Assembly (NCBI RefSeq): GCF_900105165.1
Contig: NZ_LT629740.1
Location: forward strand, 3,596,001-3,660,000
From: Mucilaginibacter mallensis
GTDB taxonomy: Bacteria; Bacteroidota; Bacteroidia; Sphingobacteriales; Sphingobacteriaceae
DNA length: 64,000 bases
Direction: 5' to 3'
The notes beneath the pieces were generated by a model, which was not told the origin of the DNA, did no database searches, and was given only the letters and a program-made list of their open reading frames with translations. The position numbers and the translations under genes were made by a program. This document shows, one piece after another, positions 1 to 64,000 of this stretch. Numbering within the stretch: position 1 is the stretch's first letter; each line of letters starts with the position of its first letter.

Positions 1-908
1 TCACCAACGAAAACTACACTCACCTTGTAAAAAGCCAGCTGCCTGATATGGCAGATAACCAAATATTAACTGAACCTGTAATGCGCAATACCGCGCCATG
101 CATTGCTTATGGATGCTTTAAGATTGAAAGCCTTAATCCTGATGCTGCCATAGTTGTTGCGCCATCAGATCATTTAATTTTGGATGAACCGGCGTTTATA
201 ACCAGTATTGAAAAATCGTTGCAGGCCGTGGCAGGGCATGATTACCTGATAACCCTGGGCATAAAACCATCACGACCGGATACAGGCTATGGATACATCC
301 AATACACGGATCAAACTATTAAAAATGATTTTCATAAGGTAAAAACCTTTACAGAAAAGCCAAATCTTGAAATAGCCAAAACCTTTTTACAAAGCGGCGA
401 TTTTTTATGGAACGCGGGCATATTTGTATGGTCGGCTAAGGCTATTGTTAAAGCCTTTAGCCAATATTTGCCTGATATGAATGAGATTTTTGTTGAAGCA
501 CGCGCATTTTACAATGGAGAAAACGAGAAAAAGCATATCCATACCGCTTACCAGCAATGCACCAACATATCAATCGATTACGGCATAATGGAAAAAGCTG
601 ATAACGTGTACGTGCTTCCATCAGAATTTGGCTGGAGCGACCTGGGCACCTGGGCTTCTATATATGATCTTGCCGATAAGGACTATGTAGGCAACGCTGT
701 TATTCCAGCCGAAAAAGTAATCATGTATGATTCATCCAACTGCATGGTTAACGTACCCGGCGAAAAACTGGTGATATTACAGGGCTTGCACGACTATATC
801 GTTGTAGAATCAAACAACTCCCTCCTCATTTGCCCCCGCGACCAGGAGCAAAATATTAAACAGGTTGTGGCTGATGTGAAACAGAAGTTTGGGACGAAGT
901 ATATTTAG
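1..908 (+). CDS. manC: Mannose-1-phosphate guanylyltransferase, 3' part (5' end outside window)
   Basis: Makes GDP-mannose from mannose-1-phosphate and GTP in the cytoplasm, feeding cell-surface glycans. The open frame runs in from the window edge (frame beginning at base 3), well before the first internal ATG at 48, so the N-terminal GTP-binding loop is missing only because of the cut. Visible family features are the PSDH motif (nucleotidyltransferase core), GYGYIQ, the EKP motif in KTFTEKP, the substrate-site stretch LWNAGIFVW, and DYGIMEK followed by FGWSDLGTW. The C-terminus ends about where single-domain Bacteroidota enzymes end, so there is no phosphomannose-isomerase cupin fusion. The stop codon lies inside the first of two hairpins. 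Confidence 0.93.
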   Translation, partial: TNENYTHLVKSQLPDMADNQILTEPVMRNTAPCIAYGCFKIESLNPDAAIVVAPSDHLILDEPAFITSIEKSLQAVAGHDYLITLGIKPSRPDTGYGYIQYTDQTIKNDFHKVKTFTEKPNLEIAKTFLQSGDFLWNAGIFVWSAKAIVKAFSQYLPDMNEIFVEARAFYNGENEKKHIHTAYQQCTNISIDYGIMEKADNVYVLPSEFGWSDLGTWASIYDLADKDYVGNAVIPAEKVIMYDSSNCMVNVPGEKLVILQGLHDYIVVESNNSLLICPRDQEQNIKQVVADVKQKFGTKYI

Positions 909-937
909 TTTTCAATCAAAAAACTGATTGAAAACTA
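906..937. terminator. Hairpin at the manC stop codon
   Basis: Perfect 13-bp arms TAGTTTTCAATCA (906-918) and TGATTGAAAACTA (925-937) with a 6-nt loop. The left arm includes the manC stop codon. It is AT-rich without a clear U-tract, so it is more likely an RNA-stabilising or auxiliary hairpin than a strong terminator. Confidence 0.55.
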
Positions 938-974
938 AAATAGCGATGGGTTTGAAACCCATCGCTATTTTTAT
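938..974. terminator. Bidirectional intrinsic terminator between convergent genes
   Basis: Arms AAATAGCGATGGGTTT (938-953) and AAACCCATCGCTATTT (955-970) are perfect 16-mers around a single G, followed by more T residues. Its position between manC (+) and the convergent 978-1421 gene (-) suits a shared terminator. Confidence 0.75.
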
Positions 975-977
975 GTA

Positions 978-1421
978 TTATTTATGATGAGAGGTGTCTG
1001 GCGGTGGTGGACCAGGATCTATGGGTGCAGGATCTATTGACCCATAAAAGACACTCATTTTAGTATGAGGATCGTCACCATTGATTATAAATTTACCATT
1101 GTGAATCAGCAGTTTACCGTGAACATTGAGCCAATTGCCTGCTAAAGACCGTAGCCAATGAATATGCTTTGCACCCTGCACATTATGGATAACAATACTT
1201 ATTTCGGGGCTATTTTCTCTTACGCGTGGATCAGGAAAGGTTATAATACAGATTCTCGAAGCGGGGTCAAAATTCACCTTGCTGACCATCTCCAAAAAGT
1301 CAACTGTTTTTCCAATATATTTTGGAGCGTCATTAGCTGTAATTTCAGTTTGTGCATAGGCAACATTGAGGCTCATACATAGGCCCAACAAAATACCTGC
1401 CCGTTTAACTATTGTAATCAT
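978..1421 (-). CDS. Small secreted protein, possible OB-fold
   Basis: 147 residues. The N-terminus (MITIVKRAGILLGLCMSL...AYAQ) is a clear Sec signal peptide with a likely cut after AYA. The mature part begins with the pattern APKYIGKTVDFLEMV, followed by beta-rich segments and the stretch NWLNVHGKLLIHNGKFII. That layout resembles small OB-fold proteins of the periplasm, but this is a similarity of pattern only. The tail is proline- and histidine-rich (PIDPGPPPPDTSHHK), probably disordered. It is a single gene, convergent with manC and about 40 bp downstream of rlmB on the same strand. Function unknown. Confidence 0.7.
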   Translation of the reverse strand: MITIVKRAGILLGLCMSLNVAYAQTEITANDAPKYIGKTVDFLEMVSKVNFDPASRICIITFPDPRVRENSPEISIVIHNVQGAKHIHWLRSLAGNWLNVHGKLLIHNGKFIINGDDPHTKMSVFYGSIDPAPIDPGPPPPDTSHHK

Positions 1422-1462
1422 AATAAAATCAGTAACACAAACATTAAAATAAGCGAAACTAT

Positions 1463-2233
1463 TTAATTAGCTTTTAACCCGCGCTGCCTTATCGCCTCGT
1501 ATAAAATCACGCCCGTTGATACCGATACGTTCAATGATTCAATTTCGCCAAACATAGGGATCTTTGCCAGGTGATCGGAAATTCTGATGATCTCATTGCG
1601 AATACCGTCTTCCTCCGACCCCATGATAATGGCTGTGGGCGAGGTATAATCTGGCGCATAAATATCTTCTTTGGTTTTTTCGGTACAGCATACCAGTTGC
1701 AGACCAGATTCCTGCAGAAATTTTACCGTTTGCATAAAGTTATCGTGCCTGCAAACCGGGATCTTATACAATGCCCCTGCCGAGGTTTTTATGGCATCGG
1801 GGTTGATCTGTGCCGAGCCTTTCGCAGGTATAACAATGGCGTGTACACCCGCGCATTCGGCGGTGCGGGCAATGGCGCCCATATTGCGTACATCGGTAAT
1901 AGCATCAAGCACTAAAATTAAGGGCACCTCCCCTTTCTCAAACACCTGCGGTATAATATCTTCAACCTTTTGATAAATAATTGGTGAAATAAAAGCGACC
2001 ACACCCTGATGGTTCTTCATAGTGAGGCGGTTCAGCTTTTCAACCGGGACCTGCTGGGGGGTAATGTTATACTCAACAGTAAGTTCCCGCAACTCATTAA
2101 GCAGGCTGCCGCCAATACCTCTTTGTATGTACAAAGCCTCAATTTCCTTACCCGACCGGATAGCCTCAACAACCGCGCGAATGCCAAAAACCATCTGATT
2201 ACTCTCGCGTACAGGCCTCGAATTAAATGTCAT
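1463..2233 (-). CDS. rlmB: 23S rRNA (guanosine-2'-O-)-methyltransferase, TrmH/SpoU family
   Basis: Transfers methyl from S-adenosylmethionine to the 2'-O of a guanosine in 23S rRNA (RlmB-type). The N-terminal substrate-binding domain starts MVFGIRAVVEAIRSG. The knotted SPOUT domain shows motif 1 (LDAITDVRNMGAIARTAECAG region, with the catalytic NxGAIxR), motif 2 (IIMGSEEDGI) and motif 3 (IPMFGEIESLNVSVSTGV). I choose the ATG at 2233, preceded by an AAGGAA ribosome site; the frame stays open to 2287, but the extra 18 residues look unlike the family. It could be another TrmH-family 2'-O-methyltransferase, but the domain order favours RlmB. Confidence 0.9.
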   Translation of the reverse strand: MTFNSRPVRESNQMVFGIRAVVEAIRSGKEIEALYIQRGIGGSLLNELRELTVEYNITPQQVPVEKLNRLTMKNHQGVVAFISPIIYQKVEDIIPQVFEKGEVPLILVLDAITDVRNMGAIARTAECAGVHAIVIPAKGSAQINPDAIKTSAGALYKIPVCRHDNFMQTVKFLQESGLQLVCCTEKTKEDIYAPDYTSPTAIIMGSEEDGIRNEIIRISDHLAKIPMFGEIESLNVSVSTGVILYEAIRQRGLKAN

Positions 2234-2639
2234 TTCCTTTTCTAATTTGAGATGTGAGATATGAGCTTTGAGCCGGAAAATATCCACTATTTTCTAACAT
2301 CCTAAATTCCATATAACCCATCTGTTTAAGCCCCAAAAGTAGCTATATTAATTGATTAAGCACTTATTGAACTCGTGTGCCAATTTGGTTTTTTTTATTT
2401 AATTAACATTTCGTATCTTTATTCACATGGTTTTAAGTAATTGACAATCAAAGCATATCACAACACATTAACACTTTATTAACAATCCGCTGTTTATAAA
2501 AGTGTTTTTACCAACAAGCTTTGTTAATTACCGATGCTCAAATTTATGTAGTTGTTAATGACCGCTGTTGCCTGCCAAAACAGATATTAACTTCTTAAAA
2601 AAACAATACATATAACATTTTATATATTTTTGTTGTCCG
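2234..2639. promoter_or_regulatory. AT-rich divergent promoter region, rlmB / dnaB
   Basis: About 400 bp without a supported gene, very AT-rich with T- and A-tracts. At 2625-2632 the sequence TATTTTTG matches the Bacteroidota -7 consensus TAnnTTTG only 8 nt before the dnaB ATG. That would imply a nearly leaderless dnaB transcript. No convincing -33 TTG was found at the right distance, so the call is weak. Nothing else recognisable is present. Confidence 0.35.
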
Positions 2640-4199
2640 ATGATTTTTGAGAACGATAAACCTAATTACAATCAGAATACAGGTGAGCGCAGAGGCCGCC
2701 CCACTAATCCTACGCCATTTAGCGGGCTGGGGAAATTACCCCCTCAGGCGATAGATCTGGAAGAGGCTGTACTAGGCGCATTGATGCTGGAAAAAGATGC
2801 CTTATCATCTGTTATTGACATCTTAAAACCCGAGGTTTTTTATGTAGATAAACACCAAAAGATATTTCATGCTATCCACCAGCTATTTGAAAAATCATCA
2901 CCGGTAGATATACTTACGGTAACCGCCCATTTGCGCCAGTTAGGCGAATTAGAGATGATAGGCGGCGCTTATTACATAACCGAGCTTACCAACCGTGTTG
3001 CATCGGCAGCAAATATTGAGTTCCATGCGCGTATTATCATCCAAAAATTCATACAGCGTGAACTGATCCGAATCTCTACCGAAGTTATCCAAAGTGCATA
3101 CGAGGATACTACCGATGTACTCGATCTGTTGGATAAGGCAGAAAAAAATCTTTTCGAGATCGCCCAAAACAACCTGCGCCGTGATTCGCGCAAGATGGAC
3201 GACCTGATGCATGAAACTTTAAAGGAGATTGAAGCCCTTAAAGATAAAAAGGATGGATTAACAGGTGTGCCTTCCGGCTTTACCGATCTCGACCGCATGA
3301 CCTCGGGCTGGCAAAAATCCGACCTGGTGATCATCGCTGCCCGCCCTGCGATGGGTAAAACAGCCTTTGTACTTACCTGCGCCCGTAATGCTGCAGTTGA
3401 GTTTGATAAACCGGTTGTTGTGTTCTCGCTCGAGATGTCGTCAGTTCAATTGGTTAATCGTTTAATATCAGGTGAAACCGAAATTGAGCAGGAAAAGATA
3501 CGTAAAGGAACTTTAGAGGAATGGGAATGGCAGCAGATCCACTCCAAAATAGGCAGGCTTGAGGCAGCTCCGCTGATACTTGATGATACCCCGGCACTAA
3601 ATATATTTGAGTTCAGGGCCAAGTGCCGTCGTTTAAAATCGCAGCATGATATACAGTTAATCATCATCGATTACCTGCAATTGATGCATGGTAAGTCTGA
3701 TAGTAAAGGTGGTGGTAACCGTGAGCAGGAAATTGGTAGTATATCAAGAGCACTAAAATCCGTTGCTAAAGAGTTAAATGTACCGGTGATAGCACTATCG
3801 CAATTAAGCCGTGCAGTTGAAAGCAGGCCGGGTGGCTCTAAAAAGCCTATGCTATCAGATTTGCGTGAATCGGGCTCTATTGAGCAGGATGCGGACATGG
3901 TATTGTTCCTGTACCGCCCTGAATATTACGGATTAACCGAGGATGAAAATGGCCAGCCAACACAAGGCGTAGGCGAAGTAATTATAGCCAAGCACCGTAA
4001 TGGCGAAACAGGCACAGTACGTTTAAAATTTGTAGGCAAATTTGTTAAATTCATCGATCTTGACCAGGGCATGGACGGCTTCCCATCGGCGGCTAGTCCG
4101 TTTGCGGGCTTAAACCCATCACAGGATTTTGATAAGCCAAGCAACTTTATTATCAGGCCATCGCGTATGGATGATATTGATGATGAAGCACCGTTTTAA
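2640..4199 (+). CDS. dnaB: Replicative DNA helicase DnaB
   Basis: Hexameric 5'-3' helicase that unwinds DNA at the replication fork and recruits primase. The N-terminal domain (about residues 35-140, LPPQAIDLEEAVLGALML) is joined by a linker helix to the RecA-like motor. Visible motor motifs are Walker A (ARPAMGKTAFVL, about residue 235), Walker B (LIIIDYLQLMHG), the arginine-bearing LRESGSIEQDADMV and the C-terminal AKHRNGETGTV. Length (519 residues) is normal and no intein interrupts Walker A, a frequent insertion site in this family. The N-terminal 25 residues are polar and Asn/Pro-rich, as usual in the phylum. Single gene, followed by repeats rather than a partner gene. Confidence 0.97.
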   Translation: MIFENDKPNYNQNTGERRGRPTNPTPFSGLGKLPPQAIDLEEAVLGALMLEKDALSSVIDILKPEVFYVDKHQKIFHAIHQLFEKSSPVDILTVTAHLRQLGELEMIGGAYYITELTNRVASAANIEFHARIIIQKFIQRELIRISTEVIQSAYEDTTDVLDLLDKAEKNLFEIAQNNLRRDSRKMDDLMHETLKEIEALKDKKDGLTGVPSGFTDLDRMTSGWQKSDLVIIAARPAMGKTAFVLTCARNAAVEFDKPVVVFSLEMSSVQLVNRLISGETEIEQEKIRKGTLEEWEWQQIHSKIGRLEAAPLILDDTPALNIFEFRAKCRRLKSQHDIQLIIIDYLQLMHGKSDSKGGGNREQEIGSISRALKSVAKELNVPVIALSQLSRAVESRPGGSKKPMLSDLRESGSIEQDADMVLFLYRPEYYGLTEDENGQPTQGVGEVIIAKHRNGETGTVRLKFVGKFVKFIDLDQGMDGFPSAASPFAGLNPSQDFDKPSNFIIRPSRMDDIDDEAPF

Positions 4200-4224
4200 C
4201 CCCCTAGCCCCCTGAAGGGGGAAC
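4199..4224. repeat. C-rich dispersed repeat after dnaB
   Basis: CCCCCTAGCCCCCTGAAGGGGGA-type element with the small palindrome CCCCCTGAAGGGGG. Related C-rich elements occur at 49614-49634, 50444-50477 and 63437-63537, all intergenic. These are common intergenic repeats in the group. Confidence 0.6.
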
Positions 4225-4276
4225 TTTTGACTAGCATAAAGAATACCACTGACTTCAGTCTGCGACTGAAGCCTAC

Positions 4277-4311
4277 AGGCCGGGTGAAAGTTTGCAACTT
4301 TCACCCGGCCT
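4277..4311. terminator. Strong hairpin between dnaB and chrA
   Basis: Perfect 16-bp arms AGGCCGGGTGAAAGTT (4277-4292) and AACTTTCACCCGGCCT (4296-4311) with loop TGC. The right arm covers the first two bases of the chrA stop codon. There is no U-tract on either side, so it may act as a 3'-end stabiliser or repeat element. A weaker hairpin (GACTTCAGTCTGCGACTGAAGCC, 4252-4273, split arms ACTTCAGTC/GACTGAAG) lies just before it. Confidence 0.6.
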
Positions 4312-5509
4312 AAAATATCAAGCCCAGTACTATCCCAATAATAATAACTACCGGTGTTTTTATCTTAGTAAAATAAAGCAACAAAGCCGTACCTAACATT
4401 AATACATAAGATAGCCACTCGGTACCAAAAGGCCGGGCAAGGAGTATAAATGCTGTTGCCATAAAGCCCACCGCAACGGAGTTAATGCCGCTCAGCGAGT
4501 TTTTTATCAGCGTTATTTTTTTCAGATCATTCCAAAAAGGGACGATGAACAAGATAAGTATCAAACCCGGCAAATTAATGCCAATAACAGCCACAATACT
4601 GCCTATTATCTGCCCGCCAATACCGTAACCTTTATTACCTAAGGTGATCCCCCCTAAAAAAGAGGTAAAGGAAAATGTAGGTCCCGGTAAGGCCTGTTGT
4701 AAGGCATATCCCGAAAGAAATTCGGAGCTGGTTAAATAGTGCTTTACACCAACAAACTCGGTGTACATTAGGGGTACCAATACTTGTCCACCGCCAAAAA
4801 TGAGGATACCATTCCGGTAAAAATTCTCAAACAAACGTATAGGTAAACTGAATGGTGAAGTTTGATTGATGATAGCGCCCAATACCGCGAAGAATAGCAA
4901 AATACCAATAAAGTACGCCACTTTGTTAGGGTTTACATTGGCAAAAAGTTTTGTCCGCAGTTCATTTTCCTGTGGCTGGGTTTCCATTGCGGATGATATG
5001 ATGCCGCCTAATAAGATCAGTATAGGGAACGCATATGGGTTTTGCAGTATCAGCGTAACTATAAGTGAGCCTATGGCCAGCATAACGCTCACCCTTGTTT
5101 TGAGGAACTTTGTAGCAAACGTATAGGTAGCATAAGCAACAATACCAACAGCAATGGGCTGTATAAACTTTAATACCTCAGTAAATTTAGCCCGCCCCTC
5201 AAACATTTCATAACTGATTGCTGCTAAACACATCACCGTAGCCGATGGCAATATCCAAATTAAAAAAGTGATGATGGCCAGGCGCAACCCTCCTACTTTC
5301 CAGGCAATACCTACCAGGGTCTGGGTAGATGACGGGCCCGGCAACAGCTGACTAAGCGCCAGTAGCTCCATCAATTCCTCTTCGCTGATGTAGTTACGTT
5401 TTTCAACAAATTCGCGCAGCAAAATAGCAATATGCGCCTGCGGACCACCAAAGGAAGTGAAGGTGTAGATGATGGAATCGCGAATGAATAAAAGTTCCCG
5501 TCTGCTCAA
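4310..5509 (-). CDS. chrA: Chromate transporter, CHR family, two-domain
   Basis: Inner-membrane anion transporter of the CHR superfamily; characterised members export chromate, conferring resistance. 399 residues carry two homologous halves. The first has the signature FGGPQAHIAIL and LLPGPSSTQT; the second has FGGGQVLVPLM and ALPGPTFSFTSFLGG. About ten hydrophobic segments are visible. The start is a TTG (5507-5509): an in-frame TAA lies three codons upstream and no ATG occurs before the FGGP motif, so TTG is the only reasonable start. It stands alone without a ChrB regulator, so its substrate may not be chromate in vivo. Confidence 0.9.
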   Translation of the reverse strand: MSRRELLFIRDSIIYTFTSFGGPQAHIAILLREFVEKRNYISEEELMELLALSQLLPGPSSTQTLVGIAWKVGGLRLAIITFLIWILPSATVMCLAAISYEMFEGRAKFTEVLKFIQPIAVGIVAYATYTFATKFLKTRVSVMLAIGSLIVTLILQNPYAFPILILLGGIISSAMETQPQENELRTKLFANVNPNKVAYFIGILLFFAVLGAIINQTSPFSLPIRLFENFYRNGILIFGGGQVLVPLMYTEFVGVKHYLTSSEFLSGYALQQALPGPTFSFTSFLGGITLGNKGYGIGGQIIGSIVAVIGINLPGLILILFIVPFWNDLKKITLIKNSLSGINSVAVGFMATAFILLARPFGTEWLSYVLMLGTALLLYFTKIKTPVVIIIGIVLGLIF

Positions 5510-5555
5510 GGTAAATTAATTTAAAATCTTAACCCCTATTGTCGTTTCGACCTTC

Positions 5556-5695
5556 TTGTCATTTCGAACGAGGTACGAGGAGAAAACTTCTTCGCCTTGT
5601 ATAGTTCGCTTTGTATGTTGCAGAAGATTTTTTCGCTCACACAACCCAGGCAATTCCTGCTCAAGAGAAAGTTCTCCCTCTGGTCGAAATGACAA
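5556..5695. repeat. Inverted dispersed repeat, TTGTCATTTCGA family
   Basis: Outer arms TTGTCATTTCGA (5556-5567) and TCGAAATGACAA (5684-5695) are perfect complements. Inside them GAGGAGAAAACTTCT pairs imperfectly with AGAGAAAGTTCTCCCTC, giving a long stem. It fills most of the gap between chrA and the TPR gene. Such GTCATTTCGA elements are dispersed in many Bacteroidota genomes. Open frames across it are artefacts. Confidence 0.75.
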
Positions 5696-5699
5696 CCGG

Positions 5700-6041
5700 C
5701 TAGTAGTCATCATCGTCGTCCTCAACTCCTGCCAGTTCATTATAAACCGCCTGCAATTCTGATAATGCATGATTGTCCCGTTTTTCACGTGCGGTTTTCA
5801 TCCCCTTTTCATAGGTGGCAATGGCATCTTCCTTACGGTTAAGCGCCTCATATAACTTACCTAAATGGTAATAAGTACCCACATAACCAGGGTGATTATT
5901 TACCAGGTCTTCATAGTATTCAAGCGCCTTTGCGGTATCATTAAGGCGAAGGTATTCTGTAGCCAGCGCATACTTTAAAAACTCGTCTTCAGGCTCATTT
6001 TTAATAAACTCCAGTAGCTTCTCTAATCTGCTCATCTGCAT
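5700..6041 (-). CDS. Small TPR protein
   Basis: 113 residues with about two and a half tetratricopeptide repeats: a degenerate one (EFLKYALATEYLRLNDTAKALEYYEDL), a canonical one (YVGTYYHLGKLYEALNRKEDAIATYEKGM), then a capping helix and an acidic tail EDDDDDY. Such proteins scaffold protein contacts; the partner is unknown. ATG codons at 6041 and 6035 are both possible starts. It is divergent from the etf remnant at 6166. Confidence 0.85.
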   Translation of the reverse strand: MQMSRLEKLLEFIKNEPEDEFLKYALATEYLRLNDTAKALEYYEDLVNNHPGYVGTYYHLGKLYEALNRKEDAIATYEKGMKTAREKRDNHALSELQAVYNELAGVEDDDDDY

Positions 6042-6165
6042 TTTAAACTCTCTCTTTTTTAATTAAATTTGCACAAACCCATTGTATAATAACATCCGCA
6101 TTAGCAAACAAATACGGAATAATTTATTTAGGATTTCAACATTTACCTTTAAAAAACCATTTATG

Positions 6166-6513
6166 ATGAAGATCATGGTATGTATGAGTAATGTTCCTGA
6201 TGCCTCCACAAAAATAGCCTTTACTAATAATAACACGCAATTTAATACCACCGCGTCGCAATTTATATTGAATCCGTATCACGGTTGGCAATCACACATT
6301 GAAGATGTTGCACAAACTCATATTTCAATCAGCACAAATTTGTATATTGCAATAGGAATTGCGGGGCCAAAAACTCCCCTAACAAAAATCAATTCCTCAA
6401 AAAATAAAAACACTGAAGCACCATTTTTTAGCGATGCAGATTACGGTATTATTGGCGATGCTTTTGATGTAATACCAAAATTAGCAACAGTTAAAAAATA
6501 TAAAACTTCATAA
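6166..6513 (+). pseudogene. etfB/etfA deletion chimera, electron transfer flavoprotein remnant
   Basis: Residues 1-about 36 from the ATG at 6166 (MKIMVCMSNVPDASTKIAF... to FILNPY) match the N-terminus of ETF beta, which in this phylum reads like MKILVCISNVPDTTTKI. The next residues (HGWQSHIEDVAQTHIS... ISTNLYIAIGI) match the C-terminal FAD domain of ETF alpha and continue to its normal end (EAPFFSDADYGIIGDAFDVIPKL). About 85% of a two-gene etfB-etfA operon is therefore missing, with the fusion in frame. The normally near-invariant SGAIQHLAG block after YIAIGI has become AGPKTPLTKIN, so FAD binding is probably lost. The frame is AT-rich, consistent with relaxed constraint. It is probably a dead relic, although an in-frame 116-codon ORF remains. 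Confidence 0.85.
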
Positions 6514-6542
6514 TAAAAGGGTTTGTTGTGATGGGCAATAAC

Positions 6543-7154
6543 ATGAAAAAAATTAAGCTGGATATAGTTGGGTTGTCATACAGTCAGACCCAATCCGGTG
6601 CGTATGCTTTAGTTTTGGGTGAGATTAGCGGCCGCCGCCGTTTGCCCATTATTATAGGCGCCTTTGAGGCCCAGGCCATAGCTATAGAGATTGAGAAGAT
6701 GACGCCAAGCAGGCCGCTTACCCATGATCTGTTTAAAAGTTTTGCTGATGCTTACCACATTGTTATACAGGAAATTATTATTTATAACCTGGTTGATGGC
6801 ATTTTCTATTCAAAACTCATCTGCTCTGATGGTAAAAAAACAGTGGAGATTGATGCACGCACATCTGATGCTATTGCGGTGGCGGTTAGGTTCGACTGTC
6901 CGATCTATACCTATGAATTTATCCTTTCAACAGCGGGCATAGTGATTGAGGGCAACGATTTTGTTTACCTGGAGAACATCAACGAAACACCTGAAGAGAA
7001 AACAGCTACTGCTGCCAGCGGGGGTGCTACCGGTGGATTCAATTCATTAAGTACCGATGAACTAAAATCAAAGCTACAGGAAGCCCTTTTTGAAGAGGCA
7101 TACGAAAAGGCCGCCAAAATCCGCGATGAGCTGAACAGAAGAAAAGCTTCTTGA
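6543..7154 (+). CDS. Bifunctional nuclease family protein (DUF151) with UVR motif
   Basis: About 203 residues. The N-terminal two-thirds is the DUF151/BFN domain (MKKIKLDIVGLSYS, GAYALVLGE, RRLPIIIGAFEAQAIAIE, RTSDAIAVAVRF). A linker rich in Ala/Gly/Thr leads to a C-terminal UvrB/UvrC-type motif (EALFEEAYEKAAKIRDEL). Plant members have nuclease activity in vitro; the bacterial role is unsettled. Three in-frame starts exist (GTG 6528, ATG 6531, ATG 6543); I choose 6543 because the conserved sequence begins there. It sits 29 bp after the etf remnant, as a former downstream neighbour of etfA would. Confidence 0.88.
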   Translation: MKKIKLDIVGLSYSQTQSGAYALVLGEISGRRRLPIIIGAFEAQAIAIEIEKMTPSRPLTHDLFKSFADAYHIVIQEIIIYNLVDGIFYSKLICSDGKKTVEIDARTSDAIAVAVRFDCPIYTYEFILSTAGIVIEGNDFVYLENINETPEEKTATAASGGATGGFNSLSTDELKSKLQEALFEEAYEKAAKIRDELNRRKAS

Positions 7155-7200
7155 TTTGAAAACAAGCTGATTTGAAGATTTAGTAATTTGAAAATTGTGA
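7150..7200. repeat. Short direct repeats GATTTGAA
   Basis: Tandem-like recurrences of GATTTGAA/AATTTGAAAA (starting near 7153, 7169 and 7188) in the 138-bp gap before the nucleoside permease. Low-complexity intergenic filler; no function assigned. Confidence 0.35.
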
Positions 7201-7292
7201 CCTGCATTTTCAAAGCTTCACATTATCAAATAATTTCTCTATTTTCCGTCATTAATTTTTAACTGAACAAGATTTACTAAACTGGGCTCCAT

Positions 7293-8552
7293 ATGAATAT
7301 TAAGTTTCGCTTAATACTGATGAATTTCATGCAATTTTTTATATGGGGAGCTTGGTTACTTACAATTGGGGCCTATTGGTTTCAAAATAAGGGTTGGTCG
7401 GGCGCACAATTCGGGGCTATTTTCTCCACCATGGGTATTTCAGCCATATTTATGCCTGCCCTCACCGGTATTATTGCCGATCGGTTCATAAACGCTGAAA
7501 AACTCTACGGAATACTGCATATTTTAGGTGCATTAACTTTATCCAGTCTGCCGCTGGTAAAAGATCCAACCACATTTTTCTGGGTGATATTACTTAATAT
7601 GATCTTCTACATGCCAACGCTGTCGTTATCAATAACAGTTGCATATGCGGCTTTAAAAGGCAGTAATAAGGATGTGGTAATAGACTACCCTCCTATACGC
7701 ATATGGGGCACCATTGGCTTTATAGCAGCGCTTTGGGTAGTAAGCCTTTCACATAACGAAACCTCTGTAAACCAGTTTTATATCGCATCTGCAGTCGCAC
7801 TTGCATTGGGCATATATTCTTTTACATTGCCAAAATGTCCGCCGCTTTTAAGCAAGGTAAGTAACAAGTCGTTTGTTAACCTATTAGGTTTAAATGCTTT
7901 CGCATTGTTTAAGATCCCGAAATTTGCCATCTTTTTTGCATTCTCCCTGCTATTGGGCGCAGCTTTACAGCTTACAAACGCATACGGTGATACCTTCATA
8001 CACGATTTTAAAAACGTACCTGCTTACCAGGACCTTATCGCAGTAAAATATCCGGCTATTATTATGTCTATATCGCAGGTATCTGAAACATTGTTTATCC
8101 TGGCTATTCCGTTCTTCCTGCGTAAATTCGGCATTAAATACGTGATGTTATTCAGTATGCTGGCTTGGGTATTGCGTTTTGGTCTTTTTGCGTTTAGCAA
8201 TCCGGCAGGTGGACTATGGATGATCATTTTATCGTGTATAGTTTACGGTATGGCCTTTGATTTCTTTAATATTTCGGGCTCATTATTTGTTGAAACACAA
8301 ACAACTCCCGAAATTAGGGGCAGCGCGCAAGGGCTGTTTATGATGATGGTGAATGGTTTTGGGGCATTGTTCGGCAGTTTTACAAGCGGAGTAATAATTG
8401 ATAAGTTTTTCACCATGGCCGATCATACTAAAAACTGGCAGGGCATATGGCTTTGCTTTGCAGCATATGCCCTGGTTATAGCTATTATATTTCCATTTGT
8501 ATTCAGATATAAACATAATGCCGCGCTTGAACATGCCATACAACATGCATAA
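7293..8552 (+). CDS. Nucleoside permease, NHS family MFS transporter
   Basis: 419 residues with twelve predicted membrane segments. The first, LILMNFMQFFIWGAWLLTIGAYW, is the recognisable start of the nucleoside:H+ symporter family (NupG/XapB-like). The inter-helix loop ALTGIIADRF and the conserved stretch YPPIRIWGTIGFIAALWVV support this, as does GSAQGLFMMMVNGFGALFGSF in the C-terminal half. It probably imports nucleosides with protons across the inner membrane. The next gene starts 8 bp downstream, so the two are probably cotranscribed. Confidence 0.88.
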   Translation: MNIKFRLILMNFMQFFIWGAWLLTIGAYWFQNKGWSGAQFGAIFSTMGISAIFMPALTGIIADRFINAEKLYGILHILGALTLSSLPLVKDPTTFFWVILLNMIFYMPTLSLSITVAYAALKGSNKDVVIDYPPIRIWGTIGFIAALWVVSLSHNETSVNQFYIASAVALALGIYSFTLPKCPPLLSKVSNKSFVNLLGLNAFALFKIPKFAIFFAFSLLLGAALQLTNAYGDTFIHDFKNVPAYQDLIAVKYPAIIMSISQVSETLFILAIPFFLRKFGIKYVMLFSMLAWVLRFGLFAFSNPAGGLWMIILSCIVYGMAFDFFNISGSLFVETQTTPEIRGSAQGLFMMMVNGFGALFGSFTSGVIIDKFFTMADHTKNWQGIWLCFAAYALVIAIIFPFVFRYKHNAALEHAIQHA

Positions 8553-8559
8553 TTAAACC

Positions 8560-9612
8560 ATGAAAAAACATTACCGTAAAGAAAACGATTGTCTTAATTG
8601 CGGAACTACACTGCAAGGTAAATTCTGTTATAATTGCGGCCAGGAGAACCTGGAGATAAAGGAAAGCTTTGGCCATATGATGAGCCATACCATAAGCGAC
8701 TATTTCCACTTCGATGATCAGTTTTTTCATACCCTAAAACCACTTTTCTTTAAACCAGGGTTTCTTACTACTGAATATTTGGCAGGCCGCCGCGCACGTT
8801 ACCTGCACCCGGTAAAAATGTATATTTTTATAAGTCTGGTTTATTTCATAGTGCTTTTTCAAACCGGGCATAATCCGGTAAAAGTAAATCATGTAATTCC
8901 CGCTAAATCAACCGATGTTCAATTGTTGATCGATTCTATTGAAAAAGATCCAGATATCCCTGCTTTTGCAAAAAACGAAGCTATCAGTGAGCTAAAAAAA
9001 GGTAACCAGAAGAATGGGAAGATCATAATTACTGATGATGATGCTAATTCATCAAAATACTTTCTATCGCCAAAAAGTAACGATACTAGCTACAATGCTT
9101 ACTTATCAGCACAACAAAAACTCCCTGAGGACAAACAAGACGATATTTTTTTGCAGTTGTATAATAAAAAGGCATTTGCCTACAAGGCAGAGTATGGCGA
9201 ACGTACCAAGGAGGTAATTGTTGAGCAATTTAAACACAACATACCCAAAATGATGTTCCTGATGCTGCCATTGTGCGCATTAATACTGATGATAACATTC
9301 TGGAACAACAAGAAATATTATGTTGAATACCTGATCTATTCATTTCACCTGCATTGCTTTTTATTCCTCTTTCTAACCATCATAATGGTATTGGAATGGA
9401 TATACCCGGCAAGCTGGAAAGGCGTAACAAGCTGGCTTAATTTATTCGCAACAATTACTACTATCTGGTATATATACCGGTCATTAAAAGTTGTTTACCA
9501 ACGCAGCACATGGCGAACAATTACCAAGCTAACAGGTGCATCATTTATGTATATGATTGGCTTTACGCTCTGTGTTGGATTGGCTTTTTTAATTACCGCG
9601 CTTACCGCTTAA
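8560..9612 (+). CDS. DUF3667 membrane protein with zinc ribbon
   Basis: 350 residues. An N-terminal zinc ribbon (CLNCGTTLQGKFCYNCGQ) precedes the diagnostic DUF3667 block (HFDDQFFHTLKPLFFKPG, then EYLAGRRARYLHPVKMY). A membrane helix follows (IFISLVYFIVLF), then a charged loop of about 130 residues (160 to 230 most hydrophilic) and four C-terminal helices. The family is common in Bacteroidota and has no established function. Its 3' end overlaps that of the convergent galactanase gene by 4 bp (9609-9612). Confidence 0.87.
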   Translation: MKKHYRKENDCLNCGTTLQGKFCYNCGQENLEIKESFGHMMSHTISDYFHFDDQFFHTLKPLFFKPGFLTTEYLAGRRARYLHPVKMYIFISLVYFIVLFQTGHNPVKVNHVIPAKSTDVQLLIDSIEKDPDIPAFAKNEAISELKKGNQKNGKIIITDDDANSSKYFLSPKSNDTSYNAYLSAQQKLPEDKQDDIFLQLYNKKAFAYKAEYGERTKEVIVEQFKHNIPKMMFLMLPLCALILMITFWNNKKYYVEYLIYSFHLHCFLFLFLTIIMVLEWIYPASWKGVTSWLNLFATITTIWYIYRSLKVVYQRSTWRTITKLTGASFMYMIGFTLCVGLAFLITALTA

Positions 9613-10661
9613 TTAGCAAAAGCATCCAAAGCAGCAGTTGGCTTTCCTGTAGTATCAAAAGCACCCAAGCCATAACTTAGCCAATTGTAGGCTTCAGGCT
9701 CCCAGTAAAATACGCCCAGACCTTGCCCGTTTGCAACACCGTTTACTTTGGTGATAATATCCGTTAAGAAATCGCGCGTGGTTTGTGGCTGGTCAGCTTC
9801 CATGCCTACCTCTACTATCATTACCGGGGTGCTGTACCGAGCTACCATAGCATTTATATTGGTTAAACACTGGGCATCTAAAGTACCATAATTGGCAGTT
9901 GTTGGGTATAAGGACATACCGATGATATCCCATTTAGCACCATTGGCCTTTAAACCGTCAAATAACCATTGATAGGTAGTGTTATCATAACCGTTTGCTA
10001 AATGAACGATAACCTTTGTTGTACTGCTTACTGATTTAACCGCATTATAACCACTAAGCACCAACGCGGCAAAATTTGCCATATTGGTTGATGCTTTGCC
10101 ATCATCCCAAAGCATACCATTACTTGTTTCGTTACCTATCTGCACCCAATCAGGTGTTATACCATTGGTTTGCAGGGTATCCATTACGTGCACAGTATAA
10201 TCATGCAGGGCTGTTACCAGGTCGGGGAAGGCAAGGCTTGCCCATGCAGCCGGTTTGTTTTGGTCACCGGGATCGGCCCAGGTATCACTATAGTGAAAAT
10301 CGATCAGTATCTTCATGCCGGCGTTTTTAGCACGTACTGCTTTCGCTACCAGATCAGCGGTATTACACCAGCCACCAGTCGGGTTTACCCATGCCCTAAG
10401 CCTGATGGAGTTCATACCAATACTTTTCATTAAAGCAAAAAGATCCTGCTGCTTACCGGTTTTATCGTAAAACTTATAGTTTGACGCCTCCATCTGTGTA
10501 ATCCAGCTTATATCAGCCCCTTTAGCAAAAGTTGAGGCAACAACAGGTGATTTATAAGTAGCTGTTGTAGTAGTTTGCGCTGGTGCAGAACCGTTATTTT
10601 TTGAACAGCTAACATTCAAAAATAACAATACAAGAGCGCTAAGCCATGTAGCTTTTTTCAT
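9609..10661 (-). CDS. Arabinogalactan endo-beta-1,4-galactanase, GH53 lipoprotein
   Basis: Hydrolyses beta-1,4-galactan side chains of pectin. 350 residues: a lipoprotein signal (LSALVLLFLNVSCSK, lipidated Cys19), a Ser/Thr/Gln linker, then a GH53 barrel. Family landmarks are GADISWITQME, SIRLRAWVNP, ILIDFHYSDTWADPG, the acid/base glutamate in WVQIGNETSNGMLW and the nucleophile glutamate in PVMIVEVGME. It is probably anchored on the outer membrane or exported through it. No SusC/SusD pair lies beside it, so this is not a classical utilisation locus. Confidence 0.93.
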   Translation of the reverse strand: MKKATWLSALVLLFLNVSCSKNNGSAPAQTTTTATYKSPVVASTFAKGADISWITQMEASNYKFYDKTGKQQDLFALMKSIGMNSIRLRAWVNPTGGWCNTADLVAKAVRAKNAGMKILIDFHYSDTWADPGDQNKPAAWASLAFPDLVTALHDYTVHVMDTLQTNGITPDWVQIGNETSNGMLWDDGKASTNMANFAALVLSGYNAVKSVSSTTKVIVHLANGYDNTTYQWLFDGLKANGAKWDIIGMSLYPTTANYGTLDAQCLTNINAMVARYSTPVMIVEVGMEADQPQTTRDFLTDIITKVNGVANGQGLGVFYWEPEAYNWLSYGLGAFDTTGKPTAALDAFAN

Positions 10662-10683
10662 TTTTAGGGGATATATTGTTTAA

Positions 10684-10767
10684 TAATTGGTATAAATGGT
10701 TGCACAAATGTAATAATTATTTACAATAACTGTATATATTACACTTTATCTACATTTATACCAATTA
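10684..10767. promoter_or_regulatory. Inverted repeat upstream of the galactanase gene
   Basis: Perfect 15-bp arms TAATTGGTATAAATG (10684-10698) and CATTTATACCAATTA (10753-10767) separated by 54 AT-rich bases. It fills the gap between the galactanase start and the stop of the next minus-strand gene. It could be a paired operator for a sugar-responsive regulator or a cruciform/3'-end structure. Confidence 0.5.
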
Positions 10768-10775
10768 AAAAAGCC

Positions 10776-11387
10776 CTAAAGCGAGAATAGTTTGTAAGCC
10801 AGGGTGAGGCTAAACAGGTTAATACGGGTATGAGAATCATCCGCTGAACCATATGCAACCTTATTTAAACCGGCTTCATAGCGTAAGTCTATCGACAGGC
10901 TCCTGATATCAACCCCGCCACCGAATTGCCATGCGTAGTTTTGATTTTTAAATTCAAGTGTACCTGCGTTATGCGCCGCATCAGAAAGTGTTTGGTCTTT
11001 ATTTATGGCGAATGATACTACCGGGCCGGTATAAAACCTGGCGCCAAAGCCAAAGGCTCCTATTTTACCACCAAACAACAAGGGCAGATCAAGACTGGTA
11101 AATTTCACCTTATTGGTATATACCTGGTTATTGTCTGAATAAGAAGTATTAACATCCTTGCCGGTAAGATATAATTCCGGTTGGAAATTAAAGCCTAGTG
11201 CGCCAAACCGGGCCCACACGCCGCCAACATAACCAGCCTGGTTGCTGTTGTTAAAAACGCCGCTCTGCGGAAAAGCGGCTAAATTCATACCGCCTTTAAC
11301 ACCAAACTCAAAGTTTGGTATAACTTGTGCCGAGGCAAAACCTGTAAAAACTGAACAGATAAGCAGTGTAAGTATTATTTTTTTCAT
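10776..11387 (-). CDS. Outer-membrane beta-barrel protein, PorT-like
   Basis: 203 residues from the ATG at 11387 (the frame extends to 11405, but MKKIILTLLICSVFTGFASA is the natural signal peptide start). The mature protein is an eight-stranded-barrel type: PNFEFGVKGGMNLAAFP, alternating aromatic strands, GIDIRSLSIDLRYEAGL-like strands and a C-terminal strand ending FSLTLAYKLFSL. It belongs to the small outer-membrane barrel families (OMP_b-brl_2/PorT) of Bacteroidota. A paralogue lies at 55555-56181 with the same order of motifs. Role unknown. Confidence 0.85.
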   Translation of the reverse strand: MKKIILTLLICSVFTGFASAQVIPNFEFGVKGGMNLAAFPQSGVFNNSNQAGYVGGVWARFGALGFNFQPELYLTGKDVNTSYSDNNQVYTNKVKFTSLDLPLLFGGKIGAFGFGARFYTGPVVSFAINKDQTLSDAAHNAGTLEFKNQNYAWQFGGGVDIRSLSIDLRYEAGLNKVAYGSADDSHTRINLFSLTLAYKLFSL

Positions 11388-11591
11388 AGGGATGTTTTTA
11401 TACAATAACGAAGAAAATGGGATTTTTGTGTTTGCCTGCCGATATAAATTATCATTTGAGATAACAAACCGCTATAAACTGGAAATATCCGGTTCATGTT
11501 AAAATCTATTAACACAAACCGGATATCTGGATGTAAAATCTGGGATAAATGTATAAATTTTTAATTAATGCAAACAGTTTGTTTAAAAAAA

Positions 11592-12914
11592 TTAAAAAGA
11601 CAATTTACCCTGGTAATAATCCAGTACTTTACTGTAGATAAAGTAATCATAACGAGCGCTGATAAGGTTTAGGTTAGCGGCATCCATGTTATTTTTTGAG
11701 GTGATATAATCAACCGATGTAAGTACTCCCGCCTCATAGCGGATCTTTGAGATCCTGAAGCTTTCAGAATATGCTTTTGACTCTGCATCCAACGCCTGGT
11801 ACTTATTATAAGCAGCCATCATGTTGTAATAGGCCTGTTCAACATTTTGTCTTAAAGTTATTTTTGTGTTTTCCTCAACATACTTGTAGTTTAATAGATC
11901 AAGTTTGGCTAATGAGACCTGGTTCTTTTTAAAATGGTTGGTGAATATGGGAATATTCAGGCCCAGTTGCGCATAAGTACCATAGTTGTTCTTAAACTGA
12001 TTGGTATAACTGATAGGGTTTGAATTAGTGTAGTTTGTGTTTACCCCATACCCAAGTGCCAACGACGGGAATAACAGACCTTTGTAATATTTCACCTCTT
12101 TTTCAGCACTCTGGCGCATTAAGGTTGCAGCTTTAACATCTGCCAATTGCTCCAATGCTGTTTGATATACCTGATCTGGCAAAACATCTTTGTCCCCTCT
12201 CAGGTCCTCCGCGTTCAGTGGCTGTAGTTCCGCGTCGCGATTATATGGTATGTTCATTACCTGGAATAAGTTCAGCATAGCTGATCGTAGTGAGTTTTGG
12301 GCCGTTACAACATTAACATTGCTTGCCTGTAACAGGCCTCGCTGATCGTATACATCCGATGCCAGTTTATTAGCACCCTCTTTTTCCAATATCTCCACCC
12401 TATCGGCACCTTCTTTGGCAACCGACAGCTGGCTTTTGGTTTGATTTAAAATAGCCTCGGCATCCAATACCTGCAGATAACTGGTTATAACGGTTACCGT
12501 AACTATATCCTTTGCCGCCTGGTAAGCCATTTTACCCGACTGATAGGCCAATGAGGTCTGTTTAATAGCGCTTTGAAGCGCCAAGCCATTAAATACAGTT
12601 ACGCCACCAGATAATGCATAATTATCAGATGTAACCGCCTGGTTGATATAAGTATTGGTAACAGGGTTAATTGCACGGCCTGTGCTTAACTCACGTGATA
12701 TGCCACCGCTTACAGTGGGTATAAGGTTGTCTTTTGCCTGTACATAACCTATACGTGCCCGCTCGGCAGCTATGGCACTTTGCTGTACGGTTAAATTATT
12801 TTTTATAGCAGTATCCAAACACTGCTGCAATGTTATTATATTACTTTGTTGCTGCGCGTGCGCGTTAAAACCGAGTACCAGTAAAAAAATTATGATGTAG
12901 TTACGGAATGACAT
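11592..12914 (-). CDS. TolC-family outer-membrane efflux protein
   Basis: Forms the trimeric outer-membrane/periplasmic duct of tripartite efflux systems. 440 residues: signal peptide (IIIFLLVLGFNAHAQ), then two repeated OEP halves. ITLQQCLDTAIKNNLTVQQS is the usual N-terminal helix start, PTVSGGISREL and FPSLALGYGVNTNY are the two strand regions, and helical blocks are rich in Ala/Gln. It is 26 bp downstream of the ATPase gene at 12941, so the two form one unit. It is the only TolC-like protein in the window, so it is the likely exit duct for the whole permease cluster. Confidence 0.92.
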   Translation of the reverse strand: MSFRNYIIIFLLVLGFNAHAQQQSNIITLQQCLDTAIKNNLTVQQSAIAAERARIGYVQAKDNLIPTVSGGISRELSTGRAINPVTNTYINQAVTSDNYALSGGVTVFNGLALQSAIKQTSLAYQSGKMAYQAAKDIVTVTVITSYLQVLDAEAILNQTKSQLSVAKEGADRVEILEKEGANKLASDVYDQRGLLQASNVNVVTAQNSLRSAMLNLFQVMNIPYNRDAELQPLNAEDLRGDKDVLPDQVYQTALEQLADVKAATLMRQSAEKEVKYYKGLLFPSLALGYGVNTNYTNSNPISYTNQFKNNYGTYAQLGLNIPIFTNHFKKNQVSLAKLDLLNYKYVEENTKITLRQNVEQAYYNMMAAYNKYQALDAESKAYSESFRISKIRYEAGVLTSVDYITSKNNMDAANLNLISARYDYFIYSKVLDYYQGKLSF

Positions 12915-12940
12915 TTCTATGTTGATATTTTTATAATTGC

Positions 12941-13618
12941 TCAGAATTTTTTTGATGACTCTATCCTGCCGTCTAAAAGATTGATGATACGGCTGCCGTA
13001 CTCTGCATTTTTTTCGGAGTGGGTTACCTGTATAATAGTTACGCCGTCTTCTTTATTCAATTTCCTGAATAGGTCCATGATCTCCTCACCTTGTTTTGAA
13101 TTAAGGTTACCGGTAGGCTCATCAGCCAATAATAATTTAGGCTTAGCTATCAGCGCGCGTGCTATACCCACCAGTTGCTGCTGGCCGCCTGATAATTGCG
13201 CAGGGAACAGATCTTTTTTACCCACTATCTGAAAACGGTCAAGCATATCGGCCACCATGGCCTTGCGTTCAGCGCCTTTAAAATCCTGGTAAATAAGCGG
13301 GGTCTCGATGTTTTCATAAACGGTAAGCTCATCAATTAAATGGTAAGCCTGGAAAACAAAACCTATGTATTTTTTATACAAAGCCGAGCGCTGTTTATCT
13401 TTAAGCTGATGCACGGCTTCGTTCACAAAATAATGATAGCCATCTGTAGGCTCATCAAGCATACCGATGATGTTTAAAAGCGTTGATTTGCCCGAACCTG
13501 ATGGCCCCATAATAGAAACAAACTCGCCTTCATCAATATCAAGGCTGATATCATTAATTACAAAGTTCTTGTTTCCGCCGTTTTGGTAGTATTTTGAAAT
13601 ATGCTGAAGTGATAACAT
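12941..13618 (-). CDS. ABC transporter ATP-binding protein 1, MacB/LolD type
   Basis: 225-residue ATPase that would energise FtsX-type permeases. Walker A is GPSGSGKSTLLN and the Q-loop is VFQAYHLIDELTVYENIETP, both typical of MacB/LolD. The signature is LSGGQQQLVGIARAL, with Leu where the second ATPase and most relatives have Arg (LSGGQQQRVAIARA). After Walker B (LLLADEPTGN) the D-loop reads LNSKQG instead of LDS. The H-loop His is present (VTHSEKNAEYG). The D-loop Asp-to-Asn change is unusual and could slow ATP turnover. It is preceded by a 261-bp promoter region with upstream element A. Confidence 0.93.
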   Translation of the reverse strand: MLSLQHISKYYQNGGNKNFVINDISLDIDEGEFVSIMGPSGSGKSTLLNIIGMLDEPTDGYHYFVNEAVHQLKDKQRSALYKKYIGFVFQAYHLIDELTVYENIETPLIYQDFKGAERKAMVADMLDRFQIVGKKDLFPAQLSGGQQQLVGIARALIAKPKLLLADEPTGNLNSKQGEEIMDLFRKLNKEDGVTIIQVTHSEKNAEYGSRIINLLDGRIESSKKF

Positions 13619-13671
13619 TTAATTATTTATTGATTTTTAAATTACTGAATCTAGCAATATTAGATTGAATA

Positions 13672-13681
13672 ACATACCAAA
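13672..13681 (-). promoter_or_regulatory. -24-like element, promoter A
   Basis: On the minus strand CTTTGGTATG, with the GG at 13678-13677. The GG lies 55 bp from upstream element A and 59 bp before the ATPase start. The expected -12 GC is replaced by AA (TTATTCAA), so the sigma-54 assignment depends on context. Confidence 0.4.
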
Positions 13682-13732
13682 GTTATAAATCATTAACTAT
13701 CAATACATTAATAGATAGTCTTTAACTAAAAA

Positions 13733-13773
13733 CTGTTCGCTTACGTAACATGGAGCGTACGGTTATGATACAG
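13733..13773 (-). promoter_or_regulatory. 41-bp upstream activating element A
   Basis: Minus strand begins CTGTATCATAACCGTACG and ends AAGCGAACAG. It shares a 16-17 base block (TGTATCATAACCGNAC) and a second conserved half-site with elements B, C and D. All four lie before large-gap gene starts in the cluster, and none was seen before internal genes. It is probably the binding site of the response regulator encoded at 52108. Confidence 0.7.
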
Positions 13774-13783
13774 TTGCTTCGCA

Positions 13784-13876
13784 TCATTGGTTCACTGGTT
13801 CACTGGTTCATTGGTCTTAGCACTTTGCTTAATTAGTGTATTTATTACCGCCGTATTACCAATGAACTAATGAACA
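13784..13876. repeat. Spacer repeat S1, TTCA dialect
   Basis: Left arm 13785-13816 (units like GGTTCACTGGTTCA), right arm 13861-13876 (AATGAACTAATGAAC) complementary to it. This is the spacer type found beside every permease gene; the right arm abuts the P1 stop region. Confidence 0.75.
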
Positions 13877-13879
13877 AAC

Positions 13880-16384
13880 CTATTCCGACCGCAAGCTTTT
13901 AACCGGGTTGGCCATGGCGGCTTTAATGGTGTGGTAACTTACGGCTATTATGGCTGTAAGCATAGCTATCAGCCCTGCAGAACCGAATAATAGCCAATCG
14001 GGTTTTATGCGGTAGGCAAAGTTATCGAGCCATTCATGGACCATATATAATGCTATAGGTGAGGCTATAATAAACGAACCGGCCGCTAATAATAAAGTTC
14101 CGCGGTTAAGCATCACGAACAGGTTGTAGATAGATGCACCCAGCACTTTACGGATACCGATCTCCTTGGTGCGGTTGATAGTAGTAAGCCCCGACAACCC
14201 AAATAAACCCAGACAGGCAATAATGATGGCTAATATGCATGATGTGGTAATGGTGGTCATCCAGCGCTGGTAGGCATCATAGCTTTTTGCCACATCCTGA
14301 TCAAGGAAAGTATAGCTGAATGGCATATTGTTCGTCATCTTGTTCCAGTTCAGTTTTAAATCTTCCATTGCATTTGGTATACTTTGCCCAGCTTTTATTT
14401 TTATCCAGAACCATGCGTCGGGGTTACCACTAATTTGATGATATACCGGTTCTATCTTTTTTGTGAGATCATCGGTATGATAATCCTTACAAACACCAAT
14501 AATTATCCCACCTATTTGGTAATTAAGTACATCAAGCTTTGGTTTGCCCAGCATATTGTACAATGTTTCATTAACAACAACACTATGGTTTACACGTGAG
14601 CTTTGAGGATTCATTTGTGCTGATACAAGTTTTATACGGGTACTGTCGCTTGCGATATCCCTTGAAAAGTCCCTGCCTTCAACAATCGGGATCTTATTAA
14701 ATTTAAAATAATCAAAATCAACTCCCATTTCCTGAAACCCTACCTGCTTACCATTAATTATAAATCCGCTTGTACTATATCCCTCAAAATCAAAATAGGT
14801 ACTGGTTATCCCCTGTAAATAAGGTTGGCTTACAACAAATTGCGTTAACCTTTCTTTTAATGAGCCGCGGTCTTTTTCGTCGGTCCAGCTATAGGGATTT
14901 TGCAATACAATTATCTGGTCTTTATCAAAACCCATACTGGTTTCACTTATAAAATGCATTTGCTTATTTATAACCAATGCCGAGATCACCAGTATAATAC
15001 AAATACTGTATTGCAAAACCACTAAGCATTTTGATAAAACCGGGCTTATGCGATAAGTTGAAAAACCACGCATAATATTTAGTGGTTTTAAGCCAGACAT
15101 AGCCAAAGCAGGATAAATACCAGCCAGCACCCCTAATGTAATTGACAACAGTAATAACATCAATATTAAATTACTTATTGAAAATGCCGACAGATTTAAT
15201 ACCGAACCTGTTAAGCTGCTGAAAAATGGCAAACAGGTTACAGCTACCATAAACCCAACAATAACAGCTATAAAAGCAAGTAATTGTGTTTCGGTGTAAT
15301 ATTGCAATACAATTTGCCTGCGCCCTGCCCCTATAGTTTTACGAACGCCAACATCCTGTGAGCGCGATATGGCACTGGTAAGTGTTAGCAGCACATAATT
15401 TAAACAAGCTATCAATAAAATAACTATGGCCAGGCAAACCAACTGGTAAATATTCTTCAGGTCTGTGTAATGGTTCCAGCCCCGGCTTTGATTGTAATGC
15501 GCATCGGCAAACGGCCTTAAAAATACCAGAAAAGGTGCCGGCTTAGTTTTGGGATCATTCTTAGCCATCTCATCAGTCAGCGATTTAAAGTACTTTGGCG
15601 CAAAGGCATTAAGCTTTTTTTGAAAAGCAGCAACATTGGTGTTTTTTGCTAACCTCACAACCAGTAAATCGCTGAAAGTTTCTACCCCCCTTTTTAATTC
15701 ATCTGCATAATCAGCATCTGCTTCTCGGGTAATAATTACATCAAATTTAAAACTTGAATTATCCGGAAAAGCCTTAGCAACACCGGTTACATTTACCAGC
15801 AACCCTTCGCTGGTAATATTTAAAGTTTTACCAACCGGATTATCATTCCCAAAATACTTTTTAGCAAACTGCTCACTTATTACAGCAGAATTATGACCTG
15901 ATAGCACCGATTGTTTATTACCCTTTACCAACGGGAAATCAAATGCCCTAAAAAAATCAGGATCAACATATGCTGAGCTTTGATCACTCTCCTTAAAACT
16001 TTGATTGCCTACACGTATAATTGGATTGTACAATGGTCTTATACGTATTGCATTCTCAATTTCAGGAAAATTCCTTTTCAGATCAGGTGCAAACACTACC
16101 GGTGTTTGTATCATATTCTTTTGATCCGCATCCTGTGTTAGGAATGAAAAAAAACTTTTCTTCGATTCAGTATTACGTAATCCTGAAAACACATCCGATT
16201 CCTCAACTCTGAATAACCTATCGCCATCCTTATGAAAATCATCAAACGACTGCTCGTTCTTTACATACAAATAAACCAGTATGCAAAACGCGCTGGCCAC
16301 GCTAAGCCCAATAATGTTTATTGCAGAATATAATTTATTCCGGAATATATTCCTTATAGCTAATTTCAGGTTGATCTTTATCAT
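13880..16384 (-). CDS. FtsX/MacB-type ABC permease P1
   Basis: 834 residues, the longest of the 14 permeases. Layout as in the others: membrane helix near residues 20-42, periplasmic MacB-like core, three helices, then a second copy of this half. The first-half coupling motif reads RSQDVGVRKTIGAG (about residue 341), clearly diverged from the RAKEVGIRK form elsewhere. The second, RTKEIGIRKVLGAS (about 738), is canonical. The N-terminus MIKINLKLAIRNIFRNK also departs from the usual MIKNYFKIAWR. The C-terminus is ANPVKSLRSE. It is the last permease gene of the P5-P1 unit and sits next to the ATPase1/TolC promoter. Two FtsX halves in one chain suggest a pseudo-dimer. Confidence 0.92.
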   Translation of the reverse strand: MIKINLKLAIRNIFRNKLYSAINIIGLSVASAFCILVYLYVKNEQSFDDFHKDGDRLFRVEESDVFSGLRNTESKKSFFSFLTQDADQKNMIQTPVVFAPDLKRNFPEIENAIRIRPLYNPIIRVGNQSFKESDQSSAYVDPDFFRAFDFPLVKGNKQSVLSGHNSAVISEQFAKKYFGNDNPVGKTLNITSEGLLVNVTGVAKAFPDNSSFKFDVIITREADADYADELKRGVETFSDLLVVRLAKNTNVAAFQKKLNAFAPKYFKSLTDEMAKNDPKTKPAPFLVFLRPFADAHYNQSRGWNHYTDLKNIYQLVCLAIVILLIACLNYVLLTLTSAISRSQDVGVRKTIGAGRRQIVLQYYTETQLLAFIAVIVGFMVAVTCLPFFSSLTGSVLNLSAFSISNLILMLLLLSITLGVLAGIYPALAMSGLKPLNIMRGFSTYRISPVLSKCLVVLQYSICIILVISALVINKQMHFISETSMGFDKDQIIVLQNPYSWTDEKDRGSLKERLTQFVVSQPYLQGITSTYFDFEGYSTSGFIINGKQVGFQEMGVDFDYFKFNKIPIVEGRDFSRDIASDSTRIKLVSAQMNPQSSRVNHSVVVNETLYNMLGKPKLDVLNYQIGGIIIGVCKDYHTDDLTKKIEPVYHQISGNPDAWFWIKIKAGQSIPNAMEDLKLNWNKMTNNMPFSYTFLDQDVAKSYDAYQRWMTTITTSCILAIIIACLGLFGLSGLTTINRTKEIGIRKVLGASIYNLFVMLNRGTLLLAAGSFIIASPIALYMVHEWLDNFAYRIKPDWLLFGSAGLIAMLTAIIAVSYHTIKAAMANPVKSLRSE

Positions 16385-16387
16385 GTT

Positions 16388-16511
16388 AGTTTATTTGTTC
16401 ACTGGTTCATTTTGCTTCTCGTTATTGGTCACTGGGTCATTCGCTGCGCTGTGATTTGGTCATCTCATCTGCAATAAAACTAATGACTCAATGACCTAAT
16501 GACACAATGAC
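16388..16511. repeat. Spacer repeat S2, mostly GTCAT dialect
   Basis: Left arm starts with TTCA-type units (TTGTTCACTGGTTCATT) and changes to TCATT type. The right arm is AATGACTCAATGACC followed by TAATGACACAATGAC, reaching the P2 stop codon. A mixed-dialect spacer. Confidence 0.7.
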
Positions 16512-18970
16512 TATTCCGATCTCAAACTTTTTACCGGGTTTGCCACCGCCGCTTTTACCGTTTGAAAACCTGATGTAAATACAGCCAGTATCAGCATGCC
16601 TGCGCCGCTTGCGGCAAATATCCACCAGCTGATGGAGGTTCTATCGGCAAAACTTTGCATCCATTTGTTCATAGCCCACCAGGTTGCAGGGGTTACAATT
16701 ATAAATGCCAGTAGTATAAGTAATATCATTTCTGTTGAGAGCAAGGTTACTATCTGCGCCACAGATGCGCCAAGTACTTTTCGGACGCCAATCTCCTTGG
16801 TACGCTGGTTGGTTGTATAAATAGCTAAGCCCAATAAACCCAGGCAGCTAATAAATATAGATAAGCCGGTTGCCCATGCTAACAAGGTTGAGGTATGCTG
16901 CTCGCTTTCATAAAACTTTTTAATGTTATCATCAAAAAACTGGTAATCAAAATCATCATCCGGGTACGATTCTTTCCAGTATATGCCCATTTGTGCAATT
17001 GCTTTTTTCCACTCTCCCCCACCCGCTGTTTCAGGTTTTAATGCGATGTGGAAAGTGCCATTGTTATAAATACCATTTCCCCTTACAATCACTATAGGCT
17101 TAATTGGTGTACGTAATGATTTCTGATAAAAATCGGCAACAACACCCACAATCTGCATTTTTGTGCTGGTACCGTTATAATCCAGAAAATTACCTACAGC
17201 CTGGGCGGGTGATTTGAACCCTAAAACTTTTGCATAGGTTTCATTGATCAAAAAGCCTTTGGTCGTATCCGATTGTTGCAGGTTACGGCCGGCAAGCAAT
17301 TTTATATGGTAAACTTTAAGATAATTCTCATCAGCAAATTTTTGCTGTACATCGGTTTTTATCTCGTGTTTGCCATTCTTATACGTTGCTTCGGTCGAAA
17401 TGGTAACACCCGCCGAGGGAGCAGCGCCGCCCACGCTCACCATCGCTACCTGCGGTATAGAATGCAGCTTGTTAAGGAATACCTGCTTTTGATTTGATCG
17501 CAGGGCCTTCCATGGCGTACTTATAATTATAATTGCGTCTTTTTTAAAGCCAAGATCCTTATGTAAGGCGTAGTAAATTTGCTTGCTGACCAATATAGTC
17601 GCCATTATGAAAAACTGCGCTATTATAAATTGGGTAACTGTTAATGATTTGCGCAGGTAGGCGCTCCGGGTTTTACTGCTATTTGAAGCGGCCTGATTTT
17701 TAAGGACTGTAACCGGTTTATAACCCGACAATAATATGGCAGGATAAAATCCCGACAAAATACTTACAACTACTGTTAATATCACCAAAAACACAACCAG
17801 CCCGGGTTTGAATAACAGATCGACTTTTATACCCGCCGGGATGAAATCAGCAAATAGCTTTAGTATTAATGGAGTAATTGCAACCGAAATTATAACTGCA
17901 ATTAAGGTGATAAAGAACGTTTCGCTTAAAAATTGAAATATAAGCTGCCTGCGGCTACTGCCCATTGTTTTACGGATGCCTATCTCCTTAGCCCTTTGCG
18001 TTGCCTGCGCTGTGGTTAAATTCACAAAATTTATACAGCCAAGCACCAAAAGAAAAGCTGCTATGGCAAGTAAACCATACAATGTGGTTTTACTTGCAGT
18101 ACGCCCACCATCAAAGTTGCCATAGGCTTCATTAAAATGCAGATCGCTTAATGGCTGCAAGCTAAAATTCTGGGTATAATCTTTAGATGGTTTTGAGTTC
18201 TTTTTAAGCAGATCGTTCAACTGCTTTTCTACATGTGGTGCATTGCTTTGGGCCGATAACTTTATAAATAGCTGCGATGAAGAGTTGGTATTAGTCCATT
18301 GGGTTAGCTGAAGCTGATCTTTCAGATCTTTATTAGCCGCATTTGTACTGTAGGAGATAAAATCATGAAAGGCAAAATCGGTATTATCGCTTATGGTTTG
18401 TACAATACCTGTAACCGCGGTTTTTAACGTATCGTAGGTAATTACCTTACCCATTATTTGATCATACGAAAGCGTTGGGAAGTATTTTTTTGCCTGATTG
18501 GAAGTTAATACCACCTGATTAGGCGCGCTTAATGCAGTTGCAGCCGAACCGGCCAGCCATTTATAATTAACTATTTTAAAATACTGAGCGTCGGCAAGTA
18601 CAACGTTATCCTGATTCTTAAACCTTACCGGTACATTTTTAATACCGGGAACAAAAACATTGGGCTGATATAAAGAATAAAAAGCAGCCGTTACTTCAAC
18701 GCCGGTAACCTGGCTTTTTACGGCTTCCGGCAACGGACCGCAAACACCACTGTTGTTACCTGCCTCGCCCGAATAAGAGTAGTTGGTTACCACGCGATAA
18801 ATGCGATTGTTATCGGGCTGAAACTTATCAAACGTAAAGTCAAAATGAACGATGAGGTAAATTACCAGCGCAGCGCTGATACCTATGGATAGGCCTATAA
18901 CATTTATCAGCGTAAACAGCTTATGCCGCCAAAAACCACGGAATGCAATTTTAAAATAGTTCTTTATCAT
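16511..18970 (-). CDS. FtsX/MacB-type ABC permease P2
   Basis: 819 residues. Helix 1 is LFTLINVIGLSIGISAALVI. The first periplasmic core carries the unusual insertion SGEAGNNSGVCGPLPEAV after NRIYRV. Coupling motifs are RAKEIGIRKTMGSSRRQ (mid-protein) and RTKEIGVRKVLGAS (about residue 723). The second periplasmic domain (KDLGFKKDAIIII... to FYESEQ) differs strongly from its neighbours, while the last 90 residues match them (MNKWMQSFADRTSISWW, ANPVKSLRSE). It lies in the P5-P1 unit, 126 bp before P1. It probably pairs with one of the two shared ATPases. Confidence 0.92.
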   Translation of the reverse strand: MIKNYFKIAFRGFWRHKLFTLINVIGLSIGISAALVIYLIVHFDFTFDKFQPDNNRIYRVVTNYSYSGEAGNNSGVCGPLPEAVKSQVTGVEVTAAFYSLYQPNVFVPGIKNVPVRFKNQDNVVLADAQYFKIVNYKWLAGSAATALSAPNQVVLTSNQAKKYFPTLSYDQIMGKVITYDTLKTAVTGIVQTISDNTDFAFHDFISYSTNAANKDLKDQLQLTQWTNTNSSSQLFIKLSAQSNAPHVEKQLNDLLKKNSKPSKDYTQNFSLQPLSDLHFNEAYGNFDGGRTASKTTLYGLLAIAAFLLVLGCINFVNLTTAQATQRAKEIGIRKTMGSSRRQLIFQFLSETFFITLIAVIISVAITPLILKLFADFIPAGIKVDLLFKPGLVVFLVILTVVVSILSGFYPAILLSGYKPVTVLKNQAASNSSKTRSAYLRKSLTVTQFIIAQFFIMATILVSKQIYYALHKDLGFKKDAIIIISTPWKALRSNQKQVFLNKLHSIPQVAMVSVGGAAPSAGVTISTEATYKNGKHEIKTDVQQKFADENYLKVYHIKLLAGRNLQQSDTTKGFLINETYAKVLGFKSPAQAVGNFLDYNGTSTKMQIVGVVADFYQKSLRTPIKPIVIVRGNGIYNNGTFHIALKPETAGGGEWKKAIAQMGIYWKESYPDDDFDYQFFDDNIKKFYESEQHTSTLLAWATGLSIFISCLGLLGLAIYTTNQRTKEIGVRKVLGASVAQIVTLLSTEMILLILLAFIIVTPATWWAMNKWMQSFADRTSISWWIFAASGAGMLILAVFTSGFQTVKAAVANPVKSLRSE

Positions 18971-18977
18971 TTCTTTT

Positions 18978-19071
18978 AGTCATTAGTCATTTTACTTCGT
19001 GTCATTGGTCATTGGGTCATTAGCTTCGTTGTCATTCTTTCACTAATGACAAATGACTCAATGACCAATGA
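18978..19071. repeat. Spacer repeat S3, GTCAT dialect
   Basis: Left arm 18978-19035 (GTCATTAGTCATT, GTCATTGGTCATTGGGTCAT), right arm 19042-19071 (TAATGACAAATGACTC, AATGACCAATGAC). Both arms use the same dialect and can pair over most of their length. Confidence 0.75.
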
Positions 19072-21492
19072 CTATTCGCTACGCAAGCTTTTTACCGGAT
19101 TAGCCAATGCTGCTTTTACAGATTGAAAGCTTACCGTTGCAAATGCTATCAATAAGGCTAATATCCCCGTTAGGGCAAATACCCACCATTGTATGCTTAT
19201 ACGATAGGCAAAATCCTGCAGCCACTTATTCATAGCATACCATGCTATTGGCGATGCAATAACAACTGAGATCATAACTAAAGCCAAATAATCTTTAGAT
19301 ATTAAGGTAATTATATTGCTTACGCTAGCCCCCAGTACTTTACGGATGCCAATCTCTTTTACACGCTGCTCAGCTGTGAAGCTTACCAGACCGAATAAGC
19401 CAAGGCAGGCTAAAAATATAATAAGCAGGCTAAAGCAGGTAAATAATCGCTGCAATTTAAATTCTGCCTTGTACTGATTATCAATCTGATCACCCGACCA
19501 ATTATAATCGAAAGTTTTTTCAGGATAAAAGGATTTATAAGCGGCGCTTATACCGGTTAATGCGGTTTTTTCATAACCTGGTTTTATACGCACCAGCATA
19601 TTGCCATATTTAGAATCACTAATCGCTTGTATAAAAGTAGGTTTTAGCTTATTGTGTAATGATTCACTGTTAAAGTCTTCAATTATGCCTACCGGTACTC
19701 CGTCAATATCGGCAACAGTTTTATTAACCTTCATACCTAGCAGACTGGCGGTATAATTTGTTGCCAGTAATGGCCAGGCTAATCTTTCAGCCTTTGTGGC
19801 GGCGCTGGTACCACTCATTGCCGAATCGCTGTTCATGGCATCTGTAGCAAGGGCTGGGTTAAGCATACGGCCCTGTTTTAGCTTAAAGCCCAATGTAGCG
19901 GGCAGATCAGCATCGCCTTCAATAAAGAACACCTCAATCTTGCCTTTTTGCCCGGGAACAGAAACCTCTCTTGACATACTACCCGAACCCTCTGTAGGGG
20001 CCCAGTTTGCAATACTCACATTTTGAACACCCGGTATTTTTTTAACAGCCTGTTTAAATGCTGCTCCACTTTCAGCCCAATCGGTAAAGGAAATATTCAG
20101 CAAGTTATTTTTATCAAATCCCAGGTCCTTATTATTCATATATCCTAACTGATTATGAACAATGATAGTAGCCATTATAATGGTTACCGATATTACAAAC
20201 TGGCCGATAACCAAACCTTTTTTAAGCACATTTAGCTGAACATCAGATGCAAGTTTATTCCTTAATATTACAATAGGCTTAGGGCGCGACAGGTACCATG
20301 CCGGGTACAGGCCGGTGAGGAAACTAACCCCAAAAACACAGCCTATAGCAATTATTAAAAACGATCCGTTATACAGGTTTAATACCAGCTGATGATCAAG
20401 AAAAGTTTCAACCGGTTTAATAAACAGCGGATATAACAGAATGGCAAGGGCAAAGGAAAGTATAAAAAATATAAGCGACTCCGATAAAAAGCGTATGATA
20501 AGCTGAAACTTTTCGGCGCCTAATACCTTGCGGATACCTGTCTCCTTTGAGCGGTTAAAAACCCTTGAAATGGTTAAATTAATGAAGTTAATACAGGCAA
20601 TTACAAGTAGTAGGGCTGCCACACCAGCAAATATGTAAACATTTTTTATGCTACCATGCACTGCCTGCACGCCATTAAAATCCGACCGTAAGTAAACATC
20701 TTTAATTGGCTGAAAATGGAAAGAATAGTTTGCGTCTTTAGCTCCCGGCTGCTTAGCATACCATTGGTTAACCTTAGCTGTAAAAGTAGTGGCGGATGTA
20801 CCCGGCTTTAACAAAATATATTGCGGGTAAAAGCTATAGCCCTCACCTTTTTGAGGCAGGTGGTTATCACTTGCCCTATATTCAACAATACTTATAAAAT
20901 CTGCCCGTAGATGACTGTTTTGAGGAATATGGTCAATAACACCGGTAATTAAACAAGGCTGCGGCTTACCAAACTCGGGTTGGGTGTATATTAATTTACC
21001 AATGGGATTTTGCCCGGCAAAATATTGCTGCTGAATTTTTTTGGTGATGACGAGATTAACATAACCTTTAACATATTTCTGAGGATTTCCCTTTATGATA
21101 TTAAAATCAAGTACATTCCAAACGGAAGATTCCGCGATCAATTGCTGAAATGCTACACCCTGTTTAAGATTACCCAATTGCAGCCGCTCTTTACTAACCG
21201 ACATGCGGCAATAATCAGCAACCTCAGGAAAATTTGTTTTAAGCACCGGCCCCAGGCCCGCAAAACTCACCGGCATGGGCTGCTCGCTATTAACATTATT
21301 GCTGATTGAGATTACACGGTAAATGTCATTCGCTTTTTTCCATTGATGATCATATGATAATTCATCAAACACAACCGTAGCCACAATAAGGCATGCGGTT
21401 AAACCAATGCTTAAGCCAACAATGTTTATAAACGAGTAAGCTTTATGCTTCCACAAGCTTCGCCAGGCAATTTTAAAATAGTTCTTTATCAT
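19072..21492 (-). CDS. FtsX/MacB-type ABC permease P3
   Basis: 806 residues. Counted layout: helix 1 at 21-43; periplasmic core 45-280; helix 2 at 284-306; coupling motif RSKETGIRKVLGAEKFQ at 314; helices 3 and 4 at about 335-360 and 376-400; helix 5 at 427-447; second periplasmic domain to about 680; motif RVKEIGIRKVLGAS at about 710; two last helices and ANPVKSLRSE. The second periplasmic domain contains a Ser/Ala/Met-rich insertion (ALATDAMNSDSAMSGTSA, about residue 555) not seen in the other copies. The C-terminal WLQDFAYRISIQWWVFALTG is almost the same as in P4-P9. Confidence 0.93.
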   Translation of the reverse strand: MIKNYFKIAWRSLWKHKAYSFINIVGLSIGLTACLIVATVVFDELSYDHQWKKANDIYRVISISNNVNSEQPMPVSFAGLGPVLKTNFPEVADYCRMSVSKERLQLGNLKQGVAFQQLIAESSVWNVLDFNIIKGNPQKYVKGYVNLVITKKIQQQYFAGQNPIGKLIYTQPEFGKPQPCLITGVIDHIPQNSHLRADFISIVEYRASDNHLPQKGEGYSFYPQYILLKPGTSATTFTAKVNQWYAKQPGAKDANYSFHFQPIKDVYLRSDFNGVQAVHGSIKNVYIFAGVAALLLVIACINFINLTISRVFNRSKETGIRKVLGAEKFQLIIRFLSESLIFFILSFALAILLYPLFIKPVETFLDHQLVLNLYNGSFLIIAIGCVFGVSFLTGLYPAWYLSRPKPIVILRNKLASDVQLNVLKKGLVIGQFVISVTIIMATIIVHNQLGYMNNKDLGFDKNNLLNISFTDWAESGAAFKQAVKKIPGVQNVSIANWAPTEGSGSMSREVSVPGQKGKIEVFFIEGDADLPATLGFKLKQGRMLNPALATDAMNSDSAMSGTSAATKAERLAWPLLATNYTASLLGMKVNKTVADIDGVPVGIIEDFNSESLHNKLKPTFIQAISDSKYGNMLVRIKPGYEKTALTGISAAYKSFYPEKTFDYNWSGDQIDNQYKAEFKLQRLFTCFSLLIIFLACLGLFGLVSFTAEQRVKEIGIRKVLGASVSNIITLISKDYLALVMISVVIASPIAWYAMNKWLQDFAYRISIQWWVFALTGILALLIAFATVSFQSVKAALANPVKSLRSE

Positions 21493-21502
21493 TCTTATTT
21501 AG

Positions 21503-21603
21503 TTCAATGGTTCATTAGTTCATTGGTCTTGTCCTTCGTTCTCATCCGTCATTGGTTACCGGTTACATTACTAATAAACTAATGAACCAGTGAACAAATG
21601 AAT
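21503..21603. repeat. Spacer repeat S4, TTCA dialect
   Basis: Left arm TTCAATGGTTCATTAG/TTCATTGG (21503-21527), right arm ACTAATAAACTAATGAACC/AGTGAACAAATGAA (21569-21602). The dialect differs from S3 on the other side of P3. Confidence 0.75.
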
Positions 21604-21604
21604 A

Positions 21605-24004
21605 TCATTCCGACCGCAAACTTTTAACCGGATTGGCAACCGCCGCTTTAACCGACTGGAAGCTTACTGTAAAAAACGCGATCATAATTGCGGCACCACC
21701 GGCCAGTACAAACACCCACCATTGTATATTTATGCGGTAGGCAAAATCCTGCAGCCATTTATTCATGGCCCACCAGGCTAGTGGCCAGGCTATCAAATTG
21801 GCTATCAGCACCAGCCTTATAAAATTGCTGGCCAATAGCATTACTATATTTTGTACCGATGCGCCCAGTACTTTCCTTACCCCTATTTCTTTCACCCGTT
21901 TTTCGGCTGAGTATGATGCCAGCCCGAACAGGCCCAGGCAGGAGATCAGTATAGTTAAACCTGCCAGTATCCCTACTATCTGGCTTACCTGGTTATCGGC
22001 TTTGTAGACCTCATTAAAATGATCATCCAGAAACTGATACTCAAAAGGATAATCAGGATATAAGCTATCCCACTTAGATTTGATGAAGGCTATTGCTGCT
22101 TTTGTGTTGCCACCATTTATTTTAACCGATACATCCCTGAAACCCCATTGATTTTGACTCACCATAAACATGGGTTCAACCTTATAATGCAGGGAGTTAA
22201 AATTGAAATTTTTGGCGATGCCGGTAATAGTGCCCAATGAATCAAACCCAAACTGATCACCAAGTAACGATGACATTGGTGCTTTGGGATGATCTTTCAA
22301 TAACTCCTTAGCCAGCGCCTCGTTAATGATGTATTGCCTGCCATTCTGGGTTTTATCGGTAGAGAAATTCTTGCCTGCTGCCAGTTTTATCTTATACAGA
22401 TCGAGGTAATTATTATCAACCACCAGCAATGTTGTACCAAACTGCTGCTTAGGGCCATTTGCCGGTTTAAAATCAACGCCTGTTTGATCAAGGTGACTGC
22501 CCAAAACATCCTGCGAGGCAGTTACACCCGAGATAAGCGTATTGCCTGATAGCTCATCCTTAAGCAAACTATATTTTTTTGAGGTAACCCCATCCAATGG
22601 AATATTAACGATCTGATCCCGGTTATAACCGGGGTCCTGATTTTGCATGAACTTTAATTGCTTCAGCACAAAAATGGTAGCTATCATCAAAAAGATAGCG
22701 CTGGCAAATTGGGTAACAACCAAAACATTCCTTAGTGAGCTCTTATTTTTCCCAACCTGTATAGAGCCTTTTAAAACCTTTACCGCCTGGAATGAAGATA
22801 AGTAAATAGCCGGGTAAATACCTGATATAAGCCCGATAAACACTGTACCTGCGAATATGGTAGCAATAAACCCTAAGCTGCTAAATATAGGTAGCGTAAT
22901 GCTTCTTTCACTCAGGTTATTGATGTAGGGCAACGCCAGCTCAACCAATATCAGCGCGAGTATTAATGCTATTAATGAGATGAGTATGGTTTCACCCAAA
23001 AACTGTATAGCCAACTGAAAGCGGTGCGCCCCGATTGATTTACGAATACCTACTTCTTTAGCCCTTTCTGCCGAACGCGCGGTTGACAGGTTAATGAAAT
23101 TAACACAAGCTATTACCAATACAATCAGCGCGATTATGGCAAAAAGCCGGGTAGATTTTTTATCAAACTTTTGATAATTGATGTAATCAAGTCCTATATC
23201 GGCTGAGTTGGCATGCACATCCTTAAGCGGCAGAACAAATAATTGATAGTATTTCCAACTGTCGCCCTGCAGATGCCTTTTAAGATAGGCAGGGAATTTT
23301 TTTTCAAGCGCAGCTACATTTGTACCGGGTGCAAGTTCCAGATAAGTATTTAGCCAGTTGCCGCCCCAGTTATTGAACATCCAGGGTTTATAAATGGTAC
23401 TGAATGAAAACAAACCATCAAATTGCAATTGTGAATTTTTAGGCACATTGGCTAGTACCCCGGTTACGGTAAAAGTAGTGGTATCATCGCCATAATGGTT
23501 TATTACCTTGCCTATCGGATCAGCATCACCAAATAATTTTTGCGCTGTTTCCTCAGTGATCATGGCGGTGTGAGGTTTTAACAGACCTGTAACCTTATCA
23601 CCACGAAGAACCTTAAAATCGAATATTTTCAGGAACGTAGAGTCAACAAAGAAAACCTGCGGCAGAAATACCCTTTTGTTATCATAGGTCATCTGGTATT
23701 TCTGATGCCAGTTTACCCGTGTAAAGCTTTTAATTTCCGGAAACTCCTGCTTCAGGCTCGGCCCCATCGGGAACATGGATAAGGCTACTTTTTGGGTAGC
23801 ATTTTGTTGTCCGATGGTTTGCACTTCATTTAAGCGATAAATGTTTTTTGTATGGAAGTTATCGAAGCTCTTTTCATACGAAACAAACATCATAACAACC
23901 ATAAATGCAGCCATACCTACGGCAAGGCCAACAATGTTTATTGTTGAAAAAACCTTGTTTTTCCAGATGTTTCGCCAGGCAATCTTAAAATAATTCTTTA
24001 TCAT
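21605..24004 (-). CDS. FtsX/MacB-type ABC permease P4
   Basis: 799 residues. Helix 1 (VFSTINIVGLAVGMAAFMVVMMF) is followed by SYEKSFDNFH, which replaces the more usual ELSYD turn. Coupling motifs are RAKEVGIRKSIGAHRFQ and RVKEIGVRKVLGAS (about 703). The first periplasmic core shows the common tract TAQKLFGDADPIGKVI. The second has an acidic/basic surface loop (GSHLDQTGVDFKPANGPKQQ) that is unlike its neighbours. Third gene of the P5-P1 unit, between spacers S4 and S5. Confidence 0.92.
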   Translation of the reverse strand: MIKNYFKIAWRNIWKNKVFSTINIVGLAVGMAAFMVVMMFVSYEKSFDNFHTKNIYRLNEVQTIGQQNATQKVALSMFPMGPSLKQEFPEIKSFTRVNWHQKYQMTYDNKRVFLPQVFFVDSTFLKIFDFKVLRGDKVTGLLKPHTAMITEETAQKLFGDADPIGKVINHYGDDTTTFTVTGVLANVPKNSQLQFDGLFSFSTIYKPWMFNNWGGNWLNTYLELAPGTNVAALEKKFPAYLKRHLQGDSWKYYQLFVLPLKDVHANSADIGLDYINYQKFDKKSTRLFAIIALIVLVIACVNFINLSTARSAERAKEVGIRKSIGAHRFQLAIQFLGETILISLIALILALILVELALPYINNLSERSITLPIFSSLGFIATIFAGTVFIGLISGIYPAIYLSSFQAVKVLKGSIQVGKNKSSLRNVLVVTQFASAIFLMIATIFVLKQLKFMQNQDPGYNRDQIVNIPLDGVTSKKYSLLKDELSGNTLISGVTASQDVLGSHLDQTGVDFKPANGPKQQFGTTLLVVDNNYLDLYKIKLAAGKNFSTDKTQNGRQYIINEALAKELLKDHPKAPMSSLLGDQFGFDSLGTITGIAKNFNFNSLHYKVEPMFMVSQNQWGFRDVSVKINGGNTKAAIAFIKSKWDSLYPDYPFEYQFLDDHFNEVYKADNQVSQIVGILAGLTILISCLGLFGLASYSAEKRVKEIGVRKVLGASVQNIVMLLASNFIRLVLIANLIAWPLAWWAMNKWLQDFAYRINIQWWVFVLAGGAAIMIAFFTVSFQSVKAAVANPVKSLRSE

Positions 24005-24008
24005 TTCT

Positions 24009-24146
24009 TTTGGTCATTAGTCATTTCACTTCGTTGTGACTGGTCATTTGCTTCGCGTCATTGGTCATTGGGTCATTCGCTGCGCTGTCATTGAGTCATT
24101 TTACTCATATGCAAACTAATGACTCAATGACCAATGACTCCATGAC
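24009..24146. repeat. Spacer repeat S5, GTCAT dialect
   Basis: One of the longest left arms (24009-24100), with TTGCTTCGCGTCATT and CGCTGCGCTGTCATT units interspersed. Right arm 24116-24146 (TAATGACTCAATGACC, AATGACTCCATGAC). Confidence 0.75.
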
Positions 24147-24150
24147 TAAA

Positions 24151-26565
24151 TTATTCGGACCGCAAGCTCTTAACCGGGTTTGCAATTGCTGCTTTAACTG
24201 ATTGAAAGCTTATGGTTATAAAGGCTATAATAATGGCTATTACTCCGGCCATTACAAACACCCACCACTCTATTTGTATGCGATAGGCAAAATCCTGCAA
24301 CCATTTGTTCATGGCATACCACGCTATTGGCGAGGCTATGCATACAGCTATTAATACCAGTTTTAAAAAGTCCTGCGCTACTAAATAAACAATGCTGTTT
24401 ACGCTTGCGCCCAATACCTTACGGATGCCGATCTCTTTGGTGCGTTGGGTTATTATCAATATCACTATGGCAAACAAGCCCATGCACGATATCGCGATAG
24501 CTATAACTGCGCCTGTTATGAAGATTTTAGATAACCTGGTTTCCTTTTTATATTGGCGGTCGACGTTTTCATCAAGGAACGATGATTCAGCTTGCGAACG
24601 TGGGTTTACATCTTTCCATACCTTATTGATAATTGCCATGCTTGCAGGCAGGTTAGCAGGTTTTACCTTTACCAGTATATAATTTACAGGCCACGTTGGG
24701 CGTATAACCATAGTAAGCGGAGCTATCTGCTGATGAAGGGATTTAAAATTAAAATCCTTAACAACACCCGCAACCTGTAATTTGGCACCATCGGTAGGGA
24801 ATATTGCACCAACCGGGTTCGTTTCGCCCAACTGTTCAGCCATTTTTTGGTTGATGAGCACAACCGTAGTATCGGCACCGTATGTTCGGGAAAAATCACG
24901 ACCGTTCACCACTTGCAGGCCCAGCGTTTTTACATAATCGTAATCAACCCTAAGCCAATTGGTTTTAACATTCTTACCCTTGTAACTAAACGTCATGATC
25001 GAGGTTGATGCGCTGTTATCCAGCCCTGTACCTAAATTCATATCAGTACCGGTTACACTTACCACATCAGGGTAAGCTGCCAACTTTGATCGCATCAATT
25101 GCAGCGCTCTTTCAGGTTCAATATTGCTGCCTATCGGGATGCTGACCACCTGGCTTTTATCATAGCCCAACGGTTTATTACGCATAAAATTGAGCTGCTG
25201 CCAGGTAATAACCGTGCAAATTATCAGCAACGCTGATAATGCGAACTGAACAACCATTAAGCTATTCCGCAAGCCATTGGCCTTGCCTGCAACAACTTTA
25301 CCCTTTACTGCCTGCGATGTATTTTGTATAGCCATCAGCCATGCGGGGTAGCCGCCGGCTATCAGGCTTATTAAAACAAAACCACCCAAAAAGTATAAAA
25401 TAACTAATGGAGAGCTTAGCACATTCAATGATAATTGCTGATTAAACAACAGTTTGTATTGCGGCATAAGCGAATAAGCCGCTACTGCCCCCAGTATTAA
25501 CGATACACCGCAAATCACCAATGATTCGCTGCAAAACTGGGTGATAAGTTGTTGTTTTGTAGCACCAATTACCTTACGCACGCCTATTTCCTTAGCCCGT
25601 GTAAATGCCCGGCCTAATGACAGGTTGATGAAATTGGTACAGGCTATAAATAAAATAAATATGCTTATTAATAAAACCAGGTACGGGTAAAACTTGCTAA
25701 CCGCCCTGCTTTGTGATGCTATAGGACTAAAATGGACATCGGCCATTGGTATTAGGCGCAGGCGTAAAACTTCGCCTTCCTTGTCAGACTGGGCACCGTC
25801 ATGCCTTAATTGTTTTATACTTGCAGCATAGTATTTATGTACAAAGCTTTTTAGTTTTTGCTCAAATCCGGCTTGTTTTTCATTTGCAGGTAACTGTACA
25901 AAAACATTGTGGAACCTGTCTTCCCACAGGGTTTTAGCTACTTCATAATCAGGATGCTGCTCAAACCTGCACAATAAGTTAAAATCCAAACTTGAATTTT
26001 GCGGCGGATCAGCAGCCACTGCAGATATATTAAGGCTTTTCCATTGATTATTAATCTTTAACTCAATAAGCTTACCTACCGGATTTACATCCCCGAAAAT
26101 ACTTTTAGCCGTTTTTTCAGTTATTACTACATCATTTTTATCACTAAGCGGATTCTGATCATTTCCCTTTACAATTGGGAAAGTGAACATCTTAAAGAAA
26201 TCCTGATCAACGCACCTTACATCATAATTAAACTCCTTATTCCCGTACCGTAATACGCTGCCGCCAAAATCACCATAGCGCGATGCGTGTACAACATCAG
26301 GGAACTCAGCTTTTAATGCCGGTGTAATGGGCACAGGCATAGCCGCGTCGGCCTCTACATCATTGGCATGGTGTTCTTCCAAATATACCTCGTATATATT
26401 GCTCTTATTTATATGAAAATCATCATATGAGAGCTCATAAAAGGCAGTAAGCGCCAGCAACAATACCGCACCGAATGCCACAGCCATCCCCACTACATTA
26501 ATAAATGTGAAAGTTTTGTACTTCCACATGTTTCTTAGGGTGATCTTTATATAGTTTTTTATCAT
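24151..26565 (-). CDS. FtsX/MacB-type ABC permease P5, first gene of its unit
   Basis: 804 residues from the ATG at 26565; the frame stays open to 26592, but MIKNYIKITLRNMWKYK is the family start. Helix 1 is FTFINVVGMAVAFGAVLLLAL. The coupling motifs are RAKEIGVRKVIGATKQQ and RTKEIGIRKVLGAS (about 708). The end is AIANPVKSLRSE. A 239-bp gap upstream holds element B and a -24-like sequence, so P5 probably starts the P5-P4-P3-P2-P1 transcript. Confidence 0.92.
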   Translation of the reverse strand: MIKNYIKITLRNMWKYKTFTFINVVGMAVAFGAVLLLALTAFYELSYDDFHINKSNIYEVYLEEHHANDVEADAAMPVPITPALKAEFPDVVHASRYGDFGGSVLRYGNKEFNYDVRCVDQDFFKMFTFPIVKGNDQNPLSDKNDVVITEKTAKSIFGDVNPVGKLIELKINNQWKSLNISAVAADPPQNSSLDFNLLCRFEQHPDYEVAKTLWEDRFHNVFVQLPANEKQAGFEQKLKSFVHKYYAASIKQLRHDGAQSDKEGEVLRLRLIPMADVHFSPIASQSRAVSKFYPYLVLLISIFILFIACTNFINLSLGRAFTRAKEIGVRKVIGATKQQLITQFCSESLVICGVSLILGAVAAYSLMPQYKLLFNQQLSLNVLSSPLVILYFLGGFVLISLIAGGYPAWLMAIQNTSQAVKGKVVAGKANGLRNSLMVVQFALSALLIICTVITWQQLNFMRNKPLGYDKSQVVSIPIGSNIEPERALQLMRSKLAAYPDVVSVTGTDMNLGTGLDNSASTSIMTFSYKGKNVKTNWLRVDYDYVKTLGLQVVNGRDFSRTYGADTTVVLINQKMAEQLGETNPVGAIFPTDGAKLQVAGVVKDFNFKSLHQQIAPLTMVIRPTWPVNYILVKVKPANLPASMAIINKVWKDVNPRSQAESSFLDENVDRQYKKETRLSKIFITGAVIAIAISCMGLFAIVILIITQRTKEIGIRKVLGASVNSIVYLVAQDFLKLVLIAVCIASPIAWYAMNKWLQDFAYRIQIEWWVFVMAGVIAIIIAFITISFQSVKAAIANPVKSLRSE

Positions 26566-26599
26566 GATGCGGGTGGTTACAAGCAAATACAATTAAAAG

Positions 26600-26609
26600 C
26601 CATACCAAA
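26600..26609 (-). promoter_or_regulatory. -24-like element, promoter B
   Basis: Minus strand TTTGGTATGG with the GG at 26606-26605, 53 bp from element B and about 40 bp before the P5 ATG. The -12 position reads TTTTAA, a poor match to TTGC. Confidence 0.4.
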
Positions 26610-26658
26610 ATTTAAAGTATTTATAATCAATATTTTATATCAAAATAAAATAATCAAC

Positions 26659-26699
26659 CTGTTCGTAAGTGTAACACTATATGTACGGTTATGATACAG
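26659..26699 (-). promoter_or_regulatory. 41-bp upstream activating element B
   Basis: Minus strand CTGTATCATAACCGTACA, a 6-8 base spacer, then GTGTTACACTTACGAACAG. The first block is identical to element D over its first 18 bases. The second half-site GTGTTACAC is itself palindromic. Confidence 0.72.
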
Positions 26700-26710
26700 T
26701 CATGCTTCGC

Positions 26711-26800
26711 GTCATTGGTCATTGGGTCATTCGCTGCGCTGTCATTGGGTTATTTGTCTTGTAGTTAAACAAATGGCTCAATGACCAATGACACAATGAC
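26711..26800. repeat. Spacer repeat S6, GTCAT dialect
   Basis: Left arm 26711-26752 directly follows element B. Right arm 26770-26800 (AAATGGCTCAATGACC, AATGACACAATGACC) ends next to the P6 stop. Confidence 0.75.
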
Positions 26801-26804
26801 CAAA

Positions 26805-29180
26805 TTATTCCGACCGTAAGCTCTTAACCGGGTTTGCAATAGCCGCCTTTATAGCCTGAAAGCTTATAGTTATAAAGGCTATCACAATTGCCAGTACTCC
26901 GGCTAAAGCAAATATCCACCATCGTATTTCTATCCGGTAGGCAAAAGCCTGCAGCCATTTGTTCATGGCGTACCAGGCTATTGGCGTTGCGATAACAATG
27001 GATACCACTACCAATACTAAAAAGTCTTTTGAAAGCATGGTGGTAATATTGGCAACACTAGCCCCTAATACTTTACGAATACCTATCTCCTTTACCTTTA
27101 CCTGCGCGGTATAAGTAGCCAGGCCAAATAAACCCAGGCATGATATTAAAATAGCTATACCCGTAAACCAACTGAACAGTGTACCTGAACGCTGATCGAC
27201 TTTGTACATATCATTGAAGGTTTGATCCAGAAATTCATAATCGAAAGGAAAGGCAGGGTTATATTGTTTCCAGGCTTTTTGCACTGAAGCCAGGGCCAGT
27301 GGAGCATCCTTACCTGTTGTTTTTACAAACATGCGCCAATTGTCAGGAGTATAAAAGAATATGACAGGCTCAATTTTTTGTTTGAGCGATGCAAAGTGGA
27401 AATCCTTCACCACGCCAATAATGATCCCGTTCTGATTGTGCAGCTTAAAACGTTTACCTATCGGATCCTTGATGCCAGCCTCACGTACCGCGGTTTCGTT
27501 AAGGATATAGTGCGCGGTATCGGCCTTTATACCTATAAAATTGCCTCCCTGTATAATTTTCAGTTTAAAAAAGTCGACATAATTTTTGCTGATACCCAAT
27601 GGATGGATCTCAAAACTACTGCCGGGTGCTTTACCGTCCCAATCGGTATCACCGGTATTACCGCCTAAGCTTACAATATTATCGCTGGCGGTGGTAACAT
27701 CTTTTATGCCCGGTTGACTCAATAATTGTGAACGCACAGATTCATAATTCTTTTGCATATCGCGCATACCGAATGTAAATACGTAGGATTTATCATAACC
27801 AAGTTCTTTTTCCCTGATGAATTTTAACTGGCTGTTGATGATCAGTGTACCGATGATCAAACCAATAGAAAATACAAACTGACAAACCACCAGCGTTTTA
27901 CGGAATGTTGTGTTACCAACACCCAGAGATAGTTTACCCTTAAGCGCGTTGATCGGCTTAAATGACGACAATAAAAATGCAGGATAAATGCTGGATGCCG
28001 CGAGTGTAGCGACTACGGTAATACCTACCACTTTCCAAACACCTGCATCCAGCAAATTAAACTCCATTTGTTTGCCCGATACATTGTTGTATAAAGGCAT
28101 TAATGCTTCAATCAGCACAAAAGCAAGCACAAGCGCTATGGAGAAAAACAAAATTGTTTCGACCACAAACTGAATGAATAATTGCTTTTTGCCCGCGCCT
28201 ATTATTTTACGCACGCTTACTTCCTTTGCCCGCAGCATAGCACGCGCGGTTGAAAGGTTTACATAGTTGATACAAGCGATCAATAAAATAAGAATAGCCA
28301 CAATTAAAAACACTCTGACGGTTTGTATACCTGATGGGCTACCATCCGCATTATACAAATGCATTTTCCCCAAAGGCTGCGACAGGTATTTTATATTCGC
28401 GCTGCCCTCACCCGGTTGGTTTTTTATATGGATTTGTGTAAGCTTATCGGCAACCGCTTGTGCTGAAAGGCCCGGCTGCAGTTGCAAATAGGTATCATAG
28501 AAATAGTCGCCCCAGTCGCTATCCATAGTTTTCCAGTAGCCTTTGCCATCATAGTTCTTTTTTGCTATTACATTGATAGAAAAAAGCATATCGAATTTAA
28601 TACTGGAGTTGCCCGGCATGTCGGCCGCAACACCGGCTACGGTATAGTTATCGTGGTTATCGGCCTGTAATACTTTCCCCATCGGGTCCGCATTGCCAAA
28701 AAAACGTTTGGCTGTTTTTTGGGTGATAATGATAGACTGATCATTAGGAAAAGGATGGTTAGGATTGCCTTCCAGTAGTTTAAAATCAAAAACCTTAAAT
28801 AAAGACGGATCGGTGTAAAACGCGCCATTATCGCCAACGTCTAATGATTTATCACGGTATTTGTACAAAGAGTAATTCCAGTTTTCTACTATACGCACGG
28901 CATTTACTATGCCGGGGACTTCCTTCAAGCCAAAAGTAGCAACAGGGGCCTGTATGCCACCCCAGATCTGCTGTGTGCCGCCGGTACCTATTTGTGCTTC
29001 AATACGGTAAATATTATCAGCTTTGGTATTGAACTTATCAAAGCTCAACTCATCGTTTACCCATAGTAAAATAAGCAAACCTACAGCCAGCCCAACTGTA
29101 AGGCCGGCAATGTTAATGGCGGTATAAAATTTGCTCTTGATCAAATTTCGCCAGGCGATTTTAAAATAGCTCTTTATCAT
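26805..29180 (-). CDS. FtsX/MacB-type ABC permease P6
   Basis: 791 residues. Helix 1 is FYTAINIAGLTVGLAVGLLILL, followed by WVNDELSFDKFN. The first coupling motif, RAKEVSVRKIIGAGKKQ, has Ser in place of the conserved Gly. The second begins KVKEIGIRKVLGAS (about 695), with Lys replacing the first Arg. The first periplasmic core is Gly/Trp-rich (GTGGTQQIWGGIQAPV). It is the last gene of the P11-P6 unit; beyond it lies promoter B. Confidence 0.92.
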   Translation of the reverse strand: MIKSYFKIAWRNLIKSKFYTAINIAGLTVGLAVGLLILLWVNDELSFDKFNTKADNIYRIEAQIGTGGTQQIWGGIQAPVATFGLKEVPGIVNAVRIVENWNYSLYKYRDKSLDVGDNGAFYTDPSLFKVFDFKLLEGNPNHPFPNDQSIIITQKTAKRFFGNADPMGKVLQADNHDNYTVAGVAADMPGNSSIKFDMLFSINVIAKKNYDGKGYWKTMDSDWGDYFYDTYLQLQPGLSAQAVADKLTQIHIKNQPGEGSANIKYLSQPLGKMHLYNADGSPSGIQTVRVFLIVAILILLIACINYVNLSTARAMLRAKEVSVRKIIGAGKKQLFIQFVVETILFFSIALVLAFVLIEALMPLYNNVSGKQMEFNLLDAGVWKVVGITVVATLAASSIYPAFLLSSFKPINALKGKLSLGVGNTTFRKTLVVCQFVFSIGLIIGTLIINSQLKFIREKELGYDKSYVFTFGMRDMQKNYESVRSQLLSQPGIKDVTTASDNIVSLGGNTGDTDWDGKAPGSSFEIHPLGISKNYVDFFKLKIIQGGNFIGIKADTAHYILNETAVREAGIKDPIGKRFKLHNQNGIIIGVVKDFHFASLKQKIEPVIFFYTPDNWRMFVKTTGKDAPLALASVQKAWKQYNPAFPFDYEFLDQTFNDMYKVDQRSGTLFSWFTGIAILISCLGLFGLATYTAQVKVKEIGIRKVLGASVANITTMLSKDFLVLVVVSIVIATPIAWYAMNKWLQAFAYRIEIRWWIFALAGVLAIVIAFITISFQAIKAAIANPVKSLRSE

Positions 29181-29185
29181 AACGT

Positions 29186-29334
29186 TAGTTCATTTGTTCA
29201 CTGGTTCATTGGTCTTGTCCTTAGACCTTTTATGTTCATTAGTTCATTGGTATTAGCAATTTTACCAAATCCGCTTGGTTCATTTTTCTCCGGTTACATT
29301 ACTAATGAACTAATGAACCAGTGAACTAATGAGC
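29186..29334. repeat. Spacer repeat S7, TTCA dialect
   Basis: Two left-arm blocks (29186-29213 and 29233-29251, GTTCATTAGTTCATTGG) separated by a TTAGACC insert. Right arm 29300-29334 (ACTAATGAACTAATGAACC, AGTGAACTAATGAGC). Confidence 0.72.
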
Positions 29335-29337
29335 AAA

Positions 29338-31734
29338 CTATTCCGAACGTAAACTCTCCACCGGGTTTGCCAATGCGGCCCGGATAGATTGAAAGCTTAT
29401 AGTTATAAATGCGATGAATATGGCGGTAAAACCTGCCAATGCTATTATCCACCATTGTATGTTTATACGATAGGCAAAGTCCTGCAGCCATTTGTTCATG
29501 GCCCACCATGCTAATGGCGATGATATCAATATAGCGATAAACACCAGCTTTATAAAGTCCATTGATAGCATGCTTACTATGGTTGATACACTCGCACCTA
29601 ATACTTTGCGTATACCGATCTCTTTGTTGCGCTGCTCAGCGGCATACGCTGCCAGGCCGAATAAACCTAAACAGGCAATTGCTATAGCCAAAGCAGTGAA
29701 CGATATAAATATAGTACCGATGCGCTGCTCAGAGCGATAGGTAGCATCAAAATCCTGATCCATAAACGACCAGGTAAACTGGTTATTGGGCGACAGATCT
29801 TTCCACTTATCCTGTATCTGTGACATTAAAGCAGGCAGATTTGCGGTACTAACGCGGGCTGTAATTGAGCCCTTGTCTTCATTATATACTAATGCCAGTG
29901 GTTTAATTTCGTCGCGTAATGAGCTGTAGTGAAAATCCTTAACCACACCAATAATATGAAAAGCCTGTATACCATAGCTATCGCGGTAAATGGTTTTATT
30001 TAACGGATCCTTTTGGCCAAATCTCCTTACAAAAGCTTCATTTACTATTAAGGCGGCTGTATCTGATGCCAGTTGGGCCGAGAAGTTACGCCCTGAGATT
30101 AGTTTGATACCTAAAGTATTGATATAATCTTCATCAACCGGCCAAAACTCAGTCAGGAGGTCATGTTTTATGTCGATAGGTAGTTCGGGGAATAGGCCTG
30201 TTATGTTTCTATCATCGCCGGTAGGCAAATAGGTGGTCATGGTAGCATTTGCAACACCTTGCGTTTGCTTTACTTCCTGCTTTAATATTTTTGCCTGTTT
30301 ACCCAATACATTTGTATTCTTTATCACCAGCATCTGGCTTCGGTTATAACCCAGGCTTTTGGTATGAATATAGTTTAACTGGTTATAAATAACCAGTGTA
30401 CCGATGATCAGAAATATAGATATAGAGAACTGGAAAACCACCAAAAAGCTGCGTAAAAAGCCCCCCTTAAAACCCGAAGCAACTTTTCCTTTTAATACGT
30501 CTATAGGTTGAAAGGCGGACAGGAAAAATGCCGGATATGATCCCGCAAGGAAACCTATTACTAATACAATAACCAATAACGCAGGTAATAACCAGGTAAA
30601 TGCGTGCGGCGTAATGGCCAAATGTTTATCGGCCATTTGGTTGAACAGCGGCATTGCCAGCCATGCCAACGCTACGGCAATAAAAGTTGATACCAGTGTT
30701 ACCAAAATGGACTCAGTTAAAAACTGGGCGATCAAATATTTACGTGCTGAACCCAATACCTTACGCACACCTACTTCTTTGGCCCGGTTTGCCGAGCGGG
30801 CTGTTGAAAGGTTCATGAAATTAACACAGGCTATCAGCAATACCAATATGGCTATTGCCGAAAAAATGTATACGTACTCGATATTGCCATTCTGCATCAG
30901 CTCATATTGGCTGGTCGACTTCAAATGGATATCAAGCAGGGGTGTTAAAACTATCTTCAGGTAATTGCTGCCAGTAGTCCAAACCGGAGGCGAGTTTTTG
31001 AGCTCTACTTTCAGGATCTGCGCTTCAAGGGCCTTAACATTTGTGGCGGGTTTTAGCAACACATAATTATGTATGCCGCTATACCCCCAGCCGCCCGCGC
31101 GACTTTCTGGTAATGATGAATAGGATAAAAAGAAATCGTAATTAAAATGTGATTGTGATGGGATGTCTTTTATAACACCGGTAATTTTATAAACACTGGT
31201 ATCGTTAATAGTAAGCGTTTGGCCGACAACATTCGTTTTATTGAAATACTTTTTAGCCATGCTCTCAGTTATAACTGCGGAGTGCGGTTCAGTTAATGAG
31301 GTTGACGGGCTGCCATCAGTCATGGGCAAGGTAAAAACATCAAACAGGTTTGATTCCGCAAAAACGACATTCTTTTCCTGAATGTTATTATTCCCTTTCC
31401 TGATGCTGAACTTTTGAGAAGATATAAACAGTGTTTCCTTAGGGAACAACCTTGCCGTCTTTTCAATCTGCGGAAAGCTTTTTAAAGCATCCATCAAAGG
31501 CTTTTCAGTTCCGGCGTATGAACCTTCGTTACCATTCAGTCTTGCATTTTCAGTGATGCGGTAGATCCTGTCGGCGTTGGTATTATAACGGTCGTAGCTA
31601 AATTCATCAACTACATAAAATACAATCAGCAGGCAGGTAGCCAGTCCAACGGACAGCCCCAGCACATTCAATACCGTAAAGCCCTTGTTTTTCAAAAGGG
31701 AACGGTAGGCGGTTTTAATATAGTTTCTTATCAT
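29338..31734 (-). CDS. FtsX/MacB-type ABC permease P7 (alpha subgroup)
   Basis: 798 residues from the ATG at 31734 (four extra in-frame codons upstream are ignored). It belongs with P11 and P13 to a close subgroup sharing MIRNYIKTAYRS, KNKGFTVLNVLGLSVGLATC, VVDEFSYDRYN and RAKEVGVRKVLGSARKYLIA. The second coupling motif is RNKEIGIRKVLGAS with Asn for Thr (about 702). The C-terminus is ANPVESLRSE, with Glu for the usual Lys, shared with P13. The first periplasmic core has the subgroup tract NNIQEKNVVFAESNLFDVF. It is probably the product of duplication from an ancestor shared with P11 and P13. Confidence 0.93.
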   Translation of the reverse strand: MIRNYIKTAYRSLLKNKGFTVLNVLGLSVGLATCLLIVFYVVDEFSYDRYNTNADRIYRITENARLNGNEGSYAGTEKPLMDALKSFPQIEKTARLFPKETLFISSQKFSIRKGNNNIQEKNVVFAESNLFDVFTLPMTDGSPSTSLTEPHSAVITESMAKKYFNKTNVVGQTLTINDTSVYKITGVIKDIPSQSHFNYDFFLSYSSLPESRAGGWGYSGIHNYVLLKPATNVKALEAQILKVELKNSPPVWTTGSNYLKIVLTPLLDIHLKSTSQYELMQNGNIEYVYIFSAIAILVLLIACVNFMNLSTARSANRAKEVGVRKVLGSARKYLIAQFLTESILVTLVSTFIAVALAWLAMPLFNQMADKHLAITPHAFTWLLPALLVIVLVIGFLAGSYPAFFLSAFQPIDVLKGKVASGFKGGFLRSFLVVFQFSISIFLIIGTLVIYNQLNYIHTKSLGYNRSQMLVIKNTNVLGKQAKILKQEVKQTQGVANATMTTYLPTGDDRNITGLFPELPIDIKHDLLTEFWPVDEDYINTLGIKLISGRNFSAQLASDTAALIVNEAFVRRFGQKDPLNKTIYRDSYGIQAFHIIGVVKDFHYSSLRDEIKPLALVYNEDKGSITARVSTANLPALMSQIQDKWKDLSPNNQFTWSFMDQDFDATYRSEQRIGTIFISFTALAIAIACLGLFGLAAYAAEQRNKEIGIRKVLGASVSTIVSMLSMDFIKLVFIAILISSPLAWWAMNKWLQDFAYRINIQWWIIALAGFTAIFIAFITISFQSIRAALANPVESLRSE

Positions 31735-31740
31735 GTTTTT

Positions 31741-31826
31741 GGTCATTAGTCATTTTGCTTCGCGTCCTTAGTCATTGGGTCATTGAGCCATTTTACGAAT
31801 GACTAATGACTCAATAACCAATGACT
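31741..31826. repeat. Spacer repeat S8, GTCAT dialect
   Basis: The shortest spacer. Left arm 31741-31792, right arm 31797-31826 (AATGACTAATGACTC, AATAACCAATGAC) running into the P8 stop. Confidence 0.72.
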
Positions 31827-34215
31827 ATTCAGATCTCAAACTCTTTATCGGGTTTGCAATTGCTGCCTTTATAGCCTGAAAACTTATGGTTATAATGGTA
31901 ACAGCAAGGGCAACTATTCCTGATAATATAAATACTCCGGGGCCTATGGTTATGCGGTAATCATACTTTTGCAGCCAGTTATGTAAAAAGTACAGCGCAA
32001 TTGGCGATGCAATTATACAGCTGATGGTTACCAGCAATATAAAATCAAATGATAGCAATAACCAAACCTGCGCAATGGATGCACCCAGCACCTTGCGGAT
32101 GCCTATTTCCTTTGTGCGCTGTTCAGCAATATAAGCGGCAAGCCCAAACAGGCCCAGGCACGATATAAATATGGCAAGCCCTGCAAAAACCCCGGCCAGC
32201 TTACCTACCAATAGTTCCAGACTAAACTTACGGTTATATTCGGCATCAGTAAATTGATATAAATAAGGATATGCCGGGTTATAGGTATTAAATATTTTAG
32301 AGATCTTATCAATTGCTGTATGGGTATTTACATTGGCCGCTAACCGGTAAATAACCTCATTACCGGTACGGCTATGTGCAAAAATTGCTGGCGCAACCGG
32401 CGAAAATGGAGAACCCATTACCGCATCCTTTACCACACCAATAATACGTACAGGCTTAGCCCTGTCATTCCAGGTAATCATTTGGTTGATGGGATCTTTC
32501 AGACCAATGCGCTTTATTGTTGCCTCGTTTACAATAACATTTAAGGTATCAGCATTATAATCGCTTGAAAAATCATGACCATCAATCAGATCCATCCCCA
32601 CTGTTTTGAAATAGGTGTCGGATACATATATGGTGGCAATATCTACCGACTCATCTCCCGCGTTTTTCCCCGGCCATTTATCAAGTGAAGTATGGCTATA
32701 GATAGTTGTAACCGGACTGGATGACATAGCCACACTTTCAACCGCACCGCTGGCTAAAAGGTCATTTTTAAGGGCATCGTAATGTGTATTTAGATCGCCG
32801 CTTAGGTCTGTCGACATTAAACGATCGGCGCTATAGCCGGCAGGCCTGCTTTTTGCATATTGCAGTTGCTGATAAATTATAACGGTACTTATAATTAGAG
32901 CAATTGAACAGCTAAACTGCAACACCACTAATACTTTACGCGGCAATGCCGCTGCTTTGCCAACCTGTATAGTTCCTTTTAAAACTTTTACCGGGTTGAA
33001 TGATGACAAATAAAACGCGGGCCTGCTACCAGCCAGTAAACCGGTGATCAGCACATACAATACCATCACCAGCCAGAATAGCGGGTTGCCGTAAGGAATG
33101 CTAATAAAATCGCCGGTTAGTAAGTTGAATGCGGGCAGCGCCAGTTGTGTTAAAATTATAGCTACCAAAAAGGAAATAAATGTGATCAGGATCGACTCGA
33201 TTAAAAACTGGTATATCAGATCCTTGCGCTGCGAACCTATTGCCTTCCTCACCCCTACCTCACGGGCCCGCTTTTCGGAACGGGCGGTTGACAGGTTCAT
33301 GAAATTGATACATGCGATAATGAGTACCAACACACCAATAATGCTGAACATACGCACATAATCAATATAGCCTCCTGCCTCTTTGCCATTTTTAAACTCA
33401 TCATACAAATGCCAGTATTTTACAGCATGCAGCACCACTTTGGGTTTACCCGGCCGCATTTGCGGGCTATGCTGATATACGAGATTTAATATTTTAGGCT
33501 CAATTTGGGCATAAGTTACGCCTGGTTCCAGTTCAAGGTAACAGTTAAATGAATTATTTGTCCATGTGGTGCGCGCGTTTTTCATCCAGCCTTCTGTTTG
33601 CTCTTTAAAGCTGAATGGTGTAAGAAAGCTAAATTGGAGGGTGGAATTTTTAGGTAGATCTTTTAATACCCCTGTTACTTTTAGATTGTTCTGATTATCC
33701 AACCGAATATATTTACCCATTGGGTTAGCATCGCCGAATAAGGCCTTAGCGGTTTCCTCTGTTAAAACAATGGAATAAGGATCAGTTAACGCGCTGTTTA
33801 CATTACCCAGTTTAAATGGATACTGAAACATCTTCAAAAAATCAGGATGCGCTGCACCACCGGGCAGATATAGTTTTTTATCGCCAACCATCAGATCACG
33901 CCATTGCATACCAACCCAATCGGTTTCGGCAACACGTTTAATGCCGGTAACTTCTTTGCGGAGTACATCAGCCAGCGGTATTGCCATGGCAGTTTGTGTA
34001 TGCTCACCATCATGCTGACTGGTAAAATTTAATTCAACCTGGTAAAGCTGGGTATAATTAGGCAGAAACTTATCATAGGAGAATTCATTGATCACCCACA
34101 AACCGATCAGTAATGCAACCGCCATACCAGCTGCAAGTCCGAATATATTAATGACACTATAAACCTTGTTGCTTACAATGTTGCGCCATGCTATTTTTAA
34201 ATAGTTTCTTATCAT
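31825..34215 (-). CDS. FtsX/MacB-type ABC permease P8 (beta subgroup)
   Basis: 796 residues. Shares with P10 and P12 the beta-subgroup marks: the pre-helix sequence LYDEFKNGKEAGGYIDYVRMF and the coupling motif in STARSEKRAREVGVRKAIGS. Helix 1 is VYSVINIFGLAAGMAVALLIGL. The first periplasmic core opens VELNFTSQHDGEHTQTAMAI, unique in the array. The second coupling motif is RTKEIGIRKVLGAS (about 700). The end is ANPIKSLRSE. The last helices include FLHNWLQKYDYRITIGPGVF, unlike the WLQDFAYRI form of most copies. Confidence 0.92.
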   Translation of the reverse strand: MIRNYLKIAWRNIVSNKVYSVINIFGLAAGMAVALLIGLWVINEFSYDKFLPNYTQLYQVELNFTSQHDGEHTQTAMAIPLADVLRKEVTGIKRVAETDWVGMQWRDLMVGDKKLYLPGGAAHPDFLKMFQYPFKLGNVNSALTDPYSIVLTEETAKALFGDANPMGKYIRLDNQNNLKVTGVLKDLPKNSTLQFSFLTPFSFKEQTEGWMKNARTTWTNNSFNCYLELEPGVTYAQIEPKILNLVYQHSPQMRPGKPKVVLHAVKYWHLYDEFKNGKEAGGYIDYVRMFSIIGVLVLIIACINFMNLSTARSEKRAREVGVRKAIGSQRKDLIYQFLIESILITFISFLVAIILTQLALPAFNLLTGDFISIPYGNPLFWLVMVLYVLITGLLAGSRPAFYLSSFNPVKVLKGTIQVGKAAALPRKVLVVLQFSCSIALIISTVIIYQQLQYAKSRPAGYSADRLMSTDLSGDLNTHYDALKNDLLASGAVESVAMSSSPVTTIYSHTSLDKWPGKNAGDESVDIATIYVSDTYFKTVGMDLIDGHDFSSDYNADTLNVIVNEATIKRIGLKDPINQMITWNDRAKPVRIIGVVKDAVMGSPFSPVAPAIFAHSRTGNEVIYRLAANVNTHTAIDKISKIFNTYNPAYPYLYQFTDAEYNRKFSLELLVGKLAGVFAGLAIFISCLGLFGLAAYIAEQRTKEIGIRKVLGASIAQVWLLLSFDFILLVTISCIIASPIALYFLHNWLQKYDYRITIGPGVFILSGIVALAVTIITISFQAIKAAIANPIKSLRSE

Positions 34216-34221
34216 CTTATT

Positions 34222-34317
34222 TGGTTCATTCGTTCATTTGTTCACTAGTTTATTGGTCTTATCTTATGTGTACTGATCCATTGGTTTCGCTGGCTCAGTT
34301 ACCAATGAACTAATGAA
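34222..34317. repeat. Spacer repeat S9, TTCA dialect
   Basis: Left arm GGTTCATTCGTTCATTTG/TTCACTAG (34222-34248). The right arm is short (CCAATGAACTAATGAA, 34302-34317). Weaker pairing than in other spacers. Confidence 0.65.
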
Positions 34318-34319
34318 TA

Positions 34320-36758
34320 TCATTCGGAACGCAAACTTTTTATCGGATTGGCAATTGCTGCTTTAATTGATTGAAAACTTATGGTAACCAGGGCAATTAT
34401 TATTGCGGCAAAGGCTGCTACTGCCAGCATCCACCATTGTATGCTTATGCGGTACGCAAATTCCTGCAGCCATTTGTTCATGGCCCACCAGGCTATCGGC
34501 GAGGCAATAACTATGGCTATAAATACCAGTTTTATAAAATCTATGGATAAAAGGGCTGTTATACCGCTTACGCTTGCGCCCAATACTTTGCGGATACCGA
34601 TTTCTTTGCTCCGCTGCTCGGCCATAAAAGCTGAAAGCGCAAATAAACCAAGGCAGGCGATGATGATGGCCAATACAGCAAAGCTGGTAAATATGTAGCC
34701 TGTACGCTGCACGTCGGCATACATGTTGGCAAATTGCTCATCCATAAACGTGTACCTGATGGTTTGATCGGGCGAAAACTTTTTCCAAACCGAGGTAATG
34801 TTGCTAATGGTGTTCTTTACATCCATACCGGCCACTTTCACTGATACGATGGATGGACTGATCCCTAGATGGAACACCAGCGGACCAATATTATCATGCA
34901 TCGATTCAAAATTAAAATCCTGCACCACACCAATTATAGGGAATGTACCATTACCATTGGTAATGCGTTTACCTATCGGGTCTTTTAAATGCAGCTGTTT
35001 AGCCATAGCCTGGTTAATGATAACCCCGGCAGAATCAGTAGGCATGCTTGGAGAAAAATCGCGCCCGGCGACTATTTTCATGCCCATGGTTTTGATATAG
35101 TCACCATCAACCGTCCACGATTGACTGAAGATACCTGTCTCTCCCTTTGTTTTGTCATCGTTATAAAAAGTATTGCCATTGCGTTTAGTGCCTGCTATAG
35201 GCAGAAAATCACTAATGGTTACATTTTTTACTGTTGATAGCTTTAACAACTCAGTTTTAAAATCTTTCACAGTATTATCCAAAGTATTGGTGCCTTGTAT
35301 AACTATTACCTGATCCTTATCAAACCCTACCTTTTTATTGAGAATATAATGCACCTGGTTATAGATAACAAATGTGCTGATGAGCAAGATAATTGATGCG
35401 GCAAACTGAAAAACAACCAGGCTGTTTCTTAATGTTGAACTTTTACTGCCATTGCTGATACTGCCCTTTAGTACCTGTGAAGGTTTGAAGCCTGAAAGAT
35501 AAAATGCAGGGTACAAACCAGCCACCACACCAACAATGGCTGCTGATATGAGCATAACCGGTATGAACCACCACGCCAGCCACGGCATCGATAATGATTT
35601 TGAGGCCAGCACACTAAAATATGGCAATAACAGCCATGCAAGCAAAATACCAATACCAAACGAAAAGAAACTGTAAACCAGCGATTCAGATAAAAACTGG
35701 TAGATGAGGCTGCTACGGCGTGAGCCTACCACTTTTCTTAAACCAACTTCTTTTGCCCGGTTAGCTGATTTAGCTGTTGAAAGATTAACAAAATTAATGC
35801 ATGCGATGATCAAAATAAAGCCCGCTATGGCTCCAAACAGCCACACGAAACGTATATCACCGTGTGTATACCCATCTTCCTGAATATCATAAGAGTATAA
35901 ATGAATATCCTGAAGTCTCTGCAATTTGAGGTGGAATTTTGCAAGCATGGCTTCCGGATTCTTAAAGCCACCTTTAATCAGATCAGGCAGGTAATAATTC
36001 TTAATAATATCGTCAGTCATCTTTTTTTCAAATTGAGCGATATTTGTTCCAGGGCGTAATTGAATATAATCAGGATAATTACTAGCCTCCCAGGTTTGTT
36101 GCTCGCCGGGCCAGAATGCAACGCCGCTAAGCGTTAATAAAAAATCATATTGATGCAGGTGCGATGTTTGGGGGATATCCTGCATAACGCCGGTAACCGT
36201 ATAAGGCTTGGTTTTATCATTGTTGAGGTACATTACCCTGCCTATGGGATTTTGACCGGGGAAATATTTGTCGGCCTTACTTTTTGACATCACCATGGTC
36301 AACGGCTCTTTAAGCGCGCTTTTTCTGTCGCCATAAACCATAGGTAGTTGTAATATATCCAGCATTTGCTGATCAGCATAGGTAAAGCCCTGCTCATAGC
36401 TATTCTGCATTTGATCGGCACGGCGCAATTCATTACTGCCAGCTCCCCCAAAAAGCGAGTTAGGCATTAAACGGCCCGATAATACCACTTCAGGCAGATC
36501 GGCTTTTAAAACCTTACCCATTGGCGCCGGGAAGTCAGTGCCCTTTTCTATCTTACCATTATCATTATCTACACCATAAACACGGTAAATATTGGCAGTA
36601 TCAGGGTATGAGCGATCATAACTCACCTCGTTCCTGATGTATAAACCAATTAATAAACAGGCGGCAATGCCCATTGCAAAACCACCAATTTTGATAGCGG
36701 CATACAACTTTTGTTTGCTTAATTGCCTGAGTGCTACCTTTAAATAGTTTTTAATCAT
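34320..36758 (-). CDS. FtsX/MacB-type ABC permease P9
   Basis: 812 residues, a lone lineage between alpha and beta copies. The N-terminus MIKNYLKVALRQLSKQKLY and helix 1 AAIKIGGFAMGIAACLLIGLY differ from the usual FxxINxxGL pattern (AIKIGGF). The coupling motifs are RAKEVGLRKVVGSRRSS and RSKEIGIRKVLGAS (about 716). The first periplasmic core has a longer loop with GGAGSNELRRADQMQNSYEQ. The C-terminus AIANPIKSLRSE and WLQEFAYRISIQWW are standard. Middle of the P11-P6 unit. Confidence 0.92.
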   Translation of the reverse strand: MIKNYLKVALRQLSKQKLYAAIKIGGFAMGIAACLLIGLYIRNEVSYDRSYPDTANIYRVYGVDNDNGKIEKGTDFPAPMGKVLKADLPEVVLSGRLMPNSLFGGAGSNELRRADQMQNSYEQGFTYADQQMLDILQLPMVYGDRKSALKEPLTMVMSKSKADKYFPGQNPIGRVMYLNNDKTKPYTVTGVMQDIPQTSHLHQYDFLLTLSGVAFWPGEQQTWEASNYPDYIQLRPGTNIAQFEKKMTDDIIKNYYLPDLIKGGFKNPEAMLAKFHLKLQRLQDIHLYSYDIQEDGYTHGDIRFVWLFGAIAGFILIIACINFVNLSTAKSANRAKEVGLRKVVGSRRSSLIYQFLSESLVYSFFSFGIGILLAWLLLPYFSVLASKSLSMPWLAWWFIPVMLISAAIVGVVAGLYPAFYLSGFKPSQVLKGSISNGSKSSTLRNSLVVFQFAASIILLISTFVIYNQVHYILNKKVGFDKDQVIVIQGTNTLDNTVKDFKTELLKLSTVKNVTISDFLPIAGTKRNGNTFYNDDKTKGETGIFSQSWTVDGDYIKTMGMKIVAGRDFSPSMPTDSAGVIINQAMAKQLHLKDPIGKRITNGNGTFPIIGVVQDFNFESMHDNIGPLVFHLGISPSIVSVKVAGMDVKNTISNITSVWKKFSPDQTIRYTFMDEQFANMYADVQRTGYIFTSFAVLAIIIACLGLFALSAFMAEQRSKEIGIRKVLGASVSGITALLSIDFIKLVFIAIVIASPIAWWAMNKWLQEFAYRISIQWWMLAVAAFAAIIIALVTISFQSIKAAIANPIKSLRSE

Positions 36759-36761
36759 TTC

Positions 36762-36866
36762 CCTGGTTCATTAGTTCATTTCATTTTGCTTCGCGTCATT
36801 AGTCATTGAGTCATTCGCTTCGCTGTCATTGGTCATTTACCGAATCAAACTAATGACTTAATGACT
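36762..36866. repeat. Spacer repeat S10, mixed dialect
   Basis: Left arm begins GGTTCATTAGTTCATTTC and switches to TTGCTTCGCGTCATT and GTCATTGAGTCATT units. The right arm is short (TAATGACTTAATGAC, 36851-36865). Confidence 0.65.
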
Positions 36867-39240
36867 ATTCCGATCTTAAACTTTTAACCGGATTTGCTAC
36901 CGCTGCTTTTACAGATTGAAAGCTAACCGTAACCACCGCAATTATTATAGCTGATACACCAGCAATTACAAATACCCACCAGTTTATGCCGATGCGGTAA
37001 TCATAACCTTTAAGCCATTTTTGCATTACCCAGTAGGCAAGCGGAAATGATACCGCACACGATATGATCACCAGTTGTAAAAAGTCCTTTGAAAGCAAAG
37101 TGGCTATTCCTGATACACTTGCACCCAGCACTTTGCGGATGCCTATCTCTTTTGTACGACGTTCGGCTGTATAAGCTGCTAAGCCAAACAAACCCATGCA
37201 GGAGATGATGATTGCCAACGTAGCAAATACCTGCGATAGCTTGCTCACCAGCATCTCCGTTAAAAACATCTGGTTAAACTGATCATCAACAAAGCGGTAA
37301 TCAAACGGGTAAGCGGGGTTATCCTTTTTCAAAACACCTTGTATTGCTGCTATTGATTTTTCAATATCGGCCTGCTTTTTAACATGCACATACATTACTG
37401 TTTCACCCTGAGGTGAGGCGCTGAAAAACATTACGGGATCGGGTTGCTTGTTGTACATGTTACCATATACATAATCATTTACCACGCCAACTACTACTGC
37501 CGATGTTGTATCCTGTTCACCATGGATCCTTTTGCCTATAGCGCTGCCTTTGCCCATTAGCTTCGCCAGCGATTGGGTAATGATCATGCGGATTGGCCTT
37601 GCGGTATCGCTCGCCGTTAGATTTCTTCCTTCTAATACCTTTAAGCCCGTTGTTTCCATAAATTCAGGCGATATATAGCGTTGCGATATGAGCACTTTTG
37701 AGGTCGCTGGTTTGCCATCCCAGGTAAGTCCGGATGTATTGTTCCCGCCATAGATCAATGAATGATCGGCCAGCGCTGCATTAGCGATATAATTGGTATT
37801 AAGCAGGTCCTGCTTAATTACATTGAAGTTTTTACCCATATCGCCCTGCAACGGAATTTCTATAAGATTATCCTTATTAAAACCTAACTGCCTGCTTTTA
37901 ACATGCTGTATTTGCTGATAAACAATTATAGTACTGATGATGAGCACAATTGAAACACTGAACTGCATCACCACCAAACCCTTACGAATAAATGCCGCAC
38001 CACCGGTTTTTAGCTTCACCCCTTTAAGTACCGATACCGGGTTAAATGATGATAAGTAGAACGATGGGTAGCTGCCAGCAACCAATCCGCATATCAGGGT
38101 AATCAGCAATAAGGCAATAATATGCATTGGATTACCCAAACCTAACGTAAGCTGTTTTTGCACCAGCATATTAAAGGCTGGTAAAACAAGTATGATAATA
38201 AATACCGATACCAGCGCGGCTATAACTGCCATAAATATGGCTTCGCCGATGAACTGCATGACGAGCAGGTTTTTACCGGCGCCTAATACTTTACGTACCC
38301 CTACCTCACGGGCACGTTTTTCGCTGCGGGCTGTGGCCAGGTTCATGAAGTTGATACAGGCAATGAACAGGATAATCCACGCGATGACGGTAAACAGGTG
38401 AACATATTCGATCTGCCCGCCACCGGTCATTTTACCATCTTTAAAATCATCGCGCAAATGCCAGTCGTTCATACTAAATAAAAAGGCATGACCCAATGCT
38501 GTAGGCACCCGTTTCTGTATATAACCGTAAAGCTGTTTATTAACCGTTTGCGGGCTTACACCGGGTTTCAACTCCACATAAGTTGTTACGGATTGATTAC
38601 CCCAACTGGTTAACCACGGACTTTGATCAAAGTAGATTTTAAATGGCATTACCCATTCAAACTGCACGCTTGAGTTTGCCGGGATATCTTTTATAACACC
38701 GCTTACGGCATAATCCTGCTTATTATCAACCCTGATGGTTTTACCGATGACATCCTTATTGTTACCAAAAAACTTTTTAGCTGCTTTTTCGGTGATGACT
38801 ATTGAATGCACCTGTGAGAAAACCGAAGTCGCATTACCCTGCACAAAGGGCAGGGTAAACATGCTGAATAGTGACGGTTCTGCATATATACCGGTTGCAA
38901 AAACAGCTTTATCACCGTTACCAAATAATAAAGTTGTTCCGCCTTCGGTGCTGCGGCAGGTATTGGCAACGCCGGGTAATTCGGTATTCATAGCCGGACC
39001 CATTAGGCCGGGGGTTGATGATTCGGTAAACACATAAGTATCATACTGCTGGTTTTCCTCCACCATGTACAACCTGTCTTTTTTAATATTTACCGCATCA
39101 AAATTAACCTCATCCTCTACCCATAAGAAAATGAGCGCAGCGCAGGCAATACCTATTGCCAAACCGAAAATATTCAAAAAGCTATAAGCCTTATTTTTGG
39201 TAAGGCTGCGGTAAGCTGTTTTTATGTAGTTTCTTATCAT
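36865..39240 (-). CDS. FtsX/MacB-type ABC permease P10 (beta subgroup)
   Basis: 791 residues. Beta-subgroup marks: LRDDFKDGKMTGGGQIEYVH before helix 2 and STARSEKRAREVGVRKVLGA. Helix 1 is AYSFLNIFGLAIGIACAALIFLW, then VEDEVNFDAVN, where NFD replaces SYD. The first periplasmic core carries ENQQYDTYVFTESSTPGLMG. The second coupling motif is RTKEIGIRKVLGAS (about 695). The end includes VMQKWLKGYDYRIGINWWVF and AVANPVKSLRSE. Second gene of the P11-P6 unit. Confidence 0.92.
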   Translation of the reverse strand: MIRNYIKTAYRSLTKNKAYSFLNIFGLAIGIACAALIFLWVEDEVNFDAVNIKKDRLYMVEENQQYDTYVFTESSTPGLMGPAMNTELPGVANTCRSTEGGTTLLFGNGDKAVFATGIYAEPSLFSMFTLPFVQGNATSVFSQVHSIVITEKAAKKFFGNNKDVIGKTIRVDNKQDYAVSGVIKDIPANSSVQFEWVMPFKIYFDQSPWLTSWGNQSVTTYVELKPGVSPQTVNKQLYGYIQKRVPTALGHAFLFSMNDWHLRDDFKDGKMTGGGQIEYVHLFTVIAWIILFIACINFMNLATARSEKRAREVGVRKVLGAGKNLLVMQFIGEAIFMAVIAALVSVFIIILVLPAFNMLVQKQLTLGLGNPMHIIALLLITLICGLVAGSYPSFYLSSFNPVSVLKGVKLKTGGAAFIRKGLVVMQFSVSIVLIISTIIVYQQIQHVKSRQLGFNKDNLIEIPLQGDMGKNFNVIKQDLLNTNYIANAALADHSLIYGGNNTSGLTWDGKPATSKVLISQRYISPEFMETTGLKVLEGRNLTASDTARPIRMIITQSLAKLMGKGSAIGKRIHGEQDTTSAVVVGVVNDYVYGNMYNKQPDPVMFFSASPQGETVMYVHVKKQADIEKSIAAIQGVLKKDNPAYPFDYRFVDDQFNQMFLTEMLVSKLSQVFATLAIIISCMGLFGLAAYTAERRTKEIGIRKVLGASVSGIATLLSKDFLQLVIISCAVSFPLAYWVMQKWLKGYDYRIGINWWVFVIAGVSAIIIAVVTVSFQSVKAAVANPVKSLRSE

Positions 39241-39247
39241 TTCTTTG

Positions 39248-39360
39248 GTTCATTAGCTCATTTGTTCACTGGTTCACTGGTCTTGTCCTACGTTTATTAA
39301 TTCATCAGTATTGCCGGCTGCAATTACTAATGAACTAATGAGCCAGTGAACCAATGAACA
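39248..39360. repeat. Spacer repeat S11, TTCA dialect
   Basis: Left arm GGTTCATTAGCTCATTTG then TTCACTGGTTCACTGG (39247-39280). Right arm ACTAATGAACTAATGAGCC then AGTGAACCAATGAAC (39326-39359). Confidence 0.75.
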
Positions 39361-39361
39361 T

Positions 39362-41791
39362 TTATTCCGACCGCAAACTTTTAACCGGGTTTGTTAATGC
39401 TGCTTTTATTGATTGAAAACTGATAGTAACAAATGCTATAAGTATTGCGGCAACGCCTGCCAGTGCGAAAACCCACCACTGTATATTCTGGCGGTAGGCA
39501 AACCCTTGCAAAAACCACCTGTTCATAAAATACCAAGCAAATGGCGAGGCTATAACTATAGAGATCAGCACCAGCTTTATAAAATCACGGGATAACATCC
39601 CAACTATAGTTGACATGCTTGCGCCTAATACCTTGCGGATGCCTATCTCTTTGGTACGTTGTTCGGCAGCATAGGCAGCTAAGCCGAACAAGCCCAGGCA
39701 GGCAATAATGATAGCCAGTGAGGTAAATGCTATGGCAATGCCCCCAACGCGCTGCTCAGAGCGGTACATTTTATCAAAATCCTGATCCATAAAGGAATAA
39801 TTCAAGGTTTGATTTGGCGAGAATTGCGCCCACTTAGCTTTTACCCGGCTTAGCAATGCAGTAATATCAGCTGTATTTGATGAACGAATGGTTAAACCAC
39901 CCAGGTCATGCCCGCTAAAAAGCACCATGGGCGCTACATTATTTCTCAGTGATTGATAATTAAAATCTTTCATTACCCCAATAATGTGGTATGGCTTTAA
40001 TTTCATAGCCTTTTCATCCTGTGGATCATAGATCACATGGTTTAGCGGATCAGCATAACCAAGCATTTTAACAGCAGCCTCGTTAATAAGTACGGCATCA
40101 GTGTCAGTAGCCATTTGGTGTGAAAAGTTTCTGCCTGCTATTATTTTCAATCCCAGTGTCGGCACATAATCCTCATCGGCATACCATTCAGTTAATAATA
40201 CGCCATTTTTCTGATCTGCAACCGGACCTTTAAATACTGTTGAACTATTACCATAATTGGTTGTAGGCAAAGCACCGGTAAGCGTAGCATTTTGCACACC
40301 CGGTAATTGCTTTATTTCTTCTTTAAAACTACTGGCCTTGTTGCCCAATGTATATACATCCCAAATAGTAAATGCATGATTGCGGTTAAAGCCGAGATCT
40401 TTATTTTGGATATATTTTAGCTGGTTATAAATAACCAGTGTGCCGATGATAAGGAATATGGAAATTGCAAACTGGAACACCACCAAAAAGCTGCGTAAGT
40501 TTCCACCCTTAAAACCTGCTGATAGTTTGCCCTTAAGCACCTGTATCGGCTGAAAACCTGACAGAAAGAATGCCGGATATGAACCTGCCAGTACCCCAAT
40601 AAACACTATAATAAGTAACAAGGTTGGTATTAACCACACTAATATTTGACGGGTAATGACTAAGTCTTTATCAGCCATATTATTAAATAATGGTAATAAG
40701 AGCCATGCCGCAATTACCGCAATTACTGCACCAGCCAGTGTAACCATTATTGATTCGGCCAGGAACTGGAAAATCAGGTATTTACGCGGTGAGCCCAATA
40801 CTTTTCTTACCCCAACCTCACGGGCGCGGTTTGCGGAGCGTGCGGTTGACAGGTTCATGAAGTTTACACAGGCTATCAGCAATATAAATATGGCTATTGC
40901 CGAAAACATATATACGTATTGCATATTACCGTTCATACCCAGTTCGCCTACCATATTTGATTGCAGGTGAATTTTGGTAAGCGGGATAAGCGTAAGCCTG
41001 AAAAAGTTACCTCCCTGCTCAAACTTATCAAAAGTTAAATGCAGGATGCTTTGCAATTGCGGGCCTGCATGAGTTTTGAAAAACTGATCAAATTTTGATT
41101 GAAGATTTTTATAATCTGCTCCCGGCCTCAGCAATAAATAGGTGTTAAAATTACTGCTGAACCATGAATCGTCCCTGCTTTGATCAAGAGTCGACATGGA
41201 GATAAAAAAGTCATAATTAAAATGCGATTGTTTTGGCACATTGTATATTACAGCGGTTATTTTGTAAAGCGCAGTATCATTAAAAGTCATCATCTGCCCT
41301 ACTACATTGGTGCTGTTAAAGTACTTTTTAGCGGCGCGTTCGGTTATTACAATACTGTGCGGTTCTTTCAAACCAGCAACCGGGTTGCCATTTATAGCAG
41401 GCAGTGTAAATATTTTAAAGATCGCAGGGTCAGCATATATCATGGTGTTCTCCTGTATATTCTGCGTACCTTTTTTTACCTGAAAACCACCACGATCCCT
41501 GAGCCTTGCAATTTCATCTATCTCCGGAAAATCGCTTTTCATAGCAGCAGCCATAGGGGCTGGTGATACTGCATATTTGTTATCGGCACCGCCAAATTTT
41601 ATGGCCTCGTTTACACGGAAGATCCTATCGGCATTTACATTATACCTGTCATAACTTAACTCATCAAAAACATAAAAAACGATCAGCAAACAAGTAGCCA
41701 GGCCTAAAGCCAGGCCCAAAACATTTATTGCTGTAAAACCCTTGTTTTTGGTAAGGGAACGGAAAGCGGTTTTTATATAGTTTTTTATCAT
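39362..41791 (-). CDS. FtsX/MacB-type ABC permease P11 (alpha subgroup), first gene of its unit
   Basis: 809 residues. Alpha subgroup with P7 and P13: MIKNYIKTAFRSLTKNKGF, VFDELSYDRYNVNADRIFRV, RAREVGVRKVLGSPRKYLIF. The first periplasmic core carries the subgroup tract GTQNIQENTMIYADPAIF. The second coupling motif is RTKEIGIRKVLGAS. One extra residue in the last loop (NRWFLQGFAYRQ) breaks the array-wide NKWLQDFAYRI form. The last motif is TNPVKSLRSE. Preceded by a 286-bp gap with element C and a -24-like sequence, so it is the first gene of the P11-P6 transcript. Confidence 0.92.
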   Translation of the reverse strand: MIKNYIKTAFRSLTKNKGFTAINVLGLALGLATCLLIVFYVFDELSYDRYNVNADRIFRVNEAIKFGGADNKYAVSPAPMAAAMKSDFPEIDEIARLRDRGGFQVKKGTQNIQENTMIYADPAIFKIFTLPAINGNPVAGLKEPHSIVITERAAKKYFNSTNVVGQMMTFNDTALYKITAVIYNVPKQSHFNYDFFISMSTLDQSRDDSWFSSNFNTYLLLRPGADYKNLQSKFDQFFKTHAGPQLQSILHLTFDKFEQGGNFFRLTLIPLTKIHLQSNMVGELGMNGNMQYVYMFSAIAIFILLIACVNFMNLSTARSANRAREVGVRKVLGSPRKYLIFQFLAESIMVTLAGAVIAVIAAWLLLPLFNNMADKDLVITRQILVWLIPTLLLIIVFIGVLAGSYPAFFLSGFQPIQVLKGKLSAGFKGGNLRSFLVVFQFAISIFLIIGTLVIYNQLKYIQNKDLGFNRNHAFTIWDVYTLGNKASSFKEEIKQLPGVQNATLTGALPTTNYGNSSTVFKGPVADQKNGVLLTEWYADEDYVPTLGLKIIAGRNFSHQMATDTDAVLINEAAVKMLGYADPLNHVIYDPQDEKAMKLKPYHIIGVMKDFNYQSLRNNVAPMVLFSGHDLGGLTIRSSNTADITALLSRVKAKWAQFSPNQTLNYSFMDQDFDKMYRSEQRVGGIAIAFTSLAIIIACLGLFGLAAYAAEQRTKEIGIRKVLGASMSTIVGMLSRDFIKLVLISIVIASPFAWYFMNRWFLQGFAYRQNIQWWVFALAGVAAILIAFVTISFQSIKAALTNPVKSLRSE

Positions 41792-41856
41792 GATAGTGGT
41801 TATTAATTTAAAATGCTTGAATGCAAAGCCAGGTCAATAACAGATAATGACCAAAC

Positions 41857-41866
41857 CTATACCAAA
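41857..41866 (-). promoter_or_regulatory. -24-like element, promoter C
   Basis: Minus strand TTTGGTATAG with the GG at 41863-41862, 53 bp from element C and 71 bp before the P11 ATG. The -12 region reads TTTGGT. Confidence 0.4.
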
Positions 41867-41915
41867 ATACAAATTATTAATAATCAGATAGTTAAAACCA
41901 ACAAGCATGCGCAAT

Positions 41916-41956
41916 GTGTACGCAAGTGAAACACCTTATGTCCGGTTATGATACAC
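41916..41956 (-). promoter_or_regulatory. 41-bp upstream activating element C
   Basis: Minus strand GTGTATCATAACCGGACA, spacer, then GTGTTTCACTTGCGTACAC. The most diverged of the four (G for T in the GGAC block) but in the same place and with the same spacing. Confidence 0.68.
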
Positions 41957-41967
41957 ATTACTTCGCG

Positions 41968-42076
41968 TCATTGGTTCACTTGTTCATTAGTTCATTGGTC
42001 TTGTCCTATGTTAGTTAGCTCATCAGTATTGCCAACTGCATTACTAATGAACAAGTGAGCCAGTGAACTAATGAAC
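41968..42076. repeat. Spacer repeat S12, TTCA dialect
   Basis: Left arm TTGGTTCACTTGTTCATT then AGTTCATTGG (41970-41999). Right arm ACTAATGAACAAGTGAGCC then AGTGAACTAATGAAC (42043-42076). It follows element C as S6 follows element B. Confidence 0.75.
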
Positions 42077-42077
42077 A

Positions 42078-44447
42078 TTATTCGCTACGCAAACTTTTAA
42101 TAGGGTTGGCTACCGCGGCTTTTATGGCCTGGTAGCTAACCGTTAACAGCGCAATAACTATGGTAATAACACTTGCCAGGGCCATTATCCACCAGCTTAG
42201 TGTTATACGATATTCATAGTTAGTGAGCCATTTATTTAACACATATATTGATAATGCGATAGCCGGTACAATAGCTATTAAAACCAGTATCAAAAAGTCT
42301 TTTGATAATAAGCCAACCAGGTTGGTTACACTGGCACCTAATACTTTACGTACACCTATTTCTTTTGTCCTTTGCTCTGCAGCATAGGCAGCTAAGCCGA
42401 ATAAACCCAGGCATGAGATAACAATTGCCAGGCCACCAAATATATTTGCCAGTAATGCCAGCACCTTTTCGTTCTGGAATTTTTGCTCAAATTCTTTATC
42501 CACAAAATTAATGGTTGGCGGGTAGGCCGGATTTATCTCTTTTAGGCTTTTGTTGATCAGATCGATACTGGCAGTAGTACTTTTTGCCGGGTTAAGGCGC
42601 AAAGCTATAACTGAACCACCAAAACCATTACAAAAGGTTACCATAGGCGGCGTTTTTTGGTAAGGTGAGCCCCAAACAAAATCTTTGTAAATACCAACGA
42701 TGGTAACAGGCTGATCTCCCCATTTAATTATGGCACCCAATGATTGTTTCATGAGTTTGGCCGCAGTTTCATTGATCATAACCGTTTGAATTTTAGCAGT
42801 TGTATCGGCAGGATACTCCGCCGAGAATTCACGGCCCGCTACCAGCTTTACCCCTGTTGTTTTAGTAAGATCAAAGCCGGCATAAAATATATCAAACAAT
42901 ATTTTTTGGTTAGGATCTTTGCCTTGCCAGTCGATGCCCCAGGTGTTGCTACCATTTTCGGTAATACTTTGTGATAGGTTTGAGGCATGGATAATAGCCC
43001 CATTATTTTTAAGCTCGGTTATAAGTGCATTAGCTTTTTTACTGAGTGTGCCCTCAACAGGTACTTCAACCAGGCTATTTTTATCATAGCCATTTGGCAT
43101 AGATTGTATGTAACGGATCTGACGATAGATACAAATGGTTGCTGTAATTAAAAATACAGCAAAGGCAAACTGTATCACCACTAAAACCTTACGAATAGGC
43201 AATACACTTTTGCTGCCTTTAAACACACCTTTTAAAACTTTTATAGGTTGGAATGATGACAGGTAAAAAGCAGGGTAACTACCTGAAATAAGCCCGGTAA
43301 ATAAAGCCAGACCAACAACCAGCAGCCATGCGGGCCAACTACCAATTGGTAAAACGAGCTTTATATTGAGCAGGTTATTAAAGAACGGCACACATATGCT
43401 CAACACAATTACAGCTAATATGGTTGATATGAAGGATAAGATAAGCGACTCGATAATAAATTGAGTTACCAGCGGCCCACGACCTGAGCCTATTGCCTTG
43501 CGGATACCCACTTCTTTTGCCCGCTCTTCGGATCGTGCGGTAGAAAGGTTCATGAAATTTACACAAGCTATCAGCAATATGCAGGTAGCCAGTATCTCAA
43601 ACAAGTGTATCTGCTGAATTTCACCACCTGCTGATTTACCATTTTCAAACTTATTATATAAGTGAAGCTTTGTAAACGGGAAAAGGAAAAGCTGGTTCTT
43701 ATTACCCTGATCGTGCTTACCTACCATTGTGCCCAATATATTATTGGCACGTGCAAGAGCTGAGGGATCTTTTAACAATACAACAGTGCGGCAAAAATTA
43801 CTGCCCCAGTTGCCTGATTTAGTCCATGCATTTGCATTTTCATATTGTACATAAGGTATAGCATAATCAAATTTAAATGAGGTATTTGCAGGCATATTTT
43901 CAATAATACCCGTAACCATTAAGGGTATATTACTGTTAAAACTAACCACTTTGTTCATGGGGTCTTTATTGCCAAACAGGGTTTTGGCCAGGGCTTCAGT
44001 AATAACTATTGAATTTGGCTGAATTAATGCCTTTGCAGGATCGCCTTTAATAAAGTGATAAGAGAATATGGAGAAATAGCCCGGATCAGTATACAATCCC
44101 TGTTTTTTAAAACTGTTGTTATTGTATGCCAAAAGCCCATTGCCTGTATAATCAATTACACGTGCGGCTTGCAACACACCCGGCACCTCATTTTTAATAG
44201 CCATGGCAGCCTGTGAGGGTGTTGCAGAAAAGGTATATATCTTACCATCACCGGGCTGATTGTTCTCAACAATGTAAATATTGTCGATATTTTTAAACTG
44301 ATGATCGTATCCTAAATGATAGGACACATACAGCAAAAGCAGCAAGCAGCTGGCAATACCTAAAGTTAATCCACCCGCATTTATAAGCGAGAATGCCACA
44401 TGCTTTTTAATGTTTCGCCAGGCGATTTTAATGTAATTCTTTATCAT
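42078..44447 (-). CDS. FtsX/MacB-type ABC permease P12 (beta subgroup)
   Basis: 789 residues. Beta marks: LYNKFENGKSAGGEIQQIHL and STARSEERAKEVGIRKAIGS. Helix 1 (AFSLINAGGLTLGIASCLLLLLY) is followed by VSYHLGYDHQFKNIDNIYIV, where the common DELSYD is replaced. The second coupling motif is RTKEIGVRKVLGAS (about 693). It carries GSKSVLPIRKVLVVIQF before helix 5, as in P8. The last helices (VLNKWLTNYEYRITLSWW) differ from most copies. It is the last gene of the HlyD-ATPase2-P14-P13-P12 unit; promoter C follows. Confidence 0.92.
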   Translation of the reverse strand: MIKNYIKIAWRNIKKHVAFSLINAGGLTLGIASCLLLLLYVSYHLGYDHQFKNIDNIYIVENNQPGDGKIYTFSATPSQAAMAIKNEVPGVLQAARVIDYTGNGLLAYNNNSFKKQGLYTDPGYFSIFSYHFIKGDPAKALIQPNSIVITEALAKTLFGNKDPMNKVVSFNSNIPLMVTGIIENMPANTSFKFDYAIPYVQYENANAWTKSGNWGSNFCRTVVLLKDPSALARANNILGTMVGKHDQGNKNQLFLFPFTKLHLYNKFENGKSAGGEIQQIHLFEILATCILLIACVNFMNLSTARSEERAKEVGIRKAIGSGRGPLVTQFIIESLILSFISTILAVIVLSICVPFFNNLLNIKLVLPIGSWPAWLLVVGLALFTGLISGSYPAFYLSSFQPIKVLKGVFKGSKSVLPIRKVLVVIQFAFAVFLITATICIYRQIRYIQSMPNGYDKNSLVEVPVEGTLSKKANALITELKNNGAIIHASNLSQSITENGSNTWGIDWQGKDPNQKILFDIFYAGFDLTKTTGVKLVAGREFSAEYPADTTAKIQTVMINETAAKLMKQSLGAIIKWGDQPVTIVGIYKDFVWGSPYQKTPPMVTFCNGFGGSVIALRLNPAKSTTASIDLINKSLKEINPAYPPTINFVDKEFEQKFQNEKVLALLANIFGGLAIVISCLGLFGLAAYAAEQRTKEIGVRKVLGASVTNLVGLLSKDFLILVLIAIVPAIALSIYVLNKWLTNYEYRITLSWWIMALASVITIVIALLTVSYQAIKAAVANPIKSLRSE

Positions 44448-44454
44448 TTTATTG

Positions 44455-44571
44455 ATTCATTAGTTCATTTCACTTCGTTGTCATTTTGCTTCGCATCATT
44501 GGTCATTAGGTCATTACGCTTCGCTGTCATTGAGTATTTTACTAATGACCAATGACACAATGACTAATGAC
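44455..44571. repeat. Spacer repeat S13, mixed, mainly GTCAT
   Basis: Left arm starts GATTCATTAGTTCATTTC then CGTTGTCATTTTGCTTCGC and further TCATT units. Right arm 44541-44571 (TAATGACCAATGACAC, AATGACTAATGAC). Confidence 0.7.
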
Positions 44572-46991
44572 TATTCAGAACGCAAACTTTCAACCGGGTT
44601 GGCAATAGCCGCTTTAATGGATTGAAAACTGATAGTTATTAAAGCAATAAGTATAGCCGCCACGCCTGCCAATGCAATTATCCACCAGTGGAAGTTTACT
44701 CTGTAAGCAAAATCCTGCAGCCATTTTTGCATTAAATACCAGGCTATAGGCGATGAAATCACGATGGCTATAAACACCAGTTTTATAAAATCTTTTGATA
44801 GCATGCCTGCGATATTCGGAATGCTGGCACCTAAAACTTTGCGGATGCCGATTTCTTTTGTACGCTGTTCGGCCGCATAAGCCGCCAAGCCAAATAGGCC
44901 CAGGCATGCGATAGCGATTGCCAGTACTGTAAATACCATAAATATAGTTCCGGTACGTTGCTCCGAGCGGTAAAGTTTATCAAAATCCTGATCCATAAAT
45001 GAATACTCGAAGTGCGCCTGCGACATACCCTTCCATTTATCCTCAACCTGGGTAAGTAGGCCAGATATGTTAGCGGTATTTACCCTTATGCTTAAATTAC
45101 CGGTATCCTCGTTTAACTGCATAATTACCGGGTCGATATTTTGCCTTAAAGAGCTAAAATTAAAATCCTTAACAACTCCGATAATGGTATAGGCTTTAAA
45201 TGTAGGATTTGGGCCGCCGGATGATTTGTAAATGATCTTGTTAACCGGATCGGTAAAGCCTAAAAATTTTGCGGCTGTTTCATTGATCACCACCGAGCTA
45301 GAATCCGATAGTATTTGATTTGAAAAGTTACGCCCTGCGGCTATTTTCATACCCAGTGTTTTTACATAATCCTCGTCTACATTCCAGGTTTGCGGGAATA
45401 TAGATTTTTTAGGATCTGCTACTGCTTCCTTATAAAAAATAGCCGTACTACGGTTTAGCGAGGTAGGCAAAAACCCGGTTAAAGTAGCATTTTGTACGCC
45501 CGGCAGTTGTCTTATTTCCTGCTTAAACGCCTGCGAATGATTACCCAGCTCAAACGCGTTGTGTATAACTAAAACCTGGTTACGGTTGTAACCCAGATCG
45601 CGGCTTTGGATATAATGCAGCTGGTTATAAATAACCAATGTACCTATGATTAAAAATATGGATATAGAAAACTGGAAAACAACCAGGAAACTCCTTAACC
45701 TGCCACCCTTAAACCCACTTGAGATTTTCCCTTTCAGCACATCAATTGGCTGAAAGGCTGATAAAAAGAAGGCCGGATACAAGCCTGCTAAAAAGCCGAT
45801 CACAAGGACTGCCAATAATGACACTGGAATGAGCCAAACAAGTGTATGCGCTGTTATAATGATATTTTTATCAGCAAACTGATTAAATGCCGGTAAAAAC
45901 AATACAACAAGCACTATTGATATGATTACCGCAATCAATGTAACGATCATTGATTCGGATAAGAACTGGGCTATCAGATACTTCCTTGCCGACCCCAATA
46001 CCTTGCGTACACCAACCTCCCGTGCCCTGTTGGCTGAACGGGCTGTTGAGAGGTTCATGAAGTTTACACAAGCTATTAATAATATAAATATGGCTATAGC
46101 CGAGAAGATATACACGTATTGCTCGGTGCCATTTATGCCTAGTTCACCGGTTTGGTTAGAGTGCAGGTGTATATCGATCAGCGGAATCATATTCATCCTG
46201 AAATAGCTGCCATTTTTTTCAAATGCGTCATAACTCATTTTTAGTTCATCCTGCATTTGTCCGCCACTATATTTGCGCAAAAATTGCGGGAACTGCGCTT
46301 CCAGCTTTTTATAGTCGGCGCCCTTGCGCATTAAAACATAGGTGTTATAATCACTTCTTAACCATTCATTGGAGCGGCTATCAGGAAATGAGGACATCGA
46401 CACCAAAAAATCGGCATGGAAATGCGATTGTTGCGGTATATCCTTTATTACCGCGGTAATTTTAAATGCCTTGTTTCCATCGGTGATTAAATTTTCACCA
46501 ACCACATCAACCTTGTTAAAATATTTTTTAGCGGTTGATTCGGTGATCACCACTGTGTTAGGTTCGGTTAAAGCAGTTGCTTTGTTACCATAGAGAATTG
46601 GCAGGGTAAAAACATCAAATATAGATGGGTCGGCAAACAGGGTATTATATTCGAGAATATTTTCATTTCCCTTTTTAACATGCATGCCGCCAAGGTTTTT
46701 CAACCGCACAGTATTTTCTACATCAGGGAAATCGTTTTTTAGCGTTTTGGCAAGTGGCGGCATGCAAACAGCATACTCCACCTTGTTATCGCCTAATTTC
46801 AATTGCTCGTTTACACGATATATACGGCCGGCATTTTCGTTATACCTGTCATAACTTAACTCATCGGCTACATAAAATACAATAAGCAAACAAGTAGCTA
46901 AACCAAGCGCAAGCCCAAGCACATTAATGGCTGTAAACCCCTTATTTTTTCGAAGGGACCGAAAAGCTGTTTTTATATAGTTTCTTATCAT
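44571..46991 (-). CDS. FtsX/MacB-type ABC permease P13 (alpha subgroup)
   Basis: 806 residues from the ATG at 46991 (an upstream in-frame start would add four residues). Alpha subgroup: MIRNYIKTAFRSLRKNKGF, VADELSYDRYNENAGRIYRV, RAREVGVRKVLGSARKYLIA (the last block nearly identical to P7). The second coupling motif is RTKEIGIRKVLGAS. The C-terminus is ANPVESLRSE, as in P7. The final helix pair reads LMQKWLQDFAYRVNFHWWII. The high similarity to P7 and P11 over N-terminal and membrane parts makes these the youngest duplicates in the array. Confidence 0.93.
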   Translation of the reverse strand: MIRNYIKTAFRSLRKNKGFTAINVLGLALGLATCLLIVFYVADELSYDRYNENAGRIYRVNEQLKLGDNKVEYAVCMPPLAKTLKNDFPDVENTVRLKNLGGMHVKKGNENILEYNTLFADPSIFDVFTLPILYGNKATALTEPNTVVITESTAKKYFNKVDVVGENLITDGNKAFKITAVIKDIPQQSHFHADFLVSMSSFPDSRSNEWLRSDYNTYVLMRKGADYKKLEAQFPQFLRKYSGGQMQDELKMSYDAFEKNGSYFRMNMIPLIDIHLHSNQTGELGINGTEQYVYIFSAIAIFILLIACVNFMNLSTARSANRAREVGVRKVLGSARKYLIAQFLSESMIVTLIAVIISIVLVVLFLPAFNQFADKNIIITAHTLVWLIPVSLLAVLVIGFLAGLYPAFFLSAFQPIDVLKGKISSGFKGGRLRSFLVVFQFSISIFLIIGTLVIYNQLHYIQSRDLGYNRNQVLVIHNAFELGNHSQAFKQEIRQLPGVQNATLTGFLPTSLNRSTAIFYKEAVADPKKSIFPQTWNVDEDYVKTLGMKIAAGRNFSNQILSDSSSVVINETAAKFLGFTDPVNKIIYKSSGGPNPTFKAYTIIGVVKDFNFSSLRQNIDPVIMQLNEDTGNLSIRVNTANISGLLTQVEDKWKGMSQAHFEYSFMDQDFDKLYRSEQRTGTIFMVFTVLAIAIACLGLFGLAAYAAEQRTKEIGIRKVLGASIPNIAGMLSKDFIKLVFIAIVISSPIAWYLMQKWLQDFAYRVNFHWWIIALAGVAAILIALITISFQSIKAAIANPVESLRSE

Positions 46992-46997
46992 CGTTTT

Positions 46998-47117
46998 AGT
47001 CATTAGTCATTTCGCTGCACTGTCATTTTGCTTCGCGTCATTGAGTCATTGCGCTGCGCTGTCATTGGTCATTCGTTAACGTCAAACTAATGACTCAATG
47101 ACCAATGACACAATGAC
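46998..47117. repeat. Spacer repeat S14, GTCAT dialect
   Basis: Left arm 46998-47073 with CGCTGCACTGTCATT, TTGCTTCGCGTCATT and CGCTGCGCTGTCATT units. Right arm 47087-47117 (TAATGACTCAATGACC, AATGACACAATGAC). Confidence 0.75.
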
Positions 47118-49462
47118 TATTCCGACCGCAAACTTTTCACCGGGTTAGCCAGCGCGGCTTTTGTAACCTGGTATAAAATAGTAACTGATGCAATTATAAA
47201 TGAGGCGCTTATGGCTACCACAAATGTTTCGGCACCAATATTTATATGGTAGGCAAAGTTTTGCAGCCAGTTGTTCATCATGTAATAACCAAGCGGGGCG
47301 GCAATAAAAAATGCGATGCCTATCAATACTATAAACTCTTTTGAAAACAGGGCAACAATGCTGGTTAACGATGCACCCAATACCTTGCGGATACCAACTT
47401 CTTTTGTGCGTTGTGATGCGGCAAAACTTATAAGGCCGTACAAGCCCAGGCAGCCAATAAGTATGGCGATAGATGAAAACAGCCTGAACGCGGTATAAAC
47501 CTTTTGCTCCTGGCGATAAAATCCAGCTATACGGTCGTCCATAAACTGGTAGCTGAACAGATCATCAGGAAATATGGCCGACCATTTCTTGCCTACATGA
47601 TCAATAGTTTGACGCATGGCCGCCGGCTGTACAAGCATACTTACCGAGTAAAAATTGCTACGATCGTACATGAGCACGCAAGCCCTTATCTTTTTATGTT
47701 TTGATTCGCTTTGAAAATCCTTTACTACACCGGTTATAGCAACCTTGTTACCATTAACTTCTATCTGCTGACCAATAGCTTTCTGGGGATCCTGTATGCC
47801 TATATCATGTATCAGCGTTTCATTTATCACTACATGGTGCAGGGTATCGTCCTTAGCTACTTTATTACCTGCAAGCATGGTCAGGCCAAACATATCTATA
47901 TAGCGCTCATCAATATTTTTAAGTTCGGTTACATTATCCTTAGGATAACCCAGTTGCTTTGCTGAAAACGGACAAAAATTACTACTGTAAGCAGGCGCTG
48001 CCGATGAAAAGCTAATATCCTTTATTCCCGGTTCGGCAAGTAACTGCTGTTTTAAAGCCTCGCCTTTGGCAACATCAGGTATATCTACCGTTACTATAGC
48101 ATCTTTGTTAAAGCCGAGGTTCTGGTTTTCAAAGAAGTCCATTTGCCGGGCAACTACAATGGTGCCGACTATTAATATTTGTGAAATGGCAAACTGGGCT
48201 ATAACCAAACCTTTGCGTAGTGTTAAGCCTCCGGTTGAGATGCCCACTTTATTTTTAAGTGAATCCACAGGTTGAAATGCTGACTGTACAAATGCTGGAT
48301 AAAGGCCTGAAAGTAATATTACCAGCACCGTTAAACCGGCTATACACTCCATCACAGCAGGTTCGCTCAATTGTGATGCGTTTATATTTATGCCCAATAT
48401 ATTATTGGCCCGTGTGAGGAATATGGATGCTATTGCAATGCCCATAAACAGAGCCAGCAATACCAGTACAGTAGTTTCGCCCAAAAACTGCGCTATTAGT
48501 TGCCCTTTACCTGCGCCAAGCACTTTGCGAACACCTACTTCCCGGGCGCGCCTGATGGCCTGCGCTGTGGCCAGGTTAATAAAATTGATGCATGCCGTAA
48601 TAATAATGAGCAATGCTACGCCGCCCAAAACATAATAAGTTTCTCTTGATGTTGGGGTAACAACGTTATTGATATAACGCTGATCGAAATGCACATCCTT
48701 AAGCGGCTGTAGTGGCAGTGTCGCCTGTTTTGCGATATCATCGCCCCAGTGTTTTTTAATAAAGGCCGGTATTTTAGCCTGGATATTTTTTATAGATTGA
48801 TTTTTTGGAAGAACGATGTACACATAACTGCCACCAGGTATATTCCAAAAATTATGGTTGAAATCTTTTTGTATGGTGATGAAGGAGATCAAAAAGGTAA
48901 AGGGCAAACTGGTATTACCCGGCACATCCTTTATTATACCGGTAACTTTAAGCGGGAATTGCTTATCAACATTAATTACCTGCCCCATGGCATCTTTCTG
49001 CCCGAAATATTTTTTGGCGATGCTTTCTGTTAACACCACGGTATTAGGTTCAGCAAGGGCCGTTTTAGGGTTGCCGGCTATCCATCGGTAATCAAATACC
49101 GCCGGGAAATGCGCATCGGCAAAAGCAAAATTCTTTTCGTCGTAACGATTATTGCCAACTTTTATAAGGCCATCGGTCTGAAAAAATACTTGTGTAACCT
49201 GTTCCAGCTCCGGAAAATCCAGCCGCATGGGAGGTACTATAGCTACTGATATATTTGAATTGAAATCAAGCGCGTGCAGGGTTACGCGATAGGTTCTGTC
49301 GGCCTTATGGTTAAAGGCATCATAGCTCAGTTCGTTTCTTACAATAAGAAATATGACCAGGCAGGAAGCGATACCAAGCGTTAATCCAAAAACATTCAGG
49401 AACGCGTAACTCATATTACGGCGTATGTTTCTGAAAGCGATAATAAAGTAATTCCTGATCAT
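47117..49462 (-). CDS. FtsX/MacB-type ABC permease P14
   Basis: 781 residues, the shortest permease. Helix 1 is AYAFLNVFGLTLGIASCLVIF, then LIVRNELSYDAFNHKADRTY. Coupling motifs are RAREVGVRKVLGAGKGQ and RTKEVGIRKVLGAS (about 685). The first periplasmic core is shorter than elsewhere (VTLHALDFNSNISVAIVPPM directly after RTYR). The C-terminal helices (MMNNWLQNFAYHINIGAETF) diverge from the common form, then ANPVKSLRSE. It is the permease nearest to ATPase2 and the HlyD adaptor, so it may be the original partner of those genes. Confidence 0.92.
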   Translation of the reverse strand: MIRNYFIIAFRNIRRNMSYAFLNVFGLTLGIASCLVIFLIVRNELSYDAFNHKADRTYRVTLHALDFNSNISVAIVPPMRLDFPELEQVTQVFFQTDGLIKVGNNRYDEKNFAFADAHFPAVFDYRWIAGNPKTALAEPNTVVLTESIAKKYFGQKDAMGQVINVDKQFPLKVTGIIKDVPGNTSLPFTFLISFITIQKDFNHNFWNIPGGSYVYIVLPKNQSIKNIQAKIPAFIKKHWGDDIAKQATLPLQPLKDVHFDQRYINNVVTPTSRETYYVLGGVALLIIITACINFINLATAQAIRRAREVGVRKVLGAGKGQLIAQFLGETTVLVLLALFMGIAIASIFLTRANNILGININASQLSEPAVMECIAGLTVLVILLSGLYPAFVQSAFQPVDSLKNKVGISTGGLTLRKGLVIAQFAISQILIVGTIVVARQMDFFENQNLGFNKDAIVTVDIPDVAKGEALKQQLLAEPGIKDISFSSAAPAYSSNFCPFSAKQLGYPKDNVTELKNIDERYIDMFGLTMLAGNKVAKDDTLHHVVINETLIHDIGIQDPQKAIGQQIEVNGNKVAITGVVKDFQSESKHKKIRACVLMYDRSNFYSVSMLVQPAAMRQTIDHVGKKWSAIFPDDLFSYQFMDDRIAGFYRQEQKVYTAFRLFSSIAILIGCLGLYGLISFAASQRTKEVGIRKVLGASLTSIVALFSKEFIVLIGIAFFIAAPLGYYMMNNWLQNFAYHINIGAETFVVAISASFIIASVTILYQVTKAALANPVKSLRSE

Positions 49463-49473
49463 TTTTTACTAGT

Positions 49474-49583
49474 ATTAGTTATTACGCTACGCTGGCATTT
49501 TACTTCGTGTCATTAGTCATTTCGCTTCGCTGTCATTGGGTCATTGGTTATTGGGGAAGCCAAATTAATGACTAATGACCAAT
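49474..49583. repeat. Spacer repeat S15, GTCAT dialect
   Basis: Left arm 49474-49552 (GTCATTAGTCATTTCGC, GTCATTGGGTCATTGG). Right arm TTAATGACTAATGACC (49565-49580). Lies between P14 and the ATPase2 3' end. Confidence 0.7.
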
Positions 49584-49613
49584 TATCTTGATTGACCGCT
49601 TTTCTCCAAACCG

Positions 49614-49634
49614 CCCCTCCCATCCGGGGAGGGG
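49614..49634. repeat. CCCCTCC palindrome
   Basis: CCCCTCCC...GGGGAGGGG hairpin 56 bp from the ATPase2 stop. A C-rich dispersed repeat type also seen near dnaB and alaS. Confidence 0.55.
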
Positions 49635-49690
49635 CTCCGGAGACATTTAATTAACTACATTAAACTGCTTACCAAATCAGTATTTTTATC

Positions 49691-50368
49691 TCAGATCATG
49701 ATATTTTCCATCACTGTTTGTCCGTCAAGCAGGCGGATAATACGGTGGCTGTAACGAGCATCATGCTCGGAGTGTGTTACCATTATAATAGTGGTGCCCT
49801 GTTCGTTCAAATCAGTTAACAGTTCCATTACATCGTTACCGTTGCTGCTGTCAAGGTTACCTGTGGGCTCATCCGCAAGTATTAGTTTTGGTTTGTTAAC
49901 TACCGCACGGGCAATAGCCACACGCTGTTGCTGACCACCTGATAACTGCTGCGGATAGTGATTGCGGCGGTGCATTATCTGCATTTTGTCCAACACTTCT
50001 TCCACCCTTTTCACACGCTCTGCCGATGGCACGCCGGTGTAGATCAATGGCAGCTCAACGTTTTCAAAAACGGTAAGCTCATCAATAAGGTTAAAGCTCT
50101 GGAACACAAAACCAATGTTATGCTTGCGCAGATCGGCACGCTTACGCTCATTGAAATGTGCAACTTCAATGCTGTTGAACATATAGCTGCCTTCATCCGG
50201 ATCGTCAAGCATTCCTAAAATGTTCAGCAATGTTGATTTTCCACAGCCCGATGGACCCATTATGGCAACAAATTCGCCTGTTCCAACTTCCATTGACAGC
50301 TTATTTAGTGCAATGGTTTCTACCTCTTCGGTACGGTAAAATTTTTCGAGATCGGTAATTTTTATCAT
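49691..50368 (-). CDS. ABC transporter ATP-binding protein 2, MacB/LolD type
   Basis: 225 residues with every catalytic motif canonical: Walker A GPSGCGKSTLLN, Q-loop VFQSFNLIDELTVFENVELP, signature LSGGQQQRVAIARAV, Walker B LILADEPTGN, D-loop LDSSNG, H-loop VTHSEHDARYS. About the same length as ATPase1 and clearly its paralogue. It is 108 bp downstream of the HlyD adaptor and 228 bp upstream of P14, so the transcript order is adaptor, ATPase, permeases, as in macAB-type operons. It is the more likely general motor for the cluster. Confidence 0.95.
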   Translation of the reverse strand: MIKITDLEKFYRTEEVETIALNKLSMEVGTGEFVAIMGPSGCGKSTLLNILGMLDDPDEGSYMFNSIEVAHFNERKRADLRKHNIGFVFQSFNLIDELTVFENVELPLIYTGVPSAERVKRVEEVLDKMQIMHRRNHYPQQLSGGQQQRVAIARAVVNKPKLILADEPTGNLDSSNGNDVMELLTDLNEQGTTIIMVTHSEHDARYSHRIIRLLDGQTVMENIMI

Positions 50369-50443
50369 TGTAGTTTACTTAAGTTTTCCCTGCGAAGGGT
50401 ATTAATCCTTATATAGTTTAGTTTCTATTTTAAATTGTCCACC

Positions 50444-50477
50444 TAACTCATCCCTTTCAGGGGAGGCTGGGTGGGGT
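50444..50477. repeat. C-rich dispersed repeat
   Basis: AACTCATCCCTTTCAGGGG then AGGCTGGGTGGGGTT, between ATPase2 and the adaptor stop. Same class as the element after dnaB. Confidence 0.5.
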
Positions 50478-51739
50478 TATTTATTTAATATCAGTTCCTG
50501 CATCTCGCCATAAGTATCATAGCTTGATGTAATCACCTTATCGCCCGGCTGCAAGCCGCTTATTACTTCGTAGTAATCAGGGCTTTGCCTGTTTAATTGT
50601 ATATCAGCCCTGTAAGCGGTTTTACCGTTGGCACTTACTTTAAATATCCAGTTACCACCTGTTTGTTGGTAGAATCCGCCCTTAGGTAGTAATATGGCTT
50701 GCGTTGCATCGCTCAATGCCAATCGTATCTGCAAAGTTTGCCCGTTTCTTATGCCTTGCGGTACGGCTCCCACAAACTCCATATCTACCTGAAACTGCCC
50801 TGTTCCGGCTTTCACCTGGTCAAATACCTTCTTTATTTTTAGGTTATAGGTTTTATCAGCAAATTGAAAATCACCCTTTAAGCCTTTGTAAACACGTGAA
50901 ATATAGTGCTCATCAATATTAACCCTTACCTTGAACCCTGATAAGACGTCAATTTCTCCTAAACGTTCCCCCTTTGTAATATTTTGTCCAACTTCAGAAT
51001 CCATTGAGCTTAGCTGACCATCAACCGGTGCTTTTACCACAAGGTCGCCAACCTTTTGCTTCATCAGGTCTAAAGTACTTTTCATATTGGCATATGATTC
51101 CTGCGCCTGTTGCGCCTGTTGTTTTACTGATGTTGAATCCTGTTTCAAGATCTGGGCATTTAGTTTTTCTTTGCGTAAGGCATAATCATAAGTATTTTGA
51201 GCTATCTGAAATTCCTGCAACCCAATAGCCTTTTGCGCGTAAAGCTTCTGATCCAGTTTATAAACACGTGATGCATCCCTGAACGCGTTATCAGCATCGG
51301 CCATATTCTGTAATTTACCAATGGTATTTTGTTGTGCCTGATCACGCGAGATCTGCATTTGCGTAAGCACGTTAAATACAGCAGTTTGTTGGTTAGCCAG
51401 ACTTAGTTCAAGGTCAAGATCGGATAATTTCATGATGGGGTCACCGGCTTTCATCTGGGTGCCATCCTCAACATAAAGCTTTTCAACACGGCCACCTTCA
51501 ACTGCATCCAAATAAATAGTAGTAATAGGCAGTACAACACCGTTAACAGGTATAGTTTCCTGAAAAGGGCCCTTTGTAACTTCACTAATAGTAATACGAT
51601 CGGTATCAACATCCAGTTTACTCTTGCCACCCACACCTGTAACCACCACGAAAACGATGAATATAACAAGCGCCGATACACCGGCAATTATCATTATTCG
51701 TTTATTGTTCCACTTCTTTTTTTCTATAATTCTGTCCAC
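50477..51739 (-). CDS. HlyD/MacA-type periplasmic adaptor protein
   Basis: 420 residues. One N-terminal membrane helix (IMIIAGVSALVIFIVFVVV), then a lipoyl-like half (VNGVVLPITTIYLDAVEGG, RVEKLYVEDGTQMKAGDPI), a long Gln-rich coiled-coil hairpin (about residues 115-225), the second lipoyl half (VKAPVDGQLSSMDSEVGQNI), a beta-barrel (FKVRVNIDEHYISRVY) and a membrane-proximal domain. It would link inner-membrane permeases to the TolC duct. The start is GTG (51739): an in-frame TAA is four codons upstream and no ATG precedes the membrane helix. It is the only adaptor in the cluster. Promoter D with element D lies directly upstream. Confidence 0.93.
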   Translation of the reverse strand: MDRIIEKKKWNNKRIMIIAGVSALVIFIVFVVVTGVGGKSKLDVDTDRITISEVTKGPFQETIPVNGVVLPITTIYLDAVEGGRVEKLYVEDGTQMKAGDPIMKLSDLDLELSLANQQTAVFNVLTQMQISRDQAQQNTIGKLQNMADADNAFRDASRVYKLDQKLYAQKAIGLQEFQIAQNTYDYALRKEKLNAQILKQDSTSVKQQAQQAQESYANMKSTLDLMKQKVGDLVVKAPVDGQLSSMDSEVGQNITKGERLGEIDVLSGFKVRVNIDEHYISRVYKGLKGDFQFADKTYNLKIKKVFDQVKAGTGQFQVDMEFVGAVPQGIRNGQTLQIRLALSDATQAILLPKGGFYQQTGGNWIFKVSANGKTAYRADIQLNRQSPDYYEVISGLQPGDKVITSSYDTYGEMQELILNK

Positions 51740-51776
51740 TGTTATAATTTATATTTCCATAGTGATTACAAAAAGA

Positions 51777-51786
51777 TATGCCACAA
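51777..51786 (-). promoter_or_regulatory. -24-like element, promoter D
   Basis: Minus strand TTGTGGCATA, the best -24 match of the four (TGGCAT), with the GG at 51782-51781. It is 53 bp from element D and 42 bp before the adaptor GTG. A TTTTTG follows one base out of register with a normal -12 element. Confidence 0.45.
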
Positions 51787-51834
51787 ATTAAATAACTGTT
51801 TTTCAGCATTTTACATGCTAAATATCAAATTAAA

Positions 51835-51875
51835 GCGTACGCTTCTGTTACAGCAAGTGTACGGTTATGATACAG
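51835..51875 (-). promoter_or_regulatory. 41-bp upstream activating element D
   Basis: Minus strand CTGTATCATAACCGTACA, spacer, then GCTGTAACAGAAGCGTACGC. It sits next to the regulator gene, so it could serve autoregulation as well as the adaptor operon. Confidence 0.72.
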
Positions 51876-51884
51876 TGGTTTTAT

Positions 51885-52102
51885 GGTTCATTAGTTCACT
51901 GGTTCATTAGTTCATTGGTGTTAAGTTCGTAACTATATGATTTACAAGCAACATCTATTTTCATATTTATATCTAGCACAAAAATTGTTGAATGGTTGGC
52001 AGGTTCATAGTAAAATACAATACCCATTAATTAATGATACTTTAGTATTTTGCAATTGAATTGGTGTAAACTATGACACTAATGAACCTTGAACTAATGA
52101 AC
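51885..52102. repeat. Spacer repeat S16, TTCA dialect, widely spaced arms
   Basis: Left arm GGTTCATTAGTTCACTGG/TTCATTAGTTCATTGG (51885-51918). Right arm ACTAATGAACC, GAACTAATGAAC (52078-52102). About 160 bp separate the arms. The right arm occupies the ribosome-binding position of the regulator gene. Confidence 0.65.
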
Positions 52103-52107
52103 AAATA

Positions 52108-53463
52108 ATGATACTTAAAAAAGCTACCGTTTTAATTGTTGATGATGATACCGATGTATTAACGGCTGTTAAGCTACTGCTTAAAACCGAGGCACAGGAA
52201 GTGATCACCGAGAAAAACCCGGAAAATTTAAACTGGCTTTTGCAGCGCAACCAGGTTGATCTTGTTTTACTGGATATGAACTTTAACAGCGCCATCAACA
52301 CCGGCAATGAAGGTTTATACTGGCTTAAAAAGATAAAAGAATGGAAGCCCAACGTATGTGTGATAATGATTACAGCTTATGGCGATATTGACCTGGCTGT
52401 ACGATCACTAAAAGAAGGCGCTGATGATTTTGTGGTAAAGCCATGGCACAATGAAAAGCTGATAACCACCATAAAAGACCTGCTCGATAAACAGGAGGGC
52501 GTAAAACCTGCTAAAACATCTGTCAAAAGCTCAAATGGGGGAACATCTATTCTGGGTGAATCGGATGTGATGCAGGATATTTTTTATAAAGTGAATAAAA
52601 TTGCCCCTACCGATGCCAATATATTGCTCTTAGGCGAAAACGGTACCGGCAAGGATTTGATGGCAAAAGCTATTCATGAACGTTCGTTACGTGCCGATAA
52701 ACCATTTGTTAAGGTTGATGTGGGCGCGCTTACTGATACTTTGTTCGAGAGTGAACTGTTCGGGCATAAAAAAGGAGCATTTACTGATGCACGTGAGGAT
52801 CGTACCGGCCGTTTTGAAGATGCACAGGGCGGTACTTTATTTTTAGATGAGATCGGGAACATTACCCTGCAGCAACAAGCCAAGCTATTAACCGTATTAC
52901 AAAACAGGCAGGTAACGCGTTTGGGTACCAATAAAGCTGTTGATATTGATATCAGGCTGATATGCGCCACCAATTTACCGTTGAACGAGTTAGCCAATGA
53001 AAACCGTTTCCGTAAGGATTTGATATATCGTATTAACACCGTTGAAATTAATATGCCGCCATTGCGCAGGCGTAGCGAGGACATTGTAGTATTAGCACGG
53101 CATTTTTCAAAAATGTATGCTACTAAATACCTTAAACCCGCGATGGATTTTGAACCGGCCGCTTTACAAAAACTACGGATGTACAACTACCCCGGTAATG
53201 TAAGGGAACTGCAATACACTATTGAACGCGCCGTAATTATGGCCGACGATCATATAATGCATGCCGATGACCTGATATTTTCGATACTGGAAAACCCGGC
53301 CGATACAACTCCTGATAATGACAATGTGCCTTTAAGCATTATGGAAAAAAATGCCATTTTAAAGGTAATTGAAAAGCACAACGGCAACATTACCCGGGCA
53401 GCAAAAGAGCTTGGCCTAACACGTACCGCCTTATACCGCAGATTGAGCAAATATGATATTTAA
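52108..53463 (+). CDS. Sigma-54-dependent response regulator, NtrC family
   Basis: 451 residues. Receiver domain 1-120 with the acidic triad DDD (12-14), phosphoacceptor Asp56 (LVLLDMN), Thr89 and Lys111 (VVKPW). AAA+ domain about 145-385: Walker A GENGTGKDLMAKA, sigma-54 contact loop GAFTDA (the common GAFTGA with Asp for the second Gly), Walker B GGTLFLDEIG, and arginine-finger region RFRKDLIYRIN. The C-terminal Fis-type helix-turn-helix is NGNITRAAKELGLTRTALYRRL. It drives sigma-54 promoters when phosphorylated. Its 3' end overlaps the kinase gene by 11 bp. Its position next to element D makes it the candidate activator of all four units. Confidence 0.96.
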   Translation: MILKKATVLIVDDDTDVLTAVKLLLKTEAQEVITEKNPENLNWLLQRNQVDLVLLDMNFNSAINTGNEGLYWLKKIKEWKPNVCVIMITAYGDIDLAVRSLKEGADDFVVKPWHNEKLITTIKDLLDKQEGVKPAKTSVKSSNGGTSILGESDVMQDIFYKVNKIAPTDANILLLGENGTGKDLMAKAIHERSLRADKPFVKVDVGALTDTLFESELFGHKKGAFTDAREDRTGRFEDAQGGTLFLDEIGNITLQQQAKLLTVLQNRQVTRLGTNKAVDIDIRLICATNLPLNELANENRFRKDLIYRINTVEINMPPLRRRSEDIVVLARHFSKMYATKYLKPAMDFEPAALQKLRMYNYPGNVRELQYTIERAVIMADDHIMHADDLIFSILENPADTTPDNDNVPLSIMEKNAILKVIEKHNGNITRAAKELGLTRTALYRRLSKYDI

Positions 53464-54817
53464 CCGTTACGAGTGGCGACTTTTGCTGCGCATATTGTTC
53501 CTGTTTATTACACTAACTGCAACAGCGTTTATAATTGTTGCTGACAAGACCTGGTATTTGTACCTGGCAGTAACCGTGCCCCTGCTTATTTATGAAACGC
53601 TTGATCTGATCCGCTTTCAGAAAAAGGCGCAGGATGAGGTGAGCCAGTTTGTGGAGTCTATCCACTATCGTGATTTTTCGCGCCATTTTGATGTGCGCAA
53701 AGCACCAAATGAATTGAAGCCATTGCGTAAGGGTTTTAATGAGATCAATTCAACATTCAAACTCATCAGCCGCGAGCGTGAGACACAATATCACTATTTG
53801 CAAAAGATATTGGAACTGGTTGATACCGGCATATTATCATACGAACTGGAAACCGGCGATACAGGTTGGATAAACGAAGCCTTTAAGCAATTAATAGGTG
53901 TCCCCTACCTAAAAACCATCCACTCGCTTGAGAAACGCGAGCCGGATCTGTACAAGGAAGTGATCGCCCTTAAACCCGGCGACAGCAAGATAGTAACCAT
54001 GACCCGCAACCAGCAGCTGATTAAAATTTTGGTAACTGCCAGCATATTGCGCAGCGATGAGAAGCTCTCAAAACTGGTAGCCTTTCAAAATGTGAGCGAA
54101 GCCCTGGACGAAACGGAATCAAAGGCATGGCAAAAGCTGCTGAATGTAATGACACATGAGATCATGAATTCAGTGGCCCCAATATCATCATTGGCTGATA
54201 CACTGAAAAACCGGTTAAAAAGCCCTGAAATTGCAAACAGCCCAGTAAGCAGCGAACTGGAAGACCTGGAACTGGGGATCGATACCATAAAACGCCGCAG
54301 CGAGGGCTTGCTTAAATTTACCGAAAGCTATCGCAGCCTCAACAAAATAACCAAGCTCGATCTTACTAAAATACTGGTGCGCAACCTGTTTGAGAACCTG
54401 AGCAACTTAATGCGCCCTACCTTAGAAAAAAAGCATATAGAATTAGAGATCATCCTCCGCGACCCGGCGCTCGCCATTGAGGCGGATATTAACCTGATTG
54501 AACAGGTGCTCATTAACCTTTTGGTAAATGCCATTGAAGCTGTAAAGGACAGGGAAGAACCACGCATCATCCTATCTGCAGAAATGCAAAGCAACAACAA
54601 AACGCTGGTTAAAGTATCCGATAATGGCCTTGGCATGCCGCCTGAATTGCTGGACAAGATCTTTATCCCATTCTTCAGCACCCGTAAAACGGGCAGCGGT
54701 ATTGGGTTAAGCTTATGCAAGCAGATCATGCTGCTGCACAAGGGCAATATCCAGGTGCAATCAACAGAAGGTGTGGGTTCGGCATTTGTGATGCAGTTTA
54801 GTCCGCAGGGGCAGTAA
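53453..54817 (+). CDS. Sensor histidine kinase, NtrY-like
   Basis: 454 residues. Two N-terminal membrane helices (LLLRILFLFITLTATAFIIV and WYLYLAVTVPLLIYETLDLI) enclose a very short outside loop (ADKT), so the signal is probably sensed in the membrane or cytoplasm. A PAS-like region follows (LQKILELVDTGILSYELETG). The HisKA box has the phospho-His in VMTHEIMNSVAPISSLAD. HATPase shows the N-box (LINLLVNAIEAV), G1 (VSDNGLGMP) and G2 (GSGIGLSLCKQI). It overlaps the regulator gene by 11 bp, indicating translational coupling. Confidence 0.95.
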   Translation: MIFNRYEWRLLLRILFLFITLTATAFIIVADKTWYLYLAVTVPLLIYETLDLIRFQKKAQDEVSQFVESIHYRDFSRHFDVRKAPNELKPLRKGFNEINSTFKLISRERETQYHYLQKILELVDTGILSYELETGDTGWINEAFKQLIGVPYLKTIHSLEKREPDLYKEVIALKPGDSKIVTMTRNQQLIKILVTASILRSDEKLSKLVAFQNVSEALDETESKAWQKLLNVMTHEIMNSVAPISSLADTLKNRLKSPEIANSPVSSELEDLELGIDTIKRRSEGLLKFTESYRSLNKITKLDLTKILVRNLFENLSNLMRPTLEKKHIELEIILRDPALAIEADINLIEQVLINLLVNAIEAVKDREEPRIILSAEMQSNNKTLVKVSDNGLGMPPELLDKIFIPFFSTRKTGSGIGLSLCKQIMLLHKGNIQVQSTEGVGSAFVMQFSPQGQ

Positions 54818-54839
54818 AAAAAAATTGGCTCCCCCCGCC

Positions 54840-54944
54840 CGTTCAAGCGTCCACGCTTGAATGCTATTTTTTGTAAGCGTCCACGCTTACCTTGCATTAA
54901 AATAAGATGATTTTAAAGAGGCTTTTAGCGTGGACGCTTGAACG
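54840..54944. repeat. Three-copy palindrome AAGCGTCCACGCTT
   Basis: TTCAAGCGTCCACGCTTGAA (54842-54861) and GTAAGCGTCCACGCTTAC (54873-54890) are each perfect palindromes with a CC centre. A third copy, AGCGTGGACGCTTGAACG (54927-54944), is the exact complement of 54840-54857. The arrangement can fold as nested or alternative hairpins after the kinase gene. The rest of the 54818-55033 gap holds nothing recognisable. Confidence 0.75.
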
Positions 54945-55033
54945 AGCGATGACGGTATAAATAAAGTAAAATTTGGATTTAGCCCCACTATCTGATAGAT
55001 GATTTATTCCTGCAAATCATAATTTTGTCATCA

Positions 55034-55558
55034 ATGAACAAAAACATCTTCGCCATATCCGGCAGCCTGCGCAGCGGCTCATCAAATCATAATATCCTTA
55101 AATTTATAGGGACGATGGCGCCTGCTCATGCCGCTTACAACATCTACAATAATTTAGCACAAATACCACCATTTGACCCCGGACTGGATAATGAAACCCC
55201 GCCAAATGCTGTAACCGAACTAAGAAATCTTATAAACCATGCCGATGCTGTTATTATCTGCACACCTGAATATGCCTTCGGCGTGCCCGGTCAGCTTAAA
55301 AATACTTTGGACTGGCTGGTATCCAGCAGTACACTGGTTGACAAACCGGTATCACTTATCACAGCCTCATCCGTAGGCAATAACGCCCATACGGCGCTGT
55401 TGCTTACCCTCGGCGCATTATCTGCAAATGTTATAGAAGAAGCTACCCTACTCATCCCCTTTATCCGTGCTAAAATGGATGATGAAGGTAATATTACTGA
55501 TAAGCAAACGAGAGAAGGCCTTGAAAATGCCTTCTCTAAATTACTGGCCCTGCTTTAG
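55034..55558 (+). CDS. NADPH-dependent FMN reductase family protein
   Basis: 174 residues from the ATG at 55034 (a TTG at 55025 would add three). Flavodoxin-like fold: FMN-phosphate loop SGSLRSGSSNHNIL, the conserved TPEYAFGVPGQLKNTLDWL, and the sheet segment KPVSLITASSVGNNAH. Such enzymes reduce FMN, quinones, azo compounds or metals with NAD(P)H. The substrate cannot be told from sequence. Single gene, 4-bp tail overlap with the convergent barrel gene. Confidence 0.9.
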   Translation: MNKNIFAISGSLRSGSSNHNILKFIGTMAPAHAAYNIYNNLAQIPPFDPGLDNETPPNAVTELRNLINHADAVIICTPEYAFGVPGQLKNTLDWLVSSSTLVDKPVSLITASSVGNNAHTALLLTLGALSANVIEEATLLIPFIRAKMDDEGNITDKQTREGLENAFSKLLALL

Positions 55559-56181
55559 AGTATCTGGTATGATATGCTTACCTCAAACAAACTCATGCGG
55601 GTGTGCGAGTATTGATAGTTGCTATAAGCTATCCTGTTTAAGCCACCTTCATACCGCAGATCAACACCAACCCTGTTAAAATCAGCGCCAACGCCAAATA
55701 CCCAGGCGTAGTTTATATTTTTATAGTCCAGTTTTACAAAATCGTTATCGGTAAAAGTTGTTGTTGTTGATGGGTAAACCTGTTTTCGGGTGAGGTCAAA
55801 CGAAAATAACGGGCCGGTATATATCCTGCCTGCTACATCAAAAAGCTCACCTTTTGCAACGGCTAATAAGGGCACATCAATACTGGTAAAGCTGGCACTG
55901 TTTGTGGTGTGAGTAAAGGTATTGTCGGTAATTTTAACATTCTTATCGGTTAAATACACCTCGGGCTGAAACTGAAAAACATCACCGCCTACCCTGCCCC
56001 AAACACCAAACTGGTAGCCCATTTTGTTGGTATTATTATAAACACCATTTTGCGGAAGATACGATAAATTTGCTCCTGCTTTAACGCCAAAAGCTATATC
56101 TGGCGAGGATTGTCCTAACTGCGCAAATGCCATCCCGGCAAATGACAGACACATTGTGATAGTAAGTAAGGTCTTTTTCAT
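55555..56181 (-). CDS. Outer-membrane beta-barrel protein, PorT-like (paralogue of 10776-11387)
   Basis: 208 residues. Signal peptide (KKTLLTITMCLSFAGMAFAQ). The mature barrel begins IAFGVKAGANLSYLPQNGVY, matching FGVKGGMNLAAFPQSGVF in the first paralogue. Shared later landmarks are VWGRVGGDVFQFQPEVYLT, FTSIDVPLL, and the end GVDLRYEGGLNRIAY then MSLFEVSISYQI. Both genes stand alone with signal peptides. Role in the outer membrane unknown. Confidence 0.85.
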   Translation of the reverse strand: MKKTLLTITMCLSFAGMAFAQLGQSSPDIAFGVKAGANLSYLPQNGVYNNTNKMGYQFGVWGRVGGDVFQFQPEVYLTDKNVKITDNTFTHTTNSASFTSIDVPLLAVAKGELFDVAGRIYTGPLFSFDLTRKQVYPSTTTTFTDNDFVKLDYKNINYAWVFGVGADFNRVGVDLRYEGGLNRIAYSNYQYSHTRMSLFEVSISYQIL

Positions 56182-56475
56182 GTCGGTTAATTATTTACAA
56201 CCAATTTAAGGCTTTAGTTAATGGCAATAGGGTGCCCTTATAAACTTAACTGTTGAGCTCTACAGTTAATTTCCTGTTTTTTATGAAAAAACATTTGTTC
56301 ATGTCTGATATTTTATTTATTCATCATTTTTATACACTGATGGGCTATTAGTTTTAAACTTTCTACCTTAAACTTTCAACTCAACGTACTGCCAATTTGA
56401 CAACCCCGCTCCTTTTGGAACAGGCATTGATATAGTACGAGCACAATCATTAATTAAACAATACAAGAAAATATT
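56182..56475. promoter_or_regulatory. Divergent promoter region, barrel gene / htpG
   Basis: 294 bp, AT-rich apart from a GC-richer stretch before htpG. Apart from the sigma-54-type promoter at 56416-56431, no repeat or gene is visible. Confidence 0.5.
56416..56431 (+). promoter_or_regulatory. Sigma-54-type promoter of htpG
   Basis: TGGAACAGGCATTGAT: the GG (56417-56418) and GA (56429-56430) are exactly 10 nt apart, as in the consensus TGGCAC-N5-TTGCA. It predicts a transcript start near 56442 and a leader of about 34 nt before the htpG ATG. Confidence 0.55.
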
Positions 56476-58359
56476 ATGCAAGAAAAAGGAACGATTTCGA
56501 TACATACCGAGAACATTTTCCCGATAATTAAGAAGTTCTTATACTCCGATCATGAGATATTTTTGCGCGAGCTGGTATCAAACGCGGTAGATGCAACACA
56601 AAAAATTAAACGCCTTGCCTCATTGGGCCAGTACAACGGCGAACTTGGCGACCTGCGCGTAGAAGTTGCTTTTGATGCAGACAAAAAGACAATAACCATA
56701 TCCGACAATGGCTTGGGTATGACAGCCGATGAAATTAAAAAATACATTAACCAGATCGCATTTTCAGGTGCTACTGAGTTTATGGAAAAATTCAAGGAGG
56801 CTAAAGATGCCAACGAGATCATCGGCCGTTTTGGTTTGGGCTTTTACTCGGCATTTATGGTGGCTGACAAGGTAGAAATACAAACACTGAGCTACCAGGA
56901 TGGCGCTGAGCCGGCTTACTGGGTATGCGATGGCAGCACCGAGTTTGAAATTGGCGAAGGCACTTTAGCTGAACGCGGTACAGAAATAACCCTGCACGTT
57001 AACCAGGAGGGTGAAGAGTTTTTAAGCGAGCACCGTTTACAGGAGATATTGGATAAATATTGCAAATTCCTGCCTGTGCCTATCAAATTCGGCACAAAAA
57101 CCCAGGAAGAAGAAGATGGTGTTGATGAAGAAGGCAAGCCAAAATATATTTCAGTTGCCGTTGATAACATCATTAACGATACCAACCCTATCTGGACAAA
57201 AGCTCCATCTGAACTGAAGGACGAGGATTACCTGAATTTCTACAAAGAACTTTATCCGTTTTCTGAAGAGCCATTGTTCTGGATCCATCTGAATGTGGAT
57301 TATCCGTTCAATCTTACAGGCGTGCTTTACTTCCCTAAGCTGAAGAACGATTTCGAGGTACAAAAAAACAAGATCAAACTTTTCTCGCGCCAGGTATTTA
57401 TTACCGACGAGGTGAAGGACATTGTACCTGAATTTTTAATGCTGCTGCATGGTGTTATTGACTCACCAGATATTCCGTTGAACGTATCACGTAGCTTTTT
57501 ACAGGCTGATAGCAATGTTAAAAAAATCAACAGCTATATCACCAAAAAAGTGGCTGATAAACTGGCTGAGCTTTTCAAAAGCGACCGCAAGGCTTATGAA
57601 GAAAAATGGAGCGACATTGGCGTTTTCGTAAAATACGGTATGATAACCGAAGAGAAGTTTTATGATAAAGCCAAAGACTTTGTTTTGCTTACCAGCACCA
57701 CAAAAGAGAACTTCACTTTAGAAGAATACAAGGAGAAAGTAGCTCCGGTACAAACTGATAAGGATGACCGTTTGGTGTACATTTATACTAATGACCCATC
57801 GAAACAGGATGCATTTATCCAATCAGCTAATAAAAAGGGTTATGATGTGTTACTGATGGATACACCTATTGATACCCACTTCATCAGTCAACTGGAGCAA
57901 AAGCTTGAAAAAACATCATTAAAACGTGTTGATGCTGATGTAGCCGACAAGCTGATCAACAAAGGCGAAGCGCCTGAAAGTGTTTTAACTGAAGAGCAGG
58001 TTACCAAAGTGAAATCAATTTTTGATAAGGCTATAAACAAACCTGCCTTTAAGGTTGAACTGGAAAGCCTTAATCCTGATGAGCTACCGGTAACTGTAAC
58101 CATGGACGAATTTATGCGCCGCATGAAAGATATGGCTGCAATGGGTGGCGGCATGGGCTTTTATGGCAACATGCCCGATAACTATAAAGTTGTAGTTAAT
58201 GGCAACCACAAACTCATCAGCCGTATTTTGGGTGATGAAAACGAAGAAGTACAAGCACAACTGGCTAAACAAGCATTTGATCTAGCCCTGCTTTCACAAG
58301 GCCTGTTAAAAGGTGCTGAGCTTACTGAGTTTGTTAACAGAAGCGTGAACTTGATATAA
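56476..58359 (+). CDS. htpG: Molecular chaperone HtpG (Hsp90)
   Basis: ATP-dependent dimeric chaperone of the cytoplasm. 627 residues in the normal three-domain order. The N-terminal GHKL ATPase has FLRELVSNAVDA, DNGLGMT, FSGATEF and IIGRFGLGFYSAF. The middle domain has PIWTK and LNVSRSFLQ, with the catalytic-loop Arg in this motif. A C-terminal dimerisation domain follows, with a Met-rich segment (MRRMKDMAAMGGGMGF). No deviations seen. Single gene with its own terminator. Confidence 0.97.
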   Translation: MQEKGTISIHTENIFPIIKKFLYSDHEIFLRELVSNAVDATQKIKRLASLGQYNGELGDLRVEVAFDADKKTITISDNGLGMTADEIKKYINQIAFSGATEFMEKFKEAKDANEIIGRFGLGFYSAFMVADKVEIQTLSYQDGAEPAYWVCDGSTEFEIGEGTLAERGTEITLHVNQEGEEFLSEHRLQEILDKYCKFLPVPIKFGTKTQEEEDGVDEEGKPKYISVAVDNIINDTNPIWTKAPSELKDEDYLNFYKELYPFSEEPLFWIHLNVDYPFNLTGVLYFPKLKNDFEVQKNKIKLFSRQVFITDEVKDIVPEFLMLLHGVIDSPDIPLNVSRSFLQADSNVKKINSYITKKVADKLAELFKSDRKAYEEKWSDIGVFVKYGMITEEKFYDKAKDFVLLTSTTKENFTLEEYKEKVAPVQTDKDDRLVYIYTNDPSKQDAFIQSANKKGYDVLLMDTPIDTHFISQLEQKLEKTSLKRVDADVADKLINKGEAPESVLTEEQVTKVKSIFDKAINKPAFKVELESLNPDELPVTVTMDEFMRRMKDMAAMGGGMGFYGNMPDNYKVVVNGNHKLISRILGDENEEVQAQLAKQAFDLALLSQGLLKGAELTEFVNRSVNLI

Positions 58360-58361
58360 TT

Positions 58362-58406
58362 ATTCACGAATTACACGAATTGATTTAATTCACGAATTAC
58401 ACGAAT
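58362..58406. repeat. Two-copy direct repeat after htpG
   Basis: ATTCACGAATTACACGAAT occurs at 58362-58380 and 58388-58406. A common intergenic word in this phylum; each copy has an internal CACGAATT/CACGAAT duplication. Confidence 0.7.
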
Positions 58407-58410
58407 ATGG

Positions 58411-58438
58411 AAAAGCCACTCTAAAGAGTGGCTTTTTT
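58411..58438 (+). terminator. Intrinsic terminator of htpG
   Basis: Arms AAAAGCCACTCT (58411-58422) and AGAGTGGCTTTT (58425-58436), 2-nt loop, followed by further T residues. Confidence 0.85.
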
Positions 58439-58458
58439 GTTGAACCCCAGTCCACCGA

Positions 58459-58551
58459 TGTCATTGCGATCCGCTGGCATCGGAGTGGCAAACTCGTCGC
58501 TTGCATATTGAACGCGACGAGTTTGCTTCGTCGTTCCTCCTCGCAATGACA
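58459..58551. repeat. Dispersed inverted repeat, GTCATTGCGA family
   Basis: Outer arms TGTCATTGCGA (58459-58469) and TCGCAATGACA (58541-58551); inner arms CAAACTCGTCGC (58489-58500) and GCGACGAGTTTG (58514-58525). The right part (GTCGTTCCTCCTCGCAATGA) is the typical end of a repeat found in many unrelated bacterial genomes. It probably inserted between htpG and the next gene. Confidence 0.75.
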
Positions 58552-58630
58552 TTTTTTTTAATATAAATTATTCCCTAACTTTAAATCAACAACACCATTT
58601 TTTACGTTATACCTATATAAACCATTCACC

Positions 58631-59137
58631 ATGAAAACCTTAGTATCATCAGCATTTATTATCGCCCTGCTTCTTATTGTTGGAACAACAAACGCACAGC
58701 AAACAGATAAACAAGCCAAGGAGCAGGCTAAAGCAGCCTCCATAAAAAGCAAGATAGATGCGCAGCGCTATACTTTTGTTGCCCAATATGCACTACCATT
58801 AAGGGGCGGACAAAAATATCTTACCTCTGATTATGATCTGAAAGTCAGAAAGGACTCTGTAATTGCATATCTGCCCTATTTTGGCCGCGCATATATGGAT
58901 GTGCCATACGGAGCAACTGATGACGGTGTGAAATTTACCTCTACAAAGTTTACTTATGTGGTAACCCCCAAGAAAAAAGGCGGCTGGACCATAACCATCA
59001 CGCTGCAGGATGTGAGGCGAACCAGCAAATTAAATATTGATATATTTACCAATGGTACCGCCAGTGTACAAGCCCTCAGCAATGGCCGCGACGCGATAAG
59101 CTTTAGCGGGTATATAAAGGATGATAAGAAGAAATAG
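58631..59137 (+). CDS. DUF4251 secreted protein
   Basis: 168 residues. Signal peptide (SSAFIIALLLIVGTTNAQ), then a charged helix (KQAKEQAKAASIKSKIDAQR) and a beta-rich domain with the family tracts YTFVAQYALPLRGGQKYLT, DVPYGATDDGVKFTS and ISFSGYIK. Secreted, probably periplasmic. The family is restricted to Bacteroidota and has no known activity. Confidence 0.88.
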   Translation: MKTLVSSAFIIALLLIVGTTNAQQTDKQAKEQAKAASIKSKIDAQRYTFVAQYALPLRGGQKYLTSDYDLKVRKDSVIAYLPYFGRAYMDVPYGATDDGVKFTSTKFTYVVTPKKKGGWTITITLQDVRRTSKLNIDIFTNGTASVQALSNGRDAISFSGYIKDDKKK

Positions 59138-59190
59138 GAACCAGGATTTTTAGGATTTGATTGATTTATAGAATGTAATAATCGACGAAA

Positions 59191-59227
59191 ACAAACTTAC
59201 GAAGTTTTGAAAACTTCGTAAGTTTGT
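59191..59227. terminator. Hairpin after the DUF4251 gene
   Basis: Perfect arms ACAAACTTACGAAGTTTT (59191-59208) and AAAACTTCGTAAGTTTGT (59210-59227) around one G. The core AAACTTACGAAGTTTT also forms the hairpin at 61545-61577, so the pair flanks eutBC. Confidence 0.7.
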
Positions 59228-59243
59228 TTGAGAAGCGATCTCA

Positions 59244-59318
59244 GTGAACTAATGACAGCGCAGCGAATGACTAATGACGCGAAGCATAATGACAGCGAAG
59301 TATAATGACTAATAACCA
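59244..59318. repeat. Spacer repeat S17, single arm, AATGA polarity
   Basis: Units AATGACAGCGCAGCG, AATGACTAATGACGCG and AATGACAGCGAAG run up to the eutC stop. No complementary arm lies within the same gap; opposite-polarity units occur at 61454-61539, beyond eutBC. Confidence 0.7.
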
Positions 59319-60073
59319 ATCAACCCCTGGTTATCCTTCAGCCCGACACCAGACAATTTCAACCTAAAAGCCTCCTGCACCAAATAAAATATTTTACCTG
59401 CTGCTGCTTTGTATTTTAGCCCATGCGGGCGAATATTGGAAATGCAATTGCGTGATTCATCGGTTAGTCCCGGCTTGGGGTTGTAGGTAAGATAAGCCCC
59501 TATACTGTCTGCCGAACTCAGTCCGGGGCGTTCGCCTATCAGCATTATGGCAAACCGGGCTTTTAACAGGTATGCCAGTTCATCGCCAAGGGCTACCCTA
59601 CCCTGCTCCACCAGACAAACAGGGGATATCTTTAATTTAGCATCCTGCAAAAGCGGAATAAGATATTTTAGTATTCCACTCGTATTTTCATTTACTGCAG
59701 TAGCGGAAAGTCCGTCGGCTATAATAATTACAACATCATAATTACCGCTATTGGTTGTTAGTTGTTCTGCTGATGCCTCATTCAGTTTTCGGCCCAGATC
59801 GGGGCGTTGCAGATATTGAGCCCTGCTATTGGCCTTACTGTGTAATAATAAGCCCGGTAAATTAAACTGCGTAAGATTATTTAATATGCCCTCAATATCC
59901 AAAACCGAATACACTGCATCACGGGCATGGGCATGGGCCAGTTTAAATTCAAGGGTTTGTTTTATCGGAATACTCGTCCCGGCACGACCAATAGCTATCC
60001 TTGCCGCGGTAAATTCCTTTAACAGGTTCAGCGGATCTTCAAGTTTTAACTGTCCTTTTGTTATTTTATCCAT
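59309..60073 (-). CDS. eutC: Ethanolamine ammonia-lyase small subunit EutC
   Basis: Light chain of the adenosylcobalamin-dependent lyase that turns ethanolamine into acetaldehyde and ammonia. 254 residues from the ATG at 60073, which is preceded by GGAGG and overlaps the eutB stop by 13 bp; the open frame to 60160 is a shadow of eutB. Family marks: RIAIGRAGTSIPIKQTLEF, LAHAHARDAVYSV, IIADGLSATAV, VEQGRVALGDELA, LIGERPGLSSADSIGAYLTY, SRNCISNIRPHGL. The overlap indicates translational coupling, consistent with a subunit complex. Confidence 0.95.
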   Translation of the reverse strand: MDKITKGQLKLEDPLNLLKEFTAARIAIGRAGTSIPIKQTLEFKLAHAHARDAVYSVLDIEGILNNLTQFNLPGLLLHSKANSRAQYLQRPDLGRKLNEASAEQLTTNSGNYDVVIIIADGLSATAVNENTSGILKYLIPLLQDAKLKISPVCLVEQGRVALGDELAYLLKARFAIMLIGERPGLSSADSIGAYLTYNPKPGLTDESRNCISNIRPHGLKYKAAAGKIFYLVQEAFRLKLSGVGLKDNQGLIGY

Positions 60074-61455
60074 AACCCTCCGAAATGGCTCAATAACCCT
60101 GCCTGATTCTTTGAAGTCAGGCTGCCCTTTTCGTCCATAATACCCTGCTTCATCAGCCATTGCTCAAATTCGGGCGCGGGTTTTAATCCCAATACTTTTC
60201 TCAAATATAAAGCATCATGAAATGAGGTTGACTGGTAATTCAGCATAATATCATCCGAACCTGGTATCCCCATAATAAAATTGCAACCTGCAATGCCCAA
60301 CAGCGTAAGCAGGTTATCCATATCATCCTGATCGGCTTCGGCGTGGTTGGTATAGCACACATCTACTCCCATCGGTAAGCCCAATAATTTGCCACAAAAG
60401 TGGTCTTCCAGCGCAGCGCGAATGATCTGCTTACCATCGTACAAATATTCGGGGCCGATAAAACCAACTACGGTATTAACCAATAGCGGATTAAACTTAC
60501 GGGCTATGGCATAAGCCCGCACCTCGCAGGTTTGCTGATCAACCCCATGGTGCGCATTTGCAGATAAGGCGCTGCCCTGCCCCGTTTCAAAATACATTAC
60601 ATTTTTCCCGATTGTCCCCCGGTTTAACGACAACGTTGCCTGGTAAGCTTCCTCAATTAAAGCTAAGTTTATGCCGAAGCTGGTATTAGTTTTCTCTGTA
60701 CCACCTATGGATTGAAAACAAAGATCAACAGGCGTATCAGCATTATTATTGATAAGCTCAAGTGTGGTAGTAATATGGCTCAACACACATGATTGTATAG
60801 GTATCTCGAACTGCTGCCGCAAAGTATCTATCATCCGCAGTAGTTGCATCACTCCCGCCGGACTATCAGTTGCCGGGTTAATACCGATAACCGCATCGCC
60901 ACTGGCATACAGCAGGCCCTCAATTATACTGGCGGCTATGCCTTTGGGGTCATCTGTGGGGTGGTTAGGCTGTAAACGGGTTGAAAAATGTCCCTTTAAA
61001 CCAATAGTATTACGGAAACGTGTTACCACCTCAATCTTTTTTGCTGTCGCGATCAGGTCCTGGTTACCCATTAGTTTGGATACCGCCGCAACCATCTCAG
61101 GCGTTAAACCAGCCTCGATATTTTTTAAAACTGCGGCATCAGTATCATCGCTCAACAGCCAGTCGCGCAGCTCGCCAACCGTTAGGCTACTTATTGTGTT
61201 AAAAGCACCGGCATCGTGACTATCAATTATCAGCCTTGTTATTTCATCTTGTTCGTAAGGAATGATGGCTTCGTTCAAAAAATTCTTCAAAGGCACATCA
61301 GCTAAAACCATCTGCGCGGCAACCCTTTCCTCATAACTATCGGCACACAAACCCGCCAGCGCATCCCCAGTACGAAAAGGCGAAGCCTTTGCAAGCAATG
61401 TTTTCAGGTCGTTAAACCTGTATACTTTTCCTTTAATTGTGGTTTTGTAGTTCAC
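60061..61455 (-). CDS. eutB: Ethanolamine ammonia-lyase large subunit EutB
   Basis: Catalytic TIM-barrel subunit binding ethanolamine and cobalamin. 464 residues, normal length. Recognisable tracts are RTGDALAGLCADSYEERVAA, STRLQPNHPTDD, GDAVIGINPATDS, YFETGQGSALSANAHHGVDQ and GLPMGVDVCYTNHAEADQDD. The start is GTG (61455): an in-frame TGA lies just upstream. The GTG falls inside the S18 repeat word GTTCACTGG. The upstream neighbour is an ethanolamine-type permease. No eutA reactivase or shell protein gene is in the window. Confidence 0.95.
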   Translation of the reverse strand: MNYKTTIKGKVYRFNDLKTLLAKASPFRTGDALAGLCADSYEERVAAQMVLADVPLKNFLNEAIIPYEQDEITRLIIDSHDAGAFNTISSLTVGELRDWLLSDDTDAAVLKNIEAGLTPEMVAAVSKLMGNQDLIATAKKIEVVTRFRNTIGLKGHFSTRLQPNHPTDDPKGIAASIIEGLLYASGDAVIGINPATDSPAGVMQLLRMIDTLRQQFEIPIQSCVLSHITTTLELINNNADTPVDLCFQSIGGTEKTNTSFGINLALIEEAYQATLSLNRGTIGKNVMYFETGQGSALSANAHHGVDQQTCEVRAYAIARKFNPLLVNTVVGFIGPEYLYDGKQIIRAALEDHFCGKLLGLPMGVDVCYTNHAEADQDDMDNLLTLLGIAGCNFIMGIPGSDDIMLNYQSTSFHDALYLRKVLGLKPAPEFEQWLMKQGIMDEKGSLTSKNQAGLLSHFGGLWIK

Positions 61456-61539
61456 TGGTCACTTGTTCATTAGTTCATTGGTGTCGCTTCGCAATTACTA
61501 CTCATTGGGTCATTTCACTGCGCTATCATTAGTCACTTT
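61454..61539. repeat. Spacer repeat S18, single arm, TCATT polarity
   Basis: GTTCACTGGTCACTTG, TTCATTAGTTCATTGG, then CATTGGGTCATTTCACTGC and ATCATTAGTCAC: both dialects in one array. The first unit overlaps the eutB GTG. Confidence 0.7.
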
Positions 61540-61544
61540 ACACG

Positions 61545-61577
61545 AAACTTACGAAGTTTTAAAAACTTCGTAAGTTT
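61545..61577. terminator. Hairpin between the permease and eutB
   Basis: Arms AAACTTACGAAGTTTT (61545-61560) and AAAACTTCGTAAGTTT (61562-61577). May end or thin out the permease transcript before eutB. Same word as at 59191-59227. Confidence 0.65.
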
Positions 61578-61604
61578 TATTTGCGCGGTTACTATATCAT
61601 GTAA

Positions 61605-62957
61605 TCAATTTAATCCGACGAATCCCGGTTCAGCTACCATATTCTCCTCCGTCAACCTCACCTTATGTTTCCCCATTAGCACAAAAATGGCAATAGCCAC
61701 TGCCAACCCTGCAAAAAATAGGAGGCTGATATAAAAGTTATAATACATAATAGCGAACAAACATACCGCAGATATAAACAAGGCCACAGCCGGGAACACC
61801 GGGTAAAATGGCGAAGCAAAAGGCCGCTCTAAATTAGGTTCTTTTTTACGGAGGATAAACAGGCTCGCCATGCTCATTAAATACATTACAATAGCGCCTA
61901 ATACCGACAACACTATGATCTGATCGGTTTTACCTGATAATAAAGCTAAACAACTGATAAGCCCGGCTACAATAATTGCCCAATGCGGCGTTTTGAATTT
62001 ATGGTTTACTCCTGATAAAAACCGCGGCAAATAACCGCTCCTGGCCATAGCGAAAACCTGTCTTGATGACGCCAGTATAGTACCATGGAACGATGCGATC
62101 AACCCAAACAGGCCTATGCTGGCAAATATTTTAGTTAAGCCGTTAGCTTTGCCTAAAGCTATAGCGATAGCCTCGGGCAAGGGGTAATCCATATTTTTTG
62201 AGAAGATGCGCCAATCGGTAATGCCGCCTGTTAATATCATTACGCCTAAGGCTAAAAATATCAATGTAGCCAGGCCGGATATGTAGCCTTTAGGGATATT
62301 CTTCTTGGGTTCTTTTACTTCCTCAGCAACCATGGCTACGCCTTCTATCGCCAAATAAAACCATACCGCGAATGGCAACGCGGCAAACACCCCTCCCCAA
62401 CCAAAAGGCATAGGGTGGGCCAAATAATTAGCCATCTTAAAATGCGGCCCGATGATGCCCATGAACAACAATAGTTCGCCAACAGCCAATATGGTTATAA
62501 AAACAGAAAACGTAGCCGACTCCTTTACCCCCGATATATTAATAATAACAAATAGCAGATTAAACACCATTGCCGAGGGTATTATAGGTATCTGCGGATA
62601 TAAAAAGTGAAGGTAACTACCCAATGCCGCCGCTATGGCAGGTGTAGCGAACAGGAAATCGACCAAGGTGGCATAACCGGCTATTAACCCGCCAAACGGC
62701 CCCATTGCACGGTACGCATAAGCAAAAGCGCCGCCTGCATGCGGAATGGCCGTAGTCAACTCGGTATAGCTAAAAATAAAGGTAACGTACATTACCGTGA
62801 TGATGAGCGTAGCTATCAGAAAGCCGATTGTACCCGAAACGCCCCAGCCATAGTTCCACCCAAAATATTCGCCGGAGATAACCAACCCAACCGCTATGGC
62901 CCACAGATGTATGGGTTTTAAAACTCTTTTTAATTGTTCAGTGCTTTTTTCAGTCAT
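61605..62957 (-). CDS. Ethanolamine permease-like APC transporter
   Basis: 450 residues from the ATG at 62957 (MTEKSTEQLKRVLKPIHLW); an in-frame ATG at 63026 would add 23 residues that look non-homologous. Twelve membrane segments. APC-superfamily tracts resembling ethanolamine permeases: GEYFGWNYGWGVSGTIGF, TTAIPHAGGAFAYAYRAMGP, AIEGVAMVAEEVKEPKKNIP, GLFGLIASFHGTILASSRQV. It is directly upstream of eutBC on the same strand, so it probably supplies ethanolamine. A general amino-acid permease cannot be fully excluded. Confidence 0.88.
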   Translation of the reverse strand: MTEKSTEQLKRVLKPIHLWAIAVGLVISGEYFGWNYGWGVSGTIGFLIATLIITVMYVTFIFSYTELTTAIPHAGGAFAYAYRAMGPFGGLIAGYATLVDFLFATPAIAAALGSYLHFLYPQIPIIPSAMVFNLLFVIINISGVKESATFSVFITILAVGELLLFMGIIGPHFKMANYLAHPMPFGWGGVFAALPFAVWFYLAIEGVAMVAEEVKEPKKNIPKGYISGLATLIFLALGVMILTGGITDWRIFSKNMDYPLPEAIAIALGKANGLTKIFASIGLFGLIASFHGTILASSRQVFAMARSGYLPRFLSGVNHKFKTPHWAIIVAGLISCLALLSGKTDQIIVLSVLGAIVMYLMSMASLFILRKKEPNLERPFASPFYPVFPAVALFISAVCLFAIMYYNFYISLLFFAGLAVAIAIFVLMGKHKVRLTEENMVAEPGFVGLN

Positions 62958-63164
62958 TGATTTATGGCCAGAGGTCTTATTCTGCCTTAAATTAGTCAAT
63001 GAATAGCTGATTTCAAAATCGGCCAATGTTATTTAATTGTTAAGCAGGATGCTTAAAACGCTGAATCTGTGACAAAAAAATTACAAATAAACATAAACTG
63101 CACAAAACACCTTTTCATTCCTATTGTTCAATCTATATAAAATAAACCTATAAAAGTTATTAAC

Positions 63165-63425
63165 ATGCTACGTATCAGTATTCCTTCAAACGGTCCTGCG
63201 AAGATTGATTATTCAACTTTTAGTAATTTTATGTTACCAATGCCTGATGGTATTGATAGCGAGGTAAATAATAGCCTTGTACTGCTTTTTGATGATGAGG
63301 AAAAGGCGATTGACTACACTAATCAATTGAGGCAACTTTCAGGCTCACAGAAAAAAGCAGGCAATGAGCTTATTGCTGCTATTGAGAAAGATATGTTTGT
63401 GAGAACTTACGCGCATTCGGCGTAG
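63165..63425 (+). CDS. Small conserved-looking hypothetical protein
   Basis: 86 residues, no signal peptide or membrane helix. MLRISIPSNGPAKIDYSTF is followed by LVLLFDDEEKAIDYTNQLRQ and a helical C-terminal half ending FVRTYAHSA. Mixed alpha/beta, soluble, probably cytoplasmic. I do not recognise a family. Codon pattern and an AT-rich leader before a clear ATG support it as real. Divergent from the permease gene. Confidence 0.7.
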   Translation: MLRISIPSNGPAKIDYSTFSNFMLPMPDGIDSEVNNSLVLLFDDEEKAIDYTNQLRQLSGSQKKAGNELIAAIEKDMFVRTYAHSA

Positions 63426-63436
63426 GTGTGTTTTTT

Positions 63437-63537
63437 AGTTCCCCTCCCTGGAGGGGGCGCGATGGATGGTGTAGTGGCAGGGGTGGGTTTCTGCTGCTTG
63501 CACAAACACACCCCTACACCCCTCTCAAGAGGGGAAT
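63437..63537. repeat. C-rich repeats between the small gene and alaS
   Basis: CCCCTCCCTGGAGGGGG (63438-63454) and CCCCTCTCAAGAGGGG (63519-63534) with a G/T-rich stretch between them. Open frames through here are products of the repeat and are not genes. Confidence 0.65.
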
Positions 63538-63557
63538 CGCACTTTGGCCTCTCCTTT

Positions 63558-64000
63558 TTAAGCTACAAAACTCTTTGCCTTTTCCAAAGCTCTATCCACC
63601 CCCCCCAAATCCTTACCGCCAGCAGTAGCAAAAAACGGCTGACCACCACCACCACCTTGTATTTCTTTAGCTAATTCACGCACAATATTGCCCGCGTTTA
63701 AGCCTTTGTCCTTCACCAGGTTTTCACTCAACATTACGGTTAGGTTTGGTTTGCCGTCGATATCCGCAGCCAATACCAGGAACAAGTCTGATACAATATC
63801 CTTTAACTGGTAGGCCAGGTTCTTTATCGCATCGGCATTAGGCAGTTCCACTTTTTGGGCGATGAAGTTGATACCATTTATGCTTTCTACCTTTTTAGCC
63901 AGCTCATTTTTTAAGCCCGACGATTTTTCGAGGATGGATTTTTCTATTTCCTTTTTAAGCTTCGCATTTTCATCCAGCAGACTTTCAACGCTTTTAGCGA
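63558..64000 (-). CDS. alaS: Alanyl-tRNA synthetase, C-terminal part (gene continues beyond the window)
   Basis: Charges tRNA-Ala. Only the last 147 or so codons are present; the frame is open to the window edge, so the GTG at 63851 is not a start. The visible part is the end of the coiled-coil linker (SVESLLDENAKLKKEIEK) and the C-Ala/DHHA1 domain, ending with the Gly-rich motif GGGGGQPFFATAGGKD then GVDRALEKAKSFVA. No deviations seen. Confidence 0.92.
   Translation of the reverse strand, partial: AKSVESLLDENAKLKKEIEKSILEKSSGLKNELAKKVESINGINFIAQKVELPNADAIKNLAYQLKDIVSDLFLVLAADIDGKPNLTVMLSENLVKDKGLNAGNIVRELAKEIQGGGGGQPFFATAGGKDLGGVDRALEKAKSFVA

Follow-up and report, generated by a model that had tools for sequence, protein, structure and literature searches.

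Facing short-word arrays between tandem permease genes of Mucilaginibacter mallensis are probably ORF-less relatives of elements carrying IVP genes

The window, that is, the whole 64,000-nucleotide stretch of the Mucilaginibacter mallensis genome that was analyzed (assembly GCF_900105165.1, contig NZ_LT629740.1), carries on its minus strand 14 tandem permease-size genes (13880..49462), and the two of these 14 that were scanned for domains both contain MacB_PCD and FtsX. The 13 gaps among the 14 genes and the two outer flanks make up 15 spacers, in each of which an array of TCATT-type units lies opposite an array of AATGA-type units, exactly where a preliminary description of the sequence had placed them. 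Word counts also reproduced its sorting of the spacers into GTTCATT, GTCATT and mixed groups. The GTTCAYT word forms the 5′ arms of S1 (13784..13879, 3′ of the last permease and, like all 15 spacers, on the minus strand), S4 (21493..21604), S7 (29181..29337), S9 (34216..34319), S11 (39241..39361) and S12 (41792..42077, a hairpin with a longer leader). GTCAYT 5′ arms are found in S3 (18971..19071), S5 (24005..24150), S6 (26593..26804, again a hairpin plus a longer leader), S8 (31747..31824), S14 (47004..47116) and S15 (49463..49583, 5′ of the first permease), and the remaining three spacers, S2 (16385..16510), S10 (36759..36864) and S13 (44448..44570), combine GTCAYT 5′ arms with mixed 3′ arms. 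Furthermore, a spacer-like inverted GTTCATT/AATGAAC pair is located on the plus strand at 51885..52105, between two divergent non-permease genes, for an HlyD-like protein and a sigma-54 response regulator. The arms of the spacers are imperfect, an ungapped score of 18 or more being attained by just 4 inverted repeats of the region. The arrays resemble the STRR heptamers of cyanobacteria, which have a TTGGTCA-like heptamer word.

GCGNAGC-like words often fill the stretches between AATGAC units, and S5 has the mini-hairpin words GCGCAGC and GCGAAGC. Stretches holding such a word are a minority (15 of 73 in the window, 14 of 152 in own-genome loci, 35 of 351 in loci of the genus and 22 of 583 in named loci). 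Within this minority, the outer pair of the word is complementary in 13/15, 13/14, 30/35 and 19/22 cases, respectively, compared with 77/259 for all CGNAG in the window, the window and own-locus sets being overlapping and the copies being kin. d(GCGAAGC) is stable, and the mini-hairpin words may be a hint of folding as single-stranded DNA.

The genome as a whole contains 32 matches to the AATGAACYAATGAAC pattern and 41 to a triple AATGAC pattern, and the reversed controls of both patterns had no matches in it. By our count from the listed places, 21 of these 73 matches, some of them overlapping, are inside the permease cluster. Identical kinds of arrays are also present between convergent and between divergent unrelated genes, and single-armed arrays exist. 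Nor are the hairpins peculiar to permeases: the genome has copies of both dialects scattered over it, abutting genes. To describe their placement, we considered loci chosen by the array patterns, 24 of them in the same genome outside the window (32 arms) and 35 in two other genomes, G020 and G048 (49 arms), with gene edges taken from simple ORF calling. In 25 of 30 own-genome cases and in 31 of 48 cases from G020 and G048, the AATGA end is within 15 bases of, or overlaps, a called gene start or end, and the TCATT end is near a called gene edge in 3 of 31 and 0 of 47 cases; in these same loci, no arm was found inside a called gene. Neighboring opposite arms no more than 700 bases apart always follow the order TCATT, then AATGA (20/20). 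A survey of 80 genomes showed the GTTCATT pattern in 32 of the 49 that belong to the genus and in none of the 31 others, with a single match to the reversed control. A 21-base pattern of the short dialect matched 94 stretches among named loci, and the best 80 of these 94 belong to Mucilaginibacter, other Bacteroidetes, Planctomycetes, Nitrospinota, Chloroflexi and others.

Three close genomes of the genus (G030, G013 and G017) carry orthologous clusters of 20-22 permeases each, with most orthologous permease proteins being 92-99% identical and the remainder 66-86%. By our reading, one or more species departs from the others in spacer type in at least 11 of the 20 rows of orthologous spacers. 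One of these rows shows a different hairpin word in each species (AAGTCTG; AGGTAAA/AGGCTAA; AGATTAG), always ahead of a conserved leader. Among 59 spacers of the close species (5 of which were read in part, and one of which is empty), 10 combine a CAGTTTG-type 5′ side with an AATGAAC 3′ side and are unpaired by type. A general motif, TTDG followed by 3-4 bases, was considered for all words and rejected by eye, AAGTCTG and AAAGGTT not fitting it. The codons at the permease junctions are nearly alike, reading about NPVKSLRSE-stop and MIKNYLKIAWR in our translation. Moreover, the ends of the paralogous genes are alike in all three close species, and the spacers have been exchanged flush with the genes, which is what would be expected if spacers spread in the cluster by recombination of paralogous junctions. 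Such local amplification cannot explain the copies between unrelated genes elsewhere. We consider it possible although somewhat unlikely, and it is compatible with the main explanation developed below.

The two arms of a spacer use the same dialect (r=0.905, permutation p=1e-4, 15 spacers), whereas the dialects on the two sides of a gene are unrelated (r=-0.15, p=0.70, 14 genes). Because the arms match within the spacer and not across the gene, the unit is the spacer rather than the permease gene. Permease genes as cassettes with terminal repeats were rejected on this lack of a dialect match across the gene, as the preliminary description had also concluded. It had further argued that pairing between the arms is maintained, so that folding of the transcript could set expression of each permease. 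In agreement with the folding itself, 14 of the 15 spacer RNAs fold at z of about -2.0 or lower against 100 dinucleotide shuffles, with values ranging from -1.1 for S10, the weakest, to -8.6 for S11, the strongest (S3, -7.4). A regulatory RNA, in which the spacer hairpin would be kept by selection on pairing and would set how stable or how well translated the mRNA of the following permease is, accords with this folding and with the way in which the arms abut stop and start codons.

The arms themselves tell against such selection. Absence of compensatory change had been named beforehand as refuting maintained pairing, and between the close species compensatory changes proved to be absent, with few changes overall. 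Of 366 aligned pairs, 309 are unchanged, 23 carry a one-sided change that keeps the pair, 28 a one-sided change that breaks it and 6 a two-sided change that breaks it; not a single double change keeps the pair. Substitutions affect 8.6% of paired sites and 59 of 490 unpaired sites. These counts come from 12 comparisons among the three close species, chosen by hand and covering 8 orthologous same-type spacers. Six of them are three-way comparisons of two spacers and hence not independent. As the changes are few, the lack of compensatory change is evidence, not proof. In addition, the own arms of a spacer do not pair better with each other than with same-dialect arms of other spacers (p=0.21), a comparison that uses a crude cut of the arms and is weak evidence by itself. 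Maintained base-by-base pairing is not supported, and of the earlier reading it is the spacer as a unit that stands. The 10 spacers unpaired by type in the close species, the finding of such arrays between unrelated genes, whether convergent or divergent, and the outcome of an Rfam search (0 matches at the gathering score) also count against a regulatory RNA, which we regard as quite improbable. The dialect common to the two arms is better explained by both belonging to one element.

Inside one of the dispersed pairs (L009) lies a small ORF that belongs to the 23S rRNA IVP family (PF05635/TIGR02436), a four-helix bundle. The M. mallensis genome has 8 IVP genes, none of the hits being inside the window, and the family had hits in 0 of 14 control genomes. 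With a single IVP as query, phmmer returned no match among PDB sequences at E<=0.01; a profile of the 8 IVPs matched 2rld and 2gsc, along with a designed protein at E=0.005. The words at the flanks of the 8 genes are all different (AGTATCA, AGTCCGAA, GTTCATA, AGTCTTA, GTTCATTG, GTCATTGG, ATGTGCAG and AGTCAAAATT), and 7 of the 8 have clear facing arrays; the AGTCTTA locus (L256) is weak, with a score of 10, under the cut-off. Across 43 IVP loci of 7 genomes, the inverted-match score of the flanks is at least 12 in 42 and at least 14 in 36, compared with 27/500 and 18/500 after swapping of arms between loci and with 14/1000 and 4/1000 at random positions of a sample of the own genome. Other ORFs in similar loci reached a score of 12 in 4 of 225 cases, at least 2 of which are the same IVP gene. 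The genome encodes IVPs of both the GTTCATT and the GTCATT group, at G000:C1:1121097-1121411 and 3349885-3350199, neither locus being inside the window. At one convergent junction (L007), the arms enclose terminator-like hairpins, an arrangement that simple insertion would not give.

The window spacers resemble the arms of IVP elements of both dialects. The arm of a GTCATT element (L282) matches S5 at 24044-24077 (94%) and S10 at 36780-36815 (95%), and the GCTTCGC word of this element is also present in window spacers. The arms of a GTTCATT element (L285) match S7 at 29185-29215 (97%), both arms of S11 (92%), S12 at 41968-41999 (100%) and, outside the permease cluster, the stretch at 51883-51919 (92%). 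Thus, among the matches listed, at least 5 window spacers (S5, S7, S10, S11 and S12) match arms of these two elements at 92-100%. In a 400-kb sample of the own genome taken in even steps, 27 inverted repeats have a score of at least 18, against 0 after shuffling; 2 of the 27 are IVP elements and 6 are ORF-less heptamer hairpins. All 6 of the latter, which had been chosen by eye before the word test, share words with the IVP arms of 7 genomes (0.32-1.0), compared with 0.06-0.26 for 11 other hairpins of the sample (11 of the 19 others were compared), and their best partners include IVP elements of G017 (L266) and G048 (L267).

Elements with and without the ORF also occupy corresponding sites in different genomes. 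A thyA-folA-like junction is occupied by a GTCATT IVP element in G017 and in the own genome. The corresponding place has an ORF-less GTTCATT pair surrounding another palindrome in G013 and G030, a single arm of each dialect in G020 and nothing in G048. At the start of a uvrC-like gene, a GTTCATT IVP element is present in G017, a single arm in G048 and nothing in G013, G030 and G020; by our reading, the gene takes its start codon from the array in G017 and G048. The two junctions thus display presence, absence and exchange of elements, with no movement event seen, and no target duplication could be defined at element sites. G013 and G030 have ORF-less GTTCATT arrays, yet 0 of 5 and 0 of 3 of their IVPs, respectively, have the GTTCATT word, and G020, with 59 array matches, has it at 0 of 8 IVPs, one having GTCATT and one GTTCATA/G. 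In these three genomes, either the GTTCATT-type IVP was lost after the arrays had spread or it is not needed.

The word at the flanks follows the protein. IVP similarity and word similarity are correlated (Mantel r=0.514, p=1e-4; 42 loci and 841 pairs, only pairs of loci without shared flanks being taken). More than 0.3 of 6-mers are common to all 13 pairs of loci with IVPs at least 74% identical (a split read from the list by eye, with 2 of the 13 pairs involving orthologous partners), compared with 3 of the 828 remaining pairs, and below about 70% identity the words are mostly different. GTTCATT goes with L257, L277 and L285, and GTCATT with L258, L282 and L287, the IVPs being 81-92% identical inside the GTTCATT trio, 65-76% inside the GTCATT trio and 62-69% across; L287 itself is 65-70% identical to the GTCATT type and 62-64% to the GTTCATT type. 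The trees, with moderate supports, group the GTCATT trio (FastTree 0.94; IQ-TREE 92/91) and place beside it the GTTCATT trio, which has a FastTree support of 0.89 and is unresolved by IQ-TREE. Since the next branches (L291, L292 and L294) also have GTCATT, GTTCATT looks like a derived word, one base longer than GTCATT. L257, L277 and L285 occupy one common site and L258 and L282 another, with L287 at a site of its own, so that independent cases for the split into two dialects are few. One exception is L377, which is about 50% identical to the trios and carries a different, weak word. The link between word and protein could come from descent of whole elements rather than from recognition.

The association extends to distant homologues. 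The GTCATT-type protein was searched for in 18 genomes chosen for holding GTCATT arrays; 15 of them have homologues, and 30 loci were examined. GTCAYT upstream together with ARTGAC downstream is present at 4 of 7 loci with E<1e-20 and at 0 of 23 weaker ones (35/27405, about 0.001, by our own arithmetic). The four word-bearing homologues belong to Nitrospinota (L291), Lewinellaceae (L292), Prolixibacteraceae (L294) and Campylobacterales (L297), with L294 having both words yet lacking a good inverted match. The other 3 of the 7 nearest distant homologues have other words, and many of the remaining loci have facing arrays of CGTATTG, GTTTGAAGG, GGAAACT, GGGTGTG and others; five loci (L300, L301, L305, L311 and L319) score no higher than random positions.

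These relationships bear on the possibility that the arrays grew passively, by slippage of heptamers and by hairpin template switching that copies one arm to the other, with the IVP genes as passengers. Heptamers have been described as common in bacteria (PMC4679880, in the portion of the paper at hand), and the degenerate tandem units, the mixed and single arms and the rapid turnover would all fit with such growth. However, passive growth predicts neither that IVP similarity should predict the word nor that the same word should stand at near homologues in other phyla, and we consider it unlikely.

In our view, the spacer hairpins are probably ORF-less members of two IVP-linked, mobile-looking element families, a reading to which we give a probability of roughly 0.7. 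A full element would consist of an array of a 7-8-base word in inverted orientation, a small IVP gene and the same array inverted. Each IVP subfamily would have its own word, GTTCATT and GTCATT being those of two sister groups, and the two dialects of the window would thus exist because each subfamily tends to have a word of its own. Accordant dialects within a spacer would come from membership of both arms in one element and not from base-by-base selection on pairing. The elements would directly adjoin the genes on either side, a position in which transcription of a hairpin probably does little harm, and would have multiplied within the permease cluster, where recombination of permease paralogues at their similar ends may have contributed; mixed spacers could come from overlapping or partial elements. 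The IVP protein, we infer, would recognize its own word in the folded arms, as DNA or as RNA, and would act in trans on copies lacking the ORF, in the manner proposed for RAYTs with REPINs.

REPINs are dispersed, non-autonomous inverted doublets that form hairpins and are tied to RAYT proteins, according to the available part of PMC3116915, and the spacers share with them the dispersed inverted doublets, the hairpin form and classes tied to a protein gene that bears the same word beside it. This likeness of form, together with 4 PF01797 hits in the genome, is what would speak for a Y1 REP-associated transposase as the mover of the hairpins. None of the 4 PF01797 genes, however, has arrays within about 1.5 kb, where only scattered single words are present, and we rejected a RAYT as the mover, giving it hardly any weight. 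The protein beside the arrays is instead a four-helix bundle with no known activity, and the words are short tandem arrays, features by which the elements differ from REPINs as the available part of PMC3116915 describes them. We read the elements with IVP genes and their ORF-less copies as a system that resembles REPINs but is linked to a protein other than a transposase, in which mobility and binding by the protein are suggested by analogy.

The elements can also be compared with the intervening sequences (IVS) of 23S rRNA. In the portions of the papers at hand, the IVS of Coxiella, Leptospira and others are described as an inverted-repeat stem with an S23/IVP ORF in the loop, excised by RNase III, and are called selfish (PMC4990558); ORF-less rRNA insertions are also described, as is the presence of PF05635 in rRNA insertions of CPR bacteria (PMC11270868). 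Elsewhere, again in the parts of these sources at hand, PF05635 is reported as 18 genes in cas loci (PMC3936711) and is said to resemble the DGR accessory protein Avd (PMC10053308). Like the IVS, the spacers and IVP elements have inverted terminal repeats that form a stem. In contrast to the IVS, the window copies are many, lie between protein genes rather than in rRNA and lack the PF05635 ORF, which related elements hold (43 loci), and have arms made of a repeated 7-8-base word associated with the IVP subfamily. Another comparison is offered by the TAACTGA intergenic heptamer arrays near gene starts in Beggiatoaceae, cyanobacteria and Bacteroidetes (PMC4679880). These are likewise 7-base tandem units that stand forward at gene starts and, once, reversed after a stop codon, but the available text of that paper describes them as direct repeats and makes no link to IVP. 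A paper linking an IVP subfamily to a repeat word was not found among the matches listed for open-licence PMC papers.

IVP proteins are known from rRNA insertions, and the portions of the sources at hand establish no function for them (PMC4990558, PMC11270868); intergenic arrays of short words, for their part, have had no generally accepted explanation. Tying the word to the protein subfamily brings these two problems together and makes each of them testable; the sister words GTTCATT and GTCATT differ by a single base. More broadly, and tentatively, at somewhat less than even odds, the IVP four-helix-bundle proteins may form a large class of mobility factors that bind nucleic acids in a word-specific manner, with each subfamily spreading hairpins of its own word, with or without the gene, between genes in many phyla; the 23S rRNA IVS would then be the most familiar special case, and such spread would have left its traces in many intergenic heptamer arrays. 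The link would add a second system of hairpins with a cognate protein beside REPIN/RAYT, and it would caution against taking such hairpins for regulators of the genes that they separate.

At a uvrC-like gene, the arrays of short facing words extend into the coding sequence: in two species, the start codon and the first residues (MNQ or MNN) are provided by array units (loci L353 and L348). At the convergent gene pair of locus L007, the stop codons are followed first by the arms and then by terminator-like hairpins, which means that the arms do not serve as terminators at this locus. In genome G028, a gene for a small four-helix-bundle IVP protein, associated with the word TTAGTGA, is located at the start of a thyA-like gene (L356, L288) and adjoins the junction at which G017 and M. 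mallensis itself (G000) carry a GTCATT element.

In the window spacers and related loci, GCGNAGC/ACGNAGT words sometimes sit between array units, with their outer bases pairing, as is typical of DNA mini-hairpins of very high stability. A second family of palindromes, CGTCATTGCGAGG..CCTCGCAATGACG, occurs either within arrays or by itself at the same junctions (L345-L352; L364:6605). Hairpins of the GTCATGCTGAGC..GCTCAGCATGAC type were found repeatedly in the 400-kb sample of the M. mallensis genome (L358, L361), and the three that were checked displayed low word sharing with any IVP arm (0.12-0.19). G/C-rich hairpins of a different repeat type (CCCCTCCC..GGGAGGGG and similar) are located at 49620-49645 and 50440-50480 of the window, close to the genes upstream of the permease cluster.

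The permease clusters of the close species G030, G013 and G017 showed gains or losses of single permease genes and were otherwise collinear.
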